Of a DNA stretch of 64,000 bases, positions 1 through 64,000 are shown piece after piece. The stretch spans positions 3,964,501-4,028,500 of the forward strand of contig NZ_OY781884.1 of assembly GCF_963677155.1 (NCBI RefSeq). The letters are read 5' to 3'. Both the position numbers and the translations under genes were made by a program. Position 1 is the stretch's first letter. Each line of letters opens with the position of its first letter. This stretch comes from an uncultured Draconibacterium sp. (GTDB lineage: Bacteria; Bacteroidota; Bacteroidia; Bacteroidales; Prolixibacteraceae). The notes beneath the pieces were generated by a model. It made no database searches and was not told the origin of the DNA. It saw only the letters and a program-made list of their open reading frames with translations.

Positions 1-590
1 TGAATACAAATAGTAATGTCTCTGAAACCATGAGATTTAAGTGCATAAATAGCGCCACGACTAACAGCTCCGAAACTAAATATTATTACTTTACGCTGAT
101 TGCCATAATGACCATCGATACCCCGTAATTGTAGAGCATGAATAACGGCACAATAGCCGGCCATTTCATTATTTTTGTAAAAAGTATGTCGGCCAATTTG
201 CCCAGCCGGAGACCACACAAACATATCTTCAAAGGCAATTAGTGTAAGTTTCCGGTCTATCGCTGCTTGTGTAATATCTTCCTGTTGTGCGCAATGCGGA
301 TATCCCCAAATAAATCCTCCTTCACGTATTTCCTGTAAATCAGCTAATACAGGTTTGGCAATAATTACAGAACCCAAATCAGCTAATAGTTCATGACGCG
401 TTGCAACACCTCCTGTTTGTGCTCTAAAAAAATCATCATCGATATTAAAAGGAGCACCATAACCTTTTTCAAAGATTAATTGTTTCCTGATATTCTCTGG
501 TAAACGCGACAGATGATCCGGATGAATCGGCAGACGTTTCTCATCTTGTTTTCTTGAAGTTCCAATCACTCCTAAAGTTTGATTTTTCAT
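1..590 (-). CDS. N5-(carboxyethyl)ornithine synthase / alanine-dehydrogenase-like protein, 3' part outside window
   Basis: The gene reads leftward from ATG at 588-590 and runs off the window edge, so only about 196 N-terminal residues are seen. The start MKNQTLGVIGTSRKQ, the following DEKRLPIHPDHL and the later AFEDMFVW and MAGYCAV blocks resemble CEO synthase and the alanine/saccharopine dehydrogenase N-terminal fold. A Rossmann-type stretch (VIIFSFGAVSRGAIYAL) begins near residue 170. CEO synthase reductively condenses pyruvate with ornithine or lysine using NADPH. A clear AGGAGAA ribosome-binding site lies 3 bases upstream (594-600), which settles the start and is stronger than usual for this phylum. 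Function is by family resemblance; an alanine-dehydrogenase-like role is the alternative. Confidence 0.72.
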   Translation of the reverse strand, partial: MKNQTLGVIGTSRKQDEKRLPIHPDHLSRLPENIRKQLIFEKGYGAPFNIDDDFFRAQTGGVATRHELLADLGSVIIAKPVLADLQEIREGGFIWGYPHCAQQEDITQAAIDRKLTLIAFEDMFVWSPAGQIGRHTFYKNNEMAGYCAVIHALQLRGIDGHYGNQRKVIIFSFGAVSRGAIYALKSHGFRDITICI

Positions 591-1059
591 AAATTCTCCT
601 TTGTAAATTTGTTATAGCAACTTAATGCTGGCCCGACTATTTGTAATTCAACGAGAAATTATTTGCTGGAGTGAAGTGTATTGTAGTAAAACAGCAAAAT
701 GAGGAAATGACTGATTGAAATCAAAAATGGTATAAACCTTTTGTAAAGATACTCCATTTATTAAGAGATACCGGAATTACGCTGATAATAAATGAATTAA
801 TAACTAAAGAGTTTGTGTGCTGCTAATCTGTTACTCTATTCGTTGCCCGCGAGTGCGATAAAAAGTTACCCTGAGTTCCTGACTGCTTCAGACAGGTATT
901 GGGGGAGTTACAAACCAAACCTGTCATTGGCGGCGCAACAACGCAATCTGATCCTCCATTCACTAAAATAAAATAGCCAACCATGTAACCTGCAACAACT
1001 TCCCGCGTCTATTAAATATCCGGTTCATTCATCTCCGGAAAACTAAAGCTATCGAAAAC
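591..1059. other. divergent intergenic region
   Basis: This 469-base gap lies between two divergent genes and must hold both promoters. I found no convincing TTG/TAnnTTTG promoter pair. A short imperfect hairpin (CCTGACTG at 878-885 against CAGACAGG at 889-896) is the only structure seen. No open frame here looks coding. Confidence 0.5.
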
Positions 1060-3483
1060 ATGATTAAAAACTTATTAAAACACAGCCTGCGGGCGTTAAA
1101 AAAGCAAAAAGGATATGTTGCTATCAACATTTTGGGACTGTCTATTGGAATAGCCTGCAGTATTATCATCGCGCTGTTTATTATCCACGAGTTAAGTTAC
1201 GATCAGTACAACGAAAACAAAGACCGGCTTTACCGTTTAACACTCGACGGTAAAATTGGCGAGCAGGAAGTAAATGCTTCTTACACGGCGGCAGTTATTG
1301 GGCCAACAATGGCAATCGATTTTCCCGAGGTGGAAAAATTTTGCCGCCTAAACACGTGGGGCGAAGCCATTGTAAAAAAAGAAGATATCGCCTATGTGAT
1401 TGACGATTTTGCCGAAGTGGATTCTTCCTTTTTTGAGCTGTTCTCTATTCCGCTGCTGAAAGGCGATAGCAAAACTGTACTGAACGAACCCAACACCATG
1501 GTGCTATCGGAGTCGACGGCTAAAAAGATCTTTGGCGACGAAGACCCTATAAATAAACTGTTACGCCTAAATACCGATCAGAATTCATACCGCGTAACCG
1601 GAGTAATGGCCGATTTCCCCGAGGAAACGCATTTTAATGCCAACATCCTCACTTCGTTTATGACCAACCAAAGATCTGACGACAAGGAGTGGTTAAGCAA
1701 CAGTTTCTCCACATACATATTACTAAAACCGAATACTTCGCCCGATAATGTTGAAGCAAAGTTTCCGGGCATGATTGAGAAATATGTTGGCCCGAGGGTG
1801 CAGCAGATGTTTGGCGTTTCGTTGAGCGATTTTGTTACACAGGGCAACCGTTATGATTTTCACCTGCAGCCGGTAACAAAAATACACTTGCAACCGGAGG
1901 TGGAGCATGAGGTAAAACCTGCTACCGATCCGAAATACCTGGTTATTTTCAGTAGTGTGGCCATTCTGATCATTGTAATTGCCTCGATTAATTTTATGAA
2001 TCTTTCAACCGCGCAGGCTACCAAACGCGCCAAAGAAATTGGGGTAAAAAAGGTAAGCGGTTCGTCAAAAGGAATGCTTATTCTGCAATTCCTTACCGAT
2101 TCAACGCTAATTTCATTCATCGCACTGATTTTGGCCGTGGCTATTGTTTTTATATCGCTGCCGTTCTTTAACGATGTTTTTGATACGCAGGTACAATTTA
2201 ATCTTCTCGAACATTTCTATTACATTCCCTTACTTATTGTCTTTGCGCTTTTCGTAGGTTTTATTGCAGGCGCTTATCCGGCCTTTTATCTCTCGTCGTT
2301 TAATCCCAATACTGTGTTGCGTGGAAAACTTCGCGACGGGGCGAAAAACGGGAAACTACGCCGCATCCTGGTGTCGGTCCAGTTTCTAATTTCCATTATT
2401 CTTATTATAGGAACAGTTATTATGTACCGACAATTAACCTATATGATAAATAAAGATGTTGGTTTCAACAAAGATCGTTTGATGGTCATCCACAGCGCCG
2501 GAGCAATTGGCGACCAGGTAAAAGCATTTAAACAGGAAATACTAAAAATACCCGGTGTGGAATTTGTTTCGGCATCAACAGCTGTTCCCGGGCATAACAC
2601 CAACAATAACGGTTATATGCTGGAAGGCCGCGACGGGCAGACCTTCCTGATGCAAACTGCCTATGTTGATTACGATTTCCTGAAAACCTACAACATCGAG
2701 CTTAGCGATGGCCGCTTTTTCGACCGTGAGTTTGGGGCTGACCACGACGCGTGTATCGTAAACCGGAAAACCATTGAAGAGTTTGGGATCGACGATTATA
2801 CCCAGGCACGGTTTGTAGTTGTATTTAACGGCGATGACGAGAAAAAATTTATGCCCATTATAGGTGTTTGTGATAATTTTCATTTCGAATCGCTCCACAG
2901 TCGGATAAACCCGTATGTGATGCGCTTTAAAGAAGCCAACAATAACTGGGGGTTTATATCGGTGAAATTTAATACCGATGCATCGGCCGCAGCCATTAGC
3001 CAGATAGAAAGCAGCTGGAAACGTTTTGCATCGAATAATCCGCTACGTTACTTTTTTATGAACGAAGACTTTTCGCACATGTATAAAGCCGAGCGGCAAA
3101 ATGCAAAGTTGTCGGTTGTTTTTGCCATACTGGGGATTTTTATTGCGGCGCTGGGACTGTTTGGCCTCACCTCGTTTACCGTTGAGCAGCGAACAAAAGA
3201 AGTGGGTGTACGCAAAGCGCTGGGAGCTTCCGGGTACAGTATTTTTTATCTGATTTCGAAAGAAATCGTTGTACTGGTTTGTGTGGCGACCCTTGTGGCC
3301 TGGCCGCTTATTTACTGGGTGGCTACCAATTGGCTGCATAATTATTACTACCGCATTCAGCTTGGTGTGTTTGAGTTTATTATTGGTTTTGTTGTGGCTA
3401 TTTCAATCGCACTGCTCACCATTAGTTATAAAACGCTGCAAACACTACGTATAAATCCGGCGCATACGCTTCGGTATGAATAG
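1060..3483 (+). CDS. MacB/FtsX-type ABC transporter permease
   Basis: This 807-residue inner-membrane protein has the two-unit layout common in Bacteroidota: an N-terminal membrane helix (about residues 20-42, LGLSIGIACSIIIALFII), a large MacB-type periplasmic domain, three helices around residues 295-420 (VAILIIVIASINFMNLSTA begins the FtsX signature), a second periplasmic domain, and three C-terminal helices from about residue 690. The motif EQRTKEVGVRKALGAS before the last helices is typical of FtsX/MacB permeases. No ATPase domain is fused and no ATPase gene is adjacent, so its partner must be encoded elsewhere. Such permeases move lipoproteins, peptides or drugs, or act in mechanotransmission; the substrate cannot be told from sequence. 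A composite hairpin repeat follows the stop codon directly. Confidence 0.88.
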   Translation: MIKNLLKHSLRALKKQKGYVAINILGLSIGIACSIIIALFIIHELSYDQYNENKDRLYRLTLDGKIGEQEVNASYTAAVIGPTMAIDFPEVEKFCRLNTWGEAIVKKEDIAYVIDDFAEVDSSFFELFSIPLLKGDSKTVLNEPNTMVLSESTAKKIFGDEDPINKLLRLNTDQNSYRVTGVMADFPEETHFNANILTSFMTNQRSDDKEWLSNSFSTYILLKPNTSPDNVEAKFPGMIEKYVGPRVQQMFGVSLSDFVTQGNRYDFHLQPVTKIHLQPEVEHEVKPATDPKYLVIFSSVAILIIVIASINFMNLSTAQATKRAKEIGVKKVSGSSKGMLILQFLTDSTLISFIALILAVAIVFISLPFFNDVFDTQVQFNLLEHFYYIPLLIVFALFVGFIAGAYPAFYLSSFNPNTVLRGKLRDGAKNGKLRRILVSVQFLISIILIIGTVIMYRQLTYMINKDVGFNKDRLMVIHSAGAIGDQVKAFKQEILKIPGVEFVSASTAVPGHNTNNNGYMLEGRDGQTFLMQTAYVDYDFLKTYNIELSDGRFFDREFGADHDACIVNRKTIEEFGIDDYTQARFVVVFNGDDEKKFMPIIGVCDNFHFESLHSRINPYVMRFKEANNNWGFISVKFNTDASAAAISQIESSWKRFASNNPLRYFFMNEDFSHMYKAERQNAKLSVVFAILGIFIAALGLFGLTSFTVEQRTKEVGVRKALGASGYSIFYLISKEIVVLVCVATLVAWPLIYWVATNWLHNYYYRIQLGVFEFIIGFVVAISIALLTISYKTLQTLRINPAHTLRYE

Positions 3484-3488
3484 GGGAG

Positions 3489-3600
3489 CCCGTCCCCCTT
3501 GGCGAAGGGGGATTTAGGGGGATTGGCAATATGTTGCGTAACTTAACCAACCTAATCCTCCGCCCGCTAATGGCGGACACCTCCTTTTTTAAAAGGAGGA
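3489..3600. repeat. composite paired-hairpin intergenic repeat A
   Basis: Two inward-facing hairpin units are separated by about 45 bases. The left unit is GTCCCCCTT/AAGGGGGA (3492-3512) followed by TTTAGGGGGATT. The right unit is its opposite-strand counterpart, with CCTCCTTTT/AAAAGGAGG (3580-3599) preceded by TCCGCC/GGCGGA (3559-3577) and AATCCTCC. The pair therefore forms one overall inverted repeat. It lies just after the permease stop codon and may double as a transcription stop. Similar units recur at 3655-5386, 6896-7027 and 47614-49242. Confidence 0.7.
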
Positions 3601-3694
3601 CGCGGCTAAAGCGAGATTGCTTCAGTCGTTCTTCGTTTGCGCTTACAATTTTTACCACCCCCCCGCTGTAAACGCGGTTCCCCCCTCCTGGCAG

Positions 3695-5122
3695 CTACCC
3701 TTTATACACATCTTTTAAGAACTTCATTGCGACAAGGTATCCCTCATATTTAGTATTAAAGGTATCAAGTCCATTTTTCATTGATATGTAGCCTGGTGGG
3801 CCATGAGACTTATATCCGCTCCAGCCACTAAGCCGGGCTATTGCCCATGCACACCATGCTAAACTTCTGGAGGGATATGGGTTTTGTTGTTTTTTCGTTT
3901 TTCCTTCTATTTCATTTTTTAGTAATAACTCTATAAACTCTATTTGCTGTTGGTTAAATATCAGTTCAGCGTTTAATGCTTCTTTCTTGTTGAGCGATAA
4001 TTTAAGCACCATTATTGTTAATGCAACCTGAAGTGCCATAACAACCTGTTTCTTTAATGCAGCACCGGTTTCAAGCTGTGAGGCTTCAAGCTCAAAGCCT
4101 TTACTTTTCATTATTCTGAAGAGTTCTTCAATAAACCACCTGTTACCGTACCACTCCAAACATTTCATTGCATGGTCAACCTCTGTTATTGGGTGCGTAG
4201 TCAATAACCTCCAAACTATTGGAGATTCTGCTCTGGGCACTGTCTTTGGCTGTTCACGGGCTTCAATAGCCCATAATTCAACATATTCAGGAAGATTCTT
4301 ATCATGTAGTTTTTCTGGCCTTTTTATTTTAAGCTTTACATATTTTAAGGACATTTTTGCTGTCCGGGCTTTTCGTTTTTTATTTCCTTTAATTTCTAAA
4401 TCGTAAACAGCTTTTTGTTCCTGTTGCGATAACTTTTCATAAAGTTTCACATCCTCTCCTGCCAATTTTCGGTTTATTCTTGAACGCACGAGCAAGTGTG
4501 TGCGTTCTTCTGGGATAAGGACAAACTCACTAAAAATATCAGACTCCCTGTCTCCGATAACAGTTAACATTGGTGCTTTGTCTAAAACAGATTTTGTTTT
4601 TCGGGCGCTTTCAATCCAGCGGTATGATTCCTTTTCTGTGATATCTTGTTTCCAATAACTTCGTTCAAATTTATCTTGTTTGTCCCAGTTGCGGTTCCAC
4701 AAATCAATGCTTGACAAGCCGATAGGCAGTTTATCCTTTTCGTTTATCACCAACATCGGATGGCAAAAGAAACCTGCATTATCATTTTTTGTTACCGGAC
4801 CAATATCCTTGTCCTTTTTCCCAATCCGTTGTAGGTGGCTGGTAAAGTTAAACTCTGTTGTATCCTGGATACAAAGAAGATGAGTAGAACCTTGGTTGGC
4901 TTTACAATTAGAAACTACACCTTCTGTTAATTCAAAATGGCTGAAACTATTATTCCCAAACATACGATATGCTCCTATCTTTTCGGTATTCGTTGTACAA
5001 AATTTATTGACAGTAACTTTACCGAAGGTAAGCATATCTGACATAATTTTATTGGCTCGTTTTTCGATTCGGATATCTGGGAGAAATCCATCGAAGAACC
5101 TCTTAAACTCTCTGACTATCAC
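3695..5122 (-). CDS. IS4-family (IS50/Tn5-like) DDE transposase
   Basis: The 475-residue transposase has an N-terminal Tn5-type DNA-binding region (AYRMFGNNSF near residue 52). The catalytic aspartates lie in CIQDTTEFNF (about residue 107) and VIGDRESDI (about 190). The C-terminal YGNRWFIEELFRIMK (about 325-340) matches the IS4 signature Y-x2-R-x3-E-x6-K exactly. All catalytic residues are present, so the enzyme should be active. The start is GTG (5120-5122). The gene uses nearly the full element, leaving about 137 bases upstream for promoter and end sequence. It is identical in protein sequence to the copy at 47659. Confidence 0.95.
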   Translation of the reverse strand: MIVREFKRFFDGFLPDIRIEKRANKIMSDMLTFGKVTVNKFCTTNTEKIGAYRMFGNNSFSHFELTEGVVSNCKANQGSTHLLCIQDTTEFNFTSHLQRIGKKDKDIGPVTKNDNAGFFCHPMLVINEKDKLPIGLSSIDLWNRNWDKQDKFERSYWKQDITEKESYRWIESARKTKSVLDKAPMLTVIGDRESDIFSEFVLIPEERTHLLVRSRINRKLAGEDVKLYEKLSQQEQKAVYDLEIKGNKKRKARTAKMSLKYVKLKIKRPEKLHDKNLPEYVELWAIEAREQPKTVPRAESPIVWRLLTTHPITEVDHAMKCLEWYGNRWFIEELFRIMKSKGFELEASQLETGAALKKQVVMALQVALTIMVLKLSLNKKEALNAELIFNQQQIEFIELLLKNEIEGKTKKQQNPYPSRSLAWCAWAIARLSGWSGYKSHGPPGYISMKNGLDTFNTKYEGYLVAMKFLKDVYKG

Positions 5123-5259
5123 GACTTTAAGATAGTGATAATTGTCAGAGCCTGCAAGATTAAAGCACTGTATTACTGATAGTTAGGCAATGTTTTATCA
5201 ACAATAAAATGTTAGCTCAACAATAAATCAAAGAACGTATATTTGTGTATAAAGGGTAG
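3695..5259 (-). mobile_element. IS4-family insertion sequence, copy 1 (1565 bp)
   Basis: The ends are inverted repeats: CTACCCTTTATACACA at 3695 and its complement ending at 5259. A perfect 9-bp target duplication TCCTGGCAG flanks the element (3686-3694 and 5260-5268). One transposase gene fills almost the whole element and its TAG stop lies inside the left inverted repeat. A second copy at 47659-49223 has the same length and orientation and reads the same throughout by eye, so both insertions are recent. Because this copy carries its own target duplication, it arrived independently and is not one arm of a composite transposon. Confidence 0.95.
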
Positions 5260-5388
5260 TCCTGGCAGGAGGGGAAATTGGGCTTATGGTAGATTGGTTT
5301 TGTCATTGAGATATGAAGGTGAGCACGAACGTTTCTCCTCCTCCGAGGAGGAGTACGCCCCGACGAGTCGGGGTGGGAGGTGGTGTCG

Positions 5389-5442
5389 GGCAGCGGACAA
5401 TGAATTAATTCATTCCCGCACGATTCACAACTGTCCGCTGCC
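5389..5442. repeat. hairpin repeat with conserved loop, copy 1
   Basis: A perfect 11-bp stem GGCAGCGGACA (5389-5399) pairs with TGTCCGCTGCC (5432-5442). The loop contains the palindrome AATGAATTAATTCATT and continues CCCGCACGATTC. A second hairpin at 10019-10067 has a different stem sequence but nearly the same loop, so the loop is the conserved part. Confidence 0.6.
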
Positions 5443-5625
5443 TTAACTTGCTAACAAATGTGTCATTACGACCCCAATGAGTGAAACGAATTGGAAGAAG
5501 CAGTCTTCCTAATCTATTGAACCATAACAATATTTTTCGTAACTTTTGTTCACCAAAACAACACAAGTGCATTTTTACAATTTTACATATACCCATTTCG
5601 TTTGGTTGTACCTGCCAATGCTAGA

Positions 5626-5919
5626 TGTAAATTGCCGAATTGCTATGCAAAAATGTATGCTATCGCAGTTGATAGATTGTGTCTTTCCCAAAAAATGCAC
5701 CCTTTCGCATGCTACAACCAGTATTTTCCCAAAAAAGTGGTGCCTTGCGCATGCGATAACCCATGTTTTTTACAGAAAGTGGTCCCTATTGCATGCGATA
5801 GGCAATGGTTTTGCAAAAAAATGGCCTCCGGTAACTGCGATAGGTAGTGTTTTCGGACAAAAATGCCCCTTTTCGCATACGATAAGTAGTGTTTGTTCAA
5901 ATAAATGGTGTTTATCGCA
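5626..5919. repeat. 42-bp tandem array, about seven diverged units
   Basis: Units of exactly 42 bp start at 5626, 5668, 5710, 5752, 5794, 5836 and 5878. Each follows the pattern GCGATA, about 10 bases, GTTTT, then CAAAAA, TGG and a TCGCA-like end. The units differ at many positions but keep length without a single indel, and each carries one A-tract at the same place. No spacer/repeat alternation is present, so this is not a CRISPR array. Confidence 0.8.
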
Positions 5920-6079
5920 CATACTGAACCCCCTGCTATTACTAATGTTTAGACCGTTTATCGAAGGTTTACGCAGTTGTTTAAGAGAAATTCCTCCGGA
6001 ATTACAATTCAATAGAGTATTAATCAACCCGGATACTTTCCAAAAATGGAACAACCCCCGGGACTAAAATTTATGAATT

Positions 6080-6814
6080 ATGCCATACAGACGTATGCCA
6101 GTTTCTATTATCGACAGAAACAAAGTGCTGGAAAAAACCAGCGAAAAATCAAGCAGTACGCCCGCTGAACAATGGGCGATAAGTACCGAAACGCAAACCC
6201 GGTTAACTACCCTTTACCCGGCTTTCCGCCAGGAGATGGCAGAGCGGCAGGAGCAGTTTGCAAAACAAGCCGAGGCTACCGAAATGGAAAATGCACAGCA
6301 AGTGGTGTTGCGTCGTTGCGTGTCGCATTTTTTCCAGGTTTTTAATTTAGCTGTTGAGCGCGGCGTGTTTCGTGCGTCGGATCGTTTGTACTACGGACTG
6401 AATGCCAACCAGAGCGAACTGCCCAAATTAAGTACCGAGCAAGACCTTACCACCTGGGCACTTAACCTGATGCTGGGCGAGCAGAAACGTACACAACAGG
6501 CCGATCCCGAGGCTGCGGAGCCGGTGCCCATGAGCAACCCGTCGGCAGCCGAAGTGCAGGCCGAACTGACGAAGTACACCGAGCTAAGTAGCGCACAGTC
6601 GGCCGAAAAGCAGGCTTTTGATGCCGAAAACAAAGATGTGCTGGATATGCTGCCCGAAATTGACGAGCTGATACGTGATATTTACGACGAGGTAGAATTT
6701 TACTACCGCAAAGAAACACCGGCCAACCGCCGTAAACTGGCCCGCCAGTGGGGCGTGGTTTATGTATCGCGGCCGGGCGAAGAACCCGATGAAGAGGTGG
6801 CGGTGGAAGAATGA
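6080..6814 (+). CDS. conserved hypothetical protein, no recognised domain
   Basis: This 244-residue soluble protein has no signal peptide or membrane segment. It is rich in Glu, Gln and Ala and probably mostly helical. Residues 60-75 (EQFAKQAEATEMENAQ) and 160-200 look like amphipathic helices. A central block RCVSHFFQVFNLAVERGVFRASDRLYYGLN looks conserved in character, and the tail is acidic. The MPYRR start follows an in-frame stop at 6074, so translation begins at 6080 or at the ATG at 6095. I recall Bacteroidota proteins of similar size beginning MPYRRLP, with no known function. It stands alone, just after the 42-bp array, and is followed by a strong terminator. I cannot assign a function. 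Confidence 0.75.
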   Translation: MPYRRMPVSIIDRNKVLEKTSEKSSSTPAEQWAISTETQTRLTTLYPAFRQEMAERQEQFAKQAEATEMENAQQVVLRRCVSHFFQVFNLAVERGVFRASDRLYYGLNANQSELPKLSTEQDLTTWALNLMLGEQKRTQQADPEAAEPVPMSNPSAAEVQAELTKYTELSSAQSAEKQAFDAENKDVLDMLPEIDELIRDIYDEVEFYYRKETPANRRKLARQWGVVYVSRPGEEPDEEVAVEE

Positions 6815-6840
6815 TTCCGCTGCTAAAACCAATAAAACGA

Positions 6841-6872
6841 AAGGCTGTTCCGGAGGGCAGCCTTTTGTTTTT
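6841..6872 (+). terminator. rho-independent terminator after the hypothetical gene
   Basis: The stem AAGGCTG (6841-6847) pairs with CAGCCTT (6858-6864) and is followed by TTTTGTTTTT. It lies 27 bases after the stop codon at 6814. Confidence 0.85.
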
Positions 6873-6895
6873 CCATGGCAGTATTTAGTGTCGCT

Positions 6896-7027
6896 GCCAC
6901 CCCTCCTGGTCGGAGGGGAAACGTTCGAGGTAAGTTTTTCTATAATCATGAATTGAAATGCGTTCATTTCTCCTCTTAGGCGGAGTACCGCTGATGGAGT
7001 GCAACGGAATCAGTGGGGAGGTGGTGC
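6896..7027. repeat. composite paired-hairpin intergenic repeat C
   Basis: The left unit CCACCCCTCC...GGAGGGGAAA (6897-6920) and an opposite-facing right unit (6966-7027) enclose about 45 bases. The right unit has a TTTCTCC...GGAG stem, a CTGAT/ATCAG stem (6991-7013) and the closing GGGGAGGTGGTG. This repeats the order seen in repeat B, though the stems themselves differ in sequence, so structure is conserved more than sequence. Confidence 0.65.
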
Positions 7028-7091
7028 CTGTATTATTGCTCCATCAGCTCGCAGCTTTCTTTCATCTTTAATCAACCATCCTTTTATCCTG

Positions 7092-7126
7092 CTCGTAACT
7101 CGTAACTCGCGTCTCGTGTCTCGTTT
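7092..7126. repeat. 7-bp tandem repeat, five units
   Basis: Five heptamers in a row start CTCG: CTCGTAA, CTCGTAA, CTCGCGT, CTCGTGT, CTCGTTT. A matching five-unit heptamer array on the other strand (GAG-nnnC type) lies at 28388-28422. Confidence 0.7.
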
Positions 7127-7425
7127 TACAACTTTTACCTCGTTTTCTTTTATGTTAGATAAACAAATGTTACTTTAGTGGCTCATAACCCGGTCACAGC
7201 GAGGAAGATTCAAGATGTTGGAACGTGCCCCAGGAAAGCTGCTATTTATCCGTTTGTAAATACTTATAAATGTTTACAAATACTTGTAAATGGATATGTT
7301 GCTGAAAACAAATGTTTGATACCGAAGAATAAAAACCGAAGCTATAAGCGAAATAAGTGTAGTACATATATACGTACGTTAACGTGAATTTTAACAAACC
7401 GTACCATCTAACATAAAGTATAAAA
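7127..7425. other. AT-rich leader region of the ATPase-methyltransferase gene
   Basis: Base composition drops from here into the next gene. The stretch holds a 15-bp direct repeat AAATACTTRTAAATG (7258-7272 and 7278-7292, one mismatch). Overlapping it is an inverted repeat TTTACAA (7273-7279)/TTGTAAA (7284-7290), and there are small palindromes CGTTAACG and ACGTACGT near 7372-7385. These may be regulatory. The open frame at 7178-7387 needs a GTG start and resembles nothing. Confidence 0.45.
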
Positions 7426-9438
7426 ATGAAATTTAAAAAAGTACAATTTGATGAAAAAATAACTTCCAAAATTGGTTTGAAAGAAGTAAATATTGACCGT
7501 TTAGGACAAATAGTTGCCTTAGTTGGTAAAAATGGTTCCGGCAAATCAAGATTATTAAAATTGATTAATGAGAATTTTGGTAGTTTAATGACCAACAATG
7601 ATTTTATAAATGACGATTTCAGCCTCGAGATATCGAAGAAAAATAAATTACTTTCATCAAAACAATCATATAAGGAGGAATTGCGTAGAGTAAAAAAAGA
7701 AATAATAAGGATCGAAAGTCAATTAAAACGTTATCCCAATAATGCTAATGGAAAAAAGAAATTAATTGAATTTCAAAAAGAAATTGAAAATTACAATCTT
7801 AAAATTCGAGAAATTAATAGCGAAATAACAAAACTTAATAAAGTAGAGCGAAATGTAAATTCAATCAAGGAGAAGTATTTAAAAATAATAAGACATGAAG
7901 AAGTAAAAGAACTTCAAACAGCTATTAATACAACAGCTGAAGACAATGTTTCATTTGAGAACCTAATTACAAGCGTAAGCGAAAATCTAGAATATAATGA
8001 ACTAAATAGTTTATATAAAACTTCTTTTGAGTTTTTAAAAAATCTTCCACAACAGCTTGTTAAAGATAAACTTTACAATTTTAAAAATGATAAAGACTTT
8101 AAAAAACAATTGTCATCTAAAAGGTTTTCTGCATTTAAAGAGATATTTGAAAATATTTTTGGAAAAGAATTAGATTGGGATTCAGATGTAATTAGCTTAG
8201 AGCAAGTTCACGATTCAGTCAATGGAAATATGGTTGGTTATTTCACTGTTAATGGTATGAAATTTAACTATTTGCAGTTTTCAGATGGTGAAAAGATTTT
8301 ATTCTCATATGTTTTAATGTTTTTTCTAATGTCTCAAAATAAAAATCTTAGATTTAAGGACAGTATAATTGTGATTGATGAGCCAGAATTACATTTACAT
8401 CCAGATGCCGAAATTGATTTGATTAATGGTATAAGAAACATTATATCTAAAAATGGACAATTATGGATTGCAACTCATTCATTAAATATTATATCACATT
8501 TAAATTTTGATGAAATATTTGTTTTGAAAGATGGACAAATTTTTCATCCATCGAGATCAATACAACATGACGCATTAAAAGAACTTTTAAAAATCGATGA
8601 TAGAATTTTTAAATTGTCCGAATTCATAAATTCAATTACAGAATGGACATTTACACAATTTATTACTGAGTGTTTTATAAATCCAGAAGTAATTGAGTCT
8701 TCTAATAAAAATGACCCACAAATAGAATCATTTATAAACTTCTTGAAAACATTAAAAGATGAGAAAAAGACTTTTTTACTAGATTTTGGAGCAGGAAAAG
8801 GACGATTGGTTGAACACGTACTATCAGGTGTGAATGTAGTTAATAAAATCGAGTATTGCGCTTTAGAGCCAGATATAGATTGCCACAAATCATTAATATC
8901 GAAAGGTGTAAAGTCTATCTTTTCTTCTCACGATGATTTACCATCTGAGACTTTTGATATAATAATATTATGTAATGTTCTGCATGAGATAAAACTTGAT
9001 AATTGGATGTATATTCTTAATAAGATTATTAACTCATTAAGCAACTCTGGATATCTAATGATTATAGAGGCTAAAACTTTATCAAAAGGAGAAAACATAG
9101 AGGATATTGGTTATTTATTATTAGATGAATCCGAGTTGTCAAAGTTATTTAATATTACACCTCCCTTAATAAATCTTGCAAATAACGGATCTCAAGATAA
9201 AATTACCAGTGTGGTCATCTCAAGTAAAGATTTAAAATATGTAACGATTGAGAATCTTCAAAATACTTTAGAATTTTTAGGTAAGAACACTCTTGAAAAG
9301 ATAATTAATTTAAGAAAAGAGAATTATGAAAATGTGAATATAAATTCAATAGGACGAAAATCAGCTTTTTATTCTCAATTGCATATTAATTCGAAGATTG
9401 CACTTATGCATATAAATAAAATGGAGAATCAAAACTAA
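7426..9438 (+). CDS. AAA/ABC-type ATPase fused to a SAM-dependent methyltransferase
   Basis: This 670-residue fusion has an N-terminal ABC/SMC-like ATPase. Walker A GKNGSGKS is at 34-41, followed by a charged coiled coil (about 78-145), an ABC-signature-like FSDGE (285-289), Walker B VIDEPELHLHP (D318, E319) and an H-loop ATHS (H351). The ATP-binding half resembles OLD/RecF-type AAA_21 proteins common in phage-defence genes. After residue 440 comes a class I methyltransferase: motif I LLDFGAGKGR (452-460), acidic ribose-binding ALEPD and motif IV-like NVLHEI (517-522). All key nucleotide-binding residues are present in both halves. The gene stands alone, is clearly AT-richer than its neighbours and is flanked by repeats, suggesting acquisition by transfer. 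A defence or DNA/RNA-modification role is inference; I know of no characterised protein with this exact order. Confidence 0.85.
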   Translation: MKFKKVQFDEKITSKIGLKEVNIDRLGQIVALVGKNGSGKSRLLKLINENFGSLMTNNDFINDDFSLEISKKNKLLSSKQSYKEELRRVKKEIIRIESQLKRYPNNANGKKKLIEFQKEIENYNLKIREINSEITKLNKVERNVNSIKEKYLKIIRHEEVKELQTAINTTAEDNVSFENLITSVSENLEYNELNSLYKTSFEFLKNLPQQLVKDKLYNFKNDKDFKKQLSSKRFSAFKEIFENIFGKELDWDSDVISLEQVHDSVNGNMVGYFTVNGMKFNYLQFSDGEKILFSYVLMFFLMSQNKNLRFKDSIIVIDEPELHLHPDAEIDLINGIRNIISKNGQLWIATHSLNIISHLNFDEIFVLKDGQIFHPSRSIQHDALKELLKIDDRIFKLSEFINSITEWTFTQFITECFINPEVIESSNKNDPQIESFINFLKTLKDEKKTFLLDFGAGKGRLVEHVLSGVNVVNKIEYCALEPDIDCHKSLISKGVKSIFSSHDDLPSETFDIIILCNVLHEIKLDNWMYILNKIINSLSNSGYLMIIEAKTLSKGENIEDIGYLLLDESELSKLFNITPPLINLANNGSQDKITSVVISSKDLKYVTIENLQNTLEFLGKNTLEKIINLRKENYENVNINSIGRKSAFYSQLHINSKIALMHINKMENQN

Positions 9439-9450
9439 AAAAACTCACGG

Positions 9451-9576
9451 TAACATTTTATATATTGCATAGCGGTTTTTGTGGTGTGCGTAGCTCGGAT
9501 TCACGCTTGATTGTCCTACGTCCTTCGGACGGACAATCACCCGCAATCCGCTACGACAACATATAATTTTCCGTTA
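9451..9576. other. large attC-like foldback element
   Basis: An imperfect inverted repeat about 125 bases long begins 12 bases after the preceding stop codon. The outer arms are TAACATTTTATATATTGC...TAGCGG (9451-9475) and CCGCTACG...CCGTTA (9548-9576). An inner stem GTAGC-GGATT-GATTGTCC (9490-9516) pairs with GGACAATC-AATCC-GCTAC (9531-9554), leaving unpaired TC on one side only. The core is GTCC-TTC-GGAC. Outer TAAC/GTTA ends with one-sided bulges are the hallmark layout of integron attC sites, but the 7-bp R-boxes do not match the attC consensus well. Confidence 0.5.
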
Positions 9577-10486
9577 GCGAAAAATCCGGTAGTGAACGGT
9601 AAAAATTTAAATCCGGCATGAATTAATGTTGTAAGTTCTCCTGAATTCGGTTATTGTAAATTGTAGATAAAAGAAAAGAAAGGGGAAAGCTCTATGGACG
9701 CTTTTTGAAGATGATTGATAATTTACAAACCCCTAAACACAAAACCAATCATAAATACAGAAGTCGCTTTCCCCTGCCTGAAGTTAGCAAAGCCAATACC
9801 AAAATTTAATAAGGTTGATATTTAGATGCTTAACAAAATGTTCAATTATTTGGGTGTCTCTATTTGGGAATTATTTCCGACGATGGTACAGAAACAGGAA
9901 ACAGACAGGTGTGATAATATTTCTATTACCGTGCTAATTCTTCATCCGTTAGCTCGAAACTTGCTGCTTCTTTACTCCTAATCAATAATTTTTTGATTCG
10001 GATTGCCGTGGTCATACCCGGCAACAGACAATGAATTATTTCATTCTTGTACGACTCGTTGTTGCCGCAGCTTTAATTCTACAAACTCCCGGGCGAGGAT
10101 TTCTTCAGGTCGTCCAAAATATCGCGGACATAGCTTATTGTTTAATCATTTGTATCGTTATCGGCTTAAATGATATCGATACTAAACAGTTAATTCGGTT
10201 GTTGCCCAGAAAAAAAGAGTGGTATTGTTTTTCCCGGATCAGGGCTCTTCCAATTTGCCAAAATTATGCTATTACGACTATCTCTGGTTAACACAGTTGA
10301 ATCATTAAATGCAACATTTGACTCACTAATGAGTTTGTTGGTGTGGAGATTCATTATTTCGCATTTTAAATTGTACATAAACAATAGTATCTTGGTCAAT
10401 TCTTCCCGGTTTGTTGATTAGGTGATACGTAAGGGAGCAGTTCTTTTTAATTGAGATACGAATATTGAAGAAAAATACAGATTACG
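9577..10486. other. intergenic region with inverted repeats, no gene seen
   Basis: This 910-base gap has no convincing gene on either strand. It holds a perfect 10-bp inverted repeat, AGGGGAAAGC (9681-9690) and GCTTTCCCCT (9766-9775), enclosing 75 bases, and a hairpin repeat at 10019-10067. Short open frames exist, including 10031-10291, but none has coding character. Decayed coding sequence is possible. Confidence 0.5.
10019..10067. repeat. hairpin repeat with conserved loop, copy 2
   Basis: The stem CGGCAACA (10019-10026) pairs with TGTTGCCG (10060-10067). The loop GACAATGAATTATTTCATTC followed by TTGTACGACTC matches copy 1 (5397-5427) at nearly every base, with only transitions and one A/T change, although the stems differ. 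Confidence 0.6.
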
Positions 10487-11470
10487 ATGAAAACACGAAA
10501 GTTAGGAAAGAATGGTTTTGATGTTAGTGAAGTTGGTTTGGGAACCTGGCAGATTGGAGCCGATTGGGGGAAGAATTTCCCGAGCGAAAAGGCATTGGAT
10601 ATTTTAACCACAGCGGTAGAAAACGGAACTACTTTTTTTGATACCGCTGATGTTTATGGCGCCGGACAAAGCGAAAAATTTATCGGTGAGTTTTTAAAGC
10701 AAACGGATAAAGCTATTAGAGTGGCTACCAAGTTTGGGCGTGGCGGTGATGTATTTCCCGATTCGTATTCAAAAGATGCCATGCGAAAATCGATTGAAGG
10801 ATCTTTGTCGAGGCTGGGAGTGGATGCGCTGGATTTATTGCAACTCCACTGTATTCCGACCACAGAATTGCAAAAAGGCGATGTTTTCGATTGGCTGCGC
10901 GATTTTAAAAGCGAAGGACTGATTAAAACTTTTGGTGCGAGTGTTGAATCGGTAGACGAAGGATTGTTATGCCTGGAGCAGGAAGGAATACAATCCTTAC
11001 AAGTAATATTTAATATTTTCAGGCAGAAACTGGTAACCGGATTATTACCGCAGGCCGAAGCAAAAGGAGTAGGTATTATTGTACGTTTGCCGCTGGCCAG
11101 TGGTTTGCTTACCGGGAAGTTTAGTAAAAATACGACCTTTGAGAAAAACGATCATAGAAACTTTAATAAAGATGGCGAAGCGTTTAACGTAGGAGAGACC
11201 TTTGCCGGCTTGCCATTTGAAAAGGGTGTTGAACTGGCCGATGCATTAAAAAGCTTCGTTCCCGATGATATGAATATGGTACAGTTGGCACTGCGATGGA
11301 TTCTCGACCACAAAGCTGTTTCAACAATTATTCCCGGAGCAAGTTCTCCTGCACAGGTAACAGGAAATAGTGCTGCTTCTGACCTGGCTCCGTTGACGGA
11401 TGAACTTCATGCTAAACTGTCGGAATTTTACCTGTCGCGTGTTCACGATTCAATTCGTGGTGTATACTAA
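10487..11470 (+). CDS. aldo/keto reductase
   Basis: This 327-residue cytoplasmic oxidoreductase has the full AKR catalytic tetrad: D52 and Y57 in FFDTADVYGAG, K82 in ATKFG and H121 in LQLHC. The TIM-barrel layout and length are typical, and the C-terminal IIPGASSPAQV is the usual NADP-binding region. It reduces or oxidises carbonyl groups of small sugars or aldehydes; the substrate cannot be told. It is a single gene between two long intergenic stretches. A frequent alternative name for this subgroup is L-glyceraldehyde reductase or general stress protein 69-like. Confidence 0.92.
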   Translation: MKTRKLGKNGFDVSEVGLGTWQIGADWGKNFPSEKALDILTTAVENGTTFFDTADVYGAGQSEKFIGEFLKQTDKAIRVATKFGRGGDVFPDSYSKDAMRKSIEGSLSRLGVDALDLLQLHCIPTTELQKGDVFDWLRDFKSEGLIKTFGASVESVDEGLLCLEQEGIQSLQVIFNIFRQKLVTGLLPQAEAKGVGIIVRLPLASGLLTGKFSKNTTFEKNDHRNFNKDGEAFNVGETFAGLPFEKGVELADALKSFVPDDMNMVQLALRWILDHKAVSTIIPGASSPAQVTGNSAASDLAPLTDELHAKLSEFYLSRVHDSIRGVY

Positions 11471-11870
11471 AATTTTGTGGAGACTGTAGTTTGTAAAATG
11501 TTACAGCGGTAGAAAATAAAAAGGCCGTTTCTGAATCAAGTTCTTGAAACGGCTGTGTAACCCTGTAAGTAAAATGTGTTATTATTTGGTTGCAAAAGTT
11601 GCGAAAGTAGTTCGTAGTCATTAACATTTACTCCTCAGAACTTTTGGCAAAATAGTTCAGGGCAATTTCGTCAAATGAATTTTTACAATGTGGTGATTTT
11701 AGTATTTCAACTAATACGAGATAATCAACTAAAGGTTAACCGACTCATGCTACTTTGTTTTTCTTGTGTTTTGTTTCCCTGATTTCCGTCATTTCAAAAA
11801 CGACTTGTAAAAGGTTGATTTACCTCTATATTTTTGTACCTTGAAAAGCAAACAGATAGCAACAGACAAG
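11471..11870. other. intergenic region with hairpin and hut promoter
   Basis: The gap holds a hairpin (GCCGTTTC 11524-11531 with GAAACGGC 11546-11553) whose T-run lies on the minus strand, although no minus-strand gene ends here. It also holds the likely promoter of the following gene. I see no small gene. Confidence 0.5.
11805..11836 (+). promoter_or_regulatory. probable Bacteroidota-type promoter for hutI
   Basis: TTG at 11805-11807 and TATTTTTG at 11829-11836 are separated by 21 bases, matching the Bacteroidota pattern TTTG-N19-21-TAnnTTTG. Transcription would begin near 11843, which rules out the TTG codon at 11841 as the start of translation. Confidence 0.5.
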
Positions 11871-13124
11871 ATGAAACTATTACTTGAAAATATAAAGGAG
11901 CTGGTACAGGTGGAAGATCAGCCTGTAATGTTCAGAGCCGGAAAAGAAATGGCAACGGTGAATACCATAAAAAATGCTTTTCTGATTATCCGCGATGAGG
12001 TGATTGAGGAGTTTGGCCCAATGGAGGAGCTGAAAGATAAATATTTTGATGATGATTTGTTGATTGAGATCGATTGTTCGAATCGGCTTGTTTATCCAAG
12101 TTTTTGCGATTCGCATACACACCTGGTTTATGCGGCACCTCGCGAAAAAGAATTTGTAGATCGGATAAAAGGCCTGTCGTACGAAGAGATTGCCCGCAGG
12201 GGAGGTGGTATTTTGAATTCGGCGAAACTACTACATGAAACCTCGGAAGAAGAACTTTACGAAAGCGCCATGGAGCGTGTTTGGGAGATCGTTAAATTGG
12301 GAACCGGTGCGGTTGAAATAAAAAGTGGTTACGGGTTGAATACTGAAGATGAATTAAAAATGCTGCGTGTTATTCAGCGTATAAAGCAGTCGGCTCCCAT
12401 TTGTGTACGTGCCAATTTTTTGGGGGCACATGCCATCCCGCTGGAGTATAAAAATAATCCGACTGAATATGTCGATATCATTATCAATGAAATGATTCCG
12501 CAGGTGGCAGCAGAAGAACTGGCCGACTTCATTGATGTGTTTTGCGATCAGGGATTTTTCTCGGTAGAAGATACTGAACGCATTCTTATGGCCGGAATGA
12601 AATACGGGCTACGACCAAAAATTCATGCCAACGAACTGGGGTTAACCGGTGGTATTCAGGCCGGGGTGAAATACAATGCCCTTTCGGTTGATCATTTGGA
12701 ATATGTGGGTGACGAAGAAATTGCTGCGTTAAAAGACTCGGAAACAATGCCCACCGTTTTGCCGGGAGCTGCATTCTTTTTAAATATGAAATTATCTCCG
12801 GTGCGCGAAATGATAGAAGCCGGTTTGCCGGTGGCACTCGCATCCGATTTTAACCCGGGATCGTCGCCAAGTGGCAATATGAGTTTGATATCGGCAATGG
12901 GCTGCATAAACTTTAAAATGTTGCCTGAAGAAGTGATAAATGCCACCACGCTAAACACGGCCTACGCCATGGGGATTAGTGAAAGTTACGGCAGCATTGC
13001 CCGGGGAAAGATTGCGAATTTGTTTATTACCAGTGAAATCCCGGGAATTGAATATTTGCCATATGCATACGGTTCAAACTTGGTAGAAACGGTGATTATT
13101 AACGGCGAAATTCAAAACTTCTAG
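11871..13124 (+). CDS. hutI: imidazolonepropionase
   Basis: This 417-residue amidohydrolase opens the imidazolone ring to give N-formimino-L-glutamate, the third step of histidine degradation. The metal-binding HTH lies in FCDSHTHLVYA (H82, H84), with further ligands in the EIKSGYGL, ANELG (GLTGGIQAG) and LASDFNPGS blocks. The GGGILNSA stretch is typical of HutI. I chose the ATG at 11871; an earlier in-frame TTG would overlap the promoter. The next gene carries out the following step of the same pathway. The other hut genes (hutH, hutU) are not in the window. Confidence 0.95.
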   Translation: MKLLLENIKELVQVEDQPVMFRAGKEMATVNTIKNAFLIIRDEVIEEFGPMEELKDKYFDDDLLIEIDCSNRLVYPSFCDSHTHLVYAAPREKEFVDRIKGLSYEEIARRGGGILNSAKLLHETSEEELYESAMERVWEIVKLGTGAVEIKSGYGLNTEDELKMLRVIQRIKQSAPICVRANFLGAHAIPLEYKNNPTEYVDIIINEMIPQVAAEELADFIDVFCDQGFFSVEDTERILMAGMKYGLRPKIHANELGLTGGIQAGVKYNALSVDHLEYVGDEEIAALKDSETMPTVLPGAAFFLNMKLSPVREMIEAGLPVALASDFNPGSSPSGNMSLISAMGCINFKMLPEEVINATTLNTAYAMGISESYGSIARGKIANLFITSEIPGIEYLPYAYGSNLVETVIINGEIQNF

Positions 13125-13210
13125 GTTTCGACAAAACTCAACCTAACTATTTAGAATCACTGTGAAAAATCATTAGGGAAATCTATTTCAATTTATACAT
13201 TCGCATAAAT

Positions 13211-13274
13211 TGTCATTTTTACGAGTAGGAATCTGTTACAAAACGAAGAGATTTCTCTCTGTGTTTGAAATGAT
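13211..13274. repeat. diverged copy of the TGTCATTTCGAA palindromic repeat
   Basis: The sequence starts TGTCATTTTTACGAG, contains GAATCTGTTAC and ends AGATTTCTCTCTGTGTTTGAAATGA. It follows the same order as the intact repeat at 14996-15078 in decayed form. It lies between hutI and ftcD and extends the apparent open frame of ftcD upstream. Confidence 0.6.
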
Positions 13275-13290
13275 AGAAAACCGAAACGAA

Positions 13291-14988
13291 ATGAAAAAAA
13301 TAATTGAATGCGTCCCGAATTTCTCTGAAGGGCGCGATATGAGTATAATCAAGGAAATTACCAATGCCATAGAAAGTGTGGCCGATATTAGCTTGCTTGA
13401 TGTTGATCCTGGAAAAGCGACCAACCGCACAGTGGTAACATTTGTAGGTACGCCTGATGATGTGATTGAGGCTGCTTTTCGCGGAATAAAACGTGCTGCC
13501 GAGTTAATCGATATGAGTCAGCACCATGGTGAGCACCCGCGTTTTGGCGCTACCGATGTTTGTCCGTTGGTACCTGTAGCAAATGTTACCATGGAAGAAG
13601 CCATTGAGTATGCCCGCAAACTGGGACAACGAGTAGGTGAAGAATTGGGAATCCCGGTGTTTAGTTACGAGTTTGCTGCATTTAAAGAAGAGCGCCGCAG
13701 TTTGGCAAATTGTCGCTCGGGTGAATACGAGGCATTAAAGGAGCGCATTACTACAGAAAAGTGGAAGCCTGATTTTGGCCCCAATGAATGGAGCGAGAGA
13801 GTGGCAGGAAGTGGGGCAACAGCTATTGGAGCACGTAACTTTTTAGTGGCTTACAATATTAATCTGAATACAACCTCAATACGCCGGGCGAATGCCATTG
13901 CGTTCGATATTCGTGAGGCAGGACGTGTAAAACGCGAGGGAAATCCAATTATAGGTAAAATTGTAACCGATGAAAACGGTGAGCCGGTTCGTATTCCGGG
14001 TAGCTTGAAAAAGACCCGTGCCATTGGTTGGTATATCGAAGAATATGGTATCGCTCAAATTTCCATCAACCTGACAGATATTACGGTAACGCCCGTGCAT
14101 GTGGCTTTTGATGAAACCTGCAAAAAAGCCACCGAACGCGGAATTCGTGTGACTGGTTCAGAGTTGGTTGGATTAATTCCGCTACAAGCGATGTTGGATG
14201 CCGGGAAATATTTCCTGCGTAAACAAGAACGCTCAACCGGAATATCGGATGAAGAGATTATAAAGATTGCCATCAAGTCATTAGGACTTGAAGAATTGGC
14301 TCCCTTTGATCCAAAAAAGAAAATCATTGAATATGTGATTGAAGATAAATCGGCGAAAAAGCTGGTTGATATGACTTTGACGCAGTTTAAAGATGAAACT
14401 GCATCTGAATCTCCGGCTCCGGGCGGTGGTTCTATTTCTGCTTATGTTGGTGCGTTGGGCGGTGCTTTGGCTGCCATGGTTGCTAATTTATCGGCACATA
14501 AACGGGGCTGGGACGAGCGTTGGGAAGAATTTTCTGACTGGGCAGAAAAAGGAAAATATTACCATACCGCTTTATTGAATTGTGTGGATGAAGATACCGA
14601 TGCTTTCAACAAGATTATGGCAGCTTTTGGATTGCCAAAATCAAGTGATCAGGAAAAAGCGGAAAGAAAACAGGCCATTCACGATGCTACTAAAAATGCC
14701 ATTGAAGTGCCGTTAAAAGTAATGCAACTGGCGCACGATTCACTGGAAGTAATACAGGCCATGGCAGAAGTTGGAAATCTGAATTCGGTTTCCGATGCCG
14801 GGGTCGGAGCGTTGTGCGCACGCACAGCTGTTGAAGGTGCTTACCTGAATGTAAAAATCAATGCAGCAGGTTTTGCTGATGCCGAGTTTTTGAGTGAGGC
14901 TTTATCAAAGGCAGAACACTTATTGAAAGCTGCAAAAGAAAAAGAATCCGAAATTCTGAAGGTGGTCAATAAAAAGATTGAAGGATAA
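13291..14988 (+). CDS. ftcD: bifunctional glutamate formimidoyltransferase / formimidotetrahydrofolate cyclodeaminase
   Basis: This protein of about 565 residues joins two enzymes as in animal FTCD. The N-terminal formimidoyltransferase (about 1-325) starts KKIIECVPNFSEG and carries the catalytic-type QHHGEHPRFGATD. It moves the formimino group of formiminoglutamate to tetrahydrofolate. The C-terminal cyclodeaminase (about 360-560, from FKDETASESPAPGGGSISA) releases ammonia to give methenyl-THF. Pairing with hutI completes the lower part of histidine degradation to glutamate. I chose the ATG at 13291; ATG 13270 is possible. The open frame continues upstream to 13210, but that stretch is a decayed intergenic repeat. 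Confidence 0.93.
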   Translation: MKKIIECVPNFSEGRDMSIIKEITNAIESVADISLLDVDPGKATNRTVVTFVGTPDDVIEAAFRGIKRAAELIDMSQHHGEHPRFGATDVCPLVPVANVTMEEAIEYARKLGQRVGEELGIPVFSYEFAAFKEERRSLANCRSGEYEALKERITTEKWKPDFGPNEWSERVAGSGATAIGARNFLVAYNINLNTTSIRRANAIAFDIREAGRVKREGNPIIGKIVTDENGEPVRIPGSLKKTRAIGWYIEEYGIAQISINLTDITVTPVHVAFDETCKKATERGIRVTGSELVGLIPLQAMLDAGKYFLRKQERSTGISDEEIIKIAIKSLGLEELAPFDPKKKIIEYVIEDKSAKKLVDMTLTQFKDETASESPAPGGGSISAYVGALGGALAAMVANLSAHKRGWDERWEEFSDWAEKGKYYHTALLNCVDEDTDAFNKIMAAFGLPKSSDQEKAERKQAIHDATKNAIEVPLKVMQLAHDSLEVIQAMAEVGNLNSVSDAGVGALCARTAVEGAYLNVKINAAGFADAEFLSEALSKAEHLLKAAKEKESEILKVVNKKIEG

Positions 14989-14995
14989 CTTAGTT

Positions 14996-15078
14996 TGTCA
15001 TTTCGAAGGAGGAACGACTGAGAAATCTGTAACTCTGCCGAATTTAGTTACAGATTTCTCTCTTTGTTCGAAATGACA
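14996..15078. repeat. palindromic repeat between convergent genes
   Basis: An 83-bp foldback has the outer arms TGTCATTTCGAA (14996-15007) and TTCGAAATGACA (15067-15078). The inner arms are TGAGAAATCTGTAACT and AGTTACAGATTTCTCT. It is followed by a T-run and sits between convergent ftcD and the next minus-strand gene, so it could also end transcription in both directions. Confidence 0.75.
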
Positions 15079-15085
15079 GTTTTTT

Positions 15086-15463
15086 TTAATTGTTTTCCTG
15101 TGGCTGGTAGTTCTTTTGCAGACTAATAAGCACAACAATTCCCAGTCGTGTTAAAGCAAATACCAGAATTCCGCACAAAGGAGCAATCAGTGCTATTTTT
15201 AGTCCGTCGGCAAAAACACTTGGCGCTACATCTCCCATCGCCTGAACTTTATCGAAGATCATAATCAACCCGAAAACGCGCCCCAGAAATCCCCAGGCTA
15301 CTGCAAACCAGCTTATTTGCTTCATCAATTCAATGGTCTTGTATTTCTCTCCTTTCATTAAAATTCCACGTACAAACAGCCCGACTAGTAACAGAAATGT
15401 GAGCACAATAATGTAGGTAAAAGCAGGTCCGCCTTCGTTTAATTTGTCAATAATTGCATTCAT
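15086..15463 (-). CDS. small MotA/TolQ/ExbB-like membrane protein
   Basis: This 125-residue protein has three predicted membrane helices (about 15-33, 47-68 and 88-113). The central GFLGRVFGLIMIFDKVQAMGDVAPSVFADGLKIALIAPLCGILVFAL resembles the proton-channel core of MotA/TolQ/ExbB proteins, which energise outer-membrane or flagellar machines with the proton gradient. It is about half the usual length, lacks the long cytoplasmic loop, and no ExbD/TolR partner is next to it. Whether it forms a channel is unknown. Confidence 0.7.
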   Translation of the reverse strand: MNAIIDKLNEGGPAFTYIIVLTFLLLVGLFVRGILMKGEKYKTIELMKQISWFAVAWGFLGRVFGLIMIFDKVQAMGDVAPSVFADGLKIALIAPLCGILVFALTRLGIVVLISLQKNYQPQENN

Positions 15464-15674
15464 AATCTAAGTTTTTAAATAAATACTAATCAAATGTAAG
15501 TCGGAAAATGATCGCATTTATTTTATTGCGACAGATGGAACATTCTGTACGTGTTTTTTCAAAATTAAGCTTATAAACCGAAAATGAAATGGTATAAATG
15601 CAACAAAGCGCAGAAAATCCGCAATTCGTCGCTAAAAAAACGCTGGTTCGTTAAAATTAAGTAGTATTGTATTA

Positions 15675-16760
15675 ATGAACTTTTGGAAGAAAATAAATTT
15701 TAGAACGATCCTTATTCATTCGCTGTTTTGGGTGGCGGTGTGGTTCTTTTTTTTCTATTTTTTTAGTTATAATTCTGATAAGGTAGATTATGCACTTTGG
15801 TTTTCGAGCGGATTGTTACCCTTAACTATTGCGGTTACTTATTTTGTGAACTACCGCCTTATTCCCCGTTATTTGCTGGCCAAACGTTACTGGAAGTTCG
15901 CACTTTACAGTTTTTATACTTTCGTTTATATTTCCTATGTCATCTCTTTGCTCATTTACACCTGCCTGATTTTAGTGCTCAAGTTCAACCTGAACGAGAT
16001 GCCGCCAATGAGCAAGAATTTCTTCTTTGTTTTGCTGCTGGTTATTATCGTTGTTGGGGTAATTAGTTTTGTCAGTATCTTGAACCAGAGTTTTAAAACG
16101 GCTACAGCTAACAAAGAGTTGCAGAACAAAATACTGGAAACGCAGCTACAGCTAAAGGAGCAGGAGTTGCATTATTTAAAGCGTCAGATCCATCCTCATT
16201 TTCTGTTTAATACTCTAAATACAATTTATGGATTTGCGCTGAAACAATCGAAACAAACGCCTGATATAATTCTTAAGCTCTCGAATCTGCTCGATTATAT
16301 TTTGTATCAGGTAAATAAACCGTTGGTAAGTTTAAAGGAAGAGGTCCTTCATATTCAGGAATACATTGAGCTGGAGAAAGTGCGTTTTCAGGATACGCTG
16401 AAAGTGGATTTTAGTGCATCTGAAATTAATGATGAAATTCAGGTTGCGCCCATGTTGTTAATCCCTTTTGTTGAAAATGCCTTTAAACATGGGAACTTAG
16501 TAGATGGTTTTTTACGCATTAAAATTGAAGTGCAGGTTGATAATGACTGCCTTGAATTTGAAATTCAGAATTCGTTTATCGATGAGGATAACGCGCATAA
16601 AAATGGCGGACTGGGATTGTTGAACATTCGAAAGCGGCTGGATTTGAATTACACCAATAGTTACGAGCTTTCAAACGAAATAAAGGAGAATTGGTACTTT
16701 GCAAAACTTATGATTTGCGATCTGGCAAAAACAAAACAATCAGACCAGGAAAATGAGTAA
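15675..16760 (+). CDS. LytS-type sensor histidine kinase
   Basis: This 361-residue kinase has four N-terminal membrane helices (about 12-32, 40-60, 75-100 and 112-135) and no extracellular domain. A short coiled linker leads to the His_kinase domain, RQIHPHFLFNTLN, with the phosphoacceptor H175 as in LytS proteins. The ATPase domain has the N-box VPFVENAFKHG and G-box GGLGLLNIRKRL. It overlaps the next gene, its response regulator, by 8 bases, so the two are co-translated. The signal sensed is unknown. Confidence 0.93.
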   Translation: MNFWKKINFRTILIHSLFWVAVWFFFFYFFSYNSDKVDYALWFSSGLLPLTIAVTYFVNYRLIPRYLLAKRYWKFALYSFYTFVYISYVISLLIYTCLILVLKFNLNEMPPMSKNFFFVLLLVIIVVGVISFVSILNQSFKTATANKELQNKILETQLQLKEQELHYLKRQIHPHFLFNTLNTIYGFALKQSKQTPDIILKLSNLLDYILYQVNKPLVSLKEEVLHIQEYIELEKVRFQDTLKVDFSASEINDEIQVAPMLLIPFVENAFKHGNLVDGFLRIKIEVQVDNDCLEFEIQNSFIDEDNAHKNGGLGLLNIRKRLDLNYTNSYELSNEIKENWYFAKLMICDLAKTKQSDQENE

Positions 16761-17466
16761 AAAGATACGTTGCATAATAGTTGATGACGAGCCAATGGCA
16801 CGCGAAATTTTGGAGAGTCATCTTCAGAAGATCGAAACAATTGAAGTAGTGGCCTTGTGTAAAAATGCCATCGAGGCATTTAATGTAATTAGCAGTCAGC
16901 CTATCGATTTGGTTTTTCTCGATATTAATATGCCGGAGATTTCGGGTTTATCATTCGCCAAATCCATTAATAATTCGGTAAAGGTGATTTTCACCACTGC
17001 CTATCGCGAGTATGCTGTTGATGGTTTTGATTTGCAGGCAGTTGATTATTTGCTGAAACCTATTTCGTTTGGTCGCCTGATGCAAAGTATTAATAAGTAC
17101 CTGAGCGAAAATCAACAAGTGGATTTTGACGAGCCGGCACGCATTGAGCCCGAAAAAAGCGAGTCGATATTTGTGCGCTCCGACCGGAAAATGATTAAAA
17201 TTAATTTCCCGGAGATTCTGTACATTGAAAGTCTTGCCGATTATATTAAAATACACCTGGTTGATAAAACAGTTGTAACCCGCGAAACTATTTCCAGTAT
17301 CGAAGCCAAATTGTCTCAGCAGGATTTTCTACGTGTGCACCGCTCATTTATAGTAGCTGTAAATGCTATCAACTCATTCACTTCCGAAATAATCGAAATT
17401 GGTAAAAAGCAAATACCGGTAAGCCGGAGTTATAAAGATGTGGTGCTGCAAAAACTTCAATCCTGA
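16753..17466 (+). CDS. LytTR-family response regulator
   Basis: The 237-residue partner of the preceding kinase has a receiver domain with acidic pocket VDDEP and phosphoacceptor D57 in VFLDINMPE, then TTAY and LLKPI (Lys switch). The C-terminal LytTR DNA-binding domain (about 135-237) contains ILYIESLADYIKIH and FLRVHRSFIVAVNAI. It should act as a DNA-binding regulator; the target genes are unknown. It is followed by a convergent gene. Confidence 0.94.
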   Translation: MSKKIRCIIVDDEPMAREILESHLQKIETIEVVALCKNAIEAFNVISSQPIDLVFLDINMPEISGLSFAKSINNSVKVIFTTAYREYAVDGFDLQAVDYLLKPISFGRLMQSINKYLSENQQVDFDEPARIEPEKSESIFVRSDRKMIKINFPEILYIESLADYIKIHLVDKTVVTRETISSIEAKLSQQDFLRVHRSFIVAVNAINSFTSEIIEIGKKQIPVSRSYKDVVLQKLQS

Positions 17467-17520
17467 TCTAGAGAGCGGGGAGTTGTTAAATAAAGCCAGG
17501 CAGCAATTGTTAATACATAT

Positions 17521-18273
17521 CTACCAAACTCCACTCAAACCATCCTCCAGCGCTTTTTTATAGTTCTCGCGGTTAAATTCGTACAGAAACGGTGCTTTAT
17601 GAGCTCCGCCGGTTTTTCGCTCATTTAGTTTGTTCAGAATTTTGTACGACAATATCTTACGCTGAAAATTTCTACGGTCGAGTTCGCGTCCCAAAATCGT
17701 TTCGTACAGCTTTTGCAATTGCGGCATGGTAAACTTTTGGGGTAACAATTTTAATCCAATGGGTTGCCGGTTCAGTTGAATACGCAAAGTGGTAAGCGCT
17801 TTATCAATAATCTCTTTGTGGTCGAGAACCATTTCTACATCATCAAACGGGTTGATCCATTCGCAAGCTTCCGAAAGTGCATCGGGTTGCGGATTTACTT
17901 TCGAGAACTCCACCAACGCATAAAATCCAACTGAAATAAAACGCTGATTAAAAAATGCCACCACTTCCGGCGGTTCATTTTTTAAAAATTCAGGATCGTC
18001 TTTTTTCTGTTTATCCCTTAATGGGGCGCTAAAAACCTTAAACTGTTTCAGAAAAATATTGTCCAGCCCGGTTCGTTCTTTTAAGGTTCGTTCGGCGGCC
18101 TGCTCCAGTGTTTCTTCGTGCTTCAAAAAACCTCCGGGCAAACCATAGGTTTTCGTATGCTTTAACTTTAGCATTAAAACCTTTAATTCATTATCGTGAA
18201 AACCAAATATTACACAATCTAAAGAAATATGATCGAGTATCTCCGAAACGTTAAGATGGAAATTATCTGCCAA
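17521..18273 (-). CDS. Nudix-fold transcriptional regulator (AraR/NrtR type)
   Basis: This 250-residue protein has an N-terminal Nudix domain (about 10-150) and a C-terminal winged helix (about 165-250, ending GGAHKAPFLYEF). The Nudix box keeps its first G and E (GFLKHEE) but reads RTLKER where active enzymes have REUxEE. Two metal-binding glutamates are therefore replaced, and hydrolysis is unlikely. This fits ligand-sensing regulators such as AraR of Bacteroides, which control arabinose or other sugar genes. The start appears to be TTG: an in-frame stop lies upstream, no ATG is available before the Nudix domain, and its paralog at 55738-56490 does the same. Confidence 0.85.
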   Translation of the reverse strand: MADNFHLNVSEILDHISLDCVIFGFHDNELKVLMLKLKHTKTYGLPGGFLKHEETLEQAAERTLKERTGLDNIFLKQFKVFSAPLRDKQKKDDPEFLKNEPPEVVAFFNQRFISVGFYALVEFSKVNPQPDALSEACEWINPFDDVEMVLDHKEIIDKALTTLRIQLNRQPIGLKLLPQKFTMPQLQKLYETILGRELDRRNFQRKILSYKILNKLNERKTGGAHKAPFLYEFNRENYKKALEDGLSGVW

Positions 18274-18451
18274 TGTTTGAATATTTTAAAAAACACAAAA
18301 TAACCGATTTTTTTTGAATCTCAATTTTCTGCGTGAACTTAGTTCTGTTCGTAAGAATAACTATTAATATTTGCGGATTTTTAAAGGGATACAGATGAAG
18401 TAAACAAGGATTGTGCTATAGTACTGTAGCAGATTTTATTTAAGTGTAGAA

Positions 18452-19171
18452 TTAAAACGTCCCAAAAATAGCGTACTTCTCGCTGTTGCAATACACCTGG
18501 CTGTAGATAAAAAAGCCCTCGCGGCTGGTTTCCATTTTGCGGTTGATATGAAGAATCGGGTGGCCTTCTTTTACATTCAGGTACTCCTGAATTTTATCGT
18601 CGGCCAAAATGGCCATCAGGCGTTGTTCACCACCAGTAACTTCAATGTCGTATAGCGTACGCAAGATGTTGAATAGCGATTTGTTCTCCAGGTTTCGACT
18701 GATAAAACGACGTAGATTAATGTTGGGCATCATGGTTATATCATAAAAAACAGGTTGTTTATTCATTATCCGCAATCGTTCGAAATAAATACAGCCAAAT
18801 TCTTCTTCGTTATTCAGAAGTGGATAGGCAAGATTTGTGGTATCCCACTGCCGGATCTCCGGTTTTACAATAATTTTTGTAATCAGGTTTTCTTGTCCAA
18901 CAGCACTGGTGGTGCCTGATAACGACAAAATTCCAACCCCTTGTGGAACGCCCATTACAATACTTCCTTTGCCTTGTTTCTTTTTAATGTATCCTTCGTG
19001 AACCAGGCGATCAAGTGCTTTCCGAATGGTTGGTCGAGTGGTCTGATGTACCGCACATAATTCATTCTCCGATGGTAGAATATCGCCTTTTAGGTAAATT
19101 CCATCTGATATGTGTTTGCGAATAATTTCGTAAACAATTTTGTATTGTGGTAACTTTTTGTTCAGACGCAT
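18452..19171 (-). CDS. GntR-family regulator with UTRA ligand domain
   Basis: This 239-residue protein has an N-terminal GntR winged helix (about 1-75, LPSENELCAVHQTTRPTIRKALDRL) and a C-terminal UTRA effector domain (about 95-235), which usually binds a sugar phosphate or related metabolite. It is transcribed away from the 2-oxoacid dehydrogenase operon, and two long palindromes lie in the shared promoter region. It is most simply the operon's repressor, released by a pathway intermediate (inference). HutC/TreR-type length is normal and nothing is missing. Confidence 0.92.
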   Translation of the reverse strand: MRLNKKLPQYKIVYEIIRKHISDGIYLKGDILPSENELCAVHQTTRPTIRKALDRLVHEGYIKKKQGKGSIVMGVPQGVGILSLSGTTSAVGQENLITKIIVKPEIRQWDTTNLAYPLLNNEEEFGCIYFERLRIMNKQPVFYDITMMPNINLRRFISRNLENKSLFNILRTLYDIEVTGGEQRLMAILADDKIQEYLNVKEGHPILHINRKMETSREGFFIYSQVYCNSEKYAIFGTF

Positions 19172-19244
19172 TTTCTGATTTTTAGGCGAGTGACAAATAT
19201 AGGTGATTTTGTAGTTATATGTAAATGTTGAATTAAATAAATGT

Positions 19245-19265
19245 ATTTACAAGTTACTTGTAAAT
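19245..19265. promoter_or_regulatory. probable GntR operator 1
   Basis: A perfect 10+1+10 palindrome with arms ATTTACAAGT and ACTTGTAAAT lies 74 bases upstream of the GntR start. Length and symmetry fit a dimeric winged-helix repressor. Confidence 0.7.
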
Positions 19266-19312
19266 GAGCGTAAGTATTTATAGTCTAGTCTTTTGTGTTA
19301 AAATTAAGATTT

Positions 19313-19330
19313 AACTTGTAAATACAAGTT
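19313..19330. promoter_or_regulatory. probable GntR operator 2
   Basis: A perfect 8+2+8 palindrome with arms AACTTGTA and TACAAGTT shares the ACTTGTA half-site with operator 1. It ends 34 bases before the E2 start codon, where binding would block transcription or the start site. The operator centres are about 66 bases apart. Confidence 0.7.
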
Positions 19331-19364
19331 ATGTCGTTTAAGTTTGTTAAAAATTAATGAAACT

Positions 19365-20678
19365 ATGGCTACATCAATAATAATGCCTCGCCAGGGGCAA
19401 TCCGTTGAATCCTGTATCTTTACCGAGTGGATGAAAGAGGTAGGAGAGGAAGTTAAAAAGGGCGATGCGCTCTTTGCTTATGAAACAGATAAGGCATCTT
19501 TTGAACAGGAAGCTGAAGAAGATGGCGTTTTGCTTGCTGTATTTTGCGAAGAAGGAGATGAGGTTCCTGTTTTGCAAACCATTGGCGTAATTGGACAGCC
19601 GGGCGAAAACATTGATGAGTTTTCTGGCGGAACAGCACCGGAAGATGCTGCTGAAGTAAAAGAGGAAGTTGAAGAAGTTTCTGAGGAAAAGGAAGAAGAG
19701 GTTCAGGTAATATTAAAAGAAAAAGCTGAGGGCGAGAAAGTGAAGATTTCTCCACGGGCCAAAAAGCTTGCGGAAAAGAAGGCTGTGCCTTACGAATCGA
19801 TTGAAGGTTCAGGTCCTGAAGGACGCATTATTGAGCGTGATGTGGAAGCGTTTGTAGCATCGCAGCCGAAATTGTCGCCGCTGGCTAGGGAAGTGGCCAA
19901 AACTGAAGGATTGGAAGCAGCCGGCGAAGGAAGTGGACTGGCCGGAACGGTTAAAGCTTCAGACCTGGGAGCAAATCCTGTATATGCCGATGATTATGAG
20001 ATAAAGAAAATGCCACATATACGCAAGTTGATTGCCAAAGCAATGCATCAGTCCTTGCAGAATTCGGCACAATTAACGCACCATTTAGGTGCCGATGCCA
20101 GAAGATTATTGGCCTTGCGTAAAGAAATTAAGGCCAACGAAGCGGCGCCGAATATTACATTAAACGACATGGTTTGTTTCGCTGTTATTAAAGCACTCAA
20201 ACAATTTCCTGATGTAAATGCACATTTCCTTGGCGACAGCGTAAAATACTTCAATAAAGTTCATTTAGGTTTGGCTGTTGATACCGATCGTGGTTTGATG
20301 GTTCCGGTAATTAAAAATGCCGATGACCTGTCAATAACCGGGTTGTGTAATCAGTTTAAAGATGTGGCTGATGCATGCCGTACCGGAAGTCTCGATCCTG
20401 AATTGCTTTCTTCAGAAGCCGCATCGTTTACCGTTTCAAATCTTGGAAATTACGGTGTCGAGATGTTTACACCGGTTATCAACCTTCCGCAGGTTGCTAT
20501 TCTGGGAGTAAATACCATTGTTCCACGACCTAAAGATCTGGGCAACGGTGTTTATGGTTTTGTTCCATATATGGGCTTGAGTTTGACCTATGATCACCAG
20601 GCGCTGGATGGCGGAATGGCAACACGTTTTGTGAAGCAGGTAGCTATTGAAATTGAAAACTTAACCATTGACTATTAA
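19365..20678 (+). CDS. 2-oxoacid dehydrogenase E2 (dihydrolipoyl acyltransferase)
   Basis: This 437-residue core subunit has one lipoyl domain (1-80) with lipoyl lysine K43 in ETDKASFE. An acidic linker follows, then two E3-binding-type segments (KISPRAKKLAEKK near 135 and KLSPLAREVAKTEG near 180). The catalytic acyltransferase domain (about 210-437) carries H411 in TYDHQALDGG. It transfers the acyl group from E1 to CoA. Two E3-binding-like segments are unusual; most E2 proteins have one. I chose ATG 19365 over an upstream in-frame TTG at 19344. It heads the operon directly downstream of the GntR operators, with E3 starting 7 bases after its stop. Confidence 0.9.
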   Translation: MATSIIMPRQGQSVESCIFTEWMKEVGEEVKKGDALFAYETDKASFEQEAEEDGVLLAVFCEEGDEVPVLQTIGVIGQPGENIDEFSGGTAPEDAAEVKEEVEEVSEEKEEEVQVILKEKAEGEKVKISPRAKKLAEKKAVPYESIEGSGPEGRIIERDVEAFVASQPKLSPLAREVAKTEGLEAAGEGSGLAGTVKASDLGANPVYADDYEIKKMPHIRKLIAKAMHQSLQNSAQLTHHLGADARRLLALRKEIKANEAAPNITLNDMVCFAVIKALKQFPDVNAHFLGDSVKYFNKVHLGLAVDTDRGLMVPVIKNADDLSITGLCNQFKDVADACRTGSLDPELLSSEAASFTVSNLGNYGVEMFTPVINLPQVAILGVNTIVPRPKDLGNGVYGFVPYMGLSLTYDHQALDGGMATRFVKQVAIEIENLTIDY

Positions 20679-20685
20679 TACCGAA

Positions 20686-22047
20686 ATGAAGTACGATTTA
20701 GCAATAATAGGTGCCGGACCGGGTGGCTATGTGGCCGCCGAAAGAGCCGGAGCAAAAGGGCTGAAAGTGGTTCTTTTTGAAAAAAAGGAACTGGGCGGTG
20801 TTTGTTTGAACGAAGGTTGTATTCCTACAAAAACCTTGCTTTATGGTGCCAAAATTTACGACAGCGCAAAATCAGGAAGTAAATACGGTGTTGAAGCGAA
20901 TGATCTGTCGTTTAGCTTCAAAAAAATGATGGCCCGCAAAAATAAAGTGGTGAAAAAACTGGTTGGCGGCGTTGGCATGAAAATGAAACAGTTTAAAGTG
21001 GATGTGGTCAACGAGGCAGCAATGATACAAAAGAGAAGTGCCGAAGGTATTGAGATTGAAGCTGGAGGCAAAGCTTATAGTGCTGCCAACCTGATGATCT
21101 GTACCGGATCGGAAGCTTTTGTTCCGCCGATTCCGGGTGTACAGGGTAATAACGATGTTCTTACGAATCGCGAGATTTTACAATTGAAAGAGCAGCCAAA
21201 ATCCTTGGTAATCATCGGGGGCGGTGTGATAGGAATGGAGTTCGCCAGTATTTTTAACAGTCTGGGAACGAAAGTTACCATTATTGAAATGCTGGATGAG
21301 ATTCTGACCGGAATGGACAAAGGACAAAGTGCCATGTTGCGACAGCTATACGCCAAAAAAGGCATCGAGTTTAATTTGTCGTCTAAAGTTACCAAGGTAG
21401 ACGGAACAAAAGTAACCTTCGAGAAAGATGGTAAAACAACAGATATCGAGGGGGATAAGATATTAATGAGTGTTGGCCGCAAACCGGTAACTAACGGTTT
21501 TGGTCTGGAGAATCTGGGCGTTGAATTATTCAAAGGAGGTATCAAAGTGGACGAAAAAATGCGTACCAATATTCCGAATGTTTACGCAGCAGGCGATGTA
21601 ACCGGTTTTTCTTTGCTTGCACACACTGCCAGCCGCGAAGGCGAAGTGGTAGTAAATAACCTTTCCGGTCGCCCTGATAAAATGCGTTACAATGCTATTC
21701 CCGGAGTGGTTTACACCAATCCTGAAATATCGGGTGTTGGGCTTACCGAAGAGACCGCAAAAGCAAAATGTATCGATTATAAAATTGCCGAACTGCCCAT
21801 GGCTTACGCCGGAAGGTTTGTTGCGGAAAACGAAGGTGGCAGCGGATCGTGCAAGGTTTTGGTTGGTGCAAAATACGGCGAAGTGCTGGGTGTTCACATG
21901 CTAGGAAACCCGTCGAGCGAAATGATCTACGGTGCCTGCATGGCCATTGAAGCTGAAATGACATTGAAAGAAATGGAAGAAGTGGTTTTTCCACATCCAA
22001 CCGTTTCAGAAATTTTTAAAGAAACCGTTTTTAGTTTCGGGCATTGA
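20686..22047 (+). CDS. lpdA: dihydrolipoyl dehydrogenase (E3)
   Basis: This 453-residue flavoprotein reoxidises the lipoyl group with NAD. The FAD site GAGPGGYVAAERA is at 10-22 and the redox disulfide is C40/C45 in GGVCLNEGCIPTK. The NAD site is GGGVIGMEFASIFNSLG near 175, and the C-terminal HPTVSE supplies the catalytic His-Glu pair. All active residues are present. The ATG at 20686 is chosen because an earlier TTG would overlap the E2 coding region. An operon-specific E3 beside E2 and E1 suggests a dedicated complex rather than a shared housekeeping one. Confidence 0.93.
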   Translation: MKYDLAIIGAGPGGYVAAERAGAKGLKVVLFEKKELGGVCLNEGCIPTKTLLYGAKIYDSAKSGSKYGVEANDLSFSFKKMMARKNKVVKKLVGGVGMKMKQFKVDVVNEAAMIQKRSAEGIEIEAGGKAYSAANLMICTGSEAFVPPIPGVQGNNDVLTNREILQLKEQPKSLVIIGGGVIGMEFASIFNSLGTKVTIIEMLDEILTGMDKGQSAMLRQLYAKKGIEFNLSSKVTKVDGTKVTFEKDGKTTDIEGDKILMSVGRKPVTNGFGLENLGVELFKGGIKVDEKMRTNIPNVYAAGDVTGFSLLAHTASREGEVVVNNLSGRPDKMRYNAIPGVVYTNPEISGVGLTEETAKAKCIDYKIAELPMAYAGRFVAENEGGSGSCKVLVGAKYGEVLGVHMLGNPSSEMIYGACMAIEAEMTLKEMEEVVFPHPTVSEIFKETVFSFGH

Positions 22048-22057
22048 TTATAAAAGA

Positions 22058-22148
22058 TGAGATGCTGAAACGAGTTCAGCATGACGTACTTGGTTTTGTC
22101 TTAGTGCGCATGTTCTGAACGTCACCCTGAACTTGTTTCAGGGGCTGA
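22058..22148. repeat. paired-hairpin repeat inside the operon
   Basis: Two hairpins face each other: GCTGAA/TTCAGC (22064-22080), followed by ATGACG, and CCTGAA/TTCAGG (22126-22142), preceded by CGTCAC. They match the Bacteroidota repeat often seen as CTGAAACGAGTTCAG. It lies between E3 and E1 and could tune expression of E1 relative to E2 and E3. Confidence 0.7.
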
Positions 22149-22187
22149 ATAATAGAAAAAGATTAAAAAATAATAAAACAAAATATT

Positions 22188-24656
22188 ATGCCTAAGTCGC
22201 AATTTATTGATCCGGTTGAAGTAAGAAAGCCGGGTTTCATTCAATTCAAAGAGATACCTGTAAATCAATACAACAAAAGTATTGAAGAGGAAAAAGCAAA
22301 CTTCTCGAACGACCAGTTTATGGAAATCTTCCATGATATGGCTTTGATTCGTGAGTTTGAAACCATGTTGAACCTGATTAAAACAATGGGAGAATACGAG
22401 GGAATAGAATACAATCATCCCGGTCCTGCTCACTTGTCAATCGGACAGGAATCGGCAGCTGTTGGTATGGCTTACCATCTGGGAGTTGAGGATTTTATTT
22501 TTGGTTCGCACCGTTCGCATGGCGAGATTCTGGCCAAAGGTATGTCGGCCATTCATAAAATGAGCGACGACGAATTGATGGATGTGATGACCAACTTTTT
22601 CGACGGTGCAATTCTGAACATCGTAAAAAAGGGTCATGAAGGCAACGTAAAATCACTGGCACGTCGTTTCCTTATTTACGGAACACTTGCCGAGATTTTT
22701 GCCCGCGAAACCGGTTTCAATAAAGGTTTAGGTGGATCGATGCATGCTTTCTTTACGCCGTTTGGTGTATATCCGAACAACGCTATTGTTGGTGGTTCGG
22801 GCGATATTGCTGTTGGTGCTGCATTATTCAAAAAAGTAAATAAAAAGGATGGTATTGTAGTGGCCAATATCGGTGATGCTTCAATGGCTTGCGGTCCGGT
22901 TTGGGAAGGTTTGGCCTTTGCATCTATGGATCAGTTTGAGCAATTGTGGGAAGGTGCCTACCAGGGAGGGCTGCCAATCATTTTTAATATCATGAACAAC
23001 CAGTATGGAATGGGTGGACAAACCTGTGGGGAAACTATGGGTTACGATATTGCTGCCCGTATTGGTGCCGGTGTGAACAGCGACAGTATGTACGCTGAGC
23101 GTGTTGACGGTTACAATCCTCTGGCAGTAATTGATGCGTACAAACGCAAAATGGAACTGTTGAAAGAAAAGAAAGGTCCGGTTCTGCTCGACGTTTTAAC
23201 TTACCGTTACAGCGGTCACTCGCCTTCCGATGCTTCTTCTTACAGAAGTAAAGAGGAAGTGGAAGCCTGGGAACAGCAGGATTGTATCGTTTCTTATGCA
23301 AACGATCTGGTTGGAGCGGGTATTGCAAAAGAAACAGAGCTTGAAAATATAAAAGCCGACATCGTGGAGTTGATGAAATATGCGATGAAACTGGCTATCG
23401 ACGAAAAAGTTTCTCCTCATATGAACATGGAAAAACATCCGGAACTGATCGGTGACATGATGTTTTCGAACGAGAGCCTGGATAAGATGGAAGACCGTGA
23501 AGTTGAGGTGAATCATCCGATGGAAGAAAATCCACGGGTTAAGCAGCTGGCTAAAAAAGAACGTTTTGCTTTTGATTCCAACGGAAAACCATTCTCAAAA
23601 ATTAAACAGTACCAGTTACGCGACGGTATTTTCGAAGCTGTTGTTGATCGTTTTTATAAAGATCCGACATTGGTCGCTTACGGTGAAGAAAACCGCGATT
23701 GGGGTGGTGCTTTTGCCGTTTACCGTGGTTTAACGGAAGCGTTACCATACAACCGTTTGTTTAACTCGCCAATTTCGGAAGCATCGATCATTGGAACAGC
23801 AATTGGTTACGCCATGTGTGGCGGACGCGTAATTCCTGAAATTATGTATTGCGACTTCCTTGGCCGTTGTGGTGATGAGGTTTTTAACCAAATGCCAAAG
23901 TGGCAAGCCATGTCGGGTAACGTAATTAAAATGCCGGTGGTAGTTCGCGTTTCAGTAGGATCGAAATATGGGGCTCAACACTCGCAAGACTGGACTTCGT
24001 TGGTTGCACATATTCCCGGTTTGAAAGTGGTATTTCCTGTTACGCCTTACGATGCCAAAGGTTTAATGAACACTGCCTTGCAGGGAACCGATCCTGTGAT
24101 CTTCTTCGAAAGTCAGCGTATTTACGATATTGGCGAACAGTTCCACGAAGGTGGCGTTCCGGAAGGATATTACGAAATTCCATTTGGCGAGCCGGATGTA
24201 AAACGCGAAGGAAAAGACATTACCATTCTTACAATTGGTGCAACATTGTACCGTGCATTGGAAGCAGCCGATAAATTGAAAGAAGAATACGGAATGGAAG
24301 CAGAAGTAATCGATGCCCGTTCCATCGTTCCTTTTAACTACGAAAAAGTGATTGAGTCGGTTAATAAGACCGGAAGAATTATCATTTCGGGCGATGCCAA
24401 TGCAAGAGGTTCGTTCCTGAATGATATGGCAAGAAATATTACTGAGCTGGCATTCGACGAGTTGGATGCACCTCCAGTGGTAGTTGGTTCGCGTAACTGG
24501 ATCACCCCCGCGTACGAACTGGAGCAGTATTTCTTCCCGCAGGTTGACTGGTTCCTGGATGCGATTCACGAAAAAATTGTACCACTGAAAGGACATGTTG
24601 TGAAAAACAATTATACAAACGCCGAGCAGATTCGAAGAAATAAGCTAGGTATATAA
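22188..24656 (+). CDS. 2-oxoacid dehydrogenase E1, fused alpha and beta subunits
   Basis: In this 822-residue fusion the alpha-type half (about 1-430) binds thiamine diphosphate with NIGDASMACGPVWEG...NIMNNQYGMGG, followed by a phosphorylation-loop-like RYSGHSPSDASSYR. The beta-type half (about 465-822) starts QLRDGIFEAVVDRFYKDP and has AYGEENRDWGGAF. It decarboxylates a 2-oxoacid and passes the acyl group to the E2 lipoyl arm. Family resemblance is to pyruvate, branched-chain and acetoin dehydrogenases; substrate choice cannot be read here. Together with the upstream E2 and E3 the complex is complete. Confidence 0.92.
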   Translation: MPKSQFIDPVEVRKPGFIQFKEIPVNQYNKSIEEEKANFSNDQFMEIFHDMALIREFETMLNLIKTMGEYEGIEYNHPGPAHLSIGQESAAVGMAYHLGVEDFIFGSHRSHGEILAKGMSAIHKMSDDELMDVMTNFFDGAILNIVKKGHEGNVKSLARRFLIYGTLAEIFARETGFNKGLGGSMHAFFTPFGVYPNNAIVGGSGDIAVGAALFKKVNKKDGIVVANIGDASMACGPVWEGLAFASMDQFEQLWEGAYQGGLPIIFNIMNNQYGMGGQTCGETMGYDIAARIGAGVNSDSMYAERVDGYNPLAVIDAYKRKMELLKEKKGPVLLDVLTYRYSGHSPSDASSYRSKEEVEAWEQQDCIVSYANDLVGAGIAKETELENIKADIVELMKYAMKLAIDEKVSPHMNMEKHPELIGDMMFSNESLDKMEDREVEVNHPMEENPRVKQLAKKERFAFDSNGKPFSKIKQYQLRDGIFEAVVDRFYKDPTLVAYGEENRDWGGAFAVYRGLTEALPYNRLFNSPISEASIIGTAIGYAMCGGRVIPEIMYCDFLGRCGDEVFNQMPKWQAMSGNVIKMPVVVRVSVGSKYGAQHSQDWTSLVAHIPGLKVVFPVTPYDAKGLMNTALQGTDPVIFFESQRIYDIGEQFHEGGVPEGYYEIPFGEPDVKREGKDITILTIGATLYRALEAADKLKEEYGMEAEVIDARSIVPFNYEKVIESVNKTGRIIISGDANARGSFLNDMARNITELAFDELDAPPVVVGSRNWITPAYELEQYFFPQVDWFLDAIHEKIVPLKGHVVKNNYTNAEQIRRNKLGI

Positions 24657-24751
24657 TTTGGGGTAGTTGAAAAGCATAGTATGAATAGCCATTTGAAAGG
24701 AAAGGATTTTTTATATTCACACTTGCTTTTAATCTATAACTGATAATTGAT

Positions 24752-25969
24752 ATGAATTTTTTAAAAGAATACCCGGATATTGATACATTAATGCGAATTG
24801 GAGGCGATAATAGCATTCCTCATGTTAATGGTCATATCCATACACCCTACTCATTTAGCTCTTTCGATAATATTGCGCAGATTTTTGATTTAGCAAAAGA
24901 CGAAGATGTTGATGTATTGGGGATTAACGATTTTTTTGTTTCCGATGGCTATAATGAATTTTATAATTACGCGGTAAAAAATGGTGTATTTCCGTTGTTT
25001 AATGTTGAGTTCATCGGGCTGATTCCGGAACTGCAACGACGCAATGTTACCATCAACGATCCGAATAATCCGGGGCGTATTTATTTTAGTGGAAAAGGGC
25101 TGAATTATCCTTATCGCGTTTCGGAAGAAAACAAAGAGTTTTTGGACGATTTGATTGCTGAAAGCCAGAAACAGGTGGAAAGGATGATTGAAAAGGTGAA
25201 CTACCTGATCCAATCGATTTACCCCGATATGAGCCTCACTTATGACGAGATAAAAAGGAAATATGCCAAAGAGCTGGTGCGCGAGCGTCACATTGCCAAA
25301 GCTGTTCGTATTTTGGTGGAAGAGAACTATCCTAAAAAGTCGGGTAAAAAAATGTTCTACACCGAACTTTTCGATGTGGAACCCAAATCAAATCTCGACG
25401 ATATTCCTGCTATTGAAAATGAGATTCGCGGGAAATTGCTGAAAGCAGGTGGTACAGCATTTGTTCCAGAATCGCCTGCTTCATTCCCTCCGGTGGAGCG
25501 CATTAACCAGTATATATTGGATGCCGGAGGAATTCCGTGTTACCCGGTTTTGCTCGACGATAGAAAAGGAAATTTGATCACTGTTTTCGAGAGAGATTGG
25601 GAATTTATGGATGAGCAACTAAAGGCTATGAATGTGCATATGATCGAGCTGATTCCGTCGCGAAATTCAGTGCAAAAATTGCGTGAGTTCATCAAATATT
25701 TTAGCAAAAAAGGATATATAATTTCATTGGGATCAGAACACAATACGCCGGGAGTTTTCCCTGTAGAGGTAAAAGTTGATGGGGAAGATATTTTGCCCGA
25801 AGATTTGAAAAAGGTATCGTACGATGGTGCTTGTGTGATTGCTGCACATCAATATTTAAAAACCAATGGAGAAGAGGGATTTGTTGCGGCAAATGGTAAT
25901 CGTACTGAGCGTTCATTTACCGATTTGATCACGCTGGGTAACGCGGTGATAAAAGAAATGATCGCATAA
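24752..25969 (+). CDS. PHP-domain protein, probable phosphoesterase-like
   Basis: This 405-residue soluble protein has an N-terminal PHP fold. HIHTPYSFSSF (about 28-38) is the first metal motif, INDFFVSDGY sits where PHP enzymes have TDH, FNVEF holds the conserved Glu and a late SLGSEHNTPG (about 330) supplies another His. The TDH histidine is replaced by Phe, so one metal site is altered. PHP proteins hydrolyse phosphate esters. A middle insertion of about 180 residues (NPGRIYFSGKGLNYP and on) is not typical of polymerase or histidinol-phosphatase types. It lies 95 bases after E1 and ahead of the aldolase, suggesting a step on a phosphorylated intermediate (inference). Confidence 0.75.
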   Translation: MNFLKEYPDIDTLMRIGGDNSIPHVNGHIHTPYSFSSFDNIAQIFDLAKDEDVDVLGINDFFVSDGYNEFYNYAVKNGVFPLFNVEFIGLIPELQRRNVTINDPNNPGRIYFSGKGLNYPYRVSEENKEFLDDLIAESQKQVERMIEKVNYLIQSIYPDMSLTYDEIKRKYAKELVRERHIAKAVRILVEENYPKKSGKKMFYTELFDVEPKSNLDDIPAIENEIRGKLLKAGGTAFVPESPASFPPVERINQYILDAGGIPCYPVLLDDRKGNLITVFERDWEFMDEQLKAMNVHMIELIPSRNSVQKLREFIKYFSKKGYIISLGSEHNTPGVFPVEVKVDGEDILPEDLKKVSYDGACVIAAHQYLKTNGEEGFVAANGNRTERSFTDLITLGNAVIKEMIA

Positions 25970-25977
25970 AATCGAAA

Positions 25978-26053
25978 ACGTTTCACGCAGATAGCGCTGA
26001 AAACCGCAGATAACCTTTTTTTTAATCATCTGCGAAGTTCTGCGAAATCAACG
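25978..26053. repeat. inverted intergenic repeat (CGCAGAT type)
   Basis: CGTTTCACGCAGATAGCGCTG and CCGCAGATAACC are mirrored by ATCATCTGCGAAG and TTCTGCGAAATCAACG across a T-run. It is a known kind of Bacteroidota intergenic foldback. Confidence 0.6.
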
Positions 26054-26091
26054 AGCAACATTCTCAAGGCGAATACGCGAAAAATAAAATT

Positions 26092-28053
26092 ATGGAAGGA
26101 TTAGAAAATCTAATAAAGATATCACAATTCTATGGCAAAAATCCAGAGATGGTGATTGCCGGAGGTGGAAACACTTCTTATAAAAACGATGAAAATATTT
26201 GGGTGAAAGCTAGTGGTCATGCGTTGGCAACAATTACCGAAGAGGGGTTTGCCAGGCTTGACCGCAAAAAGCTCGGTCTGATTTCAGAAAGAACATACTG
26301 CGTCGATTCGTTTGAGCGCGAACGCCAGATTAAAGATGACCTGATGGAAGCTACCATCACAAAAGACCGTCGCCCATCGGTTGAAACATCAATGCACGAT
26401 GTTATCGAGTATGCTTACGTAGTGCATCTGCACCCAACAAAAGTAAATGGACTGATGTGTGGCAACGAGGTGGTAAAATACCTCGATGAATTGTTTGGCG
26501 ACCAGGTGGTTTACATTCCATACATCGATCCGGGGTACGTGCTGTTTAAAGAGGTTGAAAAGCAGCTGTCCAAATTCAAAGCCGAAAAAGGTAAAGCCGC
26601 ACAGATCATCTTTTTGCAAAATCACGGAATTTTTGTGGCAGCTGATTCTATCGATGAGATTGAAACGATTTACAACGATGTATTTGCAAAATTGAACGGT
26701 GCTTTGAAAGAGGAATTATCGGAAGAAACCCTGCCAATTCGCGATGATATTGCTGAATTTGTTCCTGCCATTCGAATGATGGTTTCCGAAGAGGAAATTA
26801 AAACGCTGAAAATTCGGAATAATGCCGTAATTGCACAATTCGCAAAAGATGCAGCGGCCTTTGAAAAAGTGGCCAAACCGTTTACTCCGGATCTGATCGT
26901 TTACTGTAAATCGAAATATGTATTTATTGAAAATACCGAAAATATTGAAGACCTTTTGAAAGAGGCCAAAGAAAAGATCGCGGCTTTTATTTCAACAAAC
27001 GGATTTGCACCAAAAGTAATTTTGCTGAAAGGAATCGGTTTGCTGGCAGTTGGTGATCATGCGGCACAATGCGACACTATTCTGGATGTGTATGAAGATG
27101 CGATGAAGATCAGTGCTTATTCTGAATCATTCGGTGGTCAGCATTTTATGACAGATGAGCAAATTGCCTTTATCGATACCTGGGAGGTGGAGAATTACCG
27201 CCGCAAAATTGCTGCCGGAACATCTGTTGGCCGCGTTCAGAATAAAACCATTATTGTAACCGGCGCTGCCATGGGATTTGGCGAAGGTATTGCCCGACAT
27301 CTGACTGAAGAAGGTGCCAACATTGTTGTGGCCGATATTAACGAAGAAGTTGGACAAAAAACGGCAGCAGAACTGGCTGCGATGAAAGGGAACAACTGGG
27401 CGGTTTTTGTAAAAACGAATGTTGCTGATATGGATAGCCTGGCCAATTTGATGAAAGAAACTGTTGCTACTTTTGGTGGACTGGATGTATTTGTAAGTAA
27501 TGCAGGCGTTTTGCGTGCGGGTGGTCTGGACGAAATGACTCCGGAAAATTTTGAGTTTGTTACCAAAATAAACTACAATGCCTATTTCTATTGCACAAAA
27601 GTAGCCTCTAAAATTTTGAAACTTCAAAATGCTTATAAGCCGGATTATTATTCTGATATCATTCAGGTTAACTCAAAATCGGGTTTAAAAGGAAGTAAAA
27701 AGAATTTTGCCTATGCCGGTGGTAAATTTGGAGGAATCGGTCTTACTCAGTCGTTTGCCTTGGAACTGGCACCCGATAAAATTAAAGTGAATGCGGTTTG
27801 TCCGGGTAACTTTTATGAAGGCCCGTTGTGGAGCGATCCTGAAAACGGTTTGTTCATTCAGTACCTGAATGCCGGAAAAGTGCCGGGAGCAAAAACAATC
27901 GACGATGTGAAGCAATTTTATTTAGACCAGGTGCCGCTTGGTAAAGGATGTTCTCCAAAAGATGTGGTGAAAGGGATTTTGTATCTGATTGATCAGGAGA
28001 ATGAAACAGGACAGGCATTGCCGATTTCGGGCGGACAGTCGATGTTGCACTAG
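26092..28053 (+). CDS. class II aldolase fused to short-chain dehydrogenase
   Basis: This 653-residue protein has two enzymes. The N-terminal class II aldolase/adducin domain (about 1-240) has GGGNTSYK for phosphate binding, zinc ligands in VVHLHPTKVNG and a further His in QNHGIFV. A linker leads to an SDR (about 385-653) with TGAAMGFGEG, SNAG and the catalytic NSKSG...YAGGK. The SDR tail (GLTQSFALELAP, then QFYLDQVPLGKGC and SGGQSM) is strikingly like sorbitol-6-phosphate 2-dehydrogenase SrlD. The order resembles RhaEW-type rhamnulose-1-phosphate aldolase/lactaldehyde dehydrogenase fusions, but the SDR half points to a sugar-alcohol phosphate. Substrate is uncertain. Confidence 0.85.
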   Translation: MEGLENLIKISQFYGKNPEMVIAGGGNTSYKNDENIWVKASGHALATITEEGFARLDRKKLGLISERTYCVDSFERERQIKDDLMEATITKDRRPSVETSMHDVIEYAYVVHLHPTKVNGLMCGNEVVKYLDELFGDQVVYIPYIDPGYVLFKEVEKQLSKFKAEKGKAAQIIFLQNHGIFVAADSIDEIETIYNDVFAKLNGALKEELSEETLPIRDDIAEFVPAIRMMVSEEEIKTLKIRNNAVIAQFAKDAAAFEKVAKPFTPDLIVYCKSKYVFIENTENIEDLLKEAKEKIAAFISTNGFAPKVILLKGIGLLAVGDHAAQCDTILDVYEDAMKISAYSESFGGQHFMTDEQIAFIDTWEVENYRRKIAAGTSVGRVQNKTIIVTGAAMGFGEGIARHLTEEGANIVVADINEEVGQKTAAELAAMKGNNWAVFVKTNVADMDSLANLMKETVATFGGLDVFVSNAGVLRAGGLDEMTPENFEFVTKINYNAYFYCTKVASKILKLQNAYKPDYYSDIIQVNSKSGLKGSKKNFAYAGGKFGGIGLTQSFALELAPDKIKVNAVCPGNFYEGPLWSDPENGLFIQYLNAGKVPGAKTIDDVKQFYLDQVPLGKGCSPKDVVKGILYLIDQENETGQALPISGGQSMLH

Positions 28054-28093
28054 GATTGAAGACATTGAGAATTTGAGAGGGTGAGACAGTGTG

Positions 28094-28282
28094 AAATTGT
28101 CCGGGAAACCTTAAGGAATGCACGGGAAACCGTAAGGAACGCATAGGACACGCAAAGGAATGCATGGGGAACAGTAAGGAATACATGGGGAACAGTAAGG
28201 AATGCACGGGGTAACTTAAGGAGCTCATGAGTAACGTTAAAGAACACATTTGGAACGGTTAGGAACTCACAGGAAACTATTA
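28094..28282. repeat. 21-bp tandem array, about nine units
   Basis: Units of 21 bp begin at 28094, 28115, 28136, 28157, 28178, 28199, 28220, 28241 and 28262, with the pattern GGAATGCACG-GGAAACCGTAA. Each unit is itself two GGAA half-units about 10.5 bases apart. Outer units are more diverged than the centre. Reading frames stay open only because 21 is a multiple of 3; no gene is called. Confidence 0.8.
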
Positions 28283-28387
28283 GGATTTCCGGCAGGCCGG
28301 TAAAAGTAATTGTTAATAAAGCAAAGTAGTAAAAAAGCAGAGGAATAAAAATTGGAAAGGATTATTGATAAGTGATGAAAAAGGTTT

Positions 28388-28422
28388 GAGCCACGAGCTA
28401 CGAGTTTCGAGATAGGAGCTTC
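28388..28422. repeat. 7-bp tandem repeat, five units
   Basis: GAGCCAC, GAGCTAC, GAGTTTC, GAGATAG and GAGCTTC follow each other without gaps. This is the opposite-strand counterpart of the heptamer array at 7092-7126. Confidence 0.65.
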
Positions 28423-28459
28423 AATCTTTTATCAATCTAAATCAATCTCTTTTCAATCT
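28421..28459. promoter_or_regulatory. four helically spaced TCAATCT sites
   Basis: TCAATCT occurs at 28421, 28432, 28442 and 28453, spacing 11, 10 and 11 bases, on one face of the helix. The array ends 16 bases before the next start codon. It could be a multi-site binding region or another short-period repeat. Confidence 0.4.
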
Positions 28460-28475
28460 GAAAATAAAATAGAAA

Positions 28476-29750
28476 ATGAAAACAAAAGCAGTTCGATTAT
28501 ACGGAAAAAAAGACCTTCGGGTTGAAGAGTTTGAGTTGCCACAAATCAGTGATGATGAGATTTTGGCTAAAGTGGTAACCGACAGCCTTTGTATGTCGAG
28601 TTACAAAGCAGCCAACCAGGCCAGCGATCACAAACGTATTCCGGATGATATTGCAGAGAATCCGATTATGATCGGTCATGAGTTTGCAGGAGAGATTGTT
28701 GAAGTGGGAGCCAACTGGCAAAGTAAATTTAAGGCAGGGCAGAAATTCTCTATCCAGCCGGCCATTTATTACGAAGAAGGACCGGTGGGCGTTTTGAGTG
28801 CTCCTGGTTATTCGTACAAATACATTGGCGGTGATGCCACTTATGTGATCATTCCGAAAGATGTACTGGTACAGGATTGTTTGCTGGCTTACGAAGGACC
28901 GGGTTATTACCCTGCGTCGCTGGCCGAGCCTTTGAGCTGTGTTATTGGTGCTATGCACGCCAATTACCACACCTCAGCCGGAAGCTATGTGCACCAGATG
29001 GAGATTGTTGACGGTGGAAAAATGGCCATTCTTGCCGGTGTTGGTCCAATGGGACTAGCGGCCATAAATTACGTTTTGCGCCGCGAAGACCGGAAACCAT
29101 CGTTGATGGTGGTTACTGATATCGACCAGACAAGACTGGACAGGGCAGCTGAACTTTACACCGTTGAATTTGCCAAAGAACGTGGTATTGAATTAAAATA
29201 TATCAATACCGCAGAGATGGTTGACCCGGTAGTCGGATTAAAAGAATTAACCGGTGGTACAGGTTATGACGATGTGTTTGTTTTTGCTCCGGTTGCTCCG
29301 GTGGTTGAGCAGGGCGATGCAATTCTTGGTTTCGACGGTTGTCTGAACTTTTTTGCCGGACCATCGAATACAGAGTTCTCTGCAAAAATGAATTTTTACA
29401 ACGTACATTACGCTTACACACATATTGTTGGAACCTCAGGTGGTAACACTGATGATATGAAAGAAGCACTGATAATTATGACCGCAGGACTGGATCCGGC
29501 AGGATTGGTAACTCACATTGGTGGTTTAAATACAGTTCCCGAAGCTACTTTGAATCTGCCTAATATTCCGGGAGGTAAGAAGTTGATTTATACCCATTTT
29601 GATTTTCCGCTTACAGCAATTGCTGAATTTGAAAAGAAAGGAGAAGAAAATCCGGTGTATGCTGAGCTGGATAAACTTTGCAAAAAATACATGGGATTGT
29701 GGAATGTGGAAGCAGAAGCCTTTTTATTGGAAAATGGCGATAAACTCTAG
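28476..29750 (+). CDS. zinc-dependent dehydrogenase, L-sorbose-1-phosphate reductase-like
   Basis: This 424-residue MDR-family enzyme has catalytic zinc ligands in DSLCMSSYKA (Cys near 39) and IGHEFAGEI (His-Glu near 69). The nucleotide-binding turn is LAGVGPMGLAAINYVLRRE (about 188-206). Length and motifs resemble SorE, which interconverts L-sorbose 1-phosphate and glucitol 6-phosphate. The structural zinc cysteine cluster of classical alcohol dehydrogenases is absent. The preceding gene's SDR domain resembles glucitol-6-phosphate dehydrogenase, so the two could act in sequence on a sugar-alcohol phosphate. It closes the GntR-controlled locus and is followed by a strong terminator. Confidence 0.82.
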   Translation: MKTKAVRLYGKKDLRVEEFELPQISDDEILAKVVTDSLCMSSYKAANQASDHKRIPDDIAENPIMIGHEFAGEIVEVGANWQSKFKAGQKFSIQPAIYYEEGPVGVLSAPGYSYKYIGGDATYVIIPKDVLVQDCLLAYEGPGYYPASLAEPLSCVIGAMHANYHTSAGSYVHQMEIVDGGKMAILAGVGPMGLAAINYVLRREDRKPSLMVVTDIDQTRLDRAAELYTVEFAKERGIELKYINTAEMVDPVVGLKELTGGTGYDDVFVFAPVAPVVEQGDAILGFDGCLNFFAGPSNTEFSAKMNFYNVHYAYTHIVGTSGGNTDDMKEALIIMTAGLDPAGLVTHIGGLNTVPEATLNLPNIPGGKKLIYTHFDFPLTAIAEFEKKGEENPVYAELDKLCKKYMGLWNVEAEAFLLENGDKL

Positions 29751-29765
29751 AGTTTAATTAAAGTT

Positions 29766-29781
29766 TGGTGTGTTGACACCA
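29766..29781. promoter_or_regulatory. short palindrome TGGTGT-N4-ACACCA
   Basis: A perfect 6+4+6 palindrome lies between convergent genes. It resembles GTGTC-N5-GACAC at 56567-56581, but the location gives no clear regulatory role. Confidence 0.3.
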
Positions 29782-29816
29782 CTCTGATATTAGATATAAA
29801 CTTGAAAATAAACGTA

Positions 29817-29857
29817 AACAACAGCAGCGAGGTTCTCTAGCTGCTGTTGTTTTTTGT
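29817..29857. terminator. bidirectional terminator between convergent genes
   Basis: A perfect 12-bp stem, AACAACAGCAGC (29817-29828) and GCTGCTGTTGTT (29840-29851), is followed by TTTTTG. It serves the dehydrogenase gene on the plus strand and probably the GH78 gene coming the other way. Confidence 0.85.
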
Positions 29858-29871
29858 GGTAACCAGATCAG

Positions 29872-32142
29872 TTATTTCTGTGGTAGATTGTGAATTTCAA
29901 TAAAGTTCTCTCCCGGATTTAAAATGAGTACACCATTTTTTTCGCTTGCCTTTTTACCGTTTATTTTGATGGTTGAAAACTCATGATCATCCAAATAAAA
30001 GAGTGCATGCATGTTGCCGGGAATTGTGATCGTATATTTTTGAAGCTGATCACTTTCTTTTTGGTAGTTGCATTTTATTTCTCCCCGAATGGTAGGAACT
30101 TTTATCGACGATTGCGTTAAATACCCCGGCTGAGGGCGAATAGTCACTTCCTCAAATCCGGGTTTCGCCGGTTGTATTCCCCACATATTTCGTACAATTA
30201 TATTGGCAGGCACTGCACCCCAGGCATGGTTCCAGTCTGAATTTGGTTTATACTTCATATCCCAGGCTTCCATGGTAATCGTTGAGCCAACCTTAATCAT
30301 GTTGTACCAGCTTCTGTCGTGTGTGGCAGTAAGCATATCCAGAGCATAATCAGCGGCACTGGCATTATATAAAGCTTCCATTAAATACTGTGCGCCATAA
30401 ACACTGCATGCCATACCACGTGTTTTTATATAGTTTACTACTTTGCTTTTGTTCTCATCCGGCACAATACCAAAAGCAAGTGCAAACATATTGGCGTGTA
30501 ACGAAGCATGATCCGTTCCTATACCATCGTAATAATAGCCTTTTGCTTTGTTGTAAAGTTTTTGATTAATTGCTTCTTTTACTTTTTTTGCTCTGCGTTC
30601 AAAATCAAGCTTCTCTTTATCTTTGCCTAATACGCCGGCAAATTCGGCCATAATCTTCATATTTCCGTAATACATGGAGTTTACCACGGTATTAACTGGT
30701 TGAAAAACAAAACCATCATCTTCGCCCATAACACCTCCAAATCCACCTTTTTGTGGCCAGTCGACAATTTCGCGTAAACGCTGTGTAGTATCCTGAAACC
30801 CAAGTTTTGCCATAAAAGCACCGTCATGATTAGGCGATGCTGTTGAAATAAAACCATCGTTTACTTCAAGATCCATCAGGGTTTTGTATTTTAATGCTTC
30901 GTAATATTTTTTTATCAGGGCTGTATTCCCGGTATACATGTAATCTTGGTAGACCAGAAGAGCAACATGAAGTTGCCACTCGGTAGGCCAGGTAGGATTC
31001 TGCATAAAGTATTCAATGGTTTTTCTGGCCATTGTGTATTCGTTATCTACCGCATAATGGCTCAACTGGTTGAGATAGGCATCAGCTTCGTACGGAATTC
31101 TTTCCCGGTCGCCATCAATGTAATAGCCGGTAAATGAAGTTGCTTTAATAGAATATTTGCATAAATCCCATACTTGGTTGAGAGTGGTGTCAGAGCTTGA
31201 GAAACTGCTGGCATTTTCATCGAAATAATTAAAATAGGCTTTTTGAATCACTTGGCTTGGATTGAAATTGGCTCCGTAGCCTTCGATTTCGGCATAACGA
31301 AAAGGCATAAGAACCGGAAATGAATGGGGTAGGGAAATCGCCTTGAAACCTGTATTTCTTTCATCAGGTATAAGTTGAATGTCGTATTGCTCCTTTCCCG
31401 GATAAACGCTTAAAGAAAGCTCCTGGTAACGTATTGTGCCATCCGGATTTTGATCGATTCTTCCATTCTTTAGTTTTTCTCCCAGTCTGATGGTTAGCGT
31501 CTCTTCTTGTAAGGGATTATATTTCAGCGAAAGTGTAGAAAAAGCATCTTTTCCAAAATCAAAAAAGTAGCTCCCGTCATCATTCTTGCGAACTAAAGAA
31601 GGTTGAATTTCTTCTACCATAAAGAAGTTAGAAGAAGTATAACGGTTGGAGTCGAAATTTCCGGTTTTAAATTCGTGAACTTCTGAATATCTGCTTGCCT
31701 GATTGTTGCTGCCAGTGATCCTTACTTTCCAGTAGTATTTTGTATTGGGTTGCAGTTCTTTTTGAATTTGAATCAGGTTTGAATTAGAGCTTTTCACCTC
31801 ACCACTGTCCCAAACGTCGCCAGTATTCGATTCAAGCTTTTCTTTTGACGAAGCCACCAAAACCCGGTAAGCCGTTTGATATCCGAAAGCGGAAGGAACA
31901 ATCCAGCCTAAATGTGGTTTTTTATTGATGATTTCTGTACGCTCAGCTTTGCGTATGGTTTCAACATGTAACCCGAATGGCTTTTTGATCTCCCGTTCAC
32001 TTAACTTTTTATCGGAAGCATCAATAGCTAAAGCAGAAACTTTCATTGCAGCCAACTTGTTACTTGTGCTGTTAAAAGCTTGTGCATTAGTAGTAAATGA
32101 CAGGAAAAGGAGTACCAGGTTAAAGGACCAACGAATTTTCAT
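29872..32142 (-). CDS. GH78-type alpha-L-rhamnosidase
   Basis: This 756-residue secreted enzyme starts with a signal peptide (cleaved near NAQA-FN). An N-terminal fibronectin-like segment (YRVLVASS, then LQPNTKYYWKVRI) and beta-sandwich domains lead to an (alpha/alpha)6 barrel from about residue 325. GYYIDGDRERIPYEADAYLN holds the conserved acidic residues of GH78, and MEAWD...SDWNHAWGA carries the second catalytic acid. It releases terminal L-rhamnose. It lies 10 bases after the GH88 gene on the same strand, so the two form one operon, probably working on the same rhamnose/uronic-acid oligosaccharide in the periplasm. Confidence 0.9.
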   Translation of the reverse strand: MKIRWSFNLVLLFLSFTTNAQAFNSTSNKLAAMKVSALAIDASDKKLSEREIKKPFGLHVETIRKAERTEIINKKPHLGWIVPSAFGYQTAYRVLVASSKEKLESNTGDVWDSGEVKSSNSNLIQIQKELQPNTKYYWKVRITGSNNQASRYSEVHEFKTGNFDSNRYTSSNFFMVEEIQPSLVRKNDDGSYFFDFGKDAFSTLSLKYNPLQEETLTIRLGEKLKNGRIDQNPDGTIRYQELSLSVYPGKEQYDIQLIPDERNTGFKAISLPHSFPVLMPFRYAEIEGYGANFNPSQVIQKAYFNYFDENASSFSSSDTTLNQVWDLCKYSIKATSFTGYYIDGDRERIPYEADAYLNQLSHYAVDNEYTMARKTIEYFMQNPTWPTEWQLHVALLVYQDYMYTGNTALIKKYYEALKYKTLMDLEVNDGFISTASPNHDGAFMAKLGFQDTTQRLREIVDWPQKGGFGGVMGEDDGFVFQPVNTVVNSMYYGNMKIMAEFAGVLGKDKEKLDFERRAKKVKEAINQKLYNKAKGYYYDGIGTDHASLHANMFALAFGIVPDENKSKVVNYIKTRGMACSVYGAQYLMEALYNASAADYALDMLTATHDRSWYNMIKVGSTITMEAWDMKYKPNSDWNHAWGAVPANIIVRNMWGIQPAKPGFEEVTIRPQPGYLTQSSIKVPTIRGEIKCNYQKESDQLQKYTITIPGNMHALFYLDDHEFSTIKINGKKASEKNGVLILNPGENFIEIHNLPQK

Positions 32143-32152
32143 AACCGATAAA

Positions 32153-33379
32153 TTATAAATTATTAAAAAGTTGTTCTCCTTGCAGCAGTTTTTTCATGCG
32201 CAGAAGAGCTTCTGTAAAATAATAATCTGCATAGCTTAAAGGTACATCAATTTCGCTTTTATTTGGCATATGCCCAACGCTGTGTTTTAGTATAAAATTT
32301 GCATTAGTTCCGGTTGTAGCCAGGTATTCGTCCGAACTCAGTGTTCTAATTTGTTGTTTGGCAACATCCATGTATTTCTTTTCTTTATCGGCCGAGGTGT
32401 ATGTACTCAATTCAATCAATGCTGAACACATAATTGCACCGGCCGATGCATCGCGTAAAGTATTGGGAATATTGGGAGCATTAAAATCCCAGTAGGGAAT
32501 TTTGTCTTCGGGCAGATTTGGGTGATTTATAATGAAGTTGGCAATGTGTTCAGCTTGTTTTAAATAGGCTTCGTTTCCGGTTTCGCGGTACATCATCGTG
32601 TAGCCGTAAAGTCCCCAGGCCTGTCCGCGTGCCCATGCAGATTCATCAGCATACCCCTGCGAAGTGTTTTTCTTTTCCACCGCTCCGGTAATGGTATCGT
32701 ACGAAACCACGTGGTAACTACTGTAGTCATCGCGGAAATGGTTTTCCATGGTGGTGTTGGCGTGTGTGCGTGCAATATTACTAAATGTCGTGTCGTTAAA
32801 AGTTTTGGCGCTCCATTCCAGCAGTTCCAGGTTCATCATATTATCGATAATAACCGGATATTGCCACTGGGCACTCCACGGTGCATAATCCCACGAACGA
32901 ATGCAGCCGACTGTTGGGGTAAAACGTGTTATCAATGATTTTGATGCGTTGTGGATCACTTCTTTGTATTCCGGATTTCCGGTTATGCGATAGCCGTTTC
33001 CGAAACTGCAAAAAATCATAAATCCAACATCGTGATTATTGGTGGTGTACTGTTGGTCTTCAACACGCATGGTGAAATTATCGGCCCATTGTTTTAATGA
33101 ATCAGAAGGTGAGTTTTCGTACAAGTTCCACAATACACCCGGAAAAAATCCGCTAACCCACCAGTCAGAATTACAGGTAACCAACTTGCCATTTTTGTCA
33201 ATTGTTTGCGGAAATTTATCCGGTTGGTCTTTTAATGATTCAGCCATTTTGATGCTTTGTTCTGTGGCAACCTTAAGCGATTGATTGATTACAGTATTCA
33301 ACGGCACTTTTGAGTCGTTTTTTTGCTTGCAATTGAAAAGAGAAATGCTAAGCAGAATTATTAGTAACTTTTTTAACAT
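32153..33379 (-). CDS. GH88 unsaturated glucuronyl hydrolase, lipoprotein
   Basis: This 408-residue protein has a lipoprotein signal (LFNCKQK, Cys near 17) and an (alpha/alpha)6 barrel. GH88 aspartates are in NNHDVGFMIF (about 117) and IDNMMNLELL (about 175), and ARGQAWGLYGYTMMYRET is a family hallmark. The enzyme removes the 4,5-unsaturated uronic acid left by polysaccharide lyases. No lyase gene is in the window, so the substrate must be made by a lyase encoded elsewhere. Its promoter lies between a terminator (33501-33527) and the start, separating it from the SusCD operon. Confidence 0.9.
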   Translation of the reverse strand: MLKKLLIILLSISLFNCKQKNDSKVPLNTVINQSLKVATEQSIKMAESLKDQPDKFPQTIDKNGKLVTCNSDWWVSGFFPGVLWNLYENSPSDSLKQWADNFTMRVEDQQYTTNNHDVGFMIFCSFGNGYRITGNPEYKEVIHNASKSLITRFTPTVGCIRSWDYAPWSAQWQYPVIIDNMMNLELLEWSAKTFNDTTFSNIARTHANTTMENHFRDDYSSYHVVSYDTITGAVEKKNTSQGYADESAWARGQAWGLYGYTMMYRETGNEAYLKQAEHIANFIINHPNLPEDKIPYWDFNAPNIPNTLRDASAGAIMCSALIELSTYTSADKEKKYMDVAKQQIRTLSSDEYLATTGTNANFILKHSVGHMPNKSEIDVPLSYADYYFTEALLRMKKLLQGEQLFNNL

Positions 33380-33419
33380 GGTAGAATGGTGTTATCTTCT
33401 TTATCTTGATCCGTTAATT

Positions 33420-33490
33420 GTTAAAATTGTTTTGTACAAGTTAATTATAAAGATGGTGCGTTACTTGCAATTATTTATGCACAAGTTAGC
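33420..33490 (-). promoter_or_regulatory. probable promoter region of the GH88-GH78 operon
   Basis: On the minus strand the region contains AACTTGTGCATAAAT, then TTGCAAGT, and further on AACTTGTACAAAAC. The TTGTGCAWAA half-site matches the arm of the palindrome at 40143-40171, suggesting a shared regulator. This is inference. Confidence 0.35.
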
Positions 33491-33500
33491 ATAAAAAGAA

Positions 33501-33527
33501 AGATACCCGAATAAAATTCGGGTATCT
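33501..33527 (-). terminator. terminator of the SusC-SusD operon
   Basis: A perfect 12-bp stem, AGATACCCGAAT (33501-33512) and ATTCGGGTATCT (33516-33527), is followed on the minus strand by TTTCTTTTT. Confidence 0.85.
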
Positions 33528-33624
33528 TTTCATTTGAAATAACAAAATATTTCGTAGTCATTAAACCAGAGAAGTTTATTACTTTCTTGTTGTTACAAGA
33601 CAAGAAATAACTTACATTCTATGG

Positions 33625-35580
33625 TTATTTTGACACTGTTTCGTCAGCAACAGCATCTTCCCAATTTTCCCATATTTCAACGTTTTCATTGTAGCCATCG
33701 TAACCTGGATTTTGGCTCAGCGTTCCATTACGGTTTGCTTCAATAGACCAGTTCGGAATTGGCCAGTAAATGTTTTTAGCGGCAATTGTATACGGGCGGT
33801 TACTCTGTTGCCAGACAAAGGCCCCTTTGTTGTAAAATCCATTGTGCGCACTAACGCGTTGCCACCAGTAGCTATCTGTCGATAAATTGTCAACTGAATA
33901 GGTGTTACCCCATTCATCGGCTTTACCACTTAGTGCAAGACAATAAGATACGCGGCTCAATTCCATATGGCGCCATTCTTCAAGATACAACTCACGGGCA
34001 CGCTCATCCATAATATCACCAATGGTAACTGTCGAATACATTTCTGAACAATTGGCACGTTCCCGTATTTTATTTACATCGGCAGTTGCACCGGCAATAT
34101 CACCGTTATAAAATTTTGCTTCAGCACGTAATAAATATGTTTCCGCAAGGCGGTAACAGTACCAGTCGCCAGCCCCTCCTCTGTGGTTTGAATTTGATGG
34201 TACAAGCTCTTGTGGATCTGGTATATACATTTTGTAATGAGGCCAGTCAAACCAGCAGCGAATAGTATCCTGGCATAGAATATTTCCTTCATCATCATAC
34301 AAACGAAGATTTTTACCATACCATTCGCTATCTCCGGTATTGTTGTATTTTAAAGAATCCATACGCATCCAGTTACCAACAGTACTGTTATGGCGCAAAT
34401 CTGTTGCGTCGTCTGTTCCATTAACTTTCCAAACATTGTGGGTGTAGTACCATGTTGGACGAATATGTGCAATACCGCGACCATAGGCGGTAACGTAGTC
34501 TAGTTCCGAATTATAATCGTTGTTGTTAGGAGCGTAATAACGAACCGCATTAATTCCGGCAGGAGATTTAAGTTCCCATCTATTGTCTAATAGAGGTAAC
34601 CAGTTACGCATTGATCTCATTTTAATAGAAGCGTCTGTTTCGGGCTGGTTTGGGAGCCCCAGAATAGTTTCGGTATTTGACCGAATACATTTGTTTTCCG
34701 GACGGTGCAAATCCCAAATTACGTTACGAGTAATTGGATGGGTTGATTCTTGTGGAGAAATAAATGTTCCAAAATCAGATTCCATTAAAGCATACCCCGA
34801 TTGGTTGATTAATATATCTGCCTGGTCGATAGCTTTTTGCCACTGTCCTGTAGCCAGGTAACACTTAATAAGTAACTGACGGCAAGCACCTTTGCTAACC
34901 ATACCTACATAAGACATTTCCGATTGTTCAGGTACCCATTGTACTGCATCTTCCATGTTTTTGGTGATCATTTCCAGAATCGCTTCTCGCTTGGTGCTTT
35001 TGTAATTAAACTTAGGAGTTTGAACAAGGCTTGTTAATAACGGAACATCTTTAAACTGAAAGACCAATGCCAAATAACGGAATGAACGATGGAAGTATGC
35101 ACGTCCCAGGAATTTTTTCTTTGTTGCCTCATCAATGCCATCAACATTGTCGATGTAGCTGATAACGGTGTTGGCATGTTTAATACCTTGATAATGTTCC
35201 TTCCAGAAATAGGCAATTCCATTTTCATCGTTATCGCTAATAGCATTGGTTGGTGTTAAAGTGTTGGCAATATCAGCAAAAACTACGCTATTATCGGTCA
35301 TCGCAGCAACAGCTGTTTCCGAAAACATTAACTCAGTACTTATTGGAAGGGCTCTGTCGCGATCCTGATAATAGGTCCAGTATGTGCGTAAGTGTCTGTC
35401 GCACATGGCTAATGTGGATTCTAAACCCGATAGTGTTGAGAAGGTAGTAGCAGGTTCGTAAAATGATAATGGCGTTGGTTCAAGAAAATCTTCAGAACAA
35501 CTTCCAAACGAAAGAACGAGGGAAGTTAAAATCAGGAATTTACCTGATAATTTTAATATGTTTTTGAATATATTTTTCAT
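33625..35580 (-). CDS. SusD/RagB-family glycan-binding lipoprotein
   Basis: This 651-residue outer-membrane lipoprotein has the lipobox LSFGSCSEDFLEPTPLS (Cys near 28). N-terminal TPR-like helices follow (FLGRAYFHRSFRYLALVFQFKDVP and CRQLLIKCYLATGQWQKAIDQAD), then the C-terminal helical region TYLLRAEAKFYNGDIAGATADVN, DERARELYLEEWRHMELSR and PIPNWSIEANRN, all family hallmarks. It caps the SusC pore and binds oligosaccharide. It is 12 bases downstream of susC. No SusE/F-type gene follows; the operon ends at the terminator. Confidence 0.96.
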   Translation of the reverse strand: MKNIFKNILKLSGKFLILTSLVLSFGSCSEDFLEPTPLSFYEPATTFSTLSGLESTLAMCDRHLRTYWTYYQDRDRALPISTELMFSETAVAAMTDNSVVFADIANTLTPTNAISDNDENGIAYFWKEHYQGIKHANTVISYIDNVDGIDEATKKKFLGRAYFHRSFRYLALVFQFKDVPLLTSLVQTPKFNYKSTKREAILEMITKNMEDAVQWVPEQSEMSYVGMVSKGACRQLLIKCYLATGQWQKAIDQADILINQSGYALMESDFGTFISPQESTHPITRNVIWDLHRPENKCIRSNTETILGLPNQPETDASIKMRSMRNWLPLLDNRWELKSPAGINAVRYYAPNNNDYNSELDYVTAYGRGIAHIRPTWYYTHNVWKVNGTDDATDLRHNSTVGNWMRMDSLKYNNTGDSEWYGKNLRLYDDEGNILCQDTIRCWFDWPHYKMYIPDPQELVPSNSNHRGGAGDWYCYRLAETYLLRAEAKFYNGDIAGATADVNKIRERANCSEMYSTVTIGDIMDERARELYLEEWRHMELSRVSYCLALSGKADEWGNTYSVDNLSTDSYWWQRVSAHNGFYNKGAFVWQQSNRPYTIAAKNIYWPIPNWSIEANRNGTLSQNPGYDGYNENVEIWENWEDAVADETVSK

Positions 35581-35592
35581 GTCAAATTGCTT

Positions 35593-38500
35593 TTATAATA
35601 CAACATTAAATCCAATGGTATAGGTTCTTGGAGCTATGCCTGAATAAGGTCTGTCATTGTTTCTGCTACCGCTGTAGGTTTCTGGATCCCAGTAATCCCA
35701 GTCTTTTGCCCAAACAGCTACGTTACGAATATTACCGTAAACTTTAAGTCTTTCCATTCCCATTTTTTTTGCGATGCGTTTTGGAACATCATAACTCAAA
35801 GCCACATTTTCCAAACGGATAAAGTTGCGGTTAAACAGTCGTCCAGGAGAAGTAAGGCCTGTAGGTCCGTTTGCATTCAAACGTCCGTATTTGTTGGTCG
35901 GGTTGTCTACTGTCCAGTATTCACGTTTATAGACATTGAAGTTATTATCAATCTCAGAAGCTCCATTCAAGCGGTTCAGATAATCTGTAGACATACTTTT
36001 ATGTCCCATGTATGAATAAATATTGAATGAAAAATTAAAGTTTTTGTAGATTGTAAAATCATTGCGAATCGACCAGTGGGTTGGAGGAGCAGTCTGACCC
36101 AAGAATTGTTTGTCGTTATTATTGTAAACAGGCTTGGCCGATCCATCTTCATTTTGTCCGTCATCTGCCGTGTAGCTATTCTCTACGATTGGATCCCCTG
36201 GACGCTGACCGTATTTTGCTGCTTCTTCAGCCTGATCTTTTTGCCAGATACCGGTTACTTTGTAGTCCCAAATAGCGCTAATTGGTTGACCTATAAACCA
36301 TTTATTATGAACGTCGTCATCCTCGACACTGCTGATTAAGTTCCCATTTTCATCAAATTCATCGGTGTAGGTGTAATATAAGTGTTTGATCTCATTTTTG
36401 TAGTGAGAGAAGCCGAAGCTTGTGTTCCAAGTTAAATTAGGATTGTTAAGGTTATGAGTAGTAACCGAGATCTCAATACCTCTGTTCTGTATTTCTCCAA
36501 GGTTGCTGGTAATAGACGAGAACCCGGTAAAATCAGGAAGTGACTGGTTCATAATCATATCGGTTGTTGACATATTATAATACTCTATAGATCCGGTAAA
36601 ACGATTATCAAAAAAACCAAGATCTAACCCAACGTTGATTGCCGATGTCTTTTCCCATTGTAAGCCAGAATTTGCTAAACGGTCGGCTTTTAACACCTGA
36701 AATTGTTTGTAAACACCATTTCTATCATAATAACCTTGTGTTCCCAATGCTGTTACCAGGTTAGCCAGTGCAATGTATGGGTCTTTCAGCGAGCGGTTCC
36801 CATTTTGTCCCCACGAAAATCTTAATTTTCCAGAACTTAGCGGTTCCCATTTAAAAAATTGTTCGTTTGTAAATGTCCAGGCCAAGGCCATCGAGTAGAA
36901 AGTTGCTCTTGGATTAGAAATACCAAACGCAGAATAACCATCGCGACGCACAGAGCCTGTAAACATATAACGATCGTCATAAGAATAGAACAAACGTCCC
37001 AGCAAACCGTCAGCTGATTCTTTTACGTCTTCAGAGTCGAAAGAACTTTTATCCTTGTTTGCATTTTCTGTTTCGTGAAATCCTAATGCATCTGTTGGAG
37101 TAATATCGCGTGCTTCAATACGGTCTTTCCAGTATTGTCTTTGTTCAGCTTCCTGGACAAGTGTTACGATAAAGTGGTGCTTGTCAACAAAGGTTTGATC
37201 CCACGCTAGTGTGTTGTTTAACGACCAGTCAAAACGTTTTGCCTGTTCGCGGTTAACTAGCCCGTTTGTGCCTGCCCAATCAGGGTGGCTTGCTGATTCG
37301 TGATAGCGGTCGTAGAAAAACTGGTAACGAGGTGAGGCATTAAATGAGTAGGTTATGTTGTAGGGCAATTGTAACTTTGCAGTAAAAATGGTGTTTAATA
37401 CCGTGTAGCCTTTTTCCAGCTCTTTATAGCCTCTGTCGAAATCGTAGTTATATCCGGCAGCGTAACTTCTGTCTCCCATTGGGTGAACTTCTAATTGTCC
37501 TTCAGGATTTCTGTATCTGGCAAACGGACTGTTTTCAAGAATTTGTTTTTGCCAGTCAACAGCAAGATCACCATCAGTACGATCCTGGAAGTTTACGTTA
37601 GCACCAATAGTCAGTCGGTCGTTTACTTTTCCTTCAACTTTTAAGTTTGAACGTATAGTTGAGTAGTCGTTCCCAACGCTAACTCCCTCATTGTTGAGGT
37701 AACCAATCGACATGTAGTAATTAATTTTATCACTGGCACCCGAAATACTTACGTTATAATCCTGGTTTAAACCGGTACGAAAAGACTGGTCGTACCAATC
37801 AAAAGTGTCGCCGGTTAAATAATTATCCAGTGTATAATCTTTAATACCAAGTCGTGTGGCAAAAACCTGCTTGTCGCTGGTTCCTTCAGGATTATTGCTG
37901 TAGCTTCTCCATTGCTCTGCAGATATGCCATAACGCGAAATATTATCGATACTGCTGTAATAGCCTGGTTGATTCGAGAAAGTAGTTTGGTAGGCTTCAT
38001 ATTCGCCTGTTGAAGGGTTTACTCCGTATGTTGGAGCTGTATACCAATCTTCGTATAACTGGATGTAGCCCTCAGGGCCATATACTTCACGGTTAGCTCC
38101 CATTGTAGCAAATCCAAGAGAAGCTGTGAAGTTAATTGTTGGTTTACCTTTTTTACCTTTTTTGGTGGTGATAATAATTACACCGTTGGCTGATTTGGCA
38201 CCATAAACAGAAGCTGCCGAAGCATCCTTTAATATATCGATTTGTTCAATATCGTCAGGATTTATTTCCGACAATTCTCCATAAAAGATCATTCCGTCAA
38301 GGATAATAAGAGGATCGTTATGTCCTCCATCGGTGTAGACTGATCGTTGTCCGCGAATTTGCATTGAGCCTCCACCTTTGGCACTGGAACTAAAGCCAAC
38401 ACTTAGGCCTGGTTTTCCTCGAAGTACATCGGCGATAGAGTTCGGATTTTCATTCGCAATATTGTCTGGACGAACTTGTGTAACAGATCCTGTCAGGTCT

Positions 38501-38910
38501 GATTTCTTCATTGTGCCGTAACCAATGGCTACAACTTCTTCAATGCCAATGGAACTAGTTTCCATGATAATCTCAAAACGAGTTTTGTCTCCCATCTGGA
38601 TTTCCTGCGTTTCCATACCAATAAACGAAAAAACCAGAATGTTTTCAGGAATAACATTTTTAAGGGTAAACTCACCATTAACGTCTGTAATTGTTCCTGT
38701 TGTTGTTCCTTTTACGAGTACGGATACTCCGGGTAGTGATTCCCCATTGTTATCGATCACTTTGCCCGATACTGATTTTTCCTGTAGCGCTGTTCCGGAT
38801 CCGGCAAATGCTGCAGTTCCGTGAACCATGATTAACATCAATGCCAAAGCCATGGTTTTAAAAATCCCATTGCTGAAATAACATTGATTGAATTTACTCT
38901 TCTTTTTCAT
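35593..38910 (-). CDS. SusC/RagA-family TonB-dependent outer-membrane transporter
   Basis: This 1105-residue transporter has a signal peptide (to about residue 35) and a carboxypeptidase-D-like domain (about 47-120, GKVIDNNGESLPGVSVLVKG). The TonB-dependent plug (about 130-245) has GYGTMKKSDLTGSVTQV and ILKDASAASVYGAKSANGVIIITTKKG. The large beta barrel ends FNVVL. It imports the oligosaccharide bound by the adjacent SusD. It has no N-terminal STN domain, consistent with regulation by the nearby hybrid sensor rather than an anti-sigma factor. GH16 lies 50 bases upstream in the same operon. Confidence 0.97.
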   Translation of the reverse strand: MKKKSKFNQCYFSNGIFKTMALALMLIMVHGTAAFAGSGTALQEKSVSGKVIDNNGESLPGVSVLVKGTTTGTITDVNGEFTLKNVIPENILVFSFIGMETQEIQMGDKTRFEIIMETSSIGIEEVVAIGYGTMKKSDLTGSVTQVRPDNIANENPNSIADVLRGKPGLSVGFSSSAKGGGSMQIRGQRSVYTDGGHNDPLIILDGMIFYGELSEINPDDIEQIDILKDASAASVYGAKSANGVIIITTKKGKKGKPTINFTASLGFATMGANREVYGPEGYIQLYEDWYTAPTYGVNPSTGEYEAYQTTFSNQPGYYSSIDNISRYGISAEQWRSYSNNPEGTSDKQVFATRLGIKDYTLDNYLTGDTFDWYDQSFRTGLNQDYNVSISGASDKINYYMSIGYLNNEGVSVGNDYSTIRSNLKVEGKVNDRLTIGANVNFQDRTDGDLAVDWQKQILENSPFARYRNPEGQLEVHPMGDRSYAAGYNYDFDRGYKELEKGYTVLNTIFTAKLQLPYNITYSFNASPRYQFFYDRYHESASHPDWAGTNGLVNREQAKRFDWSLNNTLAWDQTFVDKHHFIVTLVQEAEQRQYWKDRIEARDITPTDALGFHETENANKDKSSFDSEDVKESADGLLGRLFYSYDDRYMFTGSVRRDGYSAFGISNPRATFYSMALAWTFTNEQFFKWEPLSSGKLRFSWGQNGNRSLKDPYIALANLVTALGTQGYYDRNGVYKQFQVLKADRLANSGLQWEKTSAINVGLDLGFFDNRFTGSIEYYNMSTTDMIMNQSLPDFTGFSSITSNLGEIQNRGIEISVTTHNLNNPNLTWNTSFGFSHYKNEIKHLYYTYTDEFDENGNLISSVEDDDVHNKWFIGQPISAIWDYKVTGIWQKDQAEEAAKYGQRPGDPIVENSYTADDGQNEDGSAKPVYNNNDKQFLGQTAPPTHWSIRNDFTIYKNFNFSFNIYSYMGHKSMSTDYLNRLNGASEIDNNFNVYKREYWTVDNPTNKYGRLNANGPTGLTSPGRLFNRNFIRLENVALSYDVPKRIAKKMGMERLKVYGNIRNVAVWAKDWDYWDPETYSGSRNNDRPYSGIAPRTYTIGFNVVL

Positions 38911-38960
38911 AAAGATTCGTGATTTAATTATTAAAATTGAAATAGTATAATTTCTAATAT

Positions 38961-39863
38961 TTAGTCCGTTGTTCTTTTATATATTTTCACATAGTCAACC
39001 TCAAACCGAATAGGAAATTCGGTGCGTGCAGGGTCGCCCCCGTTTGCCCCAATTGCCAGGTTGAGCAACAAATAAAATTTCTGATCGGAAGTAAAAGGAT
39101 TGCTTCCGTCAGGATTGATGGTTTGTTGCAGGTCGATTTGATTCAATAACTGATTATCCAGGTAAATGTTGATTTGTTTTTTATCCCAGTGCATTGACCA
39201 TGTGTGGAATTTATCTGCCCAGTCGGGATCGGTTTTCGTAAAATGTTCTAAGGGAATTTTTGTATCGTCCCATTTTGCCTGATAATTTAATTCCGAACCC
39301 CATGCAGCGTTTGCCAACAGGTGCGGAATATTATTTATTCGATAGAACTCCATAATGTCTATCTCTCCACAATGTGGCCAGCTTTGCTCGGTTCCCAGTA
39401 ACCAAATGGCTGGCCAGGCTCCGTTCGATACGTCAATACGCGCACTTATTTCGAAGTAACCAAATGGTGCCCATTCCTGCAGATCTTTGGTAATTAGACA
39501 TGCAGATGTGTATTGTGCACGCGAACGATTTGTTCGCCAGTCGTTGCTAAGTGGATTATAATTTTGGTTGAAAATGTTTTCTTTTTTGCCTTCTATAATT
39601 AAAAGGCCATTTTGGCAATAAGCATTTTGGGGTTGATACCATTGCAGTTCGCGGTTGCGCACAAATCCATATTCGAAATTCCAGTTTTGTGCATCAGGAT
39701 AACCATTGTTGTCAAAATTATCTTCCCAAATCAGTTGAAGATCTTTTGGCTTCGTTTTTTCAGTATCCTGTTTGCTGGTAGCATAACAATTGTCCCCAAC
39801 ACACAGACACAGTATTGAAAACAGATTTGTAAGAATAGCTTTCGTATGGTTAATACGATTCAT
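38961..39863 (-). CDS. GH16 endo-beta-glycanase
   Basis: This 300-residue secreted enzyme starts with a signal segment. The jelly-roll fold carries the GH16 catalytic motif in CGEIDIMEF (nucleophile Glu and acid/base Glu spaced E-x-D-x-x-E), preceded by GAWPAIWLLG. The subgroup is laminarinase-like (GH16_3), which includes beta-1,3-glucanases and endo-beta-1,3-galactanases. As first gene of the SusCD operon it may make the initial cut in the polysaccharide. With GH42, GH2 and GH78 nearby, a galactan backbone is plausible (inference). Confidence 0.92.
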   Translation of the reverse strand: MNRINHTKAILTNLFSILCLCVGDNCYATSKQDTEKTKPKDLQLIWEDNFDNNGYPDAQNWNFEYGFVRNRELQWYQPQNAYCQNGLLIIEGKKENIFNQNYNPLSNDWRTNRSRAQYTSACLITKDLQEWAPFGYFEISARIDVSNGAWPAIWLLGTEQSWPHCGEIDIMEFYRINNIPHLLANAAWGSELNYQAKWDDTKIPLEHFTKTDPDWADKFHTWSMHWDKKQINIYLDNQLLNQIDLQQTINPDGSNPFTSDQKFYLLLNLAIGANGGDPARTEFPIRFEVDYVKIYKRTTD

Positions 39864-40184
39864 AAATTAAAGTTTTCGTTTATTGGTTTGTTTCCCTTCT
39901 TTCAGGAAAACATTACAAAGCTCGGGTAAACGATTTTGAATGATTTGAACAAAATCGATGGACTCTTTCAATTAATTGAAATCGATTGCATAAAATTGAA
40001 AAAAACTGTTACAAAATTGACGGGTAGGATTGGGGTAATAGAATGAATCCTTGTAATATTCAGATATTAAGTGTGTTGTGTTAGTGTTGTTAGGGTGTTG
40101 GGCTTGTTCTGTTTTTACGTTAATTGAGTAGTATACACCATCTTGTGCAAATTTCATATAAATTTGCACAAAGCACAAACTAAT
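39864..40184. other. divergent promoter region, GH16 operon and hybrid sensor
   Basis: This 321-base gap is AT-rich and holds the control sites for both directions. Its clearest structure is the palindrome at 40143-40171. I see no gene. Confidence 0.6.
40143..40171. promoter_or_regulatory. long palindrome upstream of the hybrid sensor
   Basis: TTGTGCAAATTT (40143-40154) and AAATTTGCACAA (40160-40171) form a perfect 12+5+12 inverted repeat. It ends 13 bases before the sensor start. It could be an operator or an RNA hairpin that hides the ribosome-binding region. Confidence 0.6.
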
Positions 40185-43100
40185 ATGCTACGAATTACTA
40201 AACTGCTTATTGTTTTTCTTTTATGCTGCTGTACGGCATTGGCACAAAACGAGCTTTACTTTTCTCATCTGGGAACAGAAAACGGACTAACCATAGATAA
40301 ATCGAATACCATCACTCAGGACCAGAATGGTTTTATGTGGATTGGTACTTTAAACGGTTTGACACGTTTTGATGGTTACGACTATGTTACTTATCATCCT
40401 CATTTTCATGACTCCACATCAATATCAAATCGCGAGATTACGAAGTTACTAGTGGATAAGGCGGGTAATTTGTGGATTGGGACGGCAAGTGGTTTAAACT
40501 TTATGAACCTCGAAACCGGAGCATTAAAACGATACAAAATACGAAGCCGGATTTTATCGTTGACTGAAGATCACGATGGTATTATTTGGATTGGTACCTG
40601 GAATGATGGATTGTATAAGCTGAATCCGGGAAGCGATGAAATGAGTCATTACCTGGCCAGCGAGGTGGTTAGTGATATTTACGAAGACTCGCGCCAGATT
40701 TTATGGATAGCCACCTACAATGGCTTGCTTCGTTTTTATCCAGATAGTGGAGAATATAAGCGCCATGTTGCCGAAACGGCTCAGAATACATTTTCGCATA
40801 CAACCATTACCCAGATAGTTGAGTCGAAAGAAGGAAACCTGTGGATTGGGACATGGGGTGGAGGACTAAACAAAGCCGAGTTAAATAGCGAAGGGAAAAT
40901 AACCAGGGTAACAGTTTATCGCGAAACAAACGGGGTAAATCGTTTGGGTGATGATGTGGTATTTAAACTTTATTACGATCAGTTTGATAATTTGTGGATT
41001 GGATCGTGGAATGAAGGTTTAAGTTTATTGAAATACGACCAGCAGCAACTTCCACCCGAAGAAGCTGTTTTCTGGAATTATCAGGCCTCGGTAAATAATC
41101 CCGGAAGTTTGTCGTCAAATGCAGTATCGGCGCTTTTTGTTGATAAAAGTGGTTTGCTTTGGGTGGGTACATCTAAAATCGATAGAGCTTCGATAACTGA
41201 TAATGGATTAAGTCGTTACGTGTTGCCGTCAACGGTCGACAATCTTGGAAACAAAATCTATATAAAAAGTTTCGCTGCTTATAACAATCAGCTGTGGATT
41301 GGTACTTCGTATAACCTTTTGCAGTACGAATTAAAAAACGGAGTATATATTTTAAAGCAAGATTATGGCGAGCTGAAATATACACACGATGGCCACGAGT
41401 TTATTGCATATACCATTTACGATATGTATGCCGATAATACCGGGCTTTGGATTGGTACAGAAGATGCCGGGCTTATTCATTATCACTTTACCCGTGATAT
41501 GGAACTCGATTTTTCTAGTCGTGAATACTATAACAAGAATACTAAAATTGCAATTCCGGGAGACAAAGTGATTGAATTATGTCCATCAGTAAAATACCCC
41601 AACGTAATTTATGCGGGAATTACTGAGCGGGGCTTTGTAATTCTAAAAACCGATGGGAAACAGGTTATTTCAGTTGAAAGCTTTTCATTTGGACCTGAAA
41701 GTGATCAAATAAGTAGCAATATTATCAGAACATTGCACGAAGATAGTACGGGAGATGTGTGGATAGGAACAGAGAACGGCTTGAATTGTTATCATCCGGA
41801 AACCGGAAAGTTCGATAAATATTTTTATTCAACCGCCGATAAAAAATCGTTGAATGACAATGCCGTAAATGCAATTTTGGAAGATTCATTTGGCAACCTG
41901 TGGGTTGGTACAACCTCAGGATTAAATAGGAAAATCAGGGACGTTGATTCGTTGGGAGATGAAGTGGTAAAGTTTAAAGGTTTTCCTGAAATTGATTACC
42001 TGCAAAACGATCTCATCTCGGGACTAATGGAAGATAAATCGGGGCATTTATGGATTCGTACATATCGTGGTATTGTTGAGTTCGATGTGCAGAAAGAGGT
42101 GATTGTAAGCAAGCACTTTTCGCAGGATTACCAAAATGACCGCTTGGAAAGAAATGCACAATTCGCTCTTGAAAATGGTAAAATAGTGGTTGGTAATTTA
42201 GCTGGTTTTATTGTGCAGGAGCCCCAAAATATTAGCCAAACCGAGCAAGCAACAAATGTAGTGATTACTGACCTGCTGATTTACGATAAAAGCATGAACG
42301 ATGAGTTGACGCTCAGAACAAAATACGGTATAAATTTAGACATCCCGTACGCTGAAAAGGTGAATCTGTCGTACAAAGATAAAATGGTGACCTTTAGTTT
42401 TTCTGATATGGATTTTAAAAATCCGGGGAAAAACGAATACTTCTATCGGATGGAAGGTTTTGATACCCAATGGAACAGTGCCGGTACACGGAATACGGCT
42501 ACCTATACCAACCTTCCGCCGGGTAATTATACATTTAAAGTTGTGGCGAGCTCCGGGAATGATGTTGATTTTGCAAAAGCTACTACCTTTCAGGTTTCTA
42601 TGTCGCCGCCCTGGTGGAAATCAATTGTTGCCTATCTTGGTTATATATTACTGTTTATTGCCGTTTTGTATTTTTTTATGAAATACTCGATAATAAATGC
42701 GCAAAAGAAAAGCGAGCTGGCATTTGAGCATTTAAGAGCCGAAGAATTACGAAATCTGAACGAACAGAAAACCCTGTTCTTTACCGATATAACACACGAG
42801 TTAAGAACACCACTTACACTTATTTTAGGGCCATCGAAAGAATTGCTCGATGATAAAAAGTTGAATGCAGAATCGCACAAACTGGCACAACTAATCAATA
42901 CCAGCGCTTATAAACTTTTGCGTTTGGTTAATCAATTGCTTGAGTTCCGGAAAATTGAAAAAGGTATTCCTGACAGCCTGTACATTCAGCAGTGTAATCT
43001 GTCAAACCTGCTTCATGAAGTTTTTAATTTCTTTAAGCCAATGGCCGATTCGCGACAAATAGAATTTGATCTGAATATCACTCCTGAGAATATTGTGGCG

Positions 43101-44339
43101 CATTTCGATCCTGATAAGATGGAGAAAATGATATTTAACCTTTTGTCGAATGCCTTTAAATATTCGCCCGATAACAGCACTGTTTCGATAACTGCTTTTG
43201 AGCGAGTAAGCAACAAGGAAGATAAAGAGGTGGTGGTTGAAGTTCAGGACAGTGGTGTTGGTATTGCCAAAGAATATCAGGAAAAAATATTTGAGCGTTT
43301 TTTCCAGGTGAAGCAAATACGAACGCAAAGTACGGGGGGAATTGGTCTGTTTATGGCCAAGGCAATGATTGAGCAACATGGCGGATCGATAGAGTTAGAC
43401 AGCGAAGAAGGAAAGGGAAGCTGTTTCCGGCTGGTTTTGCCACTAAACAGTGAACTGGCGGGCAAGGCTGAAAAAAGTGAAAAATGGAAACCGGAAGATT
43501 CGATTACAACTTTGGTTCAACCCGAAGATGCCACCTTCGAAAATATTTTACACGATAACTCTTTAAGCGCTTCGGATAAGTCAAAACCACAAGTATTGGT
43601 TGTTGAAGATGATGCGGATTTGAAGGAGTTCTTGTGCACTGGTTTGTCGAAACATTTTAATGTTGAGTACGCTGATAATGGCAAGGAGGCACTTGAAAAA
43701 ATTGAGGGAAACACTCCCGACTTAATTCTTTCGGATGTAATGATGCCCGAAATGGATGGTTTTGAACTGTGCACCCAACTGAGAAATGACCTGAGTTATT
43801 CGCACATCCCGGTAATTTTCCTAACGGCCAAAACCATGCAGGAAGATCAGATTAAAGGATTAAAGCTTGGAGCGGTTGATTATATTTACAAACCATTTAA
43901 TATGGTGTCTTTGTCGCTAAAAATCTACAATTTACTGAACCTGCAAAAACAAGAACAAGAACGCTTGCGCACAGAACAAATATTGGAGCCCGAACATATT
44001 GAATTGTCATCGTTAGACGAGGAATTTCTGAAAGCCGCTGTTCAATCGGTACAGAACAATCTGGACAATACTGAATTTGATGTGGAAGCTTTTAGTGCCG
44101 AATTAAAAGTAAGTGCCAACCAGGCTTACCGAAAAATAAAAGCACTTACCGGGCAAACAGCCAACGAGTTTATTCGTACTCAACGATTAAAAGTTGCGTC
44201 GGGATTGCTGGTGCAGAAAAAAAGATCAATTAGCGAAGTGATTTATATGGTCGGATTCACCAGTCCTTCGTATTTTAGCCGTTGCTTTAAAGATTTTTAC
44301 GGATGCACGCCAAAAGAGTACATTGAAAAAAATACCTGA
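40185..44339 (+). CDS. hybrid two-component system sensor-regulator (HTCS)
   Basis: This 1384-residue protein holds a whole signalling pathway. After a signal peptide it has a periplasmic double beta-propeller of two-component regulator repeats (WIGTLNGL, WIGTASGLN, WIGTWNDGL and others, about 25-720). A Y_Y_Y domain (FRMEGFDTQW-like, about 750-810) and one membrane helix (about 818-842) follow. The kinase phosphoacceptor is H871 in DITHELRTP, with ATPase NLLSNAFKYSP. The receiver has D1184 in LILSDVMMPE, and an AraC-type DNA-binding end comprises about 1275-1384. It senses an oligosaccharide in the periplasm and should activate the neighbouring GH and SusCD genes. The ATG at 40185 is chosen; an upstream in-frame TTG lies in a palindrome. 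Confidence 0.96.
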   Translation: MLRITKLLIVFLLCCCTALAQNELYFSHLGTENGLTIDKSNTITQDQNGFMWIGTLNGLTRFDGYDYVTYHPHFHDSTSISNREITKLLVDKAGNLWIGTASGLNFMNLETGALKRYKIRSRILSLTEDHDGIIWIGTWNDGLYKLNPGSDEMSHYLASEVVSDIYEDSRQILWIATYNGLLRFYPDSGEYKRHVAETAQNTFSHTTITQIVESKEGNLWIGTWGGGLNKAELNSEGKITRVTVYRETNGVNRLGDDVVFKLYYDQFDNLWIGSWNEGLSLLKYDQQQLPPEEAVFWNYQASVNNPGSLSSNAVSALFVDKSGLLWVGTSKIDRASITDNGLSRYVLPSTVDNLGNKIYIKSFAAYNNQLWIGTSYNLLQYELKNGVYILKQDYGELKYTHDGHEFIAYTIYDMYADNTGLWIGTEDAGLIHYHFTRDMELDFSSREYYNKNTKIAIPGDKVIELCPSVKYPNVIYAGITERGFVILKTDGKQVISVESFSFGPESDQISSNIIRTLHEDSTGDVWIGTENGLNCYHPETGKFDKYFYSTADKKSLNDNAVNAILEDSFGNLWVGTTSGLNRKIRDVDSLGDEVVKFKGFPEIDYLQNDLISGLMEDKSGHLWIRTYRGIVEFDVQKEVIVSKHFSQDYQNDRLERNAQFALENGKIVVGNLAGFIVQEPQNISQTEQATNVVITDLLIYDKSMNDELTLRTKYGINLDIPYAEKVNLSYKDKMVTFSFSDMDFKNPGKNEYFYRMEGFDTQWNSAGTRNTATYTNLPPGNYTFKVVASSGNDVDFAKATTFQVSMSPPWWKSIVAYLGYILLFIAVLYFFMKYSIINAQKKSELAFEHLRAEELRNLNEQKTLFFTDITHELRTPLTLILGPSKELLDDKKLNAESHKLAQLINTSAYKLLRLVNQLLEFRKIEKGIPDSLYIQQCNLSNLLHEVFNFFKPMADSRQIEFDLNITPENIVAHFDPDKMEKMIFNLLSNAFKYSPDNSTVSITAFERVSNKEDKEVVVEVQDSGVGIAKEYQEKIFERFFQVKQIRTQSTGGIGLFMAKAMIEQHGGSIELDSEEGKGSCFRLVLPLNSELAGKAEKSEKWKPEDSITTLVQPEDATFENILHDNSLSASDKSKPQVLVVEDDADLKEFLCTGLSKHFNVEYADNGKEALEKIEGNTPDLILSDVMMPEMDGFELCTQLRNDLSYSHIPVIFLTAKTMQEDQIKGLKLGAVDYIYKPFNMVSLSLKIYNLLNLQKQEQERLRTEQILEPEHIELSSLDEEFLKAAVQSVQNNLDNTEFDVEAFSAELKVSANQAYRKIKALTGQTANEFIRTQRLKVASGLLVQKKRSISEVIYMVGFTSPSYFSRCFKDFYGCTPKEYIEKNT

Positions 44340-44424
44340 TTAAACGAGTAAGACAGCATGGAAGGCAGTTTTTCGAATATGTACAATTTTACGTTGAATT
44401 TATAACACTAATTGCCAAAACGGA

Positions 44425-44487
44425 CTGATATTTTTGCTTCATATTGCCCTCGAATATCAGAATAAATGCAATAAAGTAAAATATCAG
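44425..44487 (+). promoter_or_regulatory. CTGATATT/AATATCAG sites before GH43
   Basis: CTGATATT (44425-44432) pairs with AATATCAG (44453-44460), and a third site AATATCAG lies at 44480-44487, 5 bases before the start codon. The first two are an 8-bp inverted repeat about 28 bases centre to centre. They are candidates for the hybrid sensor's DNA-binding sites. Confidence 0.4.
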
Positions 44488-44492
44488 TTATC

Positions 44493-45677
44493 ATGAAACC
44501 AATATCAAATCAATCTTTTTCTATTCTATTAATTTTAATTTGTGCCGCTTTGCTAACGGCATTCATTGGGTGCAACCCGAAAAAAGATTTACCACAGGGA
44601 TTTCAGAGTTTTAATCCGGGGCAAGCCTGGCCCGATGCCGACAGTGTGCACATAAACGCCCACGGAGGAGGAATTCTTTATTATAACGATACCTATTATT
44701 GGTTTGGCGAATACAAAAGCGAAAATACCAGTTCGGCCAGGGTGGGAGTGAATTGTTATTCTTCGAAAGATTTGTATAACTGGAAACCTGAAGGTGTTGT
44801 ATTGCCGGTAAGCGACAGTATTGGAAGCGATATTGAGAGCGGATGCGTAATGGAGCGTCCAAAGGTTATTTACAACGCTAAAACACAACAATTTGTATTG
44901 TATTTTCACCTGGAGCTGAAAGGACAGGGGTACAGTGCTGCACGTGTTGGTATTGCCGTAAGCGACAATGTTACCGGACCTTACACTTATTTGCATTCAT
45001 TGCGTCCGAATGCAGGAGTTTGGCCTCAGAACATGACTGAAGAGCAGAAAAACAGCAGTGTAACCCCGAATGATTTTGCCGATTGGAGGACGGATGAATG
45101 GATGCAGGCAGTTCACGATGGCTTATTTATCCGACGAGATTTTGAAGGAGGACAGATGGCGCGCGACATGACACTTTTTGTTGATGACGATGGAAAAGCC
45201 TATCATATTTATTCTTCGGAAGAAAACCTGACATTGCATATTGCCGAATTAAGCGATGACTACCTAAGTTACACCGGAAAATATATACGAGTGGCTCCTG
45301 GCGGTCACAACGAAGCGCCGGCCATTTTCAAAAAAGATGGGAAATATTTTATGATAACATCAGGCTGTACGGGCTGGGATCCCAACGCTGCCCGCATGTT
45401 TACAGCCAAATCGATATGGGGGCCTTGGGAGCAACATTCAAATCCTTGTGTTGGCGAGGATGCCAATCTGACTTTCCACTCGCAAAGTACATACGTTTTA
45501 CCTTTGGCCGGGAAAGACGATTCTTTTATTTTTATGGCCGATCGCTGGACGCCTAAAAAGCCAATCGAAGCAACCTACATTTGGTTGCCCATTCAATTTG
45601 AAAACGGATTACCTGTATTAAAATGGATGGACGAGTGGAACCTCAGCATTTTTGACGAAACAAATGAATTACGATAA
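44493..45677 (+). CDS. GH43-family glycosidase, lipoprotein
   Basis: This 394-residue enzyme has a lipoprotein signal (LTAFIGCNPKK) and a five-bladed beta propeller. GH43 features include the early AHGGGILYYNDTYYWFGEY, MERPKVIYN, RDMTLFVDDDGKAYHIYSSEENLTLHIAEL and GGHNEAPAIFKKDGKYFMITSGCTGW, where the E of NEAP is the usual catalytic acid. I think it belongs to the subfamily near GH43_34, with galactose- or arabinose-removing members. It is 9 bases upstream of GH2 in one operon. Confidence 0.85.
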   Translation: MKPISNQSFSILLILICAALLTAFIGCNPKKDLPQGFQSFNPGQAWPDADSVHINAHGGGILYYNDTYYWFGEYKSENTSSARVGVNCYSSKDLYNWKPEGVVLPVSDSIGSDIESGCVMERPKVIYNAKTQQFVLYFHLELKGQGYSAARVGIAVSDNVTGPYTYLHSLRPNAGVWPQNMTEEQKNSSVTPNDFADWRTDEWMQAVHDGLFIRRDFEGGQMARDMTLFVDDDGKAYHIYSSEENLTLHIAELSDDYLSYTGKYIRVAPGGHNEAPAIFKKDGKYFMITSGCTGWDPNAARMFTAKSIWGPWEQHSNPCVGEDANLTFHSQSTYVLPLAGKDDSFIFMADRWTPKKPIEATYIWLPIQFENGLPVLKWMDEWNLSIFDETNELR

Positions 45678-45686
45678 ATAGAAATA

Positions 45687-47495
45687 ATGAAAAAATTAGC
45701 AGTATTTGCATTGCTCCTGTTGCCATTTATTGGTTTGGCTCAGGATGCTTTTATTCAGAATACCAACGGACGAGAATTTACCAGCTTGAACGGTAAGTGG
45801 AAATATGTACTTGATCCTTACGAACAGGGGCAGATTGGCTTTATGCCTGTTTATAAGAATGTAAAACAAAAAGACAAATCAGATCGGGTTGAATACAGTT
45901 TCGACGATGCTCAAACACTTTGGGTTCCAGGTGCCTGGGATGCACAAAAACCTGAGCTTGCCTACTACGAAGGAAGTATCTGGTACCGCAAAACCTTTGA
46001 TAAAACAGACCTTTCGAACGATAAACGTTATTTTGTGTATGTTGGTGCGGCCAATTATATAAGTACAGTAACATTAAACGGAGAAGTGCTGGGCGTTCAT
46101 GAAGGTGGATTTACGCCTTTTGCTTTCGAAATCACAGACTTGCTCAAGGAGAAGGATAATTTTCTGATAATCGGAGTAAACAACAGCCGCCGAAAAGGTG
46201 GAATTCCGGCTCCGGTTACCGATTGGTTTAATCATGGCGGAATTACCCGTGATGTGAAATTGATCGAGGTTCCAAAAACTTTTGTAAGCAACTATTTTCT
46301 ATCCTTAGACAAAAATACACTTGATTCGAAAACCAAACAGATTAACGGAAAACTGGAATTGAACGGAAAGACTTTTCCCGATAAAGCGCGGATTGAAATT
46401 CCAGAATTAAAGGTTGACAAAGAAGTTGATGTTGCAGCCGACGGGACATGCAATTTTACCATCAGCATAAAAAATATAGAGTTGTGGTCGCCTAAAAATC
46501 CAAAATTGTACGAAGTTTCCATCTCGGCCGCGAATGATAAAGTAAGCGATCAAATAGGATTCAGAACAATTGAAACCGAAGGCAAAAAAATACTGCTGAA
46601 TGGAAAACAAATTTTCTTAAGAGGAATTTCGTTGCACGATGAAAATCCGCTTCGTGCCGACCGTGCAAATTCTGTAGAAGATGCAAAACTTGTTTTGGGC
46701 TGGGCAAAAGAATTGGGATGCAATTTTATTCGTTTGGCGCATTATCCGCATCAGGAGAATATTCTTCGCGAGGCGGATAAAATGGGCATTCTGCTTTGGG
46801 AAGAGTTGCCTTTGTACTGGGGCATCGATTGGAAAGATCAGGGAGTACTGCGAAAAGCAAAACAGCAGTATACTGAAGTGATCAACCGCGATTATAACCG
46901 CGCAAGTTCAATTATTTGGTCCATTGCAAACGAAACAACTCCATCTGATTCCCGCAATGCATTTTTGGGTGCGGTTGCCGATCATATTCGCTCTATCGAT
47001 AATACCCGTTTACTCTCAGCGGCATGTAAAAAAGATCAGCCCGGCGATGGAAACAAGGCAAAATATTATACCATTAACGACCCACTGATGAAGTATCTCG
47101 ACATTGTAAGTTTTAACGAATATTTGGGATGGTACGGTGGTTTACCCGACGAGTGTCGTGAGAAAGTTATTTCATCGGATGAAGACAAACCAATTATTGT
47201 CAGTGAATTTGGAGGCGGTGCATTGCAGGGATTTCATGCCGACAGTTTGACCCGCTGGAGCGAAGAATTTCAGGAATATTTGTACCATGAGAGCATTTCG
47301 ATGTTCGACAAAATCGATGGTTTAGCGGGAATGACGCCGTGGATTCTGGTAGACTTCATGTCGCCGCTGCGTCAGTTGCCCGGTGTTCAGGATGGCTGGA
47401 ACAGAAAAGGTTTGATTTCAGAAAAAGGATATAAAAAGAAAGCTTTTTTCGAATTGCAGAAGTATTACGAAAAGAAAGCAGTAGAATACGAGTAG
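45687..47495 (+). CDS. GH2-family beta-glucuronidase/beta-galactosidase-like enzyme
   Basis: This 602-residue secreted enzyme has a signal peptide (to about LAQDA), a sugar-binding domain (VPGAWDAQ, SIWYRKTF), an immunoglobulin-like middle and a TIM barrel. The acid/base Glu is in SIIWSIANETTP and the nucleophile Glu in IIVSEFGGGALQG. The KQIFLRGISLHDENPLR block is typical of GH2. Its length of about 600 residues matches beta-glucuronidases more than the longer LacZ type. In this locus it may remove glucuronic acid exposed by GH78. Confidence 0.88.
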   Translation: MKKLAVFALLLLPFIGLAQDAFIQNTNGREFTSLNGKWKYVLDPYEQGQIGFMPVYKNVKQKDKSDRVEYSFDDAQTLWVPGAWDAQKPELAYYEGSIWYRKTFDKTDLSNDKRYFVYVGAANYISTVTLNGEVLGVHEGGFTPFAFEITDLLKEKDNFLIIGVNNSRRKGGIPAPVTDWFNHGGITRDVKLIEVPKTFVSNYFLSLDKNTLDSKTKQINGKLELNGKTFPDKARIEIPELKVDKEVDVAADGTCNFTISIKNIELWSPKNPKLYEVSISAANDKVSDQIGFRTIETEGKKILLNGKQIFLRGISLHDENPLRADRANSVEDAKLVLGWAKELGCNFIRLAHYPHQENILREADKMGILLWEELPLYWGIDWKDQGVLRKAKQQYTEVINRDYNRASSIIWSIANETTPSDSRNAFLGAVADHIRSIDNTRLLSAACKKDQPGDGNKAKYYTINDPLMKYLDIVSFNEYLGWYGGLPDECREKVISSDEDKPIIVSEFGGGALQGFHADSLTRWSEEFQEYLYHESISMFDKIDGLAGMTPWILVDFMSPLRQLPGVQDGWNRKGLISEKGYKKKAFFELQKYYEKKAVEYE

Positions 47496-47530
47496 CTTTT
47501 TTGATATAAATTGATATTGAGTGTTTGAAA

Positions 47531-47563
47531 GCAGCAGCAGGAATTTCTTGTTGCTGTTTTTTA
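47531..47563 (+). terminator. terminator of the GH43-GH2 operon
   Basis: CAGCAGCA and TGTTGCTG form a stem with one G-T pair, followed by TTTTTTATT. Confidence 0.75.
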
Positions 47564-47658
47564 TTAGGTCTCTCAAAAATCAATAGCACAATTAGGTTTA
47601 AAGTTATTAGACTCACCCTGATTGTTCCTTCGACACAATCGTCCCTCTCTACTCGAAG

Positions 47659-49086
47659 CTACCCTTTATACACATCTTTTAAGAACTTCATTGCGACAAG
47701 GTATCCCTCATATTTAGTATTAAAGGTATCAAGTCCATTTTTCATTGATATGTAGCCTGGTGGGCCATGAGACTTATATCCGCTCCAGCCACTAAGCCGG
47801 GCTATTGCCCATGCACACCATGCTAAACTTCTGGAGGGATATGGGTTTTGTTGTTTTTTCGTTTTTCCTTCTATTTCATTTTTTAGTAATAACTCTATAA
47901 ACTCTATTTGCTGTTGGTTAAATATCAGTTCAGCGTTTAATGCTTCTTTCTTGTTGAGCGATAATTTAAGCACCATTATTGTTAATGCAACCTGAAGTGC
48001 CATAACAACCTGTTTCTTTAATGCAGCACCGGTTTCAAGCTGTGAGGCTTCAAGCTCAAAGCCTTTACTTTTCATTATTCTGAAGAGTTCTTCAATAAAC
48101 CACCTGTTACCGTACCACTCCAAACATTTCATTGCATGGTCAACCTCTGTTATTGGGTGCGTAGTCAATAACCTCCAAACTATTGGAGATTCTGCTCTGG
48201 GCACTGTCTTTGGCTGTTCACGGGCTTCAATAGCCCATAATTCAACATATTCAGGAAGATTCTTATCATGTAGTTTTTCTGGCCTTTTTATTTTAAGCTT
48301 TACATATTTTAAGGACATTTTTGCTGTCCGGGCTTTTCGTTTTTTATTTCCTTTAATTTCTAAATCGTAAACAGCTTTTTGTTCCTGTTGCGATAACTTT
48401 TCATAAAGTTTCACATCCTCTCCTGCCAATTTTCGGTTTATTCTTGAACGCACGAGCAAGTGTGTGCGTTCTTCTGGGATAAGGACAAACTCACTAAAAA
48501 TATCAGACTCCCTGTCTCCGATAACAGTTAACATTGGTGCTTTGTCTAAAACAGATTTTGTTTTTCGGGCGCTTTCAATCCAGCGGTATGATTCCTTTTC
48601 TGTGATATCTTGTTTCCAATAACTTCGTTCAAATTTATCTTGTTTGTCCCAGTTGCGGTTCCACAAATCAATGCTTGACAAGCCGATAGGCAGTTTATCC
48701 TTTTCGTTTATCACCAACATCGGATGGCAAAAGAAACCTGCATTATCATTTTTTGTTACCGGACCAATATCCTTGTCCTTTTTCCCAATCCGTTGTAGGT
48801 GGCTGGTAAAGTTAAACTCTGTTGTATCCTGGATACAAAGAAGATGAGTAGAACCTTGGTTGGCTTTACAATTAGAAACTACACCTTCTGTTAATTCAAA
48901 ATGGCTGAAACTATTATTCCCAAACATACGATATGCTCCTATCTTTTCGGTATTCGTTGTACAAAATTTATTGACAGTAACTTTACCGAAGGTAAGCATA
49001 TCTGACATAATTTTATTGGCTCGTTTTTCGATTCGGATATCTGGGAGAAATCCATCGAAGAACCTCTTAAACTCTCTGACTATCAC
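47659..49086 (-). CDS. IS4-family (IS50/Tn5-like) DDE transposase, copy 2
   Basis: This 475-residue protein is identical in sequence to the transposase at 3695-5122, including the catalytic aspartates, the Y-x2-R-x3-E-x6-K signature and the GTG start. Intact reading frames in both copies indicate a currently or very recently mobile element. It separates the GH43-GH2 operon from the fucose genes. Confidence 0.95.
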   Translation of the reverse strand: MIVREFKRFFDGFLPDIRIEKRANKIMSDMLTFGKVTVNKFCTTNTEKIGAYRMFGNNSFSHFELTEGVVSNCKANQGSTHLLCIQDTTEFNFTSHLQRIGKKDKDIGPVTKNDNAGFFCHPMLVINEKDKLPIGLSSIDLWNRNWDKQDKFERSYWKQDITEKESYRWIESARKTKSVLDKAPMLTVIGDRESDIFSEFVLIPEERTHLLVRSRINRKLAGEDVKLYEKLSQQEQKAVYDLEIKGNKKRKARTAKMSLKYVKLKIKRPEKLHDKNLPEYVELWAIEAREQPKTVPRAESPIVWRLLTTHPITEVDHAMKCLEWYGNRWFIEELFRIMKSKGFELEASQLETGAALKKQVVMALQVALTIMVLKLSLNKKEALNAELIFNQQQIEFIELLLKNEIEGKTKKQQNPYPSRSLAWCAWAIARLSGWSGYKSHGPPGYISMKNGLDTFNTKYEGYLVAMKFLKDVYKG

Positions 49087-49223
49087 GACTTTAAGATAGT
49101 GATAATTGTCAGAGCCTGCAAGATTAAAGCACTGTATTACTGATAGTTAGGCAATGTTTTATCAACAATAAAATGTTAGCTCAACAATAAATCAAAGAAC
49201 GTATATTTGTGTATAAAGGGTAG
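47659..49223 (-). mobile_element. IS4-family insertion sequence, copy 2 (1565 bp)
   Basis: The boundaries are CTACCC at 47659 and GGGTAG ending at 49223, equal to copy 1 in length and orientation, with no difference noticed by eye. The flanks CTACTCGAAG (47649-47658) and CTACTCGTAG (49224-49233) are a 10-bp target duplication with one mismatch. The insertion sits in the loop of a hairpin repeat, as in copy 1. The two copies are direct repeats 44 kb apart, so recombination between them could delete or duplicate the whole rhamnosidase/SusCD and 2-oxoacid dehydrogenase region. Confidence 0.95.
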
Positions 49224-49306
49224 CTACTCGTAGAGAGGGAATGAGGAAGAGTTCGACTAAAATAGTATTATTTTTATTTGTGATTCCGAAAAATCAAAAA
49301 TATTAT

Positions 49307-50218
49307 TCAGGAGCTCATTCCAAATTGCTTCTTATACCGCGCCGGAGAAATTCCGGTACTTTGTTTAAAAATCCGCGAAAAATGGTAGCGGTCGGCAAAA
49401 CCTGTTTTTTGTGCAATCTCGTCAATACTCAGGTTCGAGTGGTGAAGCATAATGCAGGCGCGGTCAATTCGTTTGTTACGAATATACTTTTGAACCGAAA
49501 CCCCAACTTCATTCGAAAAAAGCCGGATAAACGCATTGGTTGCCATTTTGGCTTTTTCGGCTAGAGTTGGATTACTCAAATCATCGGCTAAACTTCCTTC
49601 GATGTAACGTAAAATACTAATAATACGATGATCGTTTGAAATCAGGTTCCAGTTCGATTCAGGAAGATCTGAGAGGATATCGGTTATTAAAGATTTGATG
49701 ACTAAACTGGTGTGAAAACTAAAAGATTTGTTGTTATAGTTCAGGTGATCTTTTATCAATTTTAATTTCGTTAGAAGATGATCGGTAAGTTCAAAATTGA
49801 AAACTCCTGGCGATATATTATCGTACGGAAATCCAATGTTAAAATGAATAAAAAAGTGCAGAAGGTATGGTCTCGTGGACCGTTTTTGTTGATCGAAATC
49901 GGAAAATACCGGTCCGCCTGCAAAAGAATATCCTTCGTTCGGAATTATATTATTATACAAGCGGGTAGCATAGGATGTATTAGGAGCGATTAAAATAATT
50001 TGATTTGGCGTAAGCTTATGTTCTTTGTCGTTATAAATAACCTTTGCGCCTTCTTTGTTGTTGTGGTATATCCGCCAGTAGGGAAACGAAAGTTCGGTGT
50101 GTTCCCAGTTCTGAAGCCACCAGTGTCTACAGCAAAGTAGCTGGATGTTATAGTTTGGAAATAACTGAACGACATCAGAAGGGTCGCCTTTTTCGGGTTT
50201 TATTTTAGCCAGGTTCAT
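49307..50218 (-). CDS. AraC-family regulator of the fucose operon
   Basis: This protein of about 303 residues has an N-terminal cupin-type sugar-sensing domain (about 20-165, LTPNQIILIAPNTSY) and two C-terminal helix-turn-helix motifs (about 205-303: NPTLAEKAKMATNAFIRLFSNEVG, then SIDEIAQKTGFADRYHFSRIFKQSTG). It is transcribed divergently from fucI and is most simply its fucose- or rhamnose-responsive activator. The ATG at 50216-50218 is chosen over an upstream TTG. AraC proteins typically bind direct repeats, and such repeats lie in the shared promoter. Confidence 0.9.
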   Translation of the reverse strand: MNLAKIKPEKGDPSDVVQLFPNYNIQLLCCRHWWLQNWEHTELSFPYWRIYHNNKEGAKVIYNDKEHKLTPNQIILIAPNTSYATRLYNNIIPNEGYSFAGGPVFSDFDQQKRSTRPYLLHFFIHFNIGFPYDNISPGVFNFELTDHLLTKLKLIKDHLNYNNKSFSFHTSLVIKSLITDILSDLPESNWNLISNDHRIISILRYIEGSLADDLSNPTLAEKAKMATNAFIRLFSNEVGVSVQKYIRNKRIDRACIMLHHSNLSIDEIAQKTGFADRYHFSRIFKQSTGISPARYKKQFGMSS

Positions 50219-50278
50219 TTGTTTTGATGTTACAATCAGATACAAATGTAATAAAAATAGCCATTGCTTTTAGAGCGG

Positions 50279-50296
50279 CTTAGTGCTACCTTAGTG
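50279..50296 (+). promoter_or_regulatory. direct repeats, candidate AraC-type operator
   Basis: CTTAGTG occurs at 50279-50285 and 50290-50296, 11 bases apart (one helical turn), between the AraC gene and fucI. This spacing fits one two-motif AraC monomer. AGTGC/GCACT also forms an overlapping inverted repeat. Confidence 0.45.
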
Positions 50297-50342
50297 GGCA
50301 CTAAATAAATACAATAAACTTCAAAAATCTAAATAAAAAATT

Positions 50343-52130
50343 ATGGCTAACAGACTAATTGGCGACTTGCCCAAAGTAGGTATTCGTCCCGTTATCGACG
50401 GACGCGAACGTGGTGTTCGTGAATCGCTTGAACAACAAGTGATGACTCTTGCCCAAACAGCAGCAGCTTTTATCAGCGAACAATTACGATTTCCGAGTGG
50501 CGAAACTGTAGAATGTGTTATTGCCGACACCTGTATAGGAGGCGTGGCCGAAGCGGCCTTATGTGCTGAAAAATTCAGAAAAGAAGGCGTTGGTGTTTCG
50601 TTAACAGTTACGCCTTGCTGGTGTTACGGTACCGAGGTAATGGACACCGATCCGCTGCTACCCAAAGCCGTTTGGGGGTTTAACGGAACTGAGCGTCCGG
50701 GGGCCGTTTATCTGGCAGCTGCGTTGGCCGGATACACACAAAAAGGATTACCCGCTTTTGGAATTTATGGTCGCGATGTGCAGGATGCCGGCGACACAAC
50801 CATTCCTGAAGATGTAAAAGAAAAAATACTACGTTTTGTAAAATCGGGGCTGGCAGTGGCTCAAATGAAAGGAAAATCGTATCTGTCCATCGGATACAGT
50901 TCGATGGGAATTGCCGGATCGATGGTGGATCCCGGCTTCTTTCAAAAGTATTTGGGTATTCGCACCGAGTTTGTGGAATCGGTAGAAATTCTCAGACGAA
51001 TTGACGAAGGTATTTACGATGAGGAGGAGTACCAAAAAGCACTGGCCTGGACAAAAGAAAATTGCAAGGAAGGCAGAGATGTAAACAAACCGGAAGATCA
51101 GGCAGATGCTGCCCGAAAAGAAGCAGAGTGGGAAACAGTGGTTAAAATGACACTTATTTGCCGCGATATGATGATTGGTAACGAAAAGGTTGTTGCCAAA
51201 GGTTACCGCGAAGAAGGTTTGGGAAGAAACGCTATTTTGGGTGGTTTCCAGGGGCAGCGCCAGTGGACTGATTATAAACCAAATGCTGATTTTACTGAGG
51301 CCATTTTAAATTCCTCTTTCGATTGGAATGGTATTCGCCAGGCTTTTGTTTTTGCTACTGAAAACGATAGTTTAAATGGTGTGTCGATGTTGTTTGGGCA
51401 TTTGCTGAGCAATACCAGCCAGATTTTTTCTGATGTAAGAACATACTGGAGCCCGGATGCGGTTAAACGCGTTTGCGGAAAAGAATTAACCGGTTTGGCA
51501 AAAGGTGGAATTATTCACCTGATTAACTCCGGTTCAACAACGCTTGATGCAACGGCACAACAACGCGATGAAGAAGGAAAACCGGCTATGAAACCTTTCT
51601 GGGAGATTACCAAAGAAGAAGCGAAAAAGTGTTTGGATAATACGCTGTGGCCACAGGCAGAGCGAGGCTATTTCCGTGGCGGAGGTTATTCGTCGCAGTT
51701 TAAAACTGCCGGGCAAATGCCGGTTACCATGAGCCGTATAAACCTGGTTGACGGACTGGGACCGGTGCTTCAAATTGCTGAAGGTTGGACCGTTGAGCTT
51801 CCTGATGATATTCATGAAATTTTGGATGAGCGCACCAATCCAACCTGGCCAACAACCTGGTTTGTACCACGCACAAATGGCAAAGGGGCTTTTAAAGATG
51901 TGTACTCGGTAATGGCCAACTGGGGGGCAAACCACGGTGCAATTAGTTACGGGCATATTGGTGCCGACCTGATAACACTGGCTTCGATGTTGCGCATTCC
52001 GGTAAACATGCATAATGTTGATGAGGATAAAGTGTTCCGGCCAAGTGCATGGGCATCATTTGGCGAAAATAAAGAAGGTTCAGATTTCCGTGCCTGTGAA
52101 TCGTACGGGCCACTTTACGGTAAAAAATAG
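50343..52130 (+). CDS. fucI: L-fucose isomerase
   Basis: This 595-residue enzyme matches Escherichia coli FucI along its whole length from memory: [19 protein letters not shown] at the start, [25 protein letters not shown], and metal ligands in TENDSLNG (Glu), SDVRTYWSP (Asp) and NWGANHG (His). It converts L-fucose to L-fuculose (and D-arabinose to D-ribulose). It is first of three catabolic genes; the kinase starts 5 bases after its stop. The unusually good match leaves little doubt. Confidence 0.97.
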
Positions 52131-52135
52131 AGCTT

Positions 52136-53602
52136 ATGCCTGAAAAGGATTTAGCAATAGTATTCGATTGCGGAGCCACAAACCTGCGGGTGATCGCCAT
52201 GGATGTGCATGGCAAAATTGTGGCTTCGGAATCGACTGCAAACAATACAAGTCCCGATCCTGAATTTCCGGGTGGTGTAATTTGGGATATAGATGAAATG
52301 TGGGCAAAACTCTGTTCTGCTTCGCAAAACGTAATGGCTGAAATAGATACAAAACGCATTGCCGGAGTAACCGTTACAACTTTTGGTGTTGATGGTGCAT
52401 TTGTTAATAGGGAAGGGAAACTGCTTTCTCCGGTAATTTCGTGGCAATGTCAGCGAACAACGCCAGTTATGAATGAGATTGGGAAATATATTCCACTTGA
52501 AGAATTGTATTCCGAAGCCGGCACTTTTCCCTATGCCTTTAATACCATCAACAAAATGGTTTGGATGAAGGAAAGCAGGCCGGAGGTAATTGAAAAAGCT
52601 TATCGTTTTTTGTTTATCACTTCGCTGTTTATTTTTAAGTTAACGGGCGAATTGCGCAACGATGCTACCATGGCTGGTACTTCTATGCTTATGGATATGC
52701 AAAAGCAGCAACCCTCGGAGAAGATATTTGCCGCATTGAATATAGATCCTGCTATTTTAGGAGATATAGCTGAATCAGGCGAATGGGCCGGAGTCGTTCA
52801 TCAAAAGGCAGAAACAGAAACCGGGATTCCGGAAAATGTACCGGTGTTTTTTGGTGGGCACGATACACAATTTGCAGTTTTTGGCTCGGGAGCAAAAGAA
52901 AACGAACTGGTGCTGAGTAGCGGAACCTGGGAAATAATTATGGCGCGCAGTGCCGGATTCAAATCAACAGAAAAAGAACTGGCAGCACAGTTAACCACCG
53001 AGATGGATGCTGAAAAAGGCTTGTTTAATATTGGGCAGAATTATTTGGGCTCGGGAATCCTGGAGTGGTTTGCTAAAAACTTCTATTCGGAACTAAGTGG
53101 CGATGCTTTGTATGCCAAAATGATTTTTGATGCGGGAGCAGTTCAACCCGGAGAATCGTCGGTTTGGGTAAATCCATCGTTTTATGGCGAAGGCGGAATA
53201 AATAATTTTGGTGCAATAAACGGTTTAACGATAAATACAACACGAGGAGAAATATACCGGGCATTTCTTGAAAGCCTGGCGTATCGTTTGCGTTATGGCA
53301 TCGAAGCGTTGGAAAATGCCGGTGGTTTTAAAGCTGAAAAAATAATTTGTGTGGGTGGTGGATCAAAAAACTATCTTTGGAACCAATTGCGTGCCGATGT
53401 TTGCAATTTACCCATACAATTGGTCGATCAGAAAGAGACAACCGTTTTGGGTGCAGCCTTGTTTGTATTTGCCGGAAGTGGTGTGGCAAAATCGCCCGAA
53501 GAAGCCCGGCAGTTGGTGGATTATAATCCTAAAATGATTGAGCCATCGGAAAATCAAAAACTGTACGGGGAATTGTATCAGGTATTTAAAGAACGCATGT
53601 AA
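52136..53602 (+). CDS. fucK: L-fuculokinase
   Basis: This 488-residue FGGY-family sugar kinase resembles E. coli FucK: LAIVFDCGATNLRVIAMD at the start, VTTFGVDGAFV, ISWQCQRT, DATMAGTSMLMD, GGHDTQFAVFGSGA, LSSGTWEI and late VGGGSKNYLWNQL. It phosphorylates L-fuculose at O1 with ATP. It lies 5 bases after fucI, so the two are translationally coupled. Rhamnulokinase is the alternative, but motif agreement favours fuculose. Confidence 0.94.
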   Translation: MPEKDLAIVFDCGATNLRVIAMDVHGKIVASESTANNTSPDPEFPGGVIWDIDEMWAKLCSASQNVMAEIDTKRIAGVTVTTFGVDGAFVNREGKLLSPVISWQCQRTTPVMNEIGKYIPLEELYSEAGTFPYAFNTINKMVWMKESRPEVIEKAYRFLFITSLFIFKLTGELRNDATMAGTSMLMDMQKQQPSEKIFAALNIDPAILGDIAESGEWAGVVHQKAETETGIPENVPVFFGGHDTQFAVFGSGAKENELVLSSGTWEIIMARSAGFKSTEKELAAQLTTEMDAEKGLFNIGQNYLGSGILEWFAKNFYSELSGDALYAKMIFDAGAVQPGESSVWVNPSFYGEGGINNFGAINGLTINTTRGEIYRAFLESLAYRLRYGIEALENAGGFKAEKIICVGGGSKNYLWNQLRADVCNLPIQLVDQKETTVLGAALFVFAGSGVAKSPEEARQLVDYNPKMIEPSENQKLYGELYQVFKERM

Positions 53603-53646
53603 TACATTTAATTGAAGAGTTTAATAGCAAAACCTAATTATTAATT

Positions 53647-54441
53647 GTGAATGTATTAAAAGGTCTTCCGGCAGAGGTTGTAAAACATATTAATCAGGTT
53701 AGCGAAGTTGCCGGTTATTTATGGAAAAAAGAGTGGGCTGAAAAAAGCTCGGGAAATATTTCAATTGATTTAAGCGGGCTTATCCCGGAGTCAGCAATAA
53801 ACCGGATAAAGGAAGAAGTTTCCTATGATTTTCCAAAAGAGGTAGCAGGAAAGGTCCTTTTTGTTACCGGTTCGGGTTGTCGTTTGCGACATTTGGTTGA
53901 TAGGGTAGATGAAGTTGCTGCAATTATAGCTGTTAACCAATCTGCTACTGCTTATTCGGTTTTGTGGGGAGGCAAAAGTACAGGATTTAAACCCACTTCT
54001 GAATTGATGGCGCACATTAAAATTCATCTTTTTAATGCGGCTGAACATAACGGCAGAAAAGCTGTTGTTCATGCCCATCCAAATGAGTTGGTTGTTTTAA
54101 GTCACCATAAATTGTTTAAAGATGAGGCTTTGTTTAATCACTCGCTCTGGAAGATGTGCCCCGAAATAAAGTTGTATGTTCCGCGGGGAGTTGGCTGCAC
54201 TGAATATGCCCGATATGGAACCGAAGAACTGGCAAATCTCACTTTGGAAGGATTAAAAAATCATGATGTTGTATTGTGGGAAAAACATGGTGCTTTAGCC
54301 ACTGGAGTTGATATGGAAGAAGCGTTCGATTTTTTGGATGTAACTAACAAGGGCGCTAAACTTTTGTTGTTAGCCTGGAGTGCCGGATTCGATCCCGAAG
54401 GACTGTCGCCTGAACAACTGGATGATTTATTAAATACTTAG
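53647..54441 (+). CDS. class II ketose-1-phosphate aldolase, RhaD type
   Basis: This 264-residue zinc aldolase matches RhaD in length and motifs (FVTGSGCRLRHLVDRVDEVA, AYSVLWGG, KPTSELMAHIKIHL, zinc ligands in VVHAHPNEL and EKHGALATG). FucA proteins are nearer 215 residues. It cleaves a 6-deoxy-ketose 1-phosphate to dihydroxyacetone phosphate and L-lactaldehyde. In this operon it follows fuculokinase, so it probably handles fuculose 1-phosphate, rhamnulose 1-phosphate, or both. The start is GTG; an in-frame stop lies close upstream. Confidence 0.88.
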   Translation: MNVLKGLPAEVVKHINQVSEVAGYLWKKEWAEKSSGNISIDLSGLIPESAINRIKEEVSYDFPKEVAGKVLFVTGSGCRLRHLVDRVDEVAAIIAVNQSATAYSVLWGGKSTGFKPTSELMAHIKIHLFNAAEHNGRKAVVHAHPNELVVLSHHKLFKDEALFNHSLWKMCPEIKLYVPRGVGCTEYARYGTEELANLTLEGLKNHDVVLWEKHGALATGVDMEEAFDFLDVTNKGAKLLLLAWSAGFDPEGLSPEQLDDLLNT

Positions 54442-54531
54442 AAGTGTTAAATTAAGCCGGTATTGTGTGCTAAAAAGCAAAACACCTCGAACAAAACTTA
54501 TACCTTCGCGCCCAAATTGAAATGAAAGAGT

Positions 54532-55734
54532 ATGAGTTTAAACCGCACAAGCAAATTTTTTATTCCCGTATTAACAATGGTTATGGCTGCTATGGTGGCT
54601 ATGTCGCCATTTGCAATTGATACCTACATCGCTGCGTTACCCAATATTGCTGAATTTTTTGGCGTAAAGTTAAACGTAGCCGAGTTGACTATCACTTTGT
54701 ATTTTTTAGGATTTGCTTTTGGTAATTTTTTTGGTGGCCCCTTGTCCGATGCTTTCGGACGAAAAACAATTGCACTTACCGGAATTGCGCTTTATGGTTT
54801 GACTTCTTTACTTATAACTACCTGCACTAAAATTGAGTATGTGTTGATATTGCGTGTGCTTCAGGCCTTTGGAGGAGGTTTTGCAACGGTTACGGGTAAT
54901 GTGTTTATTCGCGACTGGTACAGCGGAAAACAGGTCGCTCGTTTTGTTACTATCATTAGTATGATTATTATGCTGGCTCCATTGTTTGCTCCGGTTCTTG
55001 GTGCTGGGTTAATTCATTTGTACGGGTGGGTGAGTATCTTTTGGTTTTTGTTCGCATTTGCCATTTTGTTGTTTTTATCCATGTGGTTGCTTATTCCCGA
55101 ATCACGGGCTCCGGAGTTGATTACACGAAAAATTACAGGCCGGCAACTGTTGGAAAAGTACCAGGTATTTTTCTCGAATAAACAAAGTACTATTTTGCTG
55201 TTTGCCATTAGTTTGCCTATGTCGGGGCTATATGTTTTTATTACGGCGGCATCATTTATTTATATCAAGTATTTTGGTATTAGCCAAATGCGCTTTCCTC
55301 TGTTTTTTAGTGCCAATGTTGTTTTAAACATCATGCTTTCGTTTCTGAATACTATGCTTTTAAAGAAGCACGACCCGGAAAAGATTTTGCGCTACGGATT
55401 ATTATTGCAGCTTATTTCGGGCGTAACACTGGTTATTTCGGTGTTGATGCCGGATCCGCAATTGTGGGCAGTATTTGCATCAATTGTGTTGTATGTGGGC
55501 AGTTTAGGTTTGATTTTTGGAAACGGAACAGCTACAATTCTGAATCATAATCCTGAAGTAGCCGGGTCGGCAAATGCTACTATCGGAATTGCCCGCTTTG
55601 CCATTAGTGCATTGATTGGGAGTATAATGGTTCTGTTTCATACCGGCGATCTTATTCCTTTTGGAATCGTATTATTTTTCTGTACCCTAACAGGAAATAT
55701 TCTTTATAACTGGGCATTAAGAATAAAAGTCTAA
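54532..55734 (+). CDS. MFS transporter, Bcr/CflA type
   Basis: This 400-residue inner-membrane protein has twelve predicted helices and MFS motifs GGPLSDAFGRKTIALTG (loop 2-3) and LQAFGGGFATVTGNVFIRDWY. SPFAIDTYIAALPNIA at helix 1 is typical of the Bcr/CflA drug:H+ antiporter group. It is not a FucP-type fucose importer, although it sits after the fucose genes with a 90-base gap and may be a separate unit. It converges with the next gene, 3 bases between stops. Confidence 0.9.
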   Translation: MSLNRTSKFFIPVLTMVMAAMVAMSPFAIDTYIAALPNIAEFFGVKLNVAELTITLYFLGFAFGNFFGGPLSDAFGRKTIALTGIALYGLTSLLITTCTKIEYVLILRVLQAFGGGFATVTGNVFIRDWYSGKQVARFVTIISMIIMLAPLFAPVLGAGLIHLYGWVSIFWFLFAFAILLFLSMWLLIPESRAPELITRKITGRQLLEKYQVFFSNKQSTILLFAISLPMSGLYVFITAASFIYIKYFGISQMRFPLFFSANVVLNIMLSFLNTMLLKKHDPEKILRYGLLLQLISGVTLVISVLMPDPQLWAVFASIVLYVGSLGLIFGNGTATILNHNPEVAGSANATIGIARFAISALIGSIMVLFHTGDLIPFGIVLFFCTLTGNILYNWALRIKV

Positions 55735-55737
55735 ACA

Positions 55738-56490
55738 TTACCAAATTCCACTCAAGCCCTCTTCCAAAGCTTTTTGATAGCGTTCAATATTAAACGAATA
55801 CAAGTAAGGCGATTTATGCGCACCGCCGGTTTTTCGTTGGTTTAGCTTGTCGAGGATATTGTAATTTAATATTTTGCGCTGAAAATTGCGCCGATCCAAA
55901 TCACGACCAAGAATCGTTTCATAAAGTTTCTGAAGTTCGGGCATGGTAAATTTACGGGGTAACAGTTTTAACCCAATGGGCTGTTGGTTAAGTTGTAAGC
56001 GCAAGGTGCTGATGGCTTCCTGAATAATTTGTTTATGATCGAGTAACATTGAAACATCAGCATTTAAAGATTCCCAATCACAATGGTCGGAAAAAAGGTC
56101 AGGTGTTGGTTTTACTTTCCGAAAGTCAACCAAAGAATAAAATCCAACAGAGATAAAACGTTTATCAAAAAAACTCTTGTCGGGTTCTGAACCTGCCATG
56201 TCGGCATCGAGTATCGCTTTATTCGATTTTGCTCTTTCCGGGTCGCTAAATACCTTAAATTGCTTTAAAAACAGCTTGTCAAGCCCGGTGCGCTCTTTTA
56301 CTATGCGTTGTGCCGCCTGCTCCAACGTTTCATCATATTTTAAAAATCCTCCGGGAAGCGAATATTCCTTCGAATATTTTAAATGTAAAAGCAATACTTT
56401 AAGCTCATTGTTGTTAAATCCAAATATCACACAGTCTAGTGATATATGATTCATAAACTCGTTTGAATTGATAGGCGTTGTGTTAATCAA
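55738..56490 (-). CDS. Nudix-fold transcriptional regulator (AraR/NrtR type), paralog 2
   Basis: This 250-residue paralog of 17521-18273 has the same layout: Nudix domain with broken catalytic box (GGFLKYDETLEQAAQRIVKERTG, reading RIVKER in place of REUxEE) and C-terminal winged helix ending GGAHKSPYLYSF. It faces the GH3 gene divergently, so that gene and its followers are the likely targets. The apparent start is TTG, as in its paralog; ATG at codon 13 (MNHISLDCV) is possible but would cut the N-terminus. Confidence 0.85.
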   Translation of the reverse strand: MINTTPINSNEFMNHISLDCVIFGFNNNELKVLLLHLKYSKEYSLPGGFLKYDETLEQAAQRIVKERTGLDKLFLKQFKVFSDPERAKSNKAILDADMAGSEPDKSFFDKRFISVGFYSLVDFRKVKPTPDLFSDHCDWESLNADVSMLLDHKQIIQEAISTLRLQLNQQPIGLKLLPRKFTMPELQKLYETILGRDLDRRNFQRKILNYNILDKLNQRKTGGAHKSPYLYSFNIERYQKALEEGLSGIW

Positions 56491-56566
56491 TGTCTTAATT
56501 TTTTATGTCGACAAATTAGAAAAAAATCTGTAAGTATTAATTAAATATGTTTTAAAATATAATAAT

Positions 56567-56581
56567 GTGTCGTGGTGACAC
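56567..56581. promoter_or_regulatory. probable operator before GH3
   Basis: GTGTC-N5-GACAC (56567-56581) lies directly before TTG (56582-56584) and TATCTTCA (56601-56608), which fits a Bacteroidota promoter with short spacing. A direct repeat ATCGATAAA follows at about 56614 and 56630. The divergent Nudix-type regulator is the natural candidate to bind. Confidence 0.45.
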
Positions 56582-56668
56582 TTGGTCTAAAATTTATTCC
56601 TATCTTCAACCCCATCGATAAAAATCATATCGATAAACTGAAACTAATTTAGAACTAAATCTTTTACT

Positions 56669-59101
56669 ATGATCCGTAATAAACTTAAACTAAACAGTGT
56701 GCTAGCCCTCATTGTATTTATACTTGCATTTGGCAGTCTGTCGGCAAGTGTTTCACCAAAAAGTGTAAAAGAAATCGTTAAGTCGATGACCCTGGAGCAA
56801 AAAGCCCAGTTGGTTATCGGTACCGGAATGTATTTTCCTTTACCCGATTCTATTCTGGAACAAATGCCTCCAATGTTTGGTGGAAATCTGGATACCAGTA
56901 CTCCTTACGGAAAGATGGTTGAAAAAATCAGGGGATATTTGCCCGGAACCGCTGGGGTAACTGCCGAATTTCCTAATCTGGGAATTACAAGCCAGACTTT
57001 GGCTGATGGTCCGGCCGGATTGCGTATCAGTCCAACACGCGAGGGAGAAACTGATACCTATTATTGTACAGCTTTTCCCATTGCAACAGTAATGGCTTCA
57101 TCGTGGGATACCGAATTAGTAGAATCAGTAGGAAAAGCGATGGGAAAGGAAGTGCTGGAATATGGTGCCGATATTCTTTTAGCACCTGCGTTGAATATTC
57201 AGCGTGATCCTCTTTGCGGACGTAACTTTGAATATTATTCGGAAGATCCGCTGGTAGCGGGAAAAATGGCCGCTGCCATGGTTAGAGGTATTCAATCGAA
57301 TGGCGTTGGAACTTCAATTAAACATTTTGCGGTTAATAATCAGGAAACCAATCGTATGTCGGTTGATGTAATTGCCAGCGAACGTGCTTTGCGCGAAATT
57401 TATCTGAAAGGATTTAAAATCGCCGTACAGGAAAGCCAGCCATGGACAGTAATGTCGTCGTACAATAAAGTAAATGGTGTTTATACTTCAGAGAGTCACG
57501 ATCTGTTAACAAAAATTCTGCGCGACGACTGGGGATTTAAAGGATATGTAATGACCGACTGGGGCGGTGGTAGCGATGTTGTTGCCCAAATGAAAGCCGG
57601 AAACGATATGATCCAGCCCGGTTCACCTGAAACCATCGAAACGTTAATTGAAGCTGTTGAATCAGGAAAACTCGATGAATTAGTTTTGGATACAAATGTG
57701 GAGCGTATCCTGAATATCATGGTTGAAACGCCACGTTACAAAGGATATAAAATATCGAACAAACCCGATTTGAAAGCACATGCCGAAGTAACTCGTCAGG
57801 CCGCTGCCGATGGAATGGTATTGTTGGAGAACAATGGGGCACTACCTTTTGCAAAAAGTATTAAAAATGTTGCTGCATTTGGAAATACGTCGTACGATTT
57901 TATTTCAGGAGGAACCGGTAGTGGCGACGTTAACGAGGCTTATACCGTTTCGCTGATGCAGGGGTTGCAAAACGCAGGTTTCAAAACTTATGCCGACCTA
58001 AAAGATACTTACGAAAGCTACATGGAAGAAGCAAGAAAAACACAGGATAAATCAAGCAACCCTTTGGCTGCTTTAATGGGCGGCAAAATTCCTGTTGAAG
58101 AAATGGCTTTGGATGCATCAATTGCACAAGAAATGGCTGCAAAAGCTGATATTGCTTTAATTACCATTGGTAGAAATGCCGGAGAAGGTGGTGACCGCAA
58201 AGCTGTTGAAGGCGACTTCTATCTGAATAAGAATGAAAAAGACCTGGTAAAAACAGTTACCGACGCTTTCCACGCAAAAGGTAAAAAATCAGTAGTTATT
58301 CTGAATGTAGGTGGCGTTGTTGAAACGGCCAGCTGGAGTACTATTCCTGATGCCGTTCTTTGTGCATGGCAACCTGGACAAGAGGGGGGGAATTCGGTAG
58401 TTGATGTACTTTCAGGAAAAGTAAATCCATCAGGAAAACTGGCACAAACTTTCCCCGTGAAATACGAAGATAGTTCGTCGTCAGATAATTTTCCCGGCGA
58501 GGCTGTTAAGGCTGAAGAAGTTGTAGATAATACTGCTGATCAATCAGGTTTCTCACTGATGCGCCGTGTGCCCTGGAAAGTGGTTTACGAAGAAGATATT
58601 TATGTGGGATACCGTTATTTCAATACTTTCGATGTACCGGTTGCTTACGAATTTGGATACGGGAAATCATACACTACATTTGAATACAGCAACCTTAAAC
58701 TGAGTGGTAACGAATTTGATGGAAAGATTACTGTTTCTGTCGATGTAAAAAATACTGGTGATGTTGCGGGTAAAGAAGTGGTTCAGGTTTATGCAAGTGC
58801 GCCAGGTAAATCGCTTGAAAAGCCCGAAGAAGAATTGGTCGCCTTTGGTAAAACAGCTTTGTTGAAACCGGGAAAATCAACAACTCTTTCATTTGATATT
58901 GATGCGGCACTTTTGGCTTCGTTTGATGAGGCAAGTACAAGCTGGATTACAGAAGCCGGCGATTATACCGTAAAGGTTGGAGCTTCTTCAAAAGACATTA
59001 AAGAAAAAGCGACATTCTCTGTTGCCAACGATATTACAGTTCAGAAGGTATCAAAAGCAATGGTGCCTGAACAAGACTTTGAAAGAATACATAATAGGTA
59101 G
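56669..59101 (+). CDS. GH3 beta-glycosidase (beta-glucosidase/xylosidase type)
   Basis: This 810-residue secreted enzyme has a signal peptide (to about residue 27). The (beta/alpha)8 domain includes GPAGLRISP, GRNFEYYSEDP, the KHFAVNNQETNR motif and the nucleophile in GYVMTDWGGGSD. A beta-sandwich domain follows and a fibronectin III-like end (VDVKNTGDVAGKEVVQVYAS, about 690 on). It removes terminal beta-linked glucose, xylose or related sugars. It heads a run of three plus-strand genes under a probable Nudix regulator operator, with its own terminator behind it. Confidence 0.93.
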   Translation: MIRNKLKLNSVLALIVFILAFGSLSASVSPKSVKEIVKSMTLEQKAQLVIGTGMYFPLPDSILEQMPPMFGGNLDTSTPYGKMVEKIRGYLPGTAGVTAEFPNLGITSQTLADGPAGLRISPTREGETDTYYCTAFPIATVMASSWDTELVESVGKAMGKEVLEYGADILLAPALNIQRDPLCGRNFEYYSEDPLVAGKMAAAMVRGIQSNGVGTSIKHFAVNNQETNRMSVDVIASERALREIYLKGFKIAVQESQPWTVMSSYNKVNGVYTSESHDLLTKILRDDWGFKGYVMTDWGGGSDVVAQMKAGNDMIQPGSPETIETLIEAVESGKLDELVLDTNVERILNIMVETPRYKGYKISNKPDLKAHAEVTRQAAADGMVLLENNGALPFAKSIKNVAAFGNTSYDFISGGTGSGDVNEAYTVSLMQGLQNAGFKTYADLKDTYESYMEEARKTQDKSSNPLAALMGGKIPVEEMALDASIAQEMAAKADIALITIGRNAGEGGDRKAVEGDFYLNKNEKDLVKTVTDAFHAKGKKSVVILNVGGVVETASWSTIPDAVLCAWQPGQEGGNSVVDVLSGKVNPSGKLAQTFPVKYEDSSSSDNFPGEAVKAEEVVDNTADQSGFSLMRRVPWKVVYEEDIYVGYRYFNTFDVPVAYEFGYGKSYTTFEYSNLKLSGNEFDGKITVSVDVKNTGDVAGKEVVQVYASAPGKSLEKPEEELVAFGKTALLKPGKSTTLSFDIDAALLASFDEASTSWITEAGDYTVKVGASSKDIKEKATFSVANDITVQKVSKAMVPEQDFERIHNR

Positions 59102-59117
59102 TGGGACTTAGTTAAAT

Positions 59118-59164
59118 ACTCTCTCCCTGAAATCTTTCAGGGGGGAGTTCTTTTTTCTTTTTTT
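59118..59164 (+). terminator. terminator after GH3
   Basis: The stem CTCCCTGAAA and TTTCAGGGGGGAG is followed by a long T-run (TTCTTTTTTCTTTTTTT). It lies 17 bases after the stop. Confidence 0.85.
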
Positions 59165-59212
59165 GTAGATAAACAACCTTTTAAGACTAAACAAATTGTA
59201 ACCCTACGACCT

Positions 59213-59734
59213 ATGAAAAATGTTCGCGTGATTCTGTTTCTTAGTATTGCTCTGGCTTTTGGGACATGTTCTACTCGGCCTCGCAACCAAATAAAAGACA
59301 GTGTAATAATTGCAATTCAGAACGATCTTGGAGCATTGCAAACTTTTGGTATCCAGTCGTACAAATGGATGCAGCTTCAAAATGAAAAAACAACATCAAA
59401 AGTGTTTATGTATCGTTTTGAGCGCGATGTTCCTTATGCCGATGGAATGAGCGATTTTAGTGCTTTCCATACAGGTGAAGTTCCTTACGCCTACAATAAC
59501 CTGAAAATGAGCCCGCGCCCGTGGACTGAGGTAGATTATAAACTGGCCGACTTAATGTCGGATTACTGGGTAAATTTTGCGACTTCGGGCAACCCAAATG
59601 CCGAAGGATTGCCGGAGTGGGAGGCTGCTTCGCCCGATAATCTGAAAGCGATGCGTTTTAATGCCACGTTAGTGTGTGATAATTTGCCAAGCATTAAATT
59701 GTTAAAATTTCTTGATGATTTTTATTGCAACTAA
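59213..59734 (+). CDS. C-terminal piece of a type B carboxylesterase with its own signal peptide
   Basis: This 173-residue protein starts with a secretion signal (VILFLSIALAFGTCS). It then matches only the last third of a type B carboxylesterase: FGIQSYKWMQLQ, VFMYRFERD, SAFHTGEVPYAYNNL (the block with the catalytic His), DLMSDYWVNFATSGNPN and LPEWEA. The serine-nucleophile and glutamate parts, about 350 residues, are missing, so esterase activity is not expected. The clean joining of signal peptide to C-terminus suggests an internal deletion, with the reading frame kept. It may be a decaying remnant. Confidence 0.75.
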   Translation: MKNVRVILFLSIALAFGTCSTRPRNQIKDSVIIAIQNDLGALQTFGIQSYKWMQLQNEKTTSKVFMYRFERDVPYADGMSDFSAFHTGEVPYAYNNLKMSPRPWTEVDYKLADLMSDYWVNFATSGNPNAEGLPEWEAASPDNLKAMRFNATLVCDNLPSIKLLKFLDDFYCN

Positions 59735-59761
59735 AACAATTCGAAACTAAATAAACTTACT

Positions 59762-62077
59762 ATGAAGAAACTGAAAATTTTATCTGTAGCATTTCTTTTT
59801 GTAGCACTTTTTATTGGCTGTGGCCCTAAATGGACTGAAGAAGAAATGGGAGACTTTAATATCGTTTATAATGAAGGAGGAGCAACTTTAGGTTACTCGC
59901 CTAATTCGGGCGTCACGCTGATTACTGATGGAGGTTATGCCTTTAAAGATTTGAATAAGAACGGCGAGCTGGATGTTTACGAAGACTGGCGTAAGTCGGT
60001 TGATGAACGCGCCAAGGATCTGGCTTCAAAAATGTCGGTGGAACAAATTGCCGGTTTGATGTTGTACAGTGGGCACCAGTCGATACCTGCAGGAAGAGGT
60101 GGTTTTGGCGCCGGAACATACAACGGAAAATCGTTGTCAGATAGCGGTGCAAAATCAAGCGATCTTACCGATCAGCAAATAAAGTTTCTTACCGAGGATA
60201 ATTTGCGTCATGTGTTAATTACTACTGTTGAAAGTCCTGGTGTGGCAGCGCAATGGAACAATAATATGCAGGCTTTGGTTGAAGGTCTTGGTTTGGGAAT
60301 TCCCGGAAATACAAGTACCGATCCTCGTCATGGAACCAAGGCAGAGACCGAATATAATGCAGGAGCCGGTGGCGATATTTCCATGTGGCCAACAACACTG
60401 GGTTTGGCAGCAACTTTTGACCCTGCTGTAATGAAAAGATTTGGCGAAATCGCCTCGATTGAATACCGTGCTTTGGGTATTGCAACAGCACTTTCTCCAC
60501 AAATCGATTTATCAACCGAACCCCGATGGAGTCGTTTTAGCGGAACAATGGGCGAAGATCCTGAGTTGGCAGCTGATCTGGTACGTGCTTACGTCGATGG
60601 ATTTCAAACTTCTTCTGCAGCAAAAGAAATTGCAGGTGGCTGGGGATTCGAAAGTGTAAATGCCATGGTAAAACACTGGCCAAGTGGTGGCCCTGAAGAA
60701 GGTGGTCGCGACGCTCACTTTGGTTATGGTGCATATGCGGTTTATCCCGGTAACAACCTGTCGGATCAGCTAAAACCGTTTACCGAAGGTGCTTTTAAAC
60801 TGGATGGTCCGACGGGACAGGCAACAGCAGTTATGCCTTATTATACTATTTCGTATAATATTGATCAGAAAAATGGTGAAAATGTAGGAAATGCTTATAA
60901 CAAATACATCATCACCGATTTGCTTAGAGGCGAGTACGGATATGATGGCGTGGTTTGTACCGACTGGATGATTACTGCCGATACACGAAGTGTATACGAG
61001 TTTCTTGGAAAATGCTGGGGTGTAGAAGACCTTTCTGTTGCCGAGCGTCATTATAAAGTAATTGAGGCCGGAGCAGATCAGTTTGGAGGGAATAATGAAA
61101 AAGGGCCTGTTTTGGAAGCTTACGAAATGGGCGTGAAGGAACATGGTGAAGAATATATGCGTAATCGTTTTGAGCAGTCGGCCGTTCGTTTATTGAAAAA
61201 TATTTTCCGCCCCGGTTTATTTGAAAATCCTTACCTGGTTGTTGCCGAATCCGAAGAAATCGTTGGTAATCCGGAATATATGAAAGCTGGTTACGAAGCA
61301 CAACTGAAATCGGTTGTAATGCTGAAAAACAAGGATGGAGTTTTGCCGGTTGAGAAAAAATTGAAAGTGTATATTCCTCAAAAATATAATCCGGGTGGTT
61401 CAAACTGGTTTGGAGTGGTTACCGAACCAAGTTGGAGCGATGCTGCTAACATGGATATGGTAGCCAACTATTTTGAAGTGGTTGACACACCAGAGAAAGC
61501 CGATCTTGCTATTTGTTTGATTTCAAGCCCGCAAGGTGGAACTGGTTATTCGATTAAAGATAAGGAAAAAGGCGGTAACGGATATGTTCCTATTTCACTT
61601 CAATACGGACCGTATACCGCAAAATATGCACGCGAAAAAAGTATTGCCGGCGGAAGTCCGTTTGAAGATTTTACTAACAGAGCTTACAAAGGGAAATCAA
61701 CCGAGGCAGCCAATATTTACGACATGAAAGTGGTAAACAAAACGAAAGCAAAAATGGGTGATAAACCTGTAATTGTGGTGGTAAATGTGGCCAATCCGTT
61801 TGTTCCTGCCGAGTTTGAAAAGAGTGCCGATGCTATTCTTGTTCATTGTGGTGTGCAAGATCAGGCAATTATGGACTTGGTAACAGGTGGTGCAGAGCCT
61901 TCAGGTTTACTGCCTTTCCAGTTACCTGCCAACATGAAAACGGTAGAAGAGCAGTTTGAAGACGTACCACGCGACATGGACTGTTATACTGATGAAACGG
62001 GCAATGTTTACGATTTTGCCTATGGAATGAACTGGAGCGGAGTGATTAACGATGAAAGAGTAAACACATACAAATAA
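59762..62077 (+). CDS. GH3 beta-glycosidase, lipoprotein
   Basis: This 771-residue enzyme has a lipoprotein signal (FIGCGPKW, Cys near 20), a GH3 TIM barrel with DPRHG, GEDPELAADLVRAYVDGFQ, AMVKHWPSGGP (the KH motif) and nucleophile Asp in YDGVVCTDWM. A C-terminal sandwich domain ends AYGMNWSG. It differs from the upstream GH3 in having no fibronectin-like tail, so the two are different subgroups and probably cleave different bonds. It follows the esterase piece by 27 bases. Confidence 0.92.
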   Translation: MKKLKILSVAFLFVALFIGCGPKWTEEEMGDFNIVYNEGGATLGYSPNSGVTLITDGGYAFKDLNKNGELDVYEDWRKSVDERAKDLASKMSVEQIAGLMLYSGHQSIPAGRGGFGAGTYNGKSLSDSGAKSSDLTDQQIKFLTEDNLRHVLITTVESPGVAAQWNNNMQALVEGLGLGIPGNTSTDPRHGTKAETEYNAGAGGDISMWPTTLGLAATFDPAVMKRFGEIASIEYRALGIATALSPQIDLSTEPRWSRFSGTMGEDPELAADLVRAYVDGFQTSSAAKEIAGGWGFESVNAMVKHWPSGGPEEGGRDAHFGYGAYAVYPGNNLSDQLKPFTEGAFKLDGPTGQATAVMPYYTISYNIDQKNGENVGNAYNKYIITDLLRGEYGYDGVVCTDWMITADTRSVYEFLGKCWGVEDLSVAERHYKVIEAGADQFGGNNEKGPVLEAYEMGVKEHGEEYMRNRFEQSAVRLLKNIFRPGLFENPYLVVAESEEIVGNPEYMKAGYEAQLKSVVMLKNKDGVLPVEKKLKVYIPQKYNPGGSNWFGVVTEPSWSDAANMDMVANYFEVVDTPEKADLAICLISSPQGGTGYSIKDKEKGGNGYVPISLQYGPYTAKYAREKSIAGGSPFEDFTNRAYKGKSTEAANIYDMKVVNKTKAKMGDKPVIVVVNVANPFVPAEFEKSADAILVHCGVQDQAIMDLVTGGAEPSGLLPFQLPANMKTVEEQFEDVPRDMDCYTDETGNVYDFAYGMNWSGVINDERVNTYK

Positions 62078-62096
62078 AACAATCGCAGTTAAAAAG

Positions 62097-62131
62097 AAGG
62101 ATCTACGGGTAACACCGGAGATCCTTTCTCT
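62097..62131 (+). terminator. terminator after the second GH3
   Basis: The stem AAGGATCT (62097-62104) and AGATCCTT (62119-62126) is followed by TTCTCT; the T-run is modest. Confidence 0.7.
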
Positions 62132-62257
62132 AAAAAATTTGAATCGATTTAACCCAATCAGGCAAAGCTTAAATCTGCCGTTCAGCTCTTTTTTTCAATC
62201 TTATAGCGTGAACGATGTTGTGGTTAATGTTTTATTTTTAAATCAGTTTTGGTATAC

Positions 62258-64000
62258 TTATTTTGTTTTCCAAACCAAAACTCCCGCAGTTGGAATATTT
62301 TTATCGCCGATAAGAATTTCGGTACCGGCAGGTAAATCTATATTGTAGGTAATGTTGGAGTAGTTTACTGCAATTCCGTAACCATCACGGTATTCAACCA
62401 TAACTCCTTTTGGGTAGTCTTTTACGTTAATATCAAGACGATCATATAGTTTGTCTAGAACGGTTCGCTCCAGTTTCCCATCATGACTGTCTACGCCAAC
62501 GTAAGTAACTGTCCCTTTGCCCAACTTGTTAAATGTTACTGCTGTTTTTCCGGCATAATAATCGCCGCTAAAAGTTCCCCAGCTTTCGGTGCCGCTGTTG
62601 GTGTGCATGATGTCGCCCCAGGTTGTCCATGCAAACTTTTCATTGTCCATTACTACAGTGTCAGGTGCAAACGAACGAAGCAGATCGTAGAATTCAATTT
62701 CACCACCGATCAGTTCGTAAAGAGGCTCGGCATGTTTTGCCTGCCACAAATGTCCGAACTCATCCTGATGCCCTGTGCGAACGGACATTACCAGATTGCC
62801 ACCATTTTTTACATATTTCGTTAGCTTGTCAATTAGCTTTAAACTCATTTGCTGATAGGCCGGTGCAATAATTACCGGATACTGTGCAAAATCCATGGTG
62901 TCGCGAATAAAATCAACAGGTGCCCCAAAAGCTTTTAGTGCTTTGTAGTATTTCAGTATATGGCCTTCGGTATTCCAAAGGTTGGTTTGTTTGTTGTTAT
63001 TTATGGCAACGGTATTATCCGGGTTGTACAAAATAGCTGTTTTTCGATTTAAGTAATCCTGAGGGATCCTTCCGCGAGAAGGATTATTACGAAGTACTTC
63101 AATTTCGTCGATAAATTTTTCGTATTCTAATCCGCCCGGTGTAGGTGTTACGCCATCGGGGCCAACAATACCGTAGTGATACTGTTCGTAGCCGTAGATA
63201 GGTGCACGAAAACGGTAAGTGCAGGTGAATTTGCTGCCACCGGCAAACACGTGCCACAACCACAGCCTCACTGCTCCGGGTAATGGTTGAGAGTTGATCG
63301 ATCCCCAGTTTACTTGTCCGGGTTGTAGTTCCATTACACCGTAGATGGGCGATAACGGGCGGAAATAATCGTTGGCCATGGCAATGCGCGAGTATTCGCC
63401 AACGCGGTAACCTTTGGGGCCAATTCCGTGGTGCTCTCCGTAAATCATATAACGGGTGTAGGTTATAAAATCCAGCTCTTTGCTGGCACCGATATAACGT
63501 GCATTGTAATTGGGGATGTAATTGGTGGTAATCCACTGAGCAGGATTGGCATATTGGCGAATAACCCTGGCCTGTTCATCCAAGAAACTTGAGGTTTCGT
63601 AATCGCAAAAGCGGCTGTGATCCAAACGTTGGTACAGGTTCATTCCCCATTGCGAGTGCTTCGGAATGTTTATCTGGTCGAAAGAAGAGTAAGTGCCACT
63701 CCAGAAGTTGGTTCCCCAGGCATCGTTTAACGATTCTATGTTCCCATATTTTTCTTTCAACCACGCTCTGAAACGTTTCTGGGCATCTTGCCCATAATCA
63801 ACATTGGCAGCAGGTTCGTTATCCAATTGCCATCCAAAAATCCGGTCGTCGTTGCCATAATGTTTGCCCAGTTCTTCAATCATTTTTAGCGAATAACTGC
63901 GGTAATATTCATTGGAAAAAGATGCATGTTGACGCGATCCGTGATCCATTTTCGTGCCGTCTTCATGCTGTTTCAGAATATCAGGATGTTTGCGCACCAG
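62258..64000 (-). CDS. GH42 beta-galactosidase, N-terminus outside window
   Basis: The visible 579+ residues are a GH42 enzyme running off the right edge. The acid/base Glu is in FGWQLDNEPAANVDYG, the nucleophile region is VMELQPGQVNWG, and LNDAWGTNFWSGTYSSFDQI is a family hallmark. A trimerisation-like domain follows (from about VDFIRDTMDFAQYPV) and the C-terminus is short. It hydrolyses terminal beta-galactosides. It converges with the GH3 genes. With GH2, GH43 and GH16 it supports a galactose-rich substrate for the region. Confidence 0.92.
   Translation of the reverse strand: MVRKHPDILKQHEDGTKMDHGSRQHASFSNEYYRSYSLKMIEELGKHYGNDDRIFGWQLDNEPAANVDYGQDAQKRFRAWLKEKYGNIESLNDAWGTNFWSGTYSSFDQINIPKHSQWGMNLYQRLDHSRFCDYETSSFLDEQARVIRQYANPAQWITTNYIPNYNARYIGASKELDFITYTRYMIYGEHHGIGPKGYRVGEYSRIAMANDYFRPLSPIYGVMELQPGQVNWGSINSQPLPGAVRLWLWHVFAGGSKFTCTYRFRAPIYGYEQYHYGIVGPDGVTPTPGGLEYEKFIDEIEVLRNNPSRGRIPQDYLNRKTAILYNPDNTVAINNNKQTNLWNTEGHILKYYKALKAFGAPVDFIRDTMDFAQYPVIIAPAYQQMSLKLIDKLTKYVKNGGNLVMSVRTGHQDEFGHLWQAKHAEPLYELIGGEIEFYDLLRSFAPDTVVMDNEKFAWTTWGDIMHTNSGTESWGTFSGDYYAGKTAVTFNKLGKGTVTYVGVDSHDGKLERTVLDKLYDRLDINVKDYPKGVMVEYRDGYGIAVNYSNITYNIDLPAGTEILIGDKNIPTAGVLVWKTK

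Follow-up and report, generated by a model that had tools for sequence, protein, structure and literature searches.

A Tn5-like insertion sequence of Draconibacterium and its probable preference for symmetric half-sites in extragenic palindromes

What leads an insertion sequence (IS) to the middle of a palindrome: the structure into which the palindrome can fold, or the sequence that makes it palindromic? The question is raised by two IS copies in a 64,000-bp stretch of DNA from an uncultured Draconibacterium sp. (the window; contig NZ_OY781884.1, positions 3,964,501 to 4,028,500). A preliminary description of the window had suggested that hairpin or cruciform targets are selected. Palindromes are indeed chosen with precision, but our data favour a symmetric sequence motif over structure. 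We consider it likely, from comparison of insertion sites, that this IS4-family element of the IS50 (Tn5) subgroup has a strong target preference, exerted through a symmetric double half-site in extragenic palindromes.

Results

The element and its two insertion sites in the window

The two sites are made up as follows.

3663..3677, + strand: first hairpin of the type-A repeat (CCGC-TGTAAAC-GCGG), read directly
3682..3694, + strand: left part of the split second palindrome, type A, from the sequence
3686..3694, no strand: target duplication TCCTGGCAG, left copy, from flank comparison
3695..5259, - strand: IS copy 1, 1565 bp, ends CTACCCTTTATACACA / TGTGTATAAAGGGTAG
3695..5122, - strand: transposase of copy 1, 475 aa, IS4 family, IS50/Tn5-like, Y(2)R(3)E(6)K (NF033590, 327.5 bits; Tn5 transposase, 96.6 bits)
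5260..5268, no strand: target duplication TCCTGGCAG, right copy, from flank comparison
5269..5274, + strand: right arm GAGGGG of the split palindrome, type A, from the sequence
47620..47640, + strand: first hairpin of the type-B repeat (GATTGT..ACAATC), read directly
47643..47648, + strand: left arm CCCTCT of the split second palindrome, type B, from the sequence
47649..47658, no strand: target duplication CTACTCGAAG, left copy, one base unlike the right copy, from flank comparison
47659..49223, - strand: IS copy 2, identical to copy 1 by sequence comparison
47659..49086, - strand: transposase of copy 2, 475 aa, from the ORF list
49224..49233, no strand: target duplication CTACTCGTAG, right copy, from flank comparison
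49234..49239, + strand: right arm AGAGGG of the split palindrome, type B, from the sequence

As described earlier, both copies lie in two-hairpin repeats: a further hairpin precedes the palindrome, which is split near its centre. The repeats had been taken for one kind, but they fall into two separate families, type A (CCCCTCC..GGAGGGG) and type B (CCCTCTCT..AGAGAGGG). The duplication of copy 1, TCCTGGCAG, is 9 bp long and exact, and that of copy 2, CTACTCGAAG/CTACTCGTAG, is 10 bp long with one mismatch. Removal of the IS and one duplicate restores CCCCTCC-TGGCA-GGAGGGG at the first site and CCCTCTCTA-CTCG-TAGAGAGGG at the second. The duplication had been equated with the loop of the second hairpin; it does cover the loop, but it also includes some stem bases, and in copy 1 it lies one base away from the centre of the palindrome.

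The genome carries nine copies of the 1565-bp element without a single difference among them. Its transposase, of the DDE type and encoded by one ORF, is similar to the Tn5 transposase across residues 44-468, and its segment YGNRWFIEELFRIMK lines up with the Y(2)R(3)E(6)K motif of the IS50 subgroup in Tn5. Compared by eye, the ends CTACCCTTTATACACATCTT and CTACCCTTTATACACAAATA satisfy every specified base of the terminal pattern that Table 1 of PMC2266710 lists for this subgroup, CW------Y---CA-A--W-. The same source gives a typical length of 1350-1550 bp, which the element exceeds by 15 bp, and direct repeats of 8-9 bp. When 393 genomes of the order were searched with the protein, the hits were the element's own copies and three others at 37-39% identity; a protein-query scan of genome contigs gave no relative. 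In the 64-kb window, every Rfam family stayed below its gathering score. A possible link between these repeats and REP-associated tyrosine transposases was also considered; the genome holds five Y1_Tnp matches.

A sample of clean insertions

Our sample, pooled from related genomes, holds 35 clean insertions of the IS and of its short relatives, which are 199-569 bp long. These comprise all nine of the genome's own copies and 26 further insertions, each with a duplication of at most one mismatch. Nine of the 44 element candidates (L034, L079, L080, L084, L089, L093, L095, L102 and L116) were excluded because their flanks lacked a clean duplication. On the same ground, 14 of 27 candidates from other Bacteroidota were left out of an external set, which thus holds 13 sites. 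Where no duplication was shared, elements were scored half by half; there are sixteen of these, seven out of the first candidate set and nine out of the external one, and two of the sixteen, L174 and L225, are doubtful elements. Neither the site sets nor the half-scored set includes L080, L102, L136, L175, L181 and L187, which each have two mismatches, or L235, which lies in another palindrome.

The duplication is 9 bp long at 19 of the 35 sites and 10 bp at 16, which agrees with the family hallmark of about one helix turn and exceeds the 8-9 bp of the IS50 subgroup. Several palindrome families serve as targets, and one insertion lies inside a competence gene. The window copies share one orientation relative to the repeat, as had been noted, but this does not hold for the type-B repeat overall: the nine type-B insertions whose duplications are clean divide into four in forward orientation (window 47659, L012, L032 and L104) and five in reverse (L011, L013, L018, L036 and L037), which rules out a fixed orientation. 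Random orientation or position within the repeat had been named earlier as evidence against target selection; orientation is random (four versus five), but position is not.

A symmetric half-site predicts the insertion point

Across the 35 sites, the targets share a half-site of approximately T-N-C-Y-Y-C-Y^Y-T opposite its complement, with 9-10 bp between the two, and C occupies position -2 in 63 of 70 half-sites. A cross-validated half-site matrix gives the true site first rank in 18 of the 35 cases and places it among the top five in 30; under a strict scheme, in which sites sharing any 10-mer were left out of training, these numbers are 18 and 28. Hairpin strength ranks the true site first within its locus in only nine cases (11 with 3 bp of slack). 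Conditional logit models agree, with log-likelihoods of -59.8 for the motif and -160.6 for the stem over 26 clusters. Over nine unrelated families, the only ones left by strict grouping (one includes 23 of the 35 sites), the values are -17.6 for the motif, -65.5 for the stem, -77.4 for the null model and -17.6 for both combined, so that stem strength gives no gain over the motif.

The half-site persists on both sides of the 16 elements without a shared duplication: half-scores of at least 4 are reached by 28 of their 32 halves, compared with 54 of 5000 random window positions, and by 34 of 37 distinct ends in G522, a genome of another genus. In 19 of 26 clusters the duplication has the length that the better-scoring half-site spacing predicts (one-sided p 0.014). 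Against the motif stand the single ends at other loci, of which 20 of 37 score that high, and the external sites, where spacing gives the duplication length in only 7 of 13. A poor fit to the motif is also seen at some clean insertions, namely L085 and L027 under the strict matrix and L156 and L226 in the external set.

The sequences show insertions centred on a left half-site rich in pyrimidines, CYYCY^YT, that faces its complement on the right; the cuts lie 9 or 10 bp apart. We infer that the element moves by cut and paste, as its relatives do, and that the two protomers of a transposase dimer may each read a half-site in duplex DNA, with the distance between half-sites biasing the stagger towards 9 or 10 bp. 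Extragenic palindromic repeats of several families, types A and B among them, carry two correctly spaced half-sites and would therefore offer the IS and its short non-autonomous relatives places to insert that are probably harmless.

Hairpin structure, joint spread and selection as alternatives

Palindromy at the targets is pronounced. Arms pair at a mean of 5.0 of 8 positions at the 35 sites versus 2.06 at background positions, and at least six of eight pairs form in 43% of the sites against 0.6% of the background. The transposase might recognise a hairpin or cruciform extruded from the duplex, or a hairpin in single-stranded DNA at the replication fork, with the motif a mere reflection of hairpin content. 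Such a reading would account for the 21 sites whose centre lies within 1 bp of that of a stem scoring at least 15, for the better pairing of arms from the same site than of arms swapped among sites (4.47 versus 3.71 of 8, P 0.0015), for the performance of a loose hairpin score on the 13 external sites (top five in seven cases; matrix four, exact hairpin score three), and for a Prevotellaceae relative that sits in a palindrome of different sequence. When the sets are larger but less independent, exact-centre stems also improve on the motif, by 3.0 log-likelihood units in the 26-cluster model and 8.0 in a 39-site model; a small symmetry effect past the motif thus persists there. However, the stem score is below 15 at 11 sites, weak hairpins that match the motif are still used (L010, L033 and L038), and three strong hairpins were struck off centre, including L027, 4 bp from the centre of a stem of 11 bp, and L009:1952, 3 bp from its centre. 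We regard recognition of folded DNA as unlikely, and we reject hairpin or cruciform structure as the main determinant of the insertion point, since the motif predicts that point far better and the stem adds nothing over the nine families. Motif and palindrome are nevertheless hard to part: four vacant places in the window reach a score of 15 or more with a matrix trained on the full set of 35, and every one of them is also a strong hairpin.

Common descent is an improbable source of the shared sites. Repeats and element could have spread jointly as one unit, and the many left ends with near-identical flanks in G522 could include such co-moved copies; but duplications differ between sites, orientation is mixed, and the targets span several repeat families and a competence gene. 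Palindromes of the same kind also stand vacant: filled and vacant type-B look-alikes number four and three both in this genome (G000) and in G008, and in many relatives the vacant ones are more numerous. Least probable of all, and by our estimate very remote, is that the element has no target preference, landing widely and surviving only in neutral extragenic repeats. The near absence of insertions in long reading frames, with only one of 35 sites (L033) in a stop-free frame of more than 250 codons, would fit, but selection cannot fix the exact base inside a repeat. Moreover, four of nine own insertions lie in type-B palindromes versus about 0.0003 expected by length (seven sites; a comparison picked post hoc). 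The preferred reading remains target choice through the double half-site.

Discussion

The relative studied in most depth, Tn5, owes its value to insertion that is nearly random, and has only a weak target preference. The Draconibacterium IS resembles IS50/Tn5 in its transposase, YREK motif, terminal-base pattern and 9-bp duplications (19 of 35 sites), but differs in its apparently high selectivity and in its 10-bp duplications (16 of 35). IS231A, also of the IS4 family, targets GGG-N5-CCC. Its polarity is opposite to that of the Draconibacterium IS (C-rich left, G-rich right), and it belongs to another subgroup and uses other repeats; the two share insertion specificity, which PMC2266710 mentions for IS231A. 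Tn5 insertion sites are often palindromic according to PMC1525189.

A close parallel in target type is ISRm22 of Sinorhizobium meliloti, an IS4-family element assigned to subgroup IS4Sa (PMC2266710), of which nine of nine chromosomal copies lie in REP extragenic palindromes (Tobes and Pareja 2006, PMC1525189). That study reports 6-bp duplications in these REPs, imperfect at three copies and attributed there to recombination between copies. Whereas ISRm22 uses S. meliloti REPs, the Draconibacterium IS, of the IS50 subgroup, appears to enter palindromes of several kinds by way of a single half-site motif and duplicates 9 or 10 bp. IS1397, ISKpn1, IS621, ISPsy8, ISPpu9/10 and others likewise target REPs (PMC1525189), but those named belong to families IS3 and IS110. 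Since palindrome-using insertion sequences, the IS4-family ISRm22 among them, are already known, the Draconibacterium IS adds to a known kind. Among the papers listed in our search of mainly non-subscription literature, none was recognisable as a report of this IS, its motif or its MITEs.

A natural Tn5 relative with a strong symmetric target code at base level would bring within reach the question of which residues make a promiscuous transposase site-selective. The insertion set also provides natural material for telling symmetry of sequence apart from hairpin structure, a long-standing ambiguity for insertion sequences that use extragenic palindromes.

The Prevotellaceae relative hints that target choice shifts between hosts. 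As a tentative extension, which we hold to be possible though rather doubtful, Tn5-like transposases of Bacteroidota may keep their ends constant while the target-reading surface switches among host palindromes, the Draconibacterium/Maribellus type reading CYYCYYT and half-site spacing setting the 9/10-bp stagger. The relative is 37% identical, has the same ends and lies in the palindrome GCCCAG|GGC-NNN-GCC|CTGGGC; of eight ends of this kind, none scores 4 or more with the half-site matrix.

Element copies and transposase

The genome is a single contig of 5.27 Mb, of which the window covers bases 3,964,501-4,028,500. Two copies of a 1,565-bp element with perfect 16-bp ends (CTACCCTTTATACACA) lie in the window:

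3695-5259, copy 1 of the element
47659-49223, copy 2, identical to copy 1

The whole genome carries nine copies with zero differences among them, and exact ends number nine in each direction; this pattern points to a recent burst of the element in this genome. Its transposase (475 aa) matches NF033590 with 327.5 bits and Tn5 transposase structures with 96.6 bits, and contains the YREK motif. Both element ends also fit the terminal pattern that PMC2266710 gives for subgroup IS50. The element belongs to the Tn5-like branch of the IS4 family and is selective in its targets.

Insertion sites in the window and in related genomes

The preliminary description placed both copies at the same spot, and in one orientation, in the same kind of two-hairpin repeat. 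Re-examination bears out the splits themselves: copy 1 interrupts CCACC..CCGCTGTAAACGCGG..CCCCTCC-TGGCA-GGAGGGG and copy 2 interrupts CACCC..GATTGT..ACAATC..CCCTCTCTA-CTCG-TAGAGAGGG, with duplications that sit at the palindrome centre or at most one base away and take in the loop and some stem bases. The two-hairpin design is indeed common to both repeats, but they belong to two different families, referred to here as type A (copy 1) and type B (copy 2). The single orientation does not hold: pooled over this genome and its relatives, type-B insertions with clean duplications number nine, four forward and five reverse, mixed elements and single ends being outside this count. The duplications of copy 2 (47649-47658 and 49224-49233) differ by one base (A/T); since the right one preserves the palindrome, the left one has probably mutated after insertion.

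Searching 140 genomes of the family recovered the same ends in 17. Full copies number 12 in one related genome (G008), where identity to the query is 83% for ten and 68% for two, and three in another (G031), at 75%; short versions in other genomes, the clean ones spanning 199-569 bp, are taken here for miniature relatives. Requiring a duplication with at most one mismatch retained 35 of 44 candidates, namely 23 elements of 1,553-1,565 bp and 12 short ones, with duplications of either 9 bp (19 sites) or 10 bp (16 sites). A further 109 stretches came from scanning named genomes, 106 of them filed under Bacteroidota; the remaining three, filed under Gastranaerophilales (L177), an archaeon (L188) and Oscillochloris (L201), may be binning errors. 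Once stretches duplicating places already sampled had been removed by flank, 27 further complete elements were left, 13 of them with clean duplications (hereafter external sites). A miniature element of 163 bp in Bacteroides acidifaciens shares these ends and is centred in CCCCTCCTTCGGGAAGGAGGGG (locus L170, 5189-5351). In a draft genome of another genus (G522; loci L108-L128 and L239-L264), many copies of the element's ends coincide with contig breaks, and CCTCTCT occurs in 23 of 37 distinct flanks, many of them preceded by a different first hairpin.

A symmetric target motif and the role of the hairpin

Extragenic palindromes are probably the landing sites of the element, used via a symmetric sequence motif; we do not put this more firmly because one of the nine families obtained by strict linkage holds 23 of the 35 sites. 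Read from outside inward across these sites, the half-site (CYYCY^YT) has T at -7 (48/70), C at -5 (52/70), C or T at -4 and -3, C at -2 (63/70) and C or T at -1, followed within the duplication by C or T and then T, and its complement is present on the opposite side of the target. Pairing between the two arms reaches 5.0 of 8 positions, compared with 2.06 at background positions. Swapping right arms between sites (one per cluster) lowered pairing from 4.47 to 3.71 (95% of swaps 3.23-4.19, P 0.0015); as this loss is small, arm pairing is owed mostly to the shared motif and partly to the targets being true palindromes. Half-sites also occur on 28 of 32 flanks of 16 elements without a shared duplication, versus 54 of 5,000 random positions. 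Recombination between copies, as PMC1525189 proposes for ISRm22, would explain these mixed elements.

The preliminary description had suggested that hairpins or cruciforms are themselves recognized. For each site, we ran a half-site matrix derived from other clusters over the empty locus (about 2,790 bases in most cases). It put the true site first for 18 of the 35 and among the best five for 30, versus 9 and 17 for an exact-centre hairpin score and 11 and 23 when 3 bp of slack were allowed. When any site linked through a shared 10-mer within 30 bp was withheld from training, the matrix still gave 18 and 28. A conditional logit that took a single site per strict family (9) gave lnL values of -77.4 for the null, -65.5 for the stem, -17.6 for the motif and -17.6 for both; in larger, less independent sets, adding the stem to the motif brought a small gain, from -59.8 to -56.8 (26 clusters) and from -115.6 to -107.6 (39 sites). 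Three individual sites help to tell motif and hairpin apart. At L027 the insertion lies 4 bp from the centre of an 11-bp stem; at L009:1952 it is 3 bp off centre, although the matrix there slightly favours the centre (13.7) over the true site (13.0); and in the related species G008 a copy interrupts a competence gene (ComEC-like, PF03772) near its 5' end at a 5-bp chance palindrome (L033, G008:C1:4387601-4392165). Poor strict-matrix ranks at L085 (55) and L027 (52) count against the motif. Among the 13 external sites, the matrix placed only 4 in the top five, whereas the loose hairpin score placed 7 and the exact one 3, so the matrix transfers incompletely to distant hosts.

Palindrome occupancy and duplication length

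Searching for type-B palindromes as CCCTCTCT-N6-AGAGAGGG with at most two mismatches, we found four filled and three vacant in the genome with the window, and four filled, three vacant and one mixed in G008. The one vacant palindrome examined in the former is a full type-B repeat. By length, nine insertions would be expected to hit seven such sites about 0.0003 times. Across 37 genomes of the genus, vacant matches range from 0 to 26 per genome, and several genomes with at least 10 have few or no exact element ends; high occupancy is therefore a feature of these two genomes and not a general one. Vacant window positions scoring at least 15 fall at four places (3498, 3586, 5340 and 6905), each a strong palindrome that scores as a strong target; three of the four flank copy 1, on one side or the other, at 200 bp or less.

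At strong-hairpin sites, all 12 duplications of 10 bp fall on even palindromes and 8 of the 12 of 9 bp on odd ones; if the type-B family, the only one so collapsed, enters as a single case, the figures are 5/5 and 8/12 (Fisher p 0.029). For 19 of 26 clusters (p 0.014), but for only 7 of 13 external sites, the spacing that scores better in the matrix equals the duplication length seen. A tie between the stagger of the cut and palindrome parity or half-site spacing is suggestive, not settled.

Element ends in a different palindrome

Contigs of the Prevotellaceae isolates RUG036 and SUG1453, of Prevotella sp. SUG78 and of one uncultured Bacteroidales (RUG12191) carry the same ends, but there the target is another palindrome, GCCCAGGGC-NNN-GCCCTGGGC, reconstructed from half-sites. 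None of eight single ends in this palindrome matches the CYYCYYT-type motif. The sole complete copy (L235 in SUG1453, positions 1443-3054 of the locus) encodes a 483-aa transposase of the same NCBIfam family with 37% identity to that of the window, a figure that describes L235 alone. The flanks of L235 are inverted copies of each other, with one mismatch in 41 bases and the 3-base loop reversed, so that it is probably a recombinant.

Insertion sequences that target extragenic palindromes are already known, and PMC1525189 includes an IS4-family case. As far as our literature searches show, what is new is this member with its base-level motif spanning several repeat families, together with its duplications of either 9 or 10 bp and the hint that a relative has switched targets.

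Other repeats in the window

28082-28291, array with a 21-base repeat, just past an ORF ending at 28053: an 84-base stretch in seven overlapping copies at 21-base spacing
5640-5930, degenerate repeats, each roughly 60 bases long, around GCATGCGATA, seen by eye
17522-17955 and 55739-56172, 72% identical to each other, both within 250-aa ORFs on the minus strand
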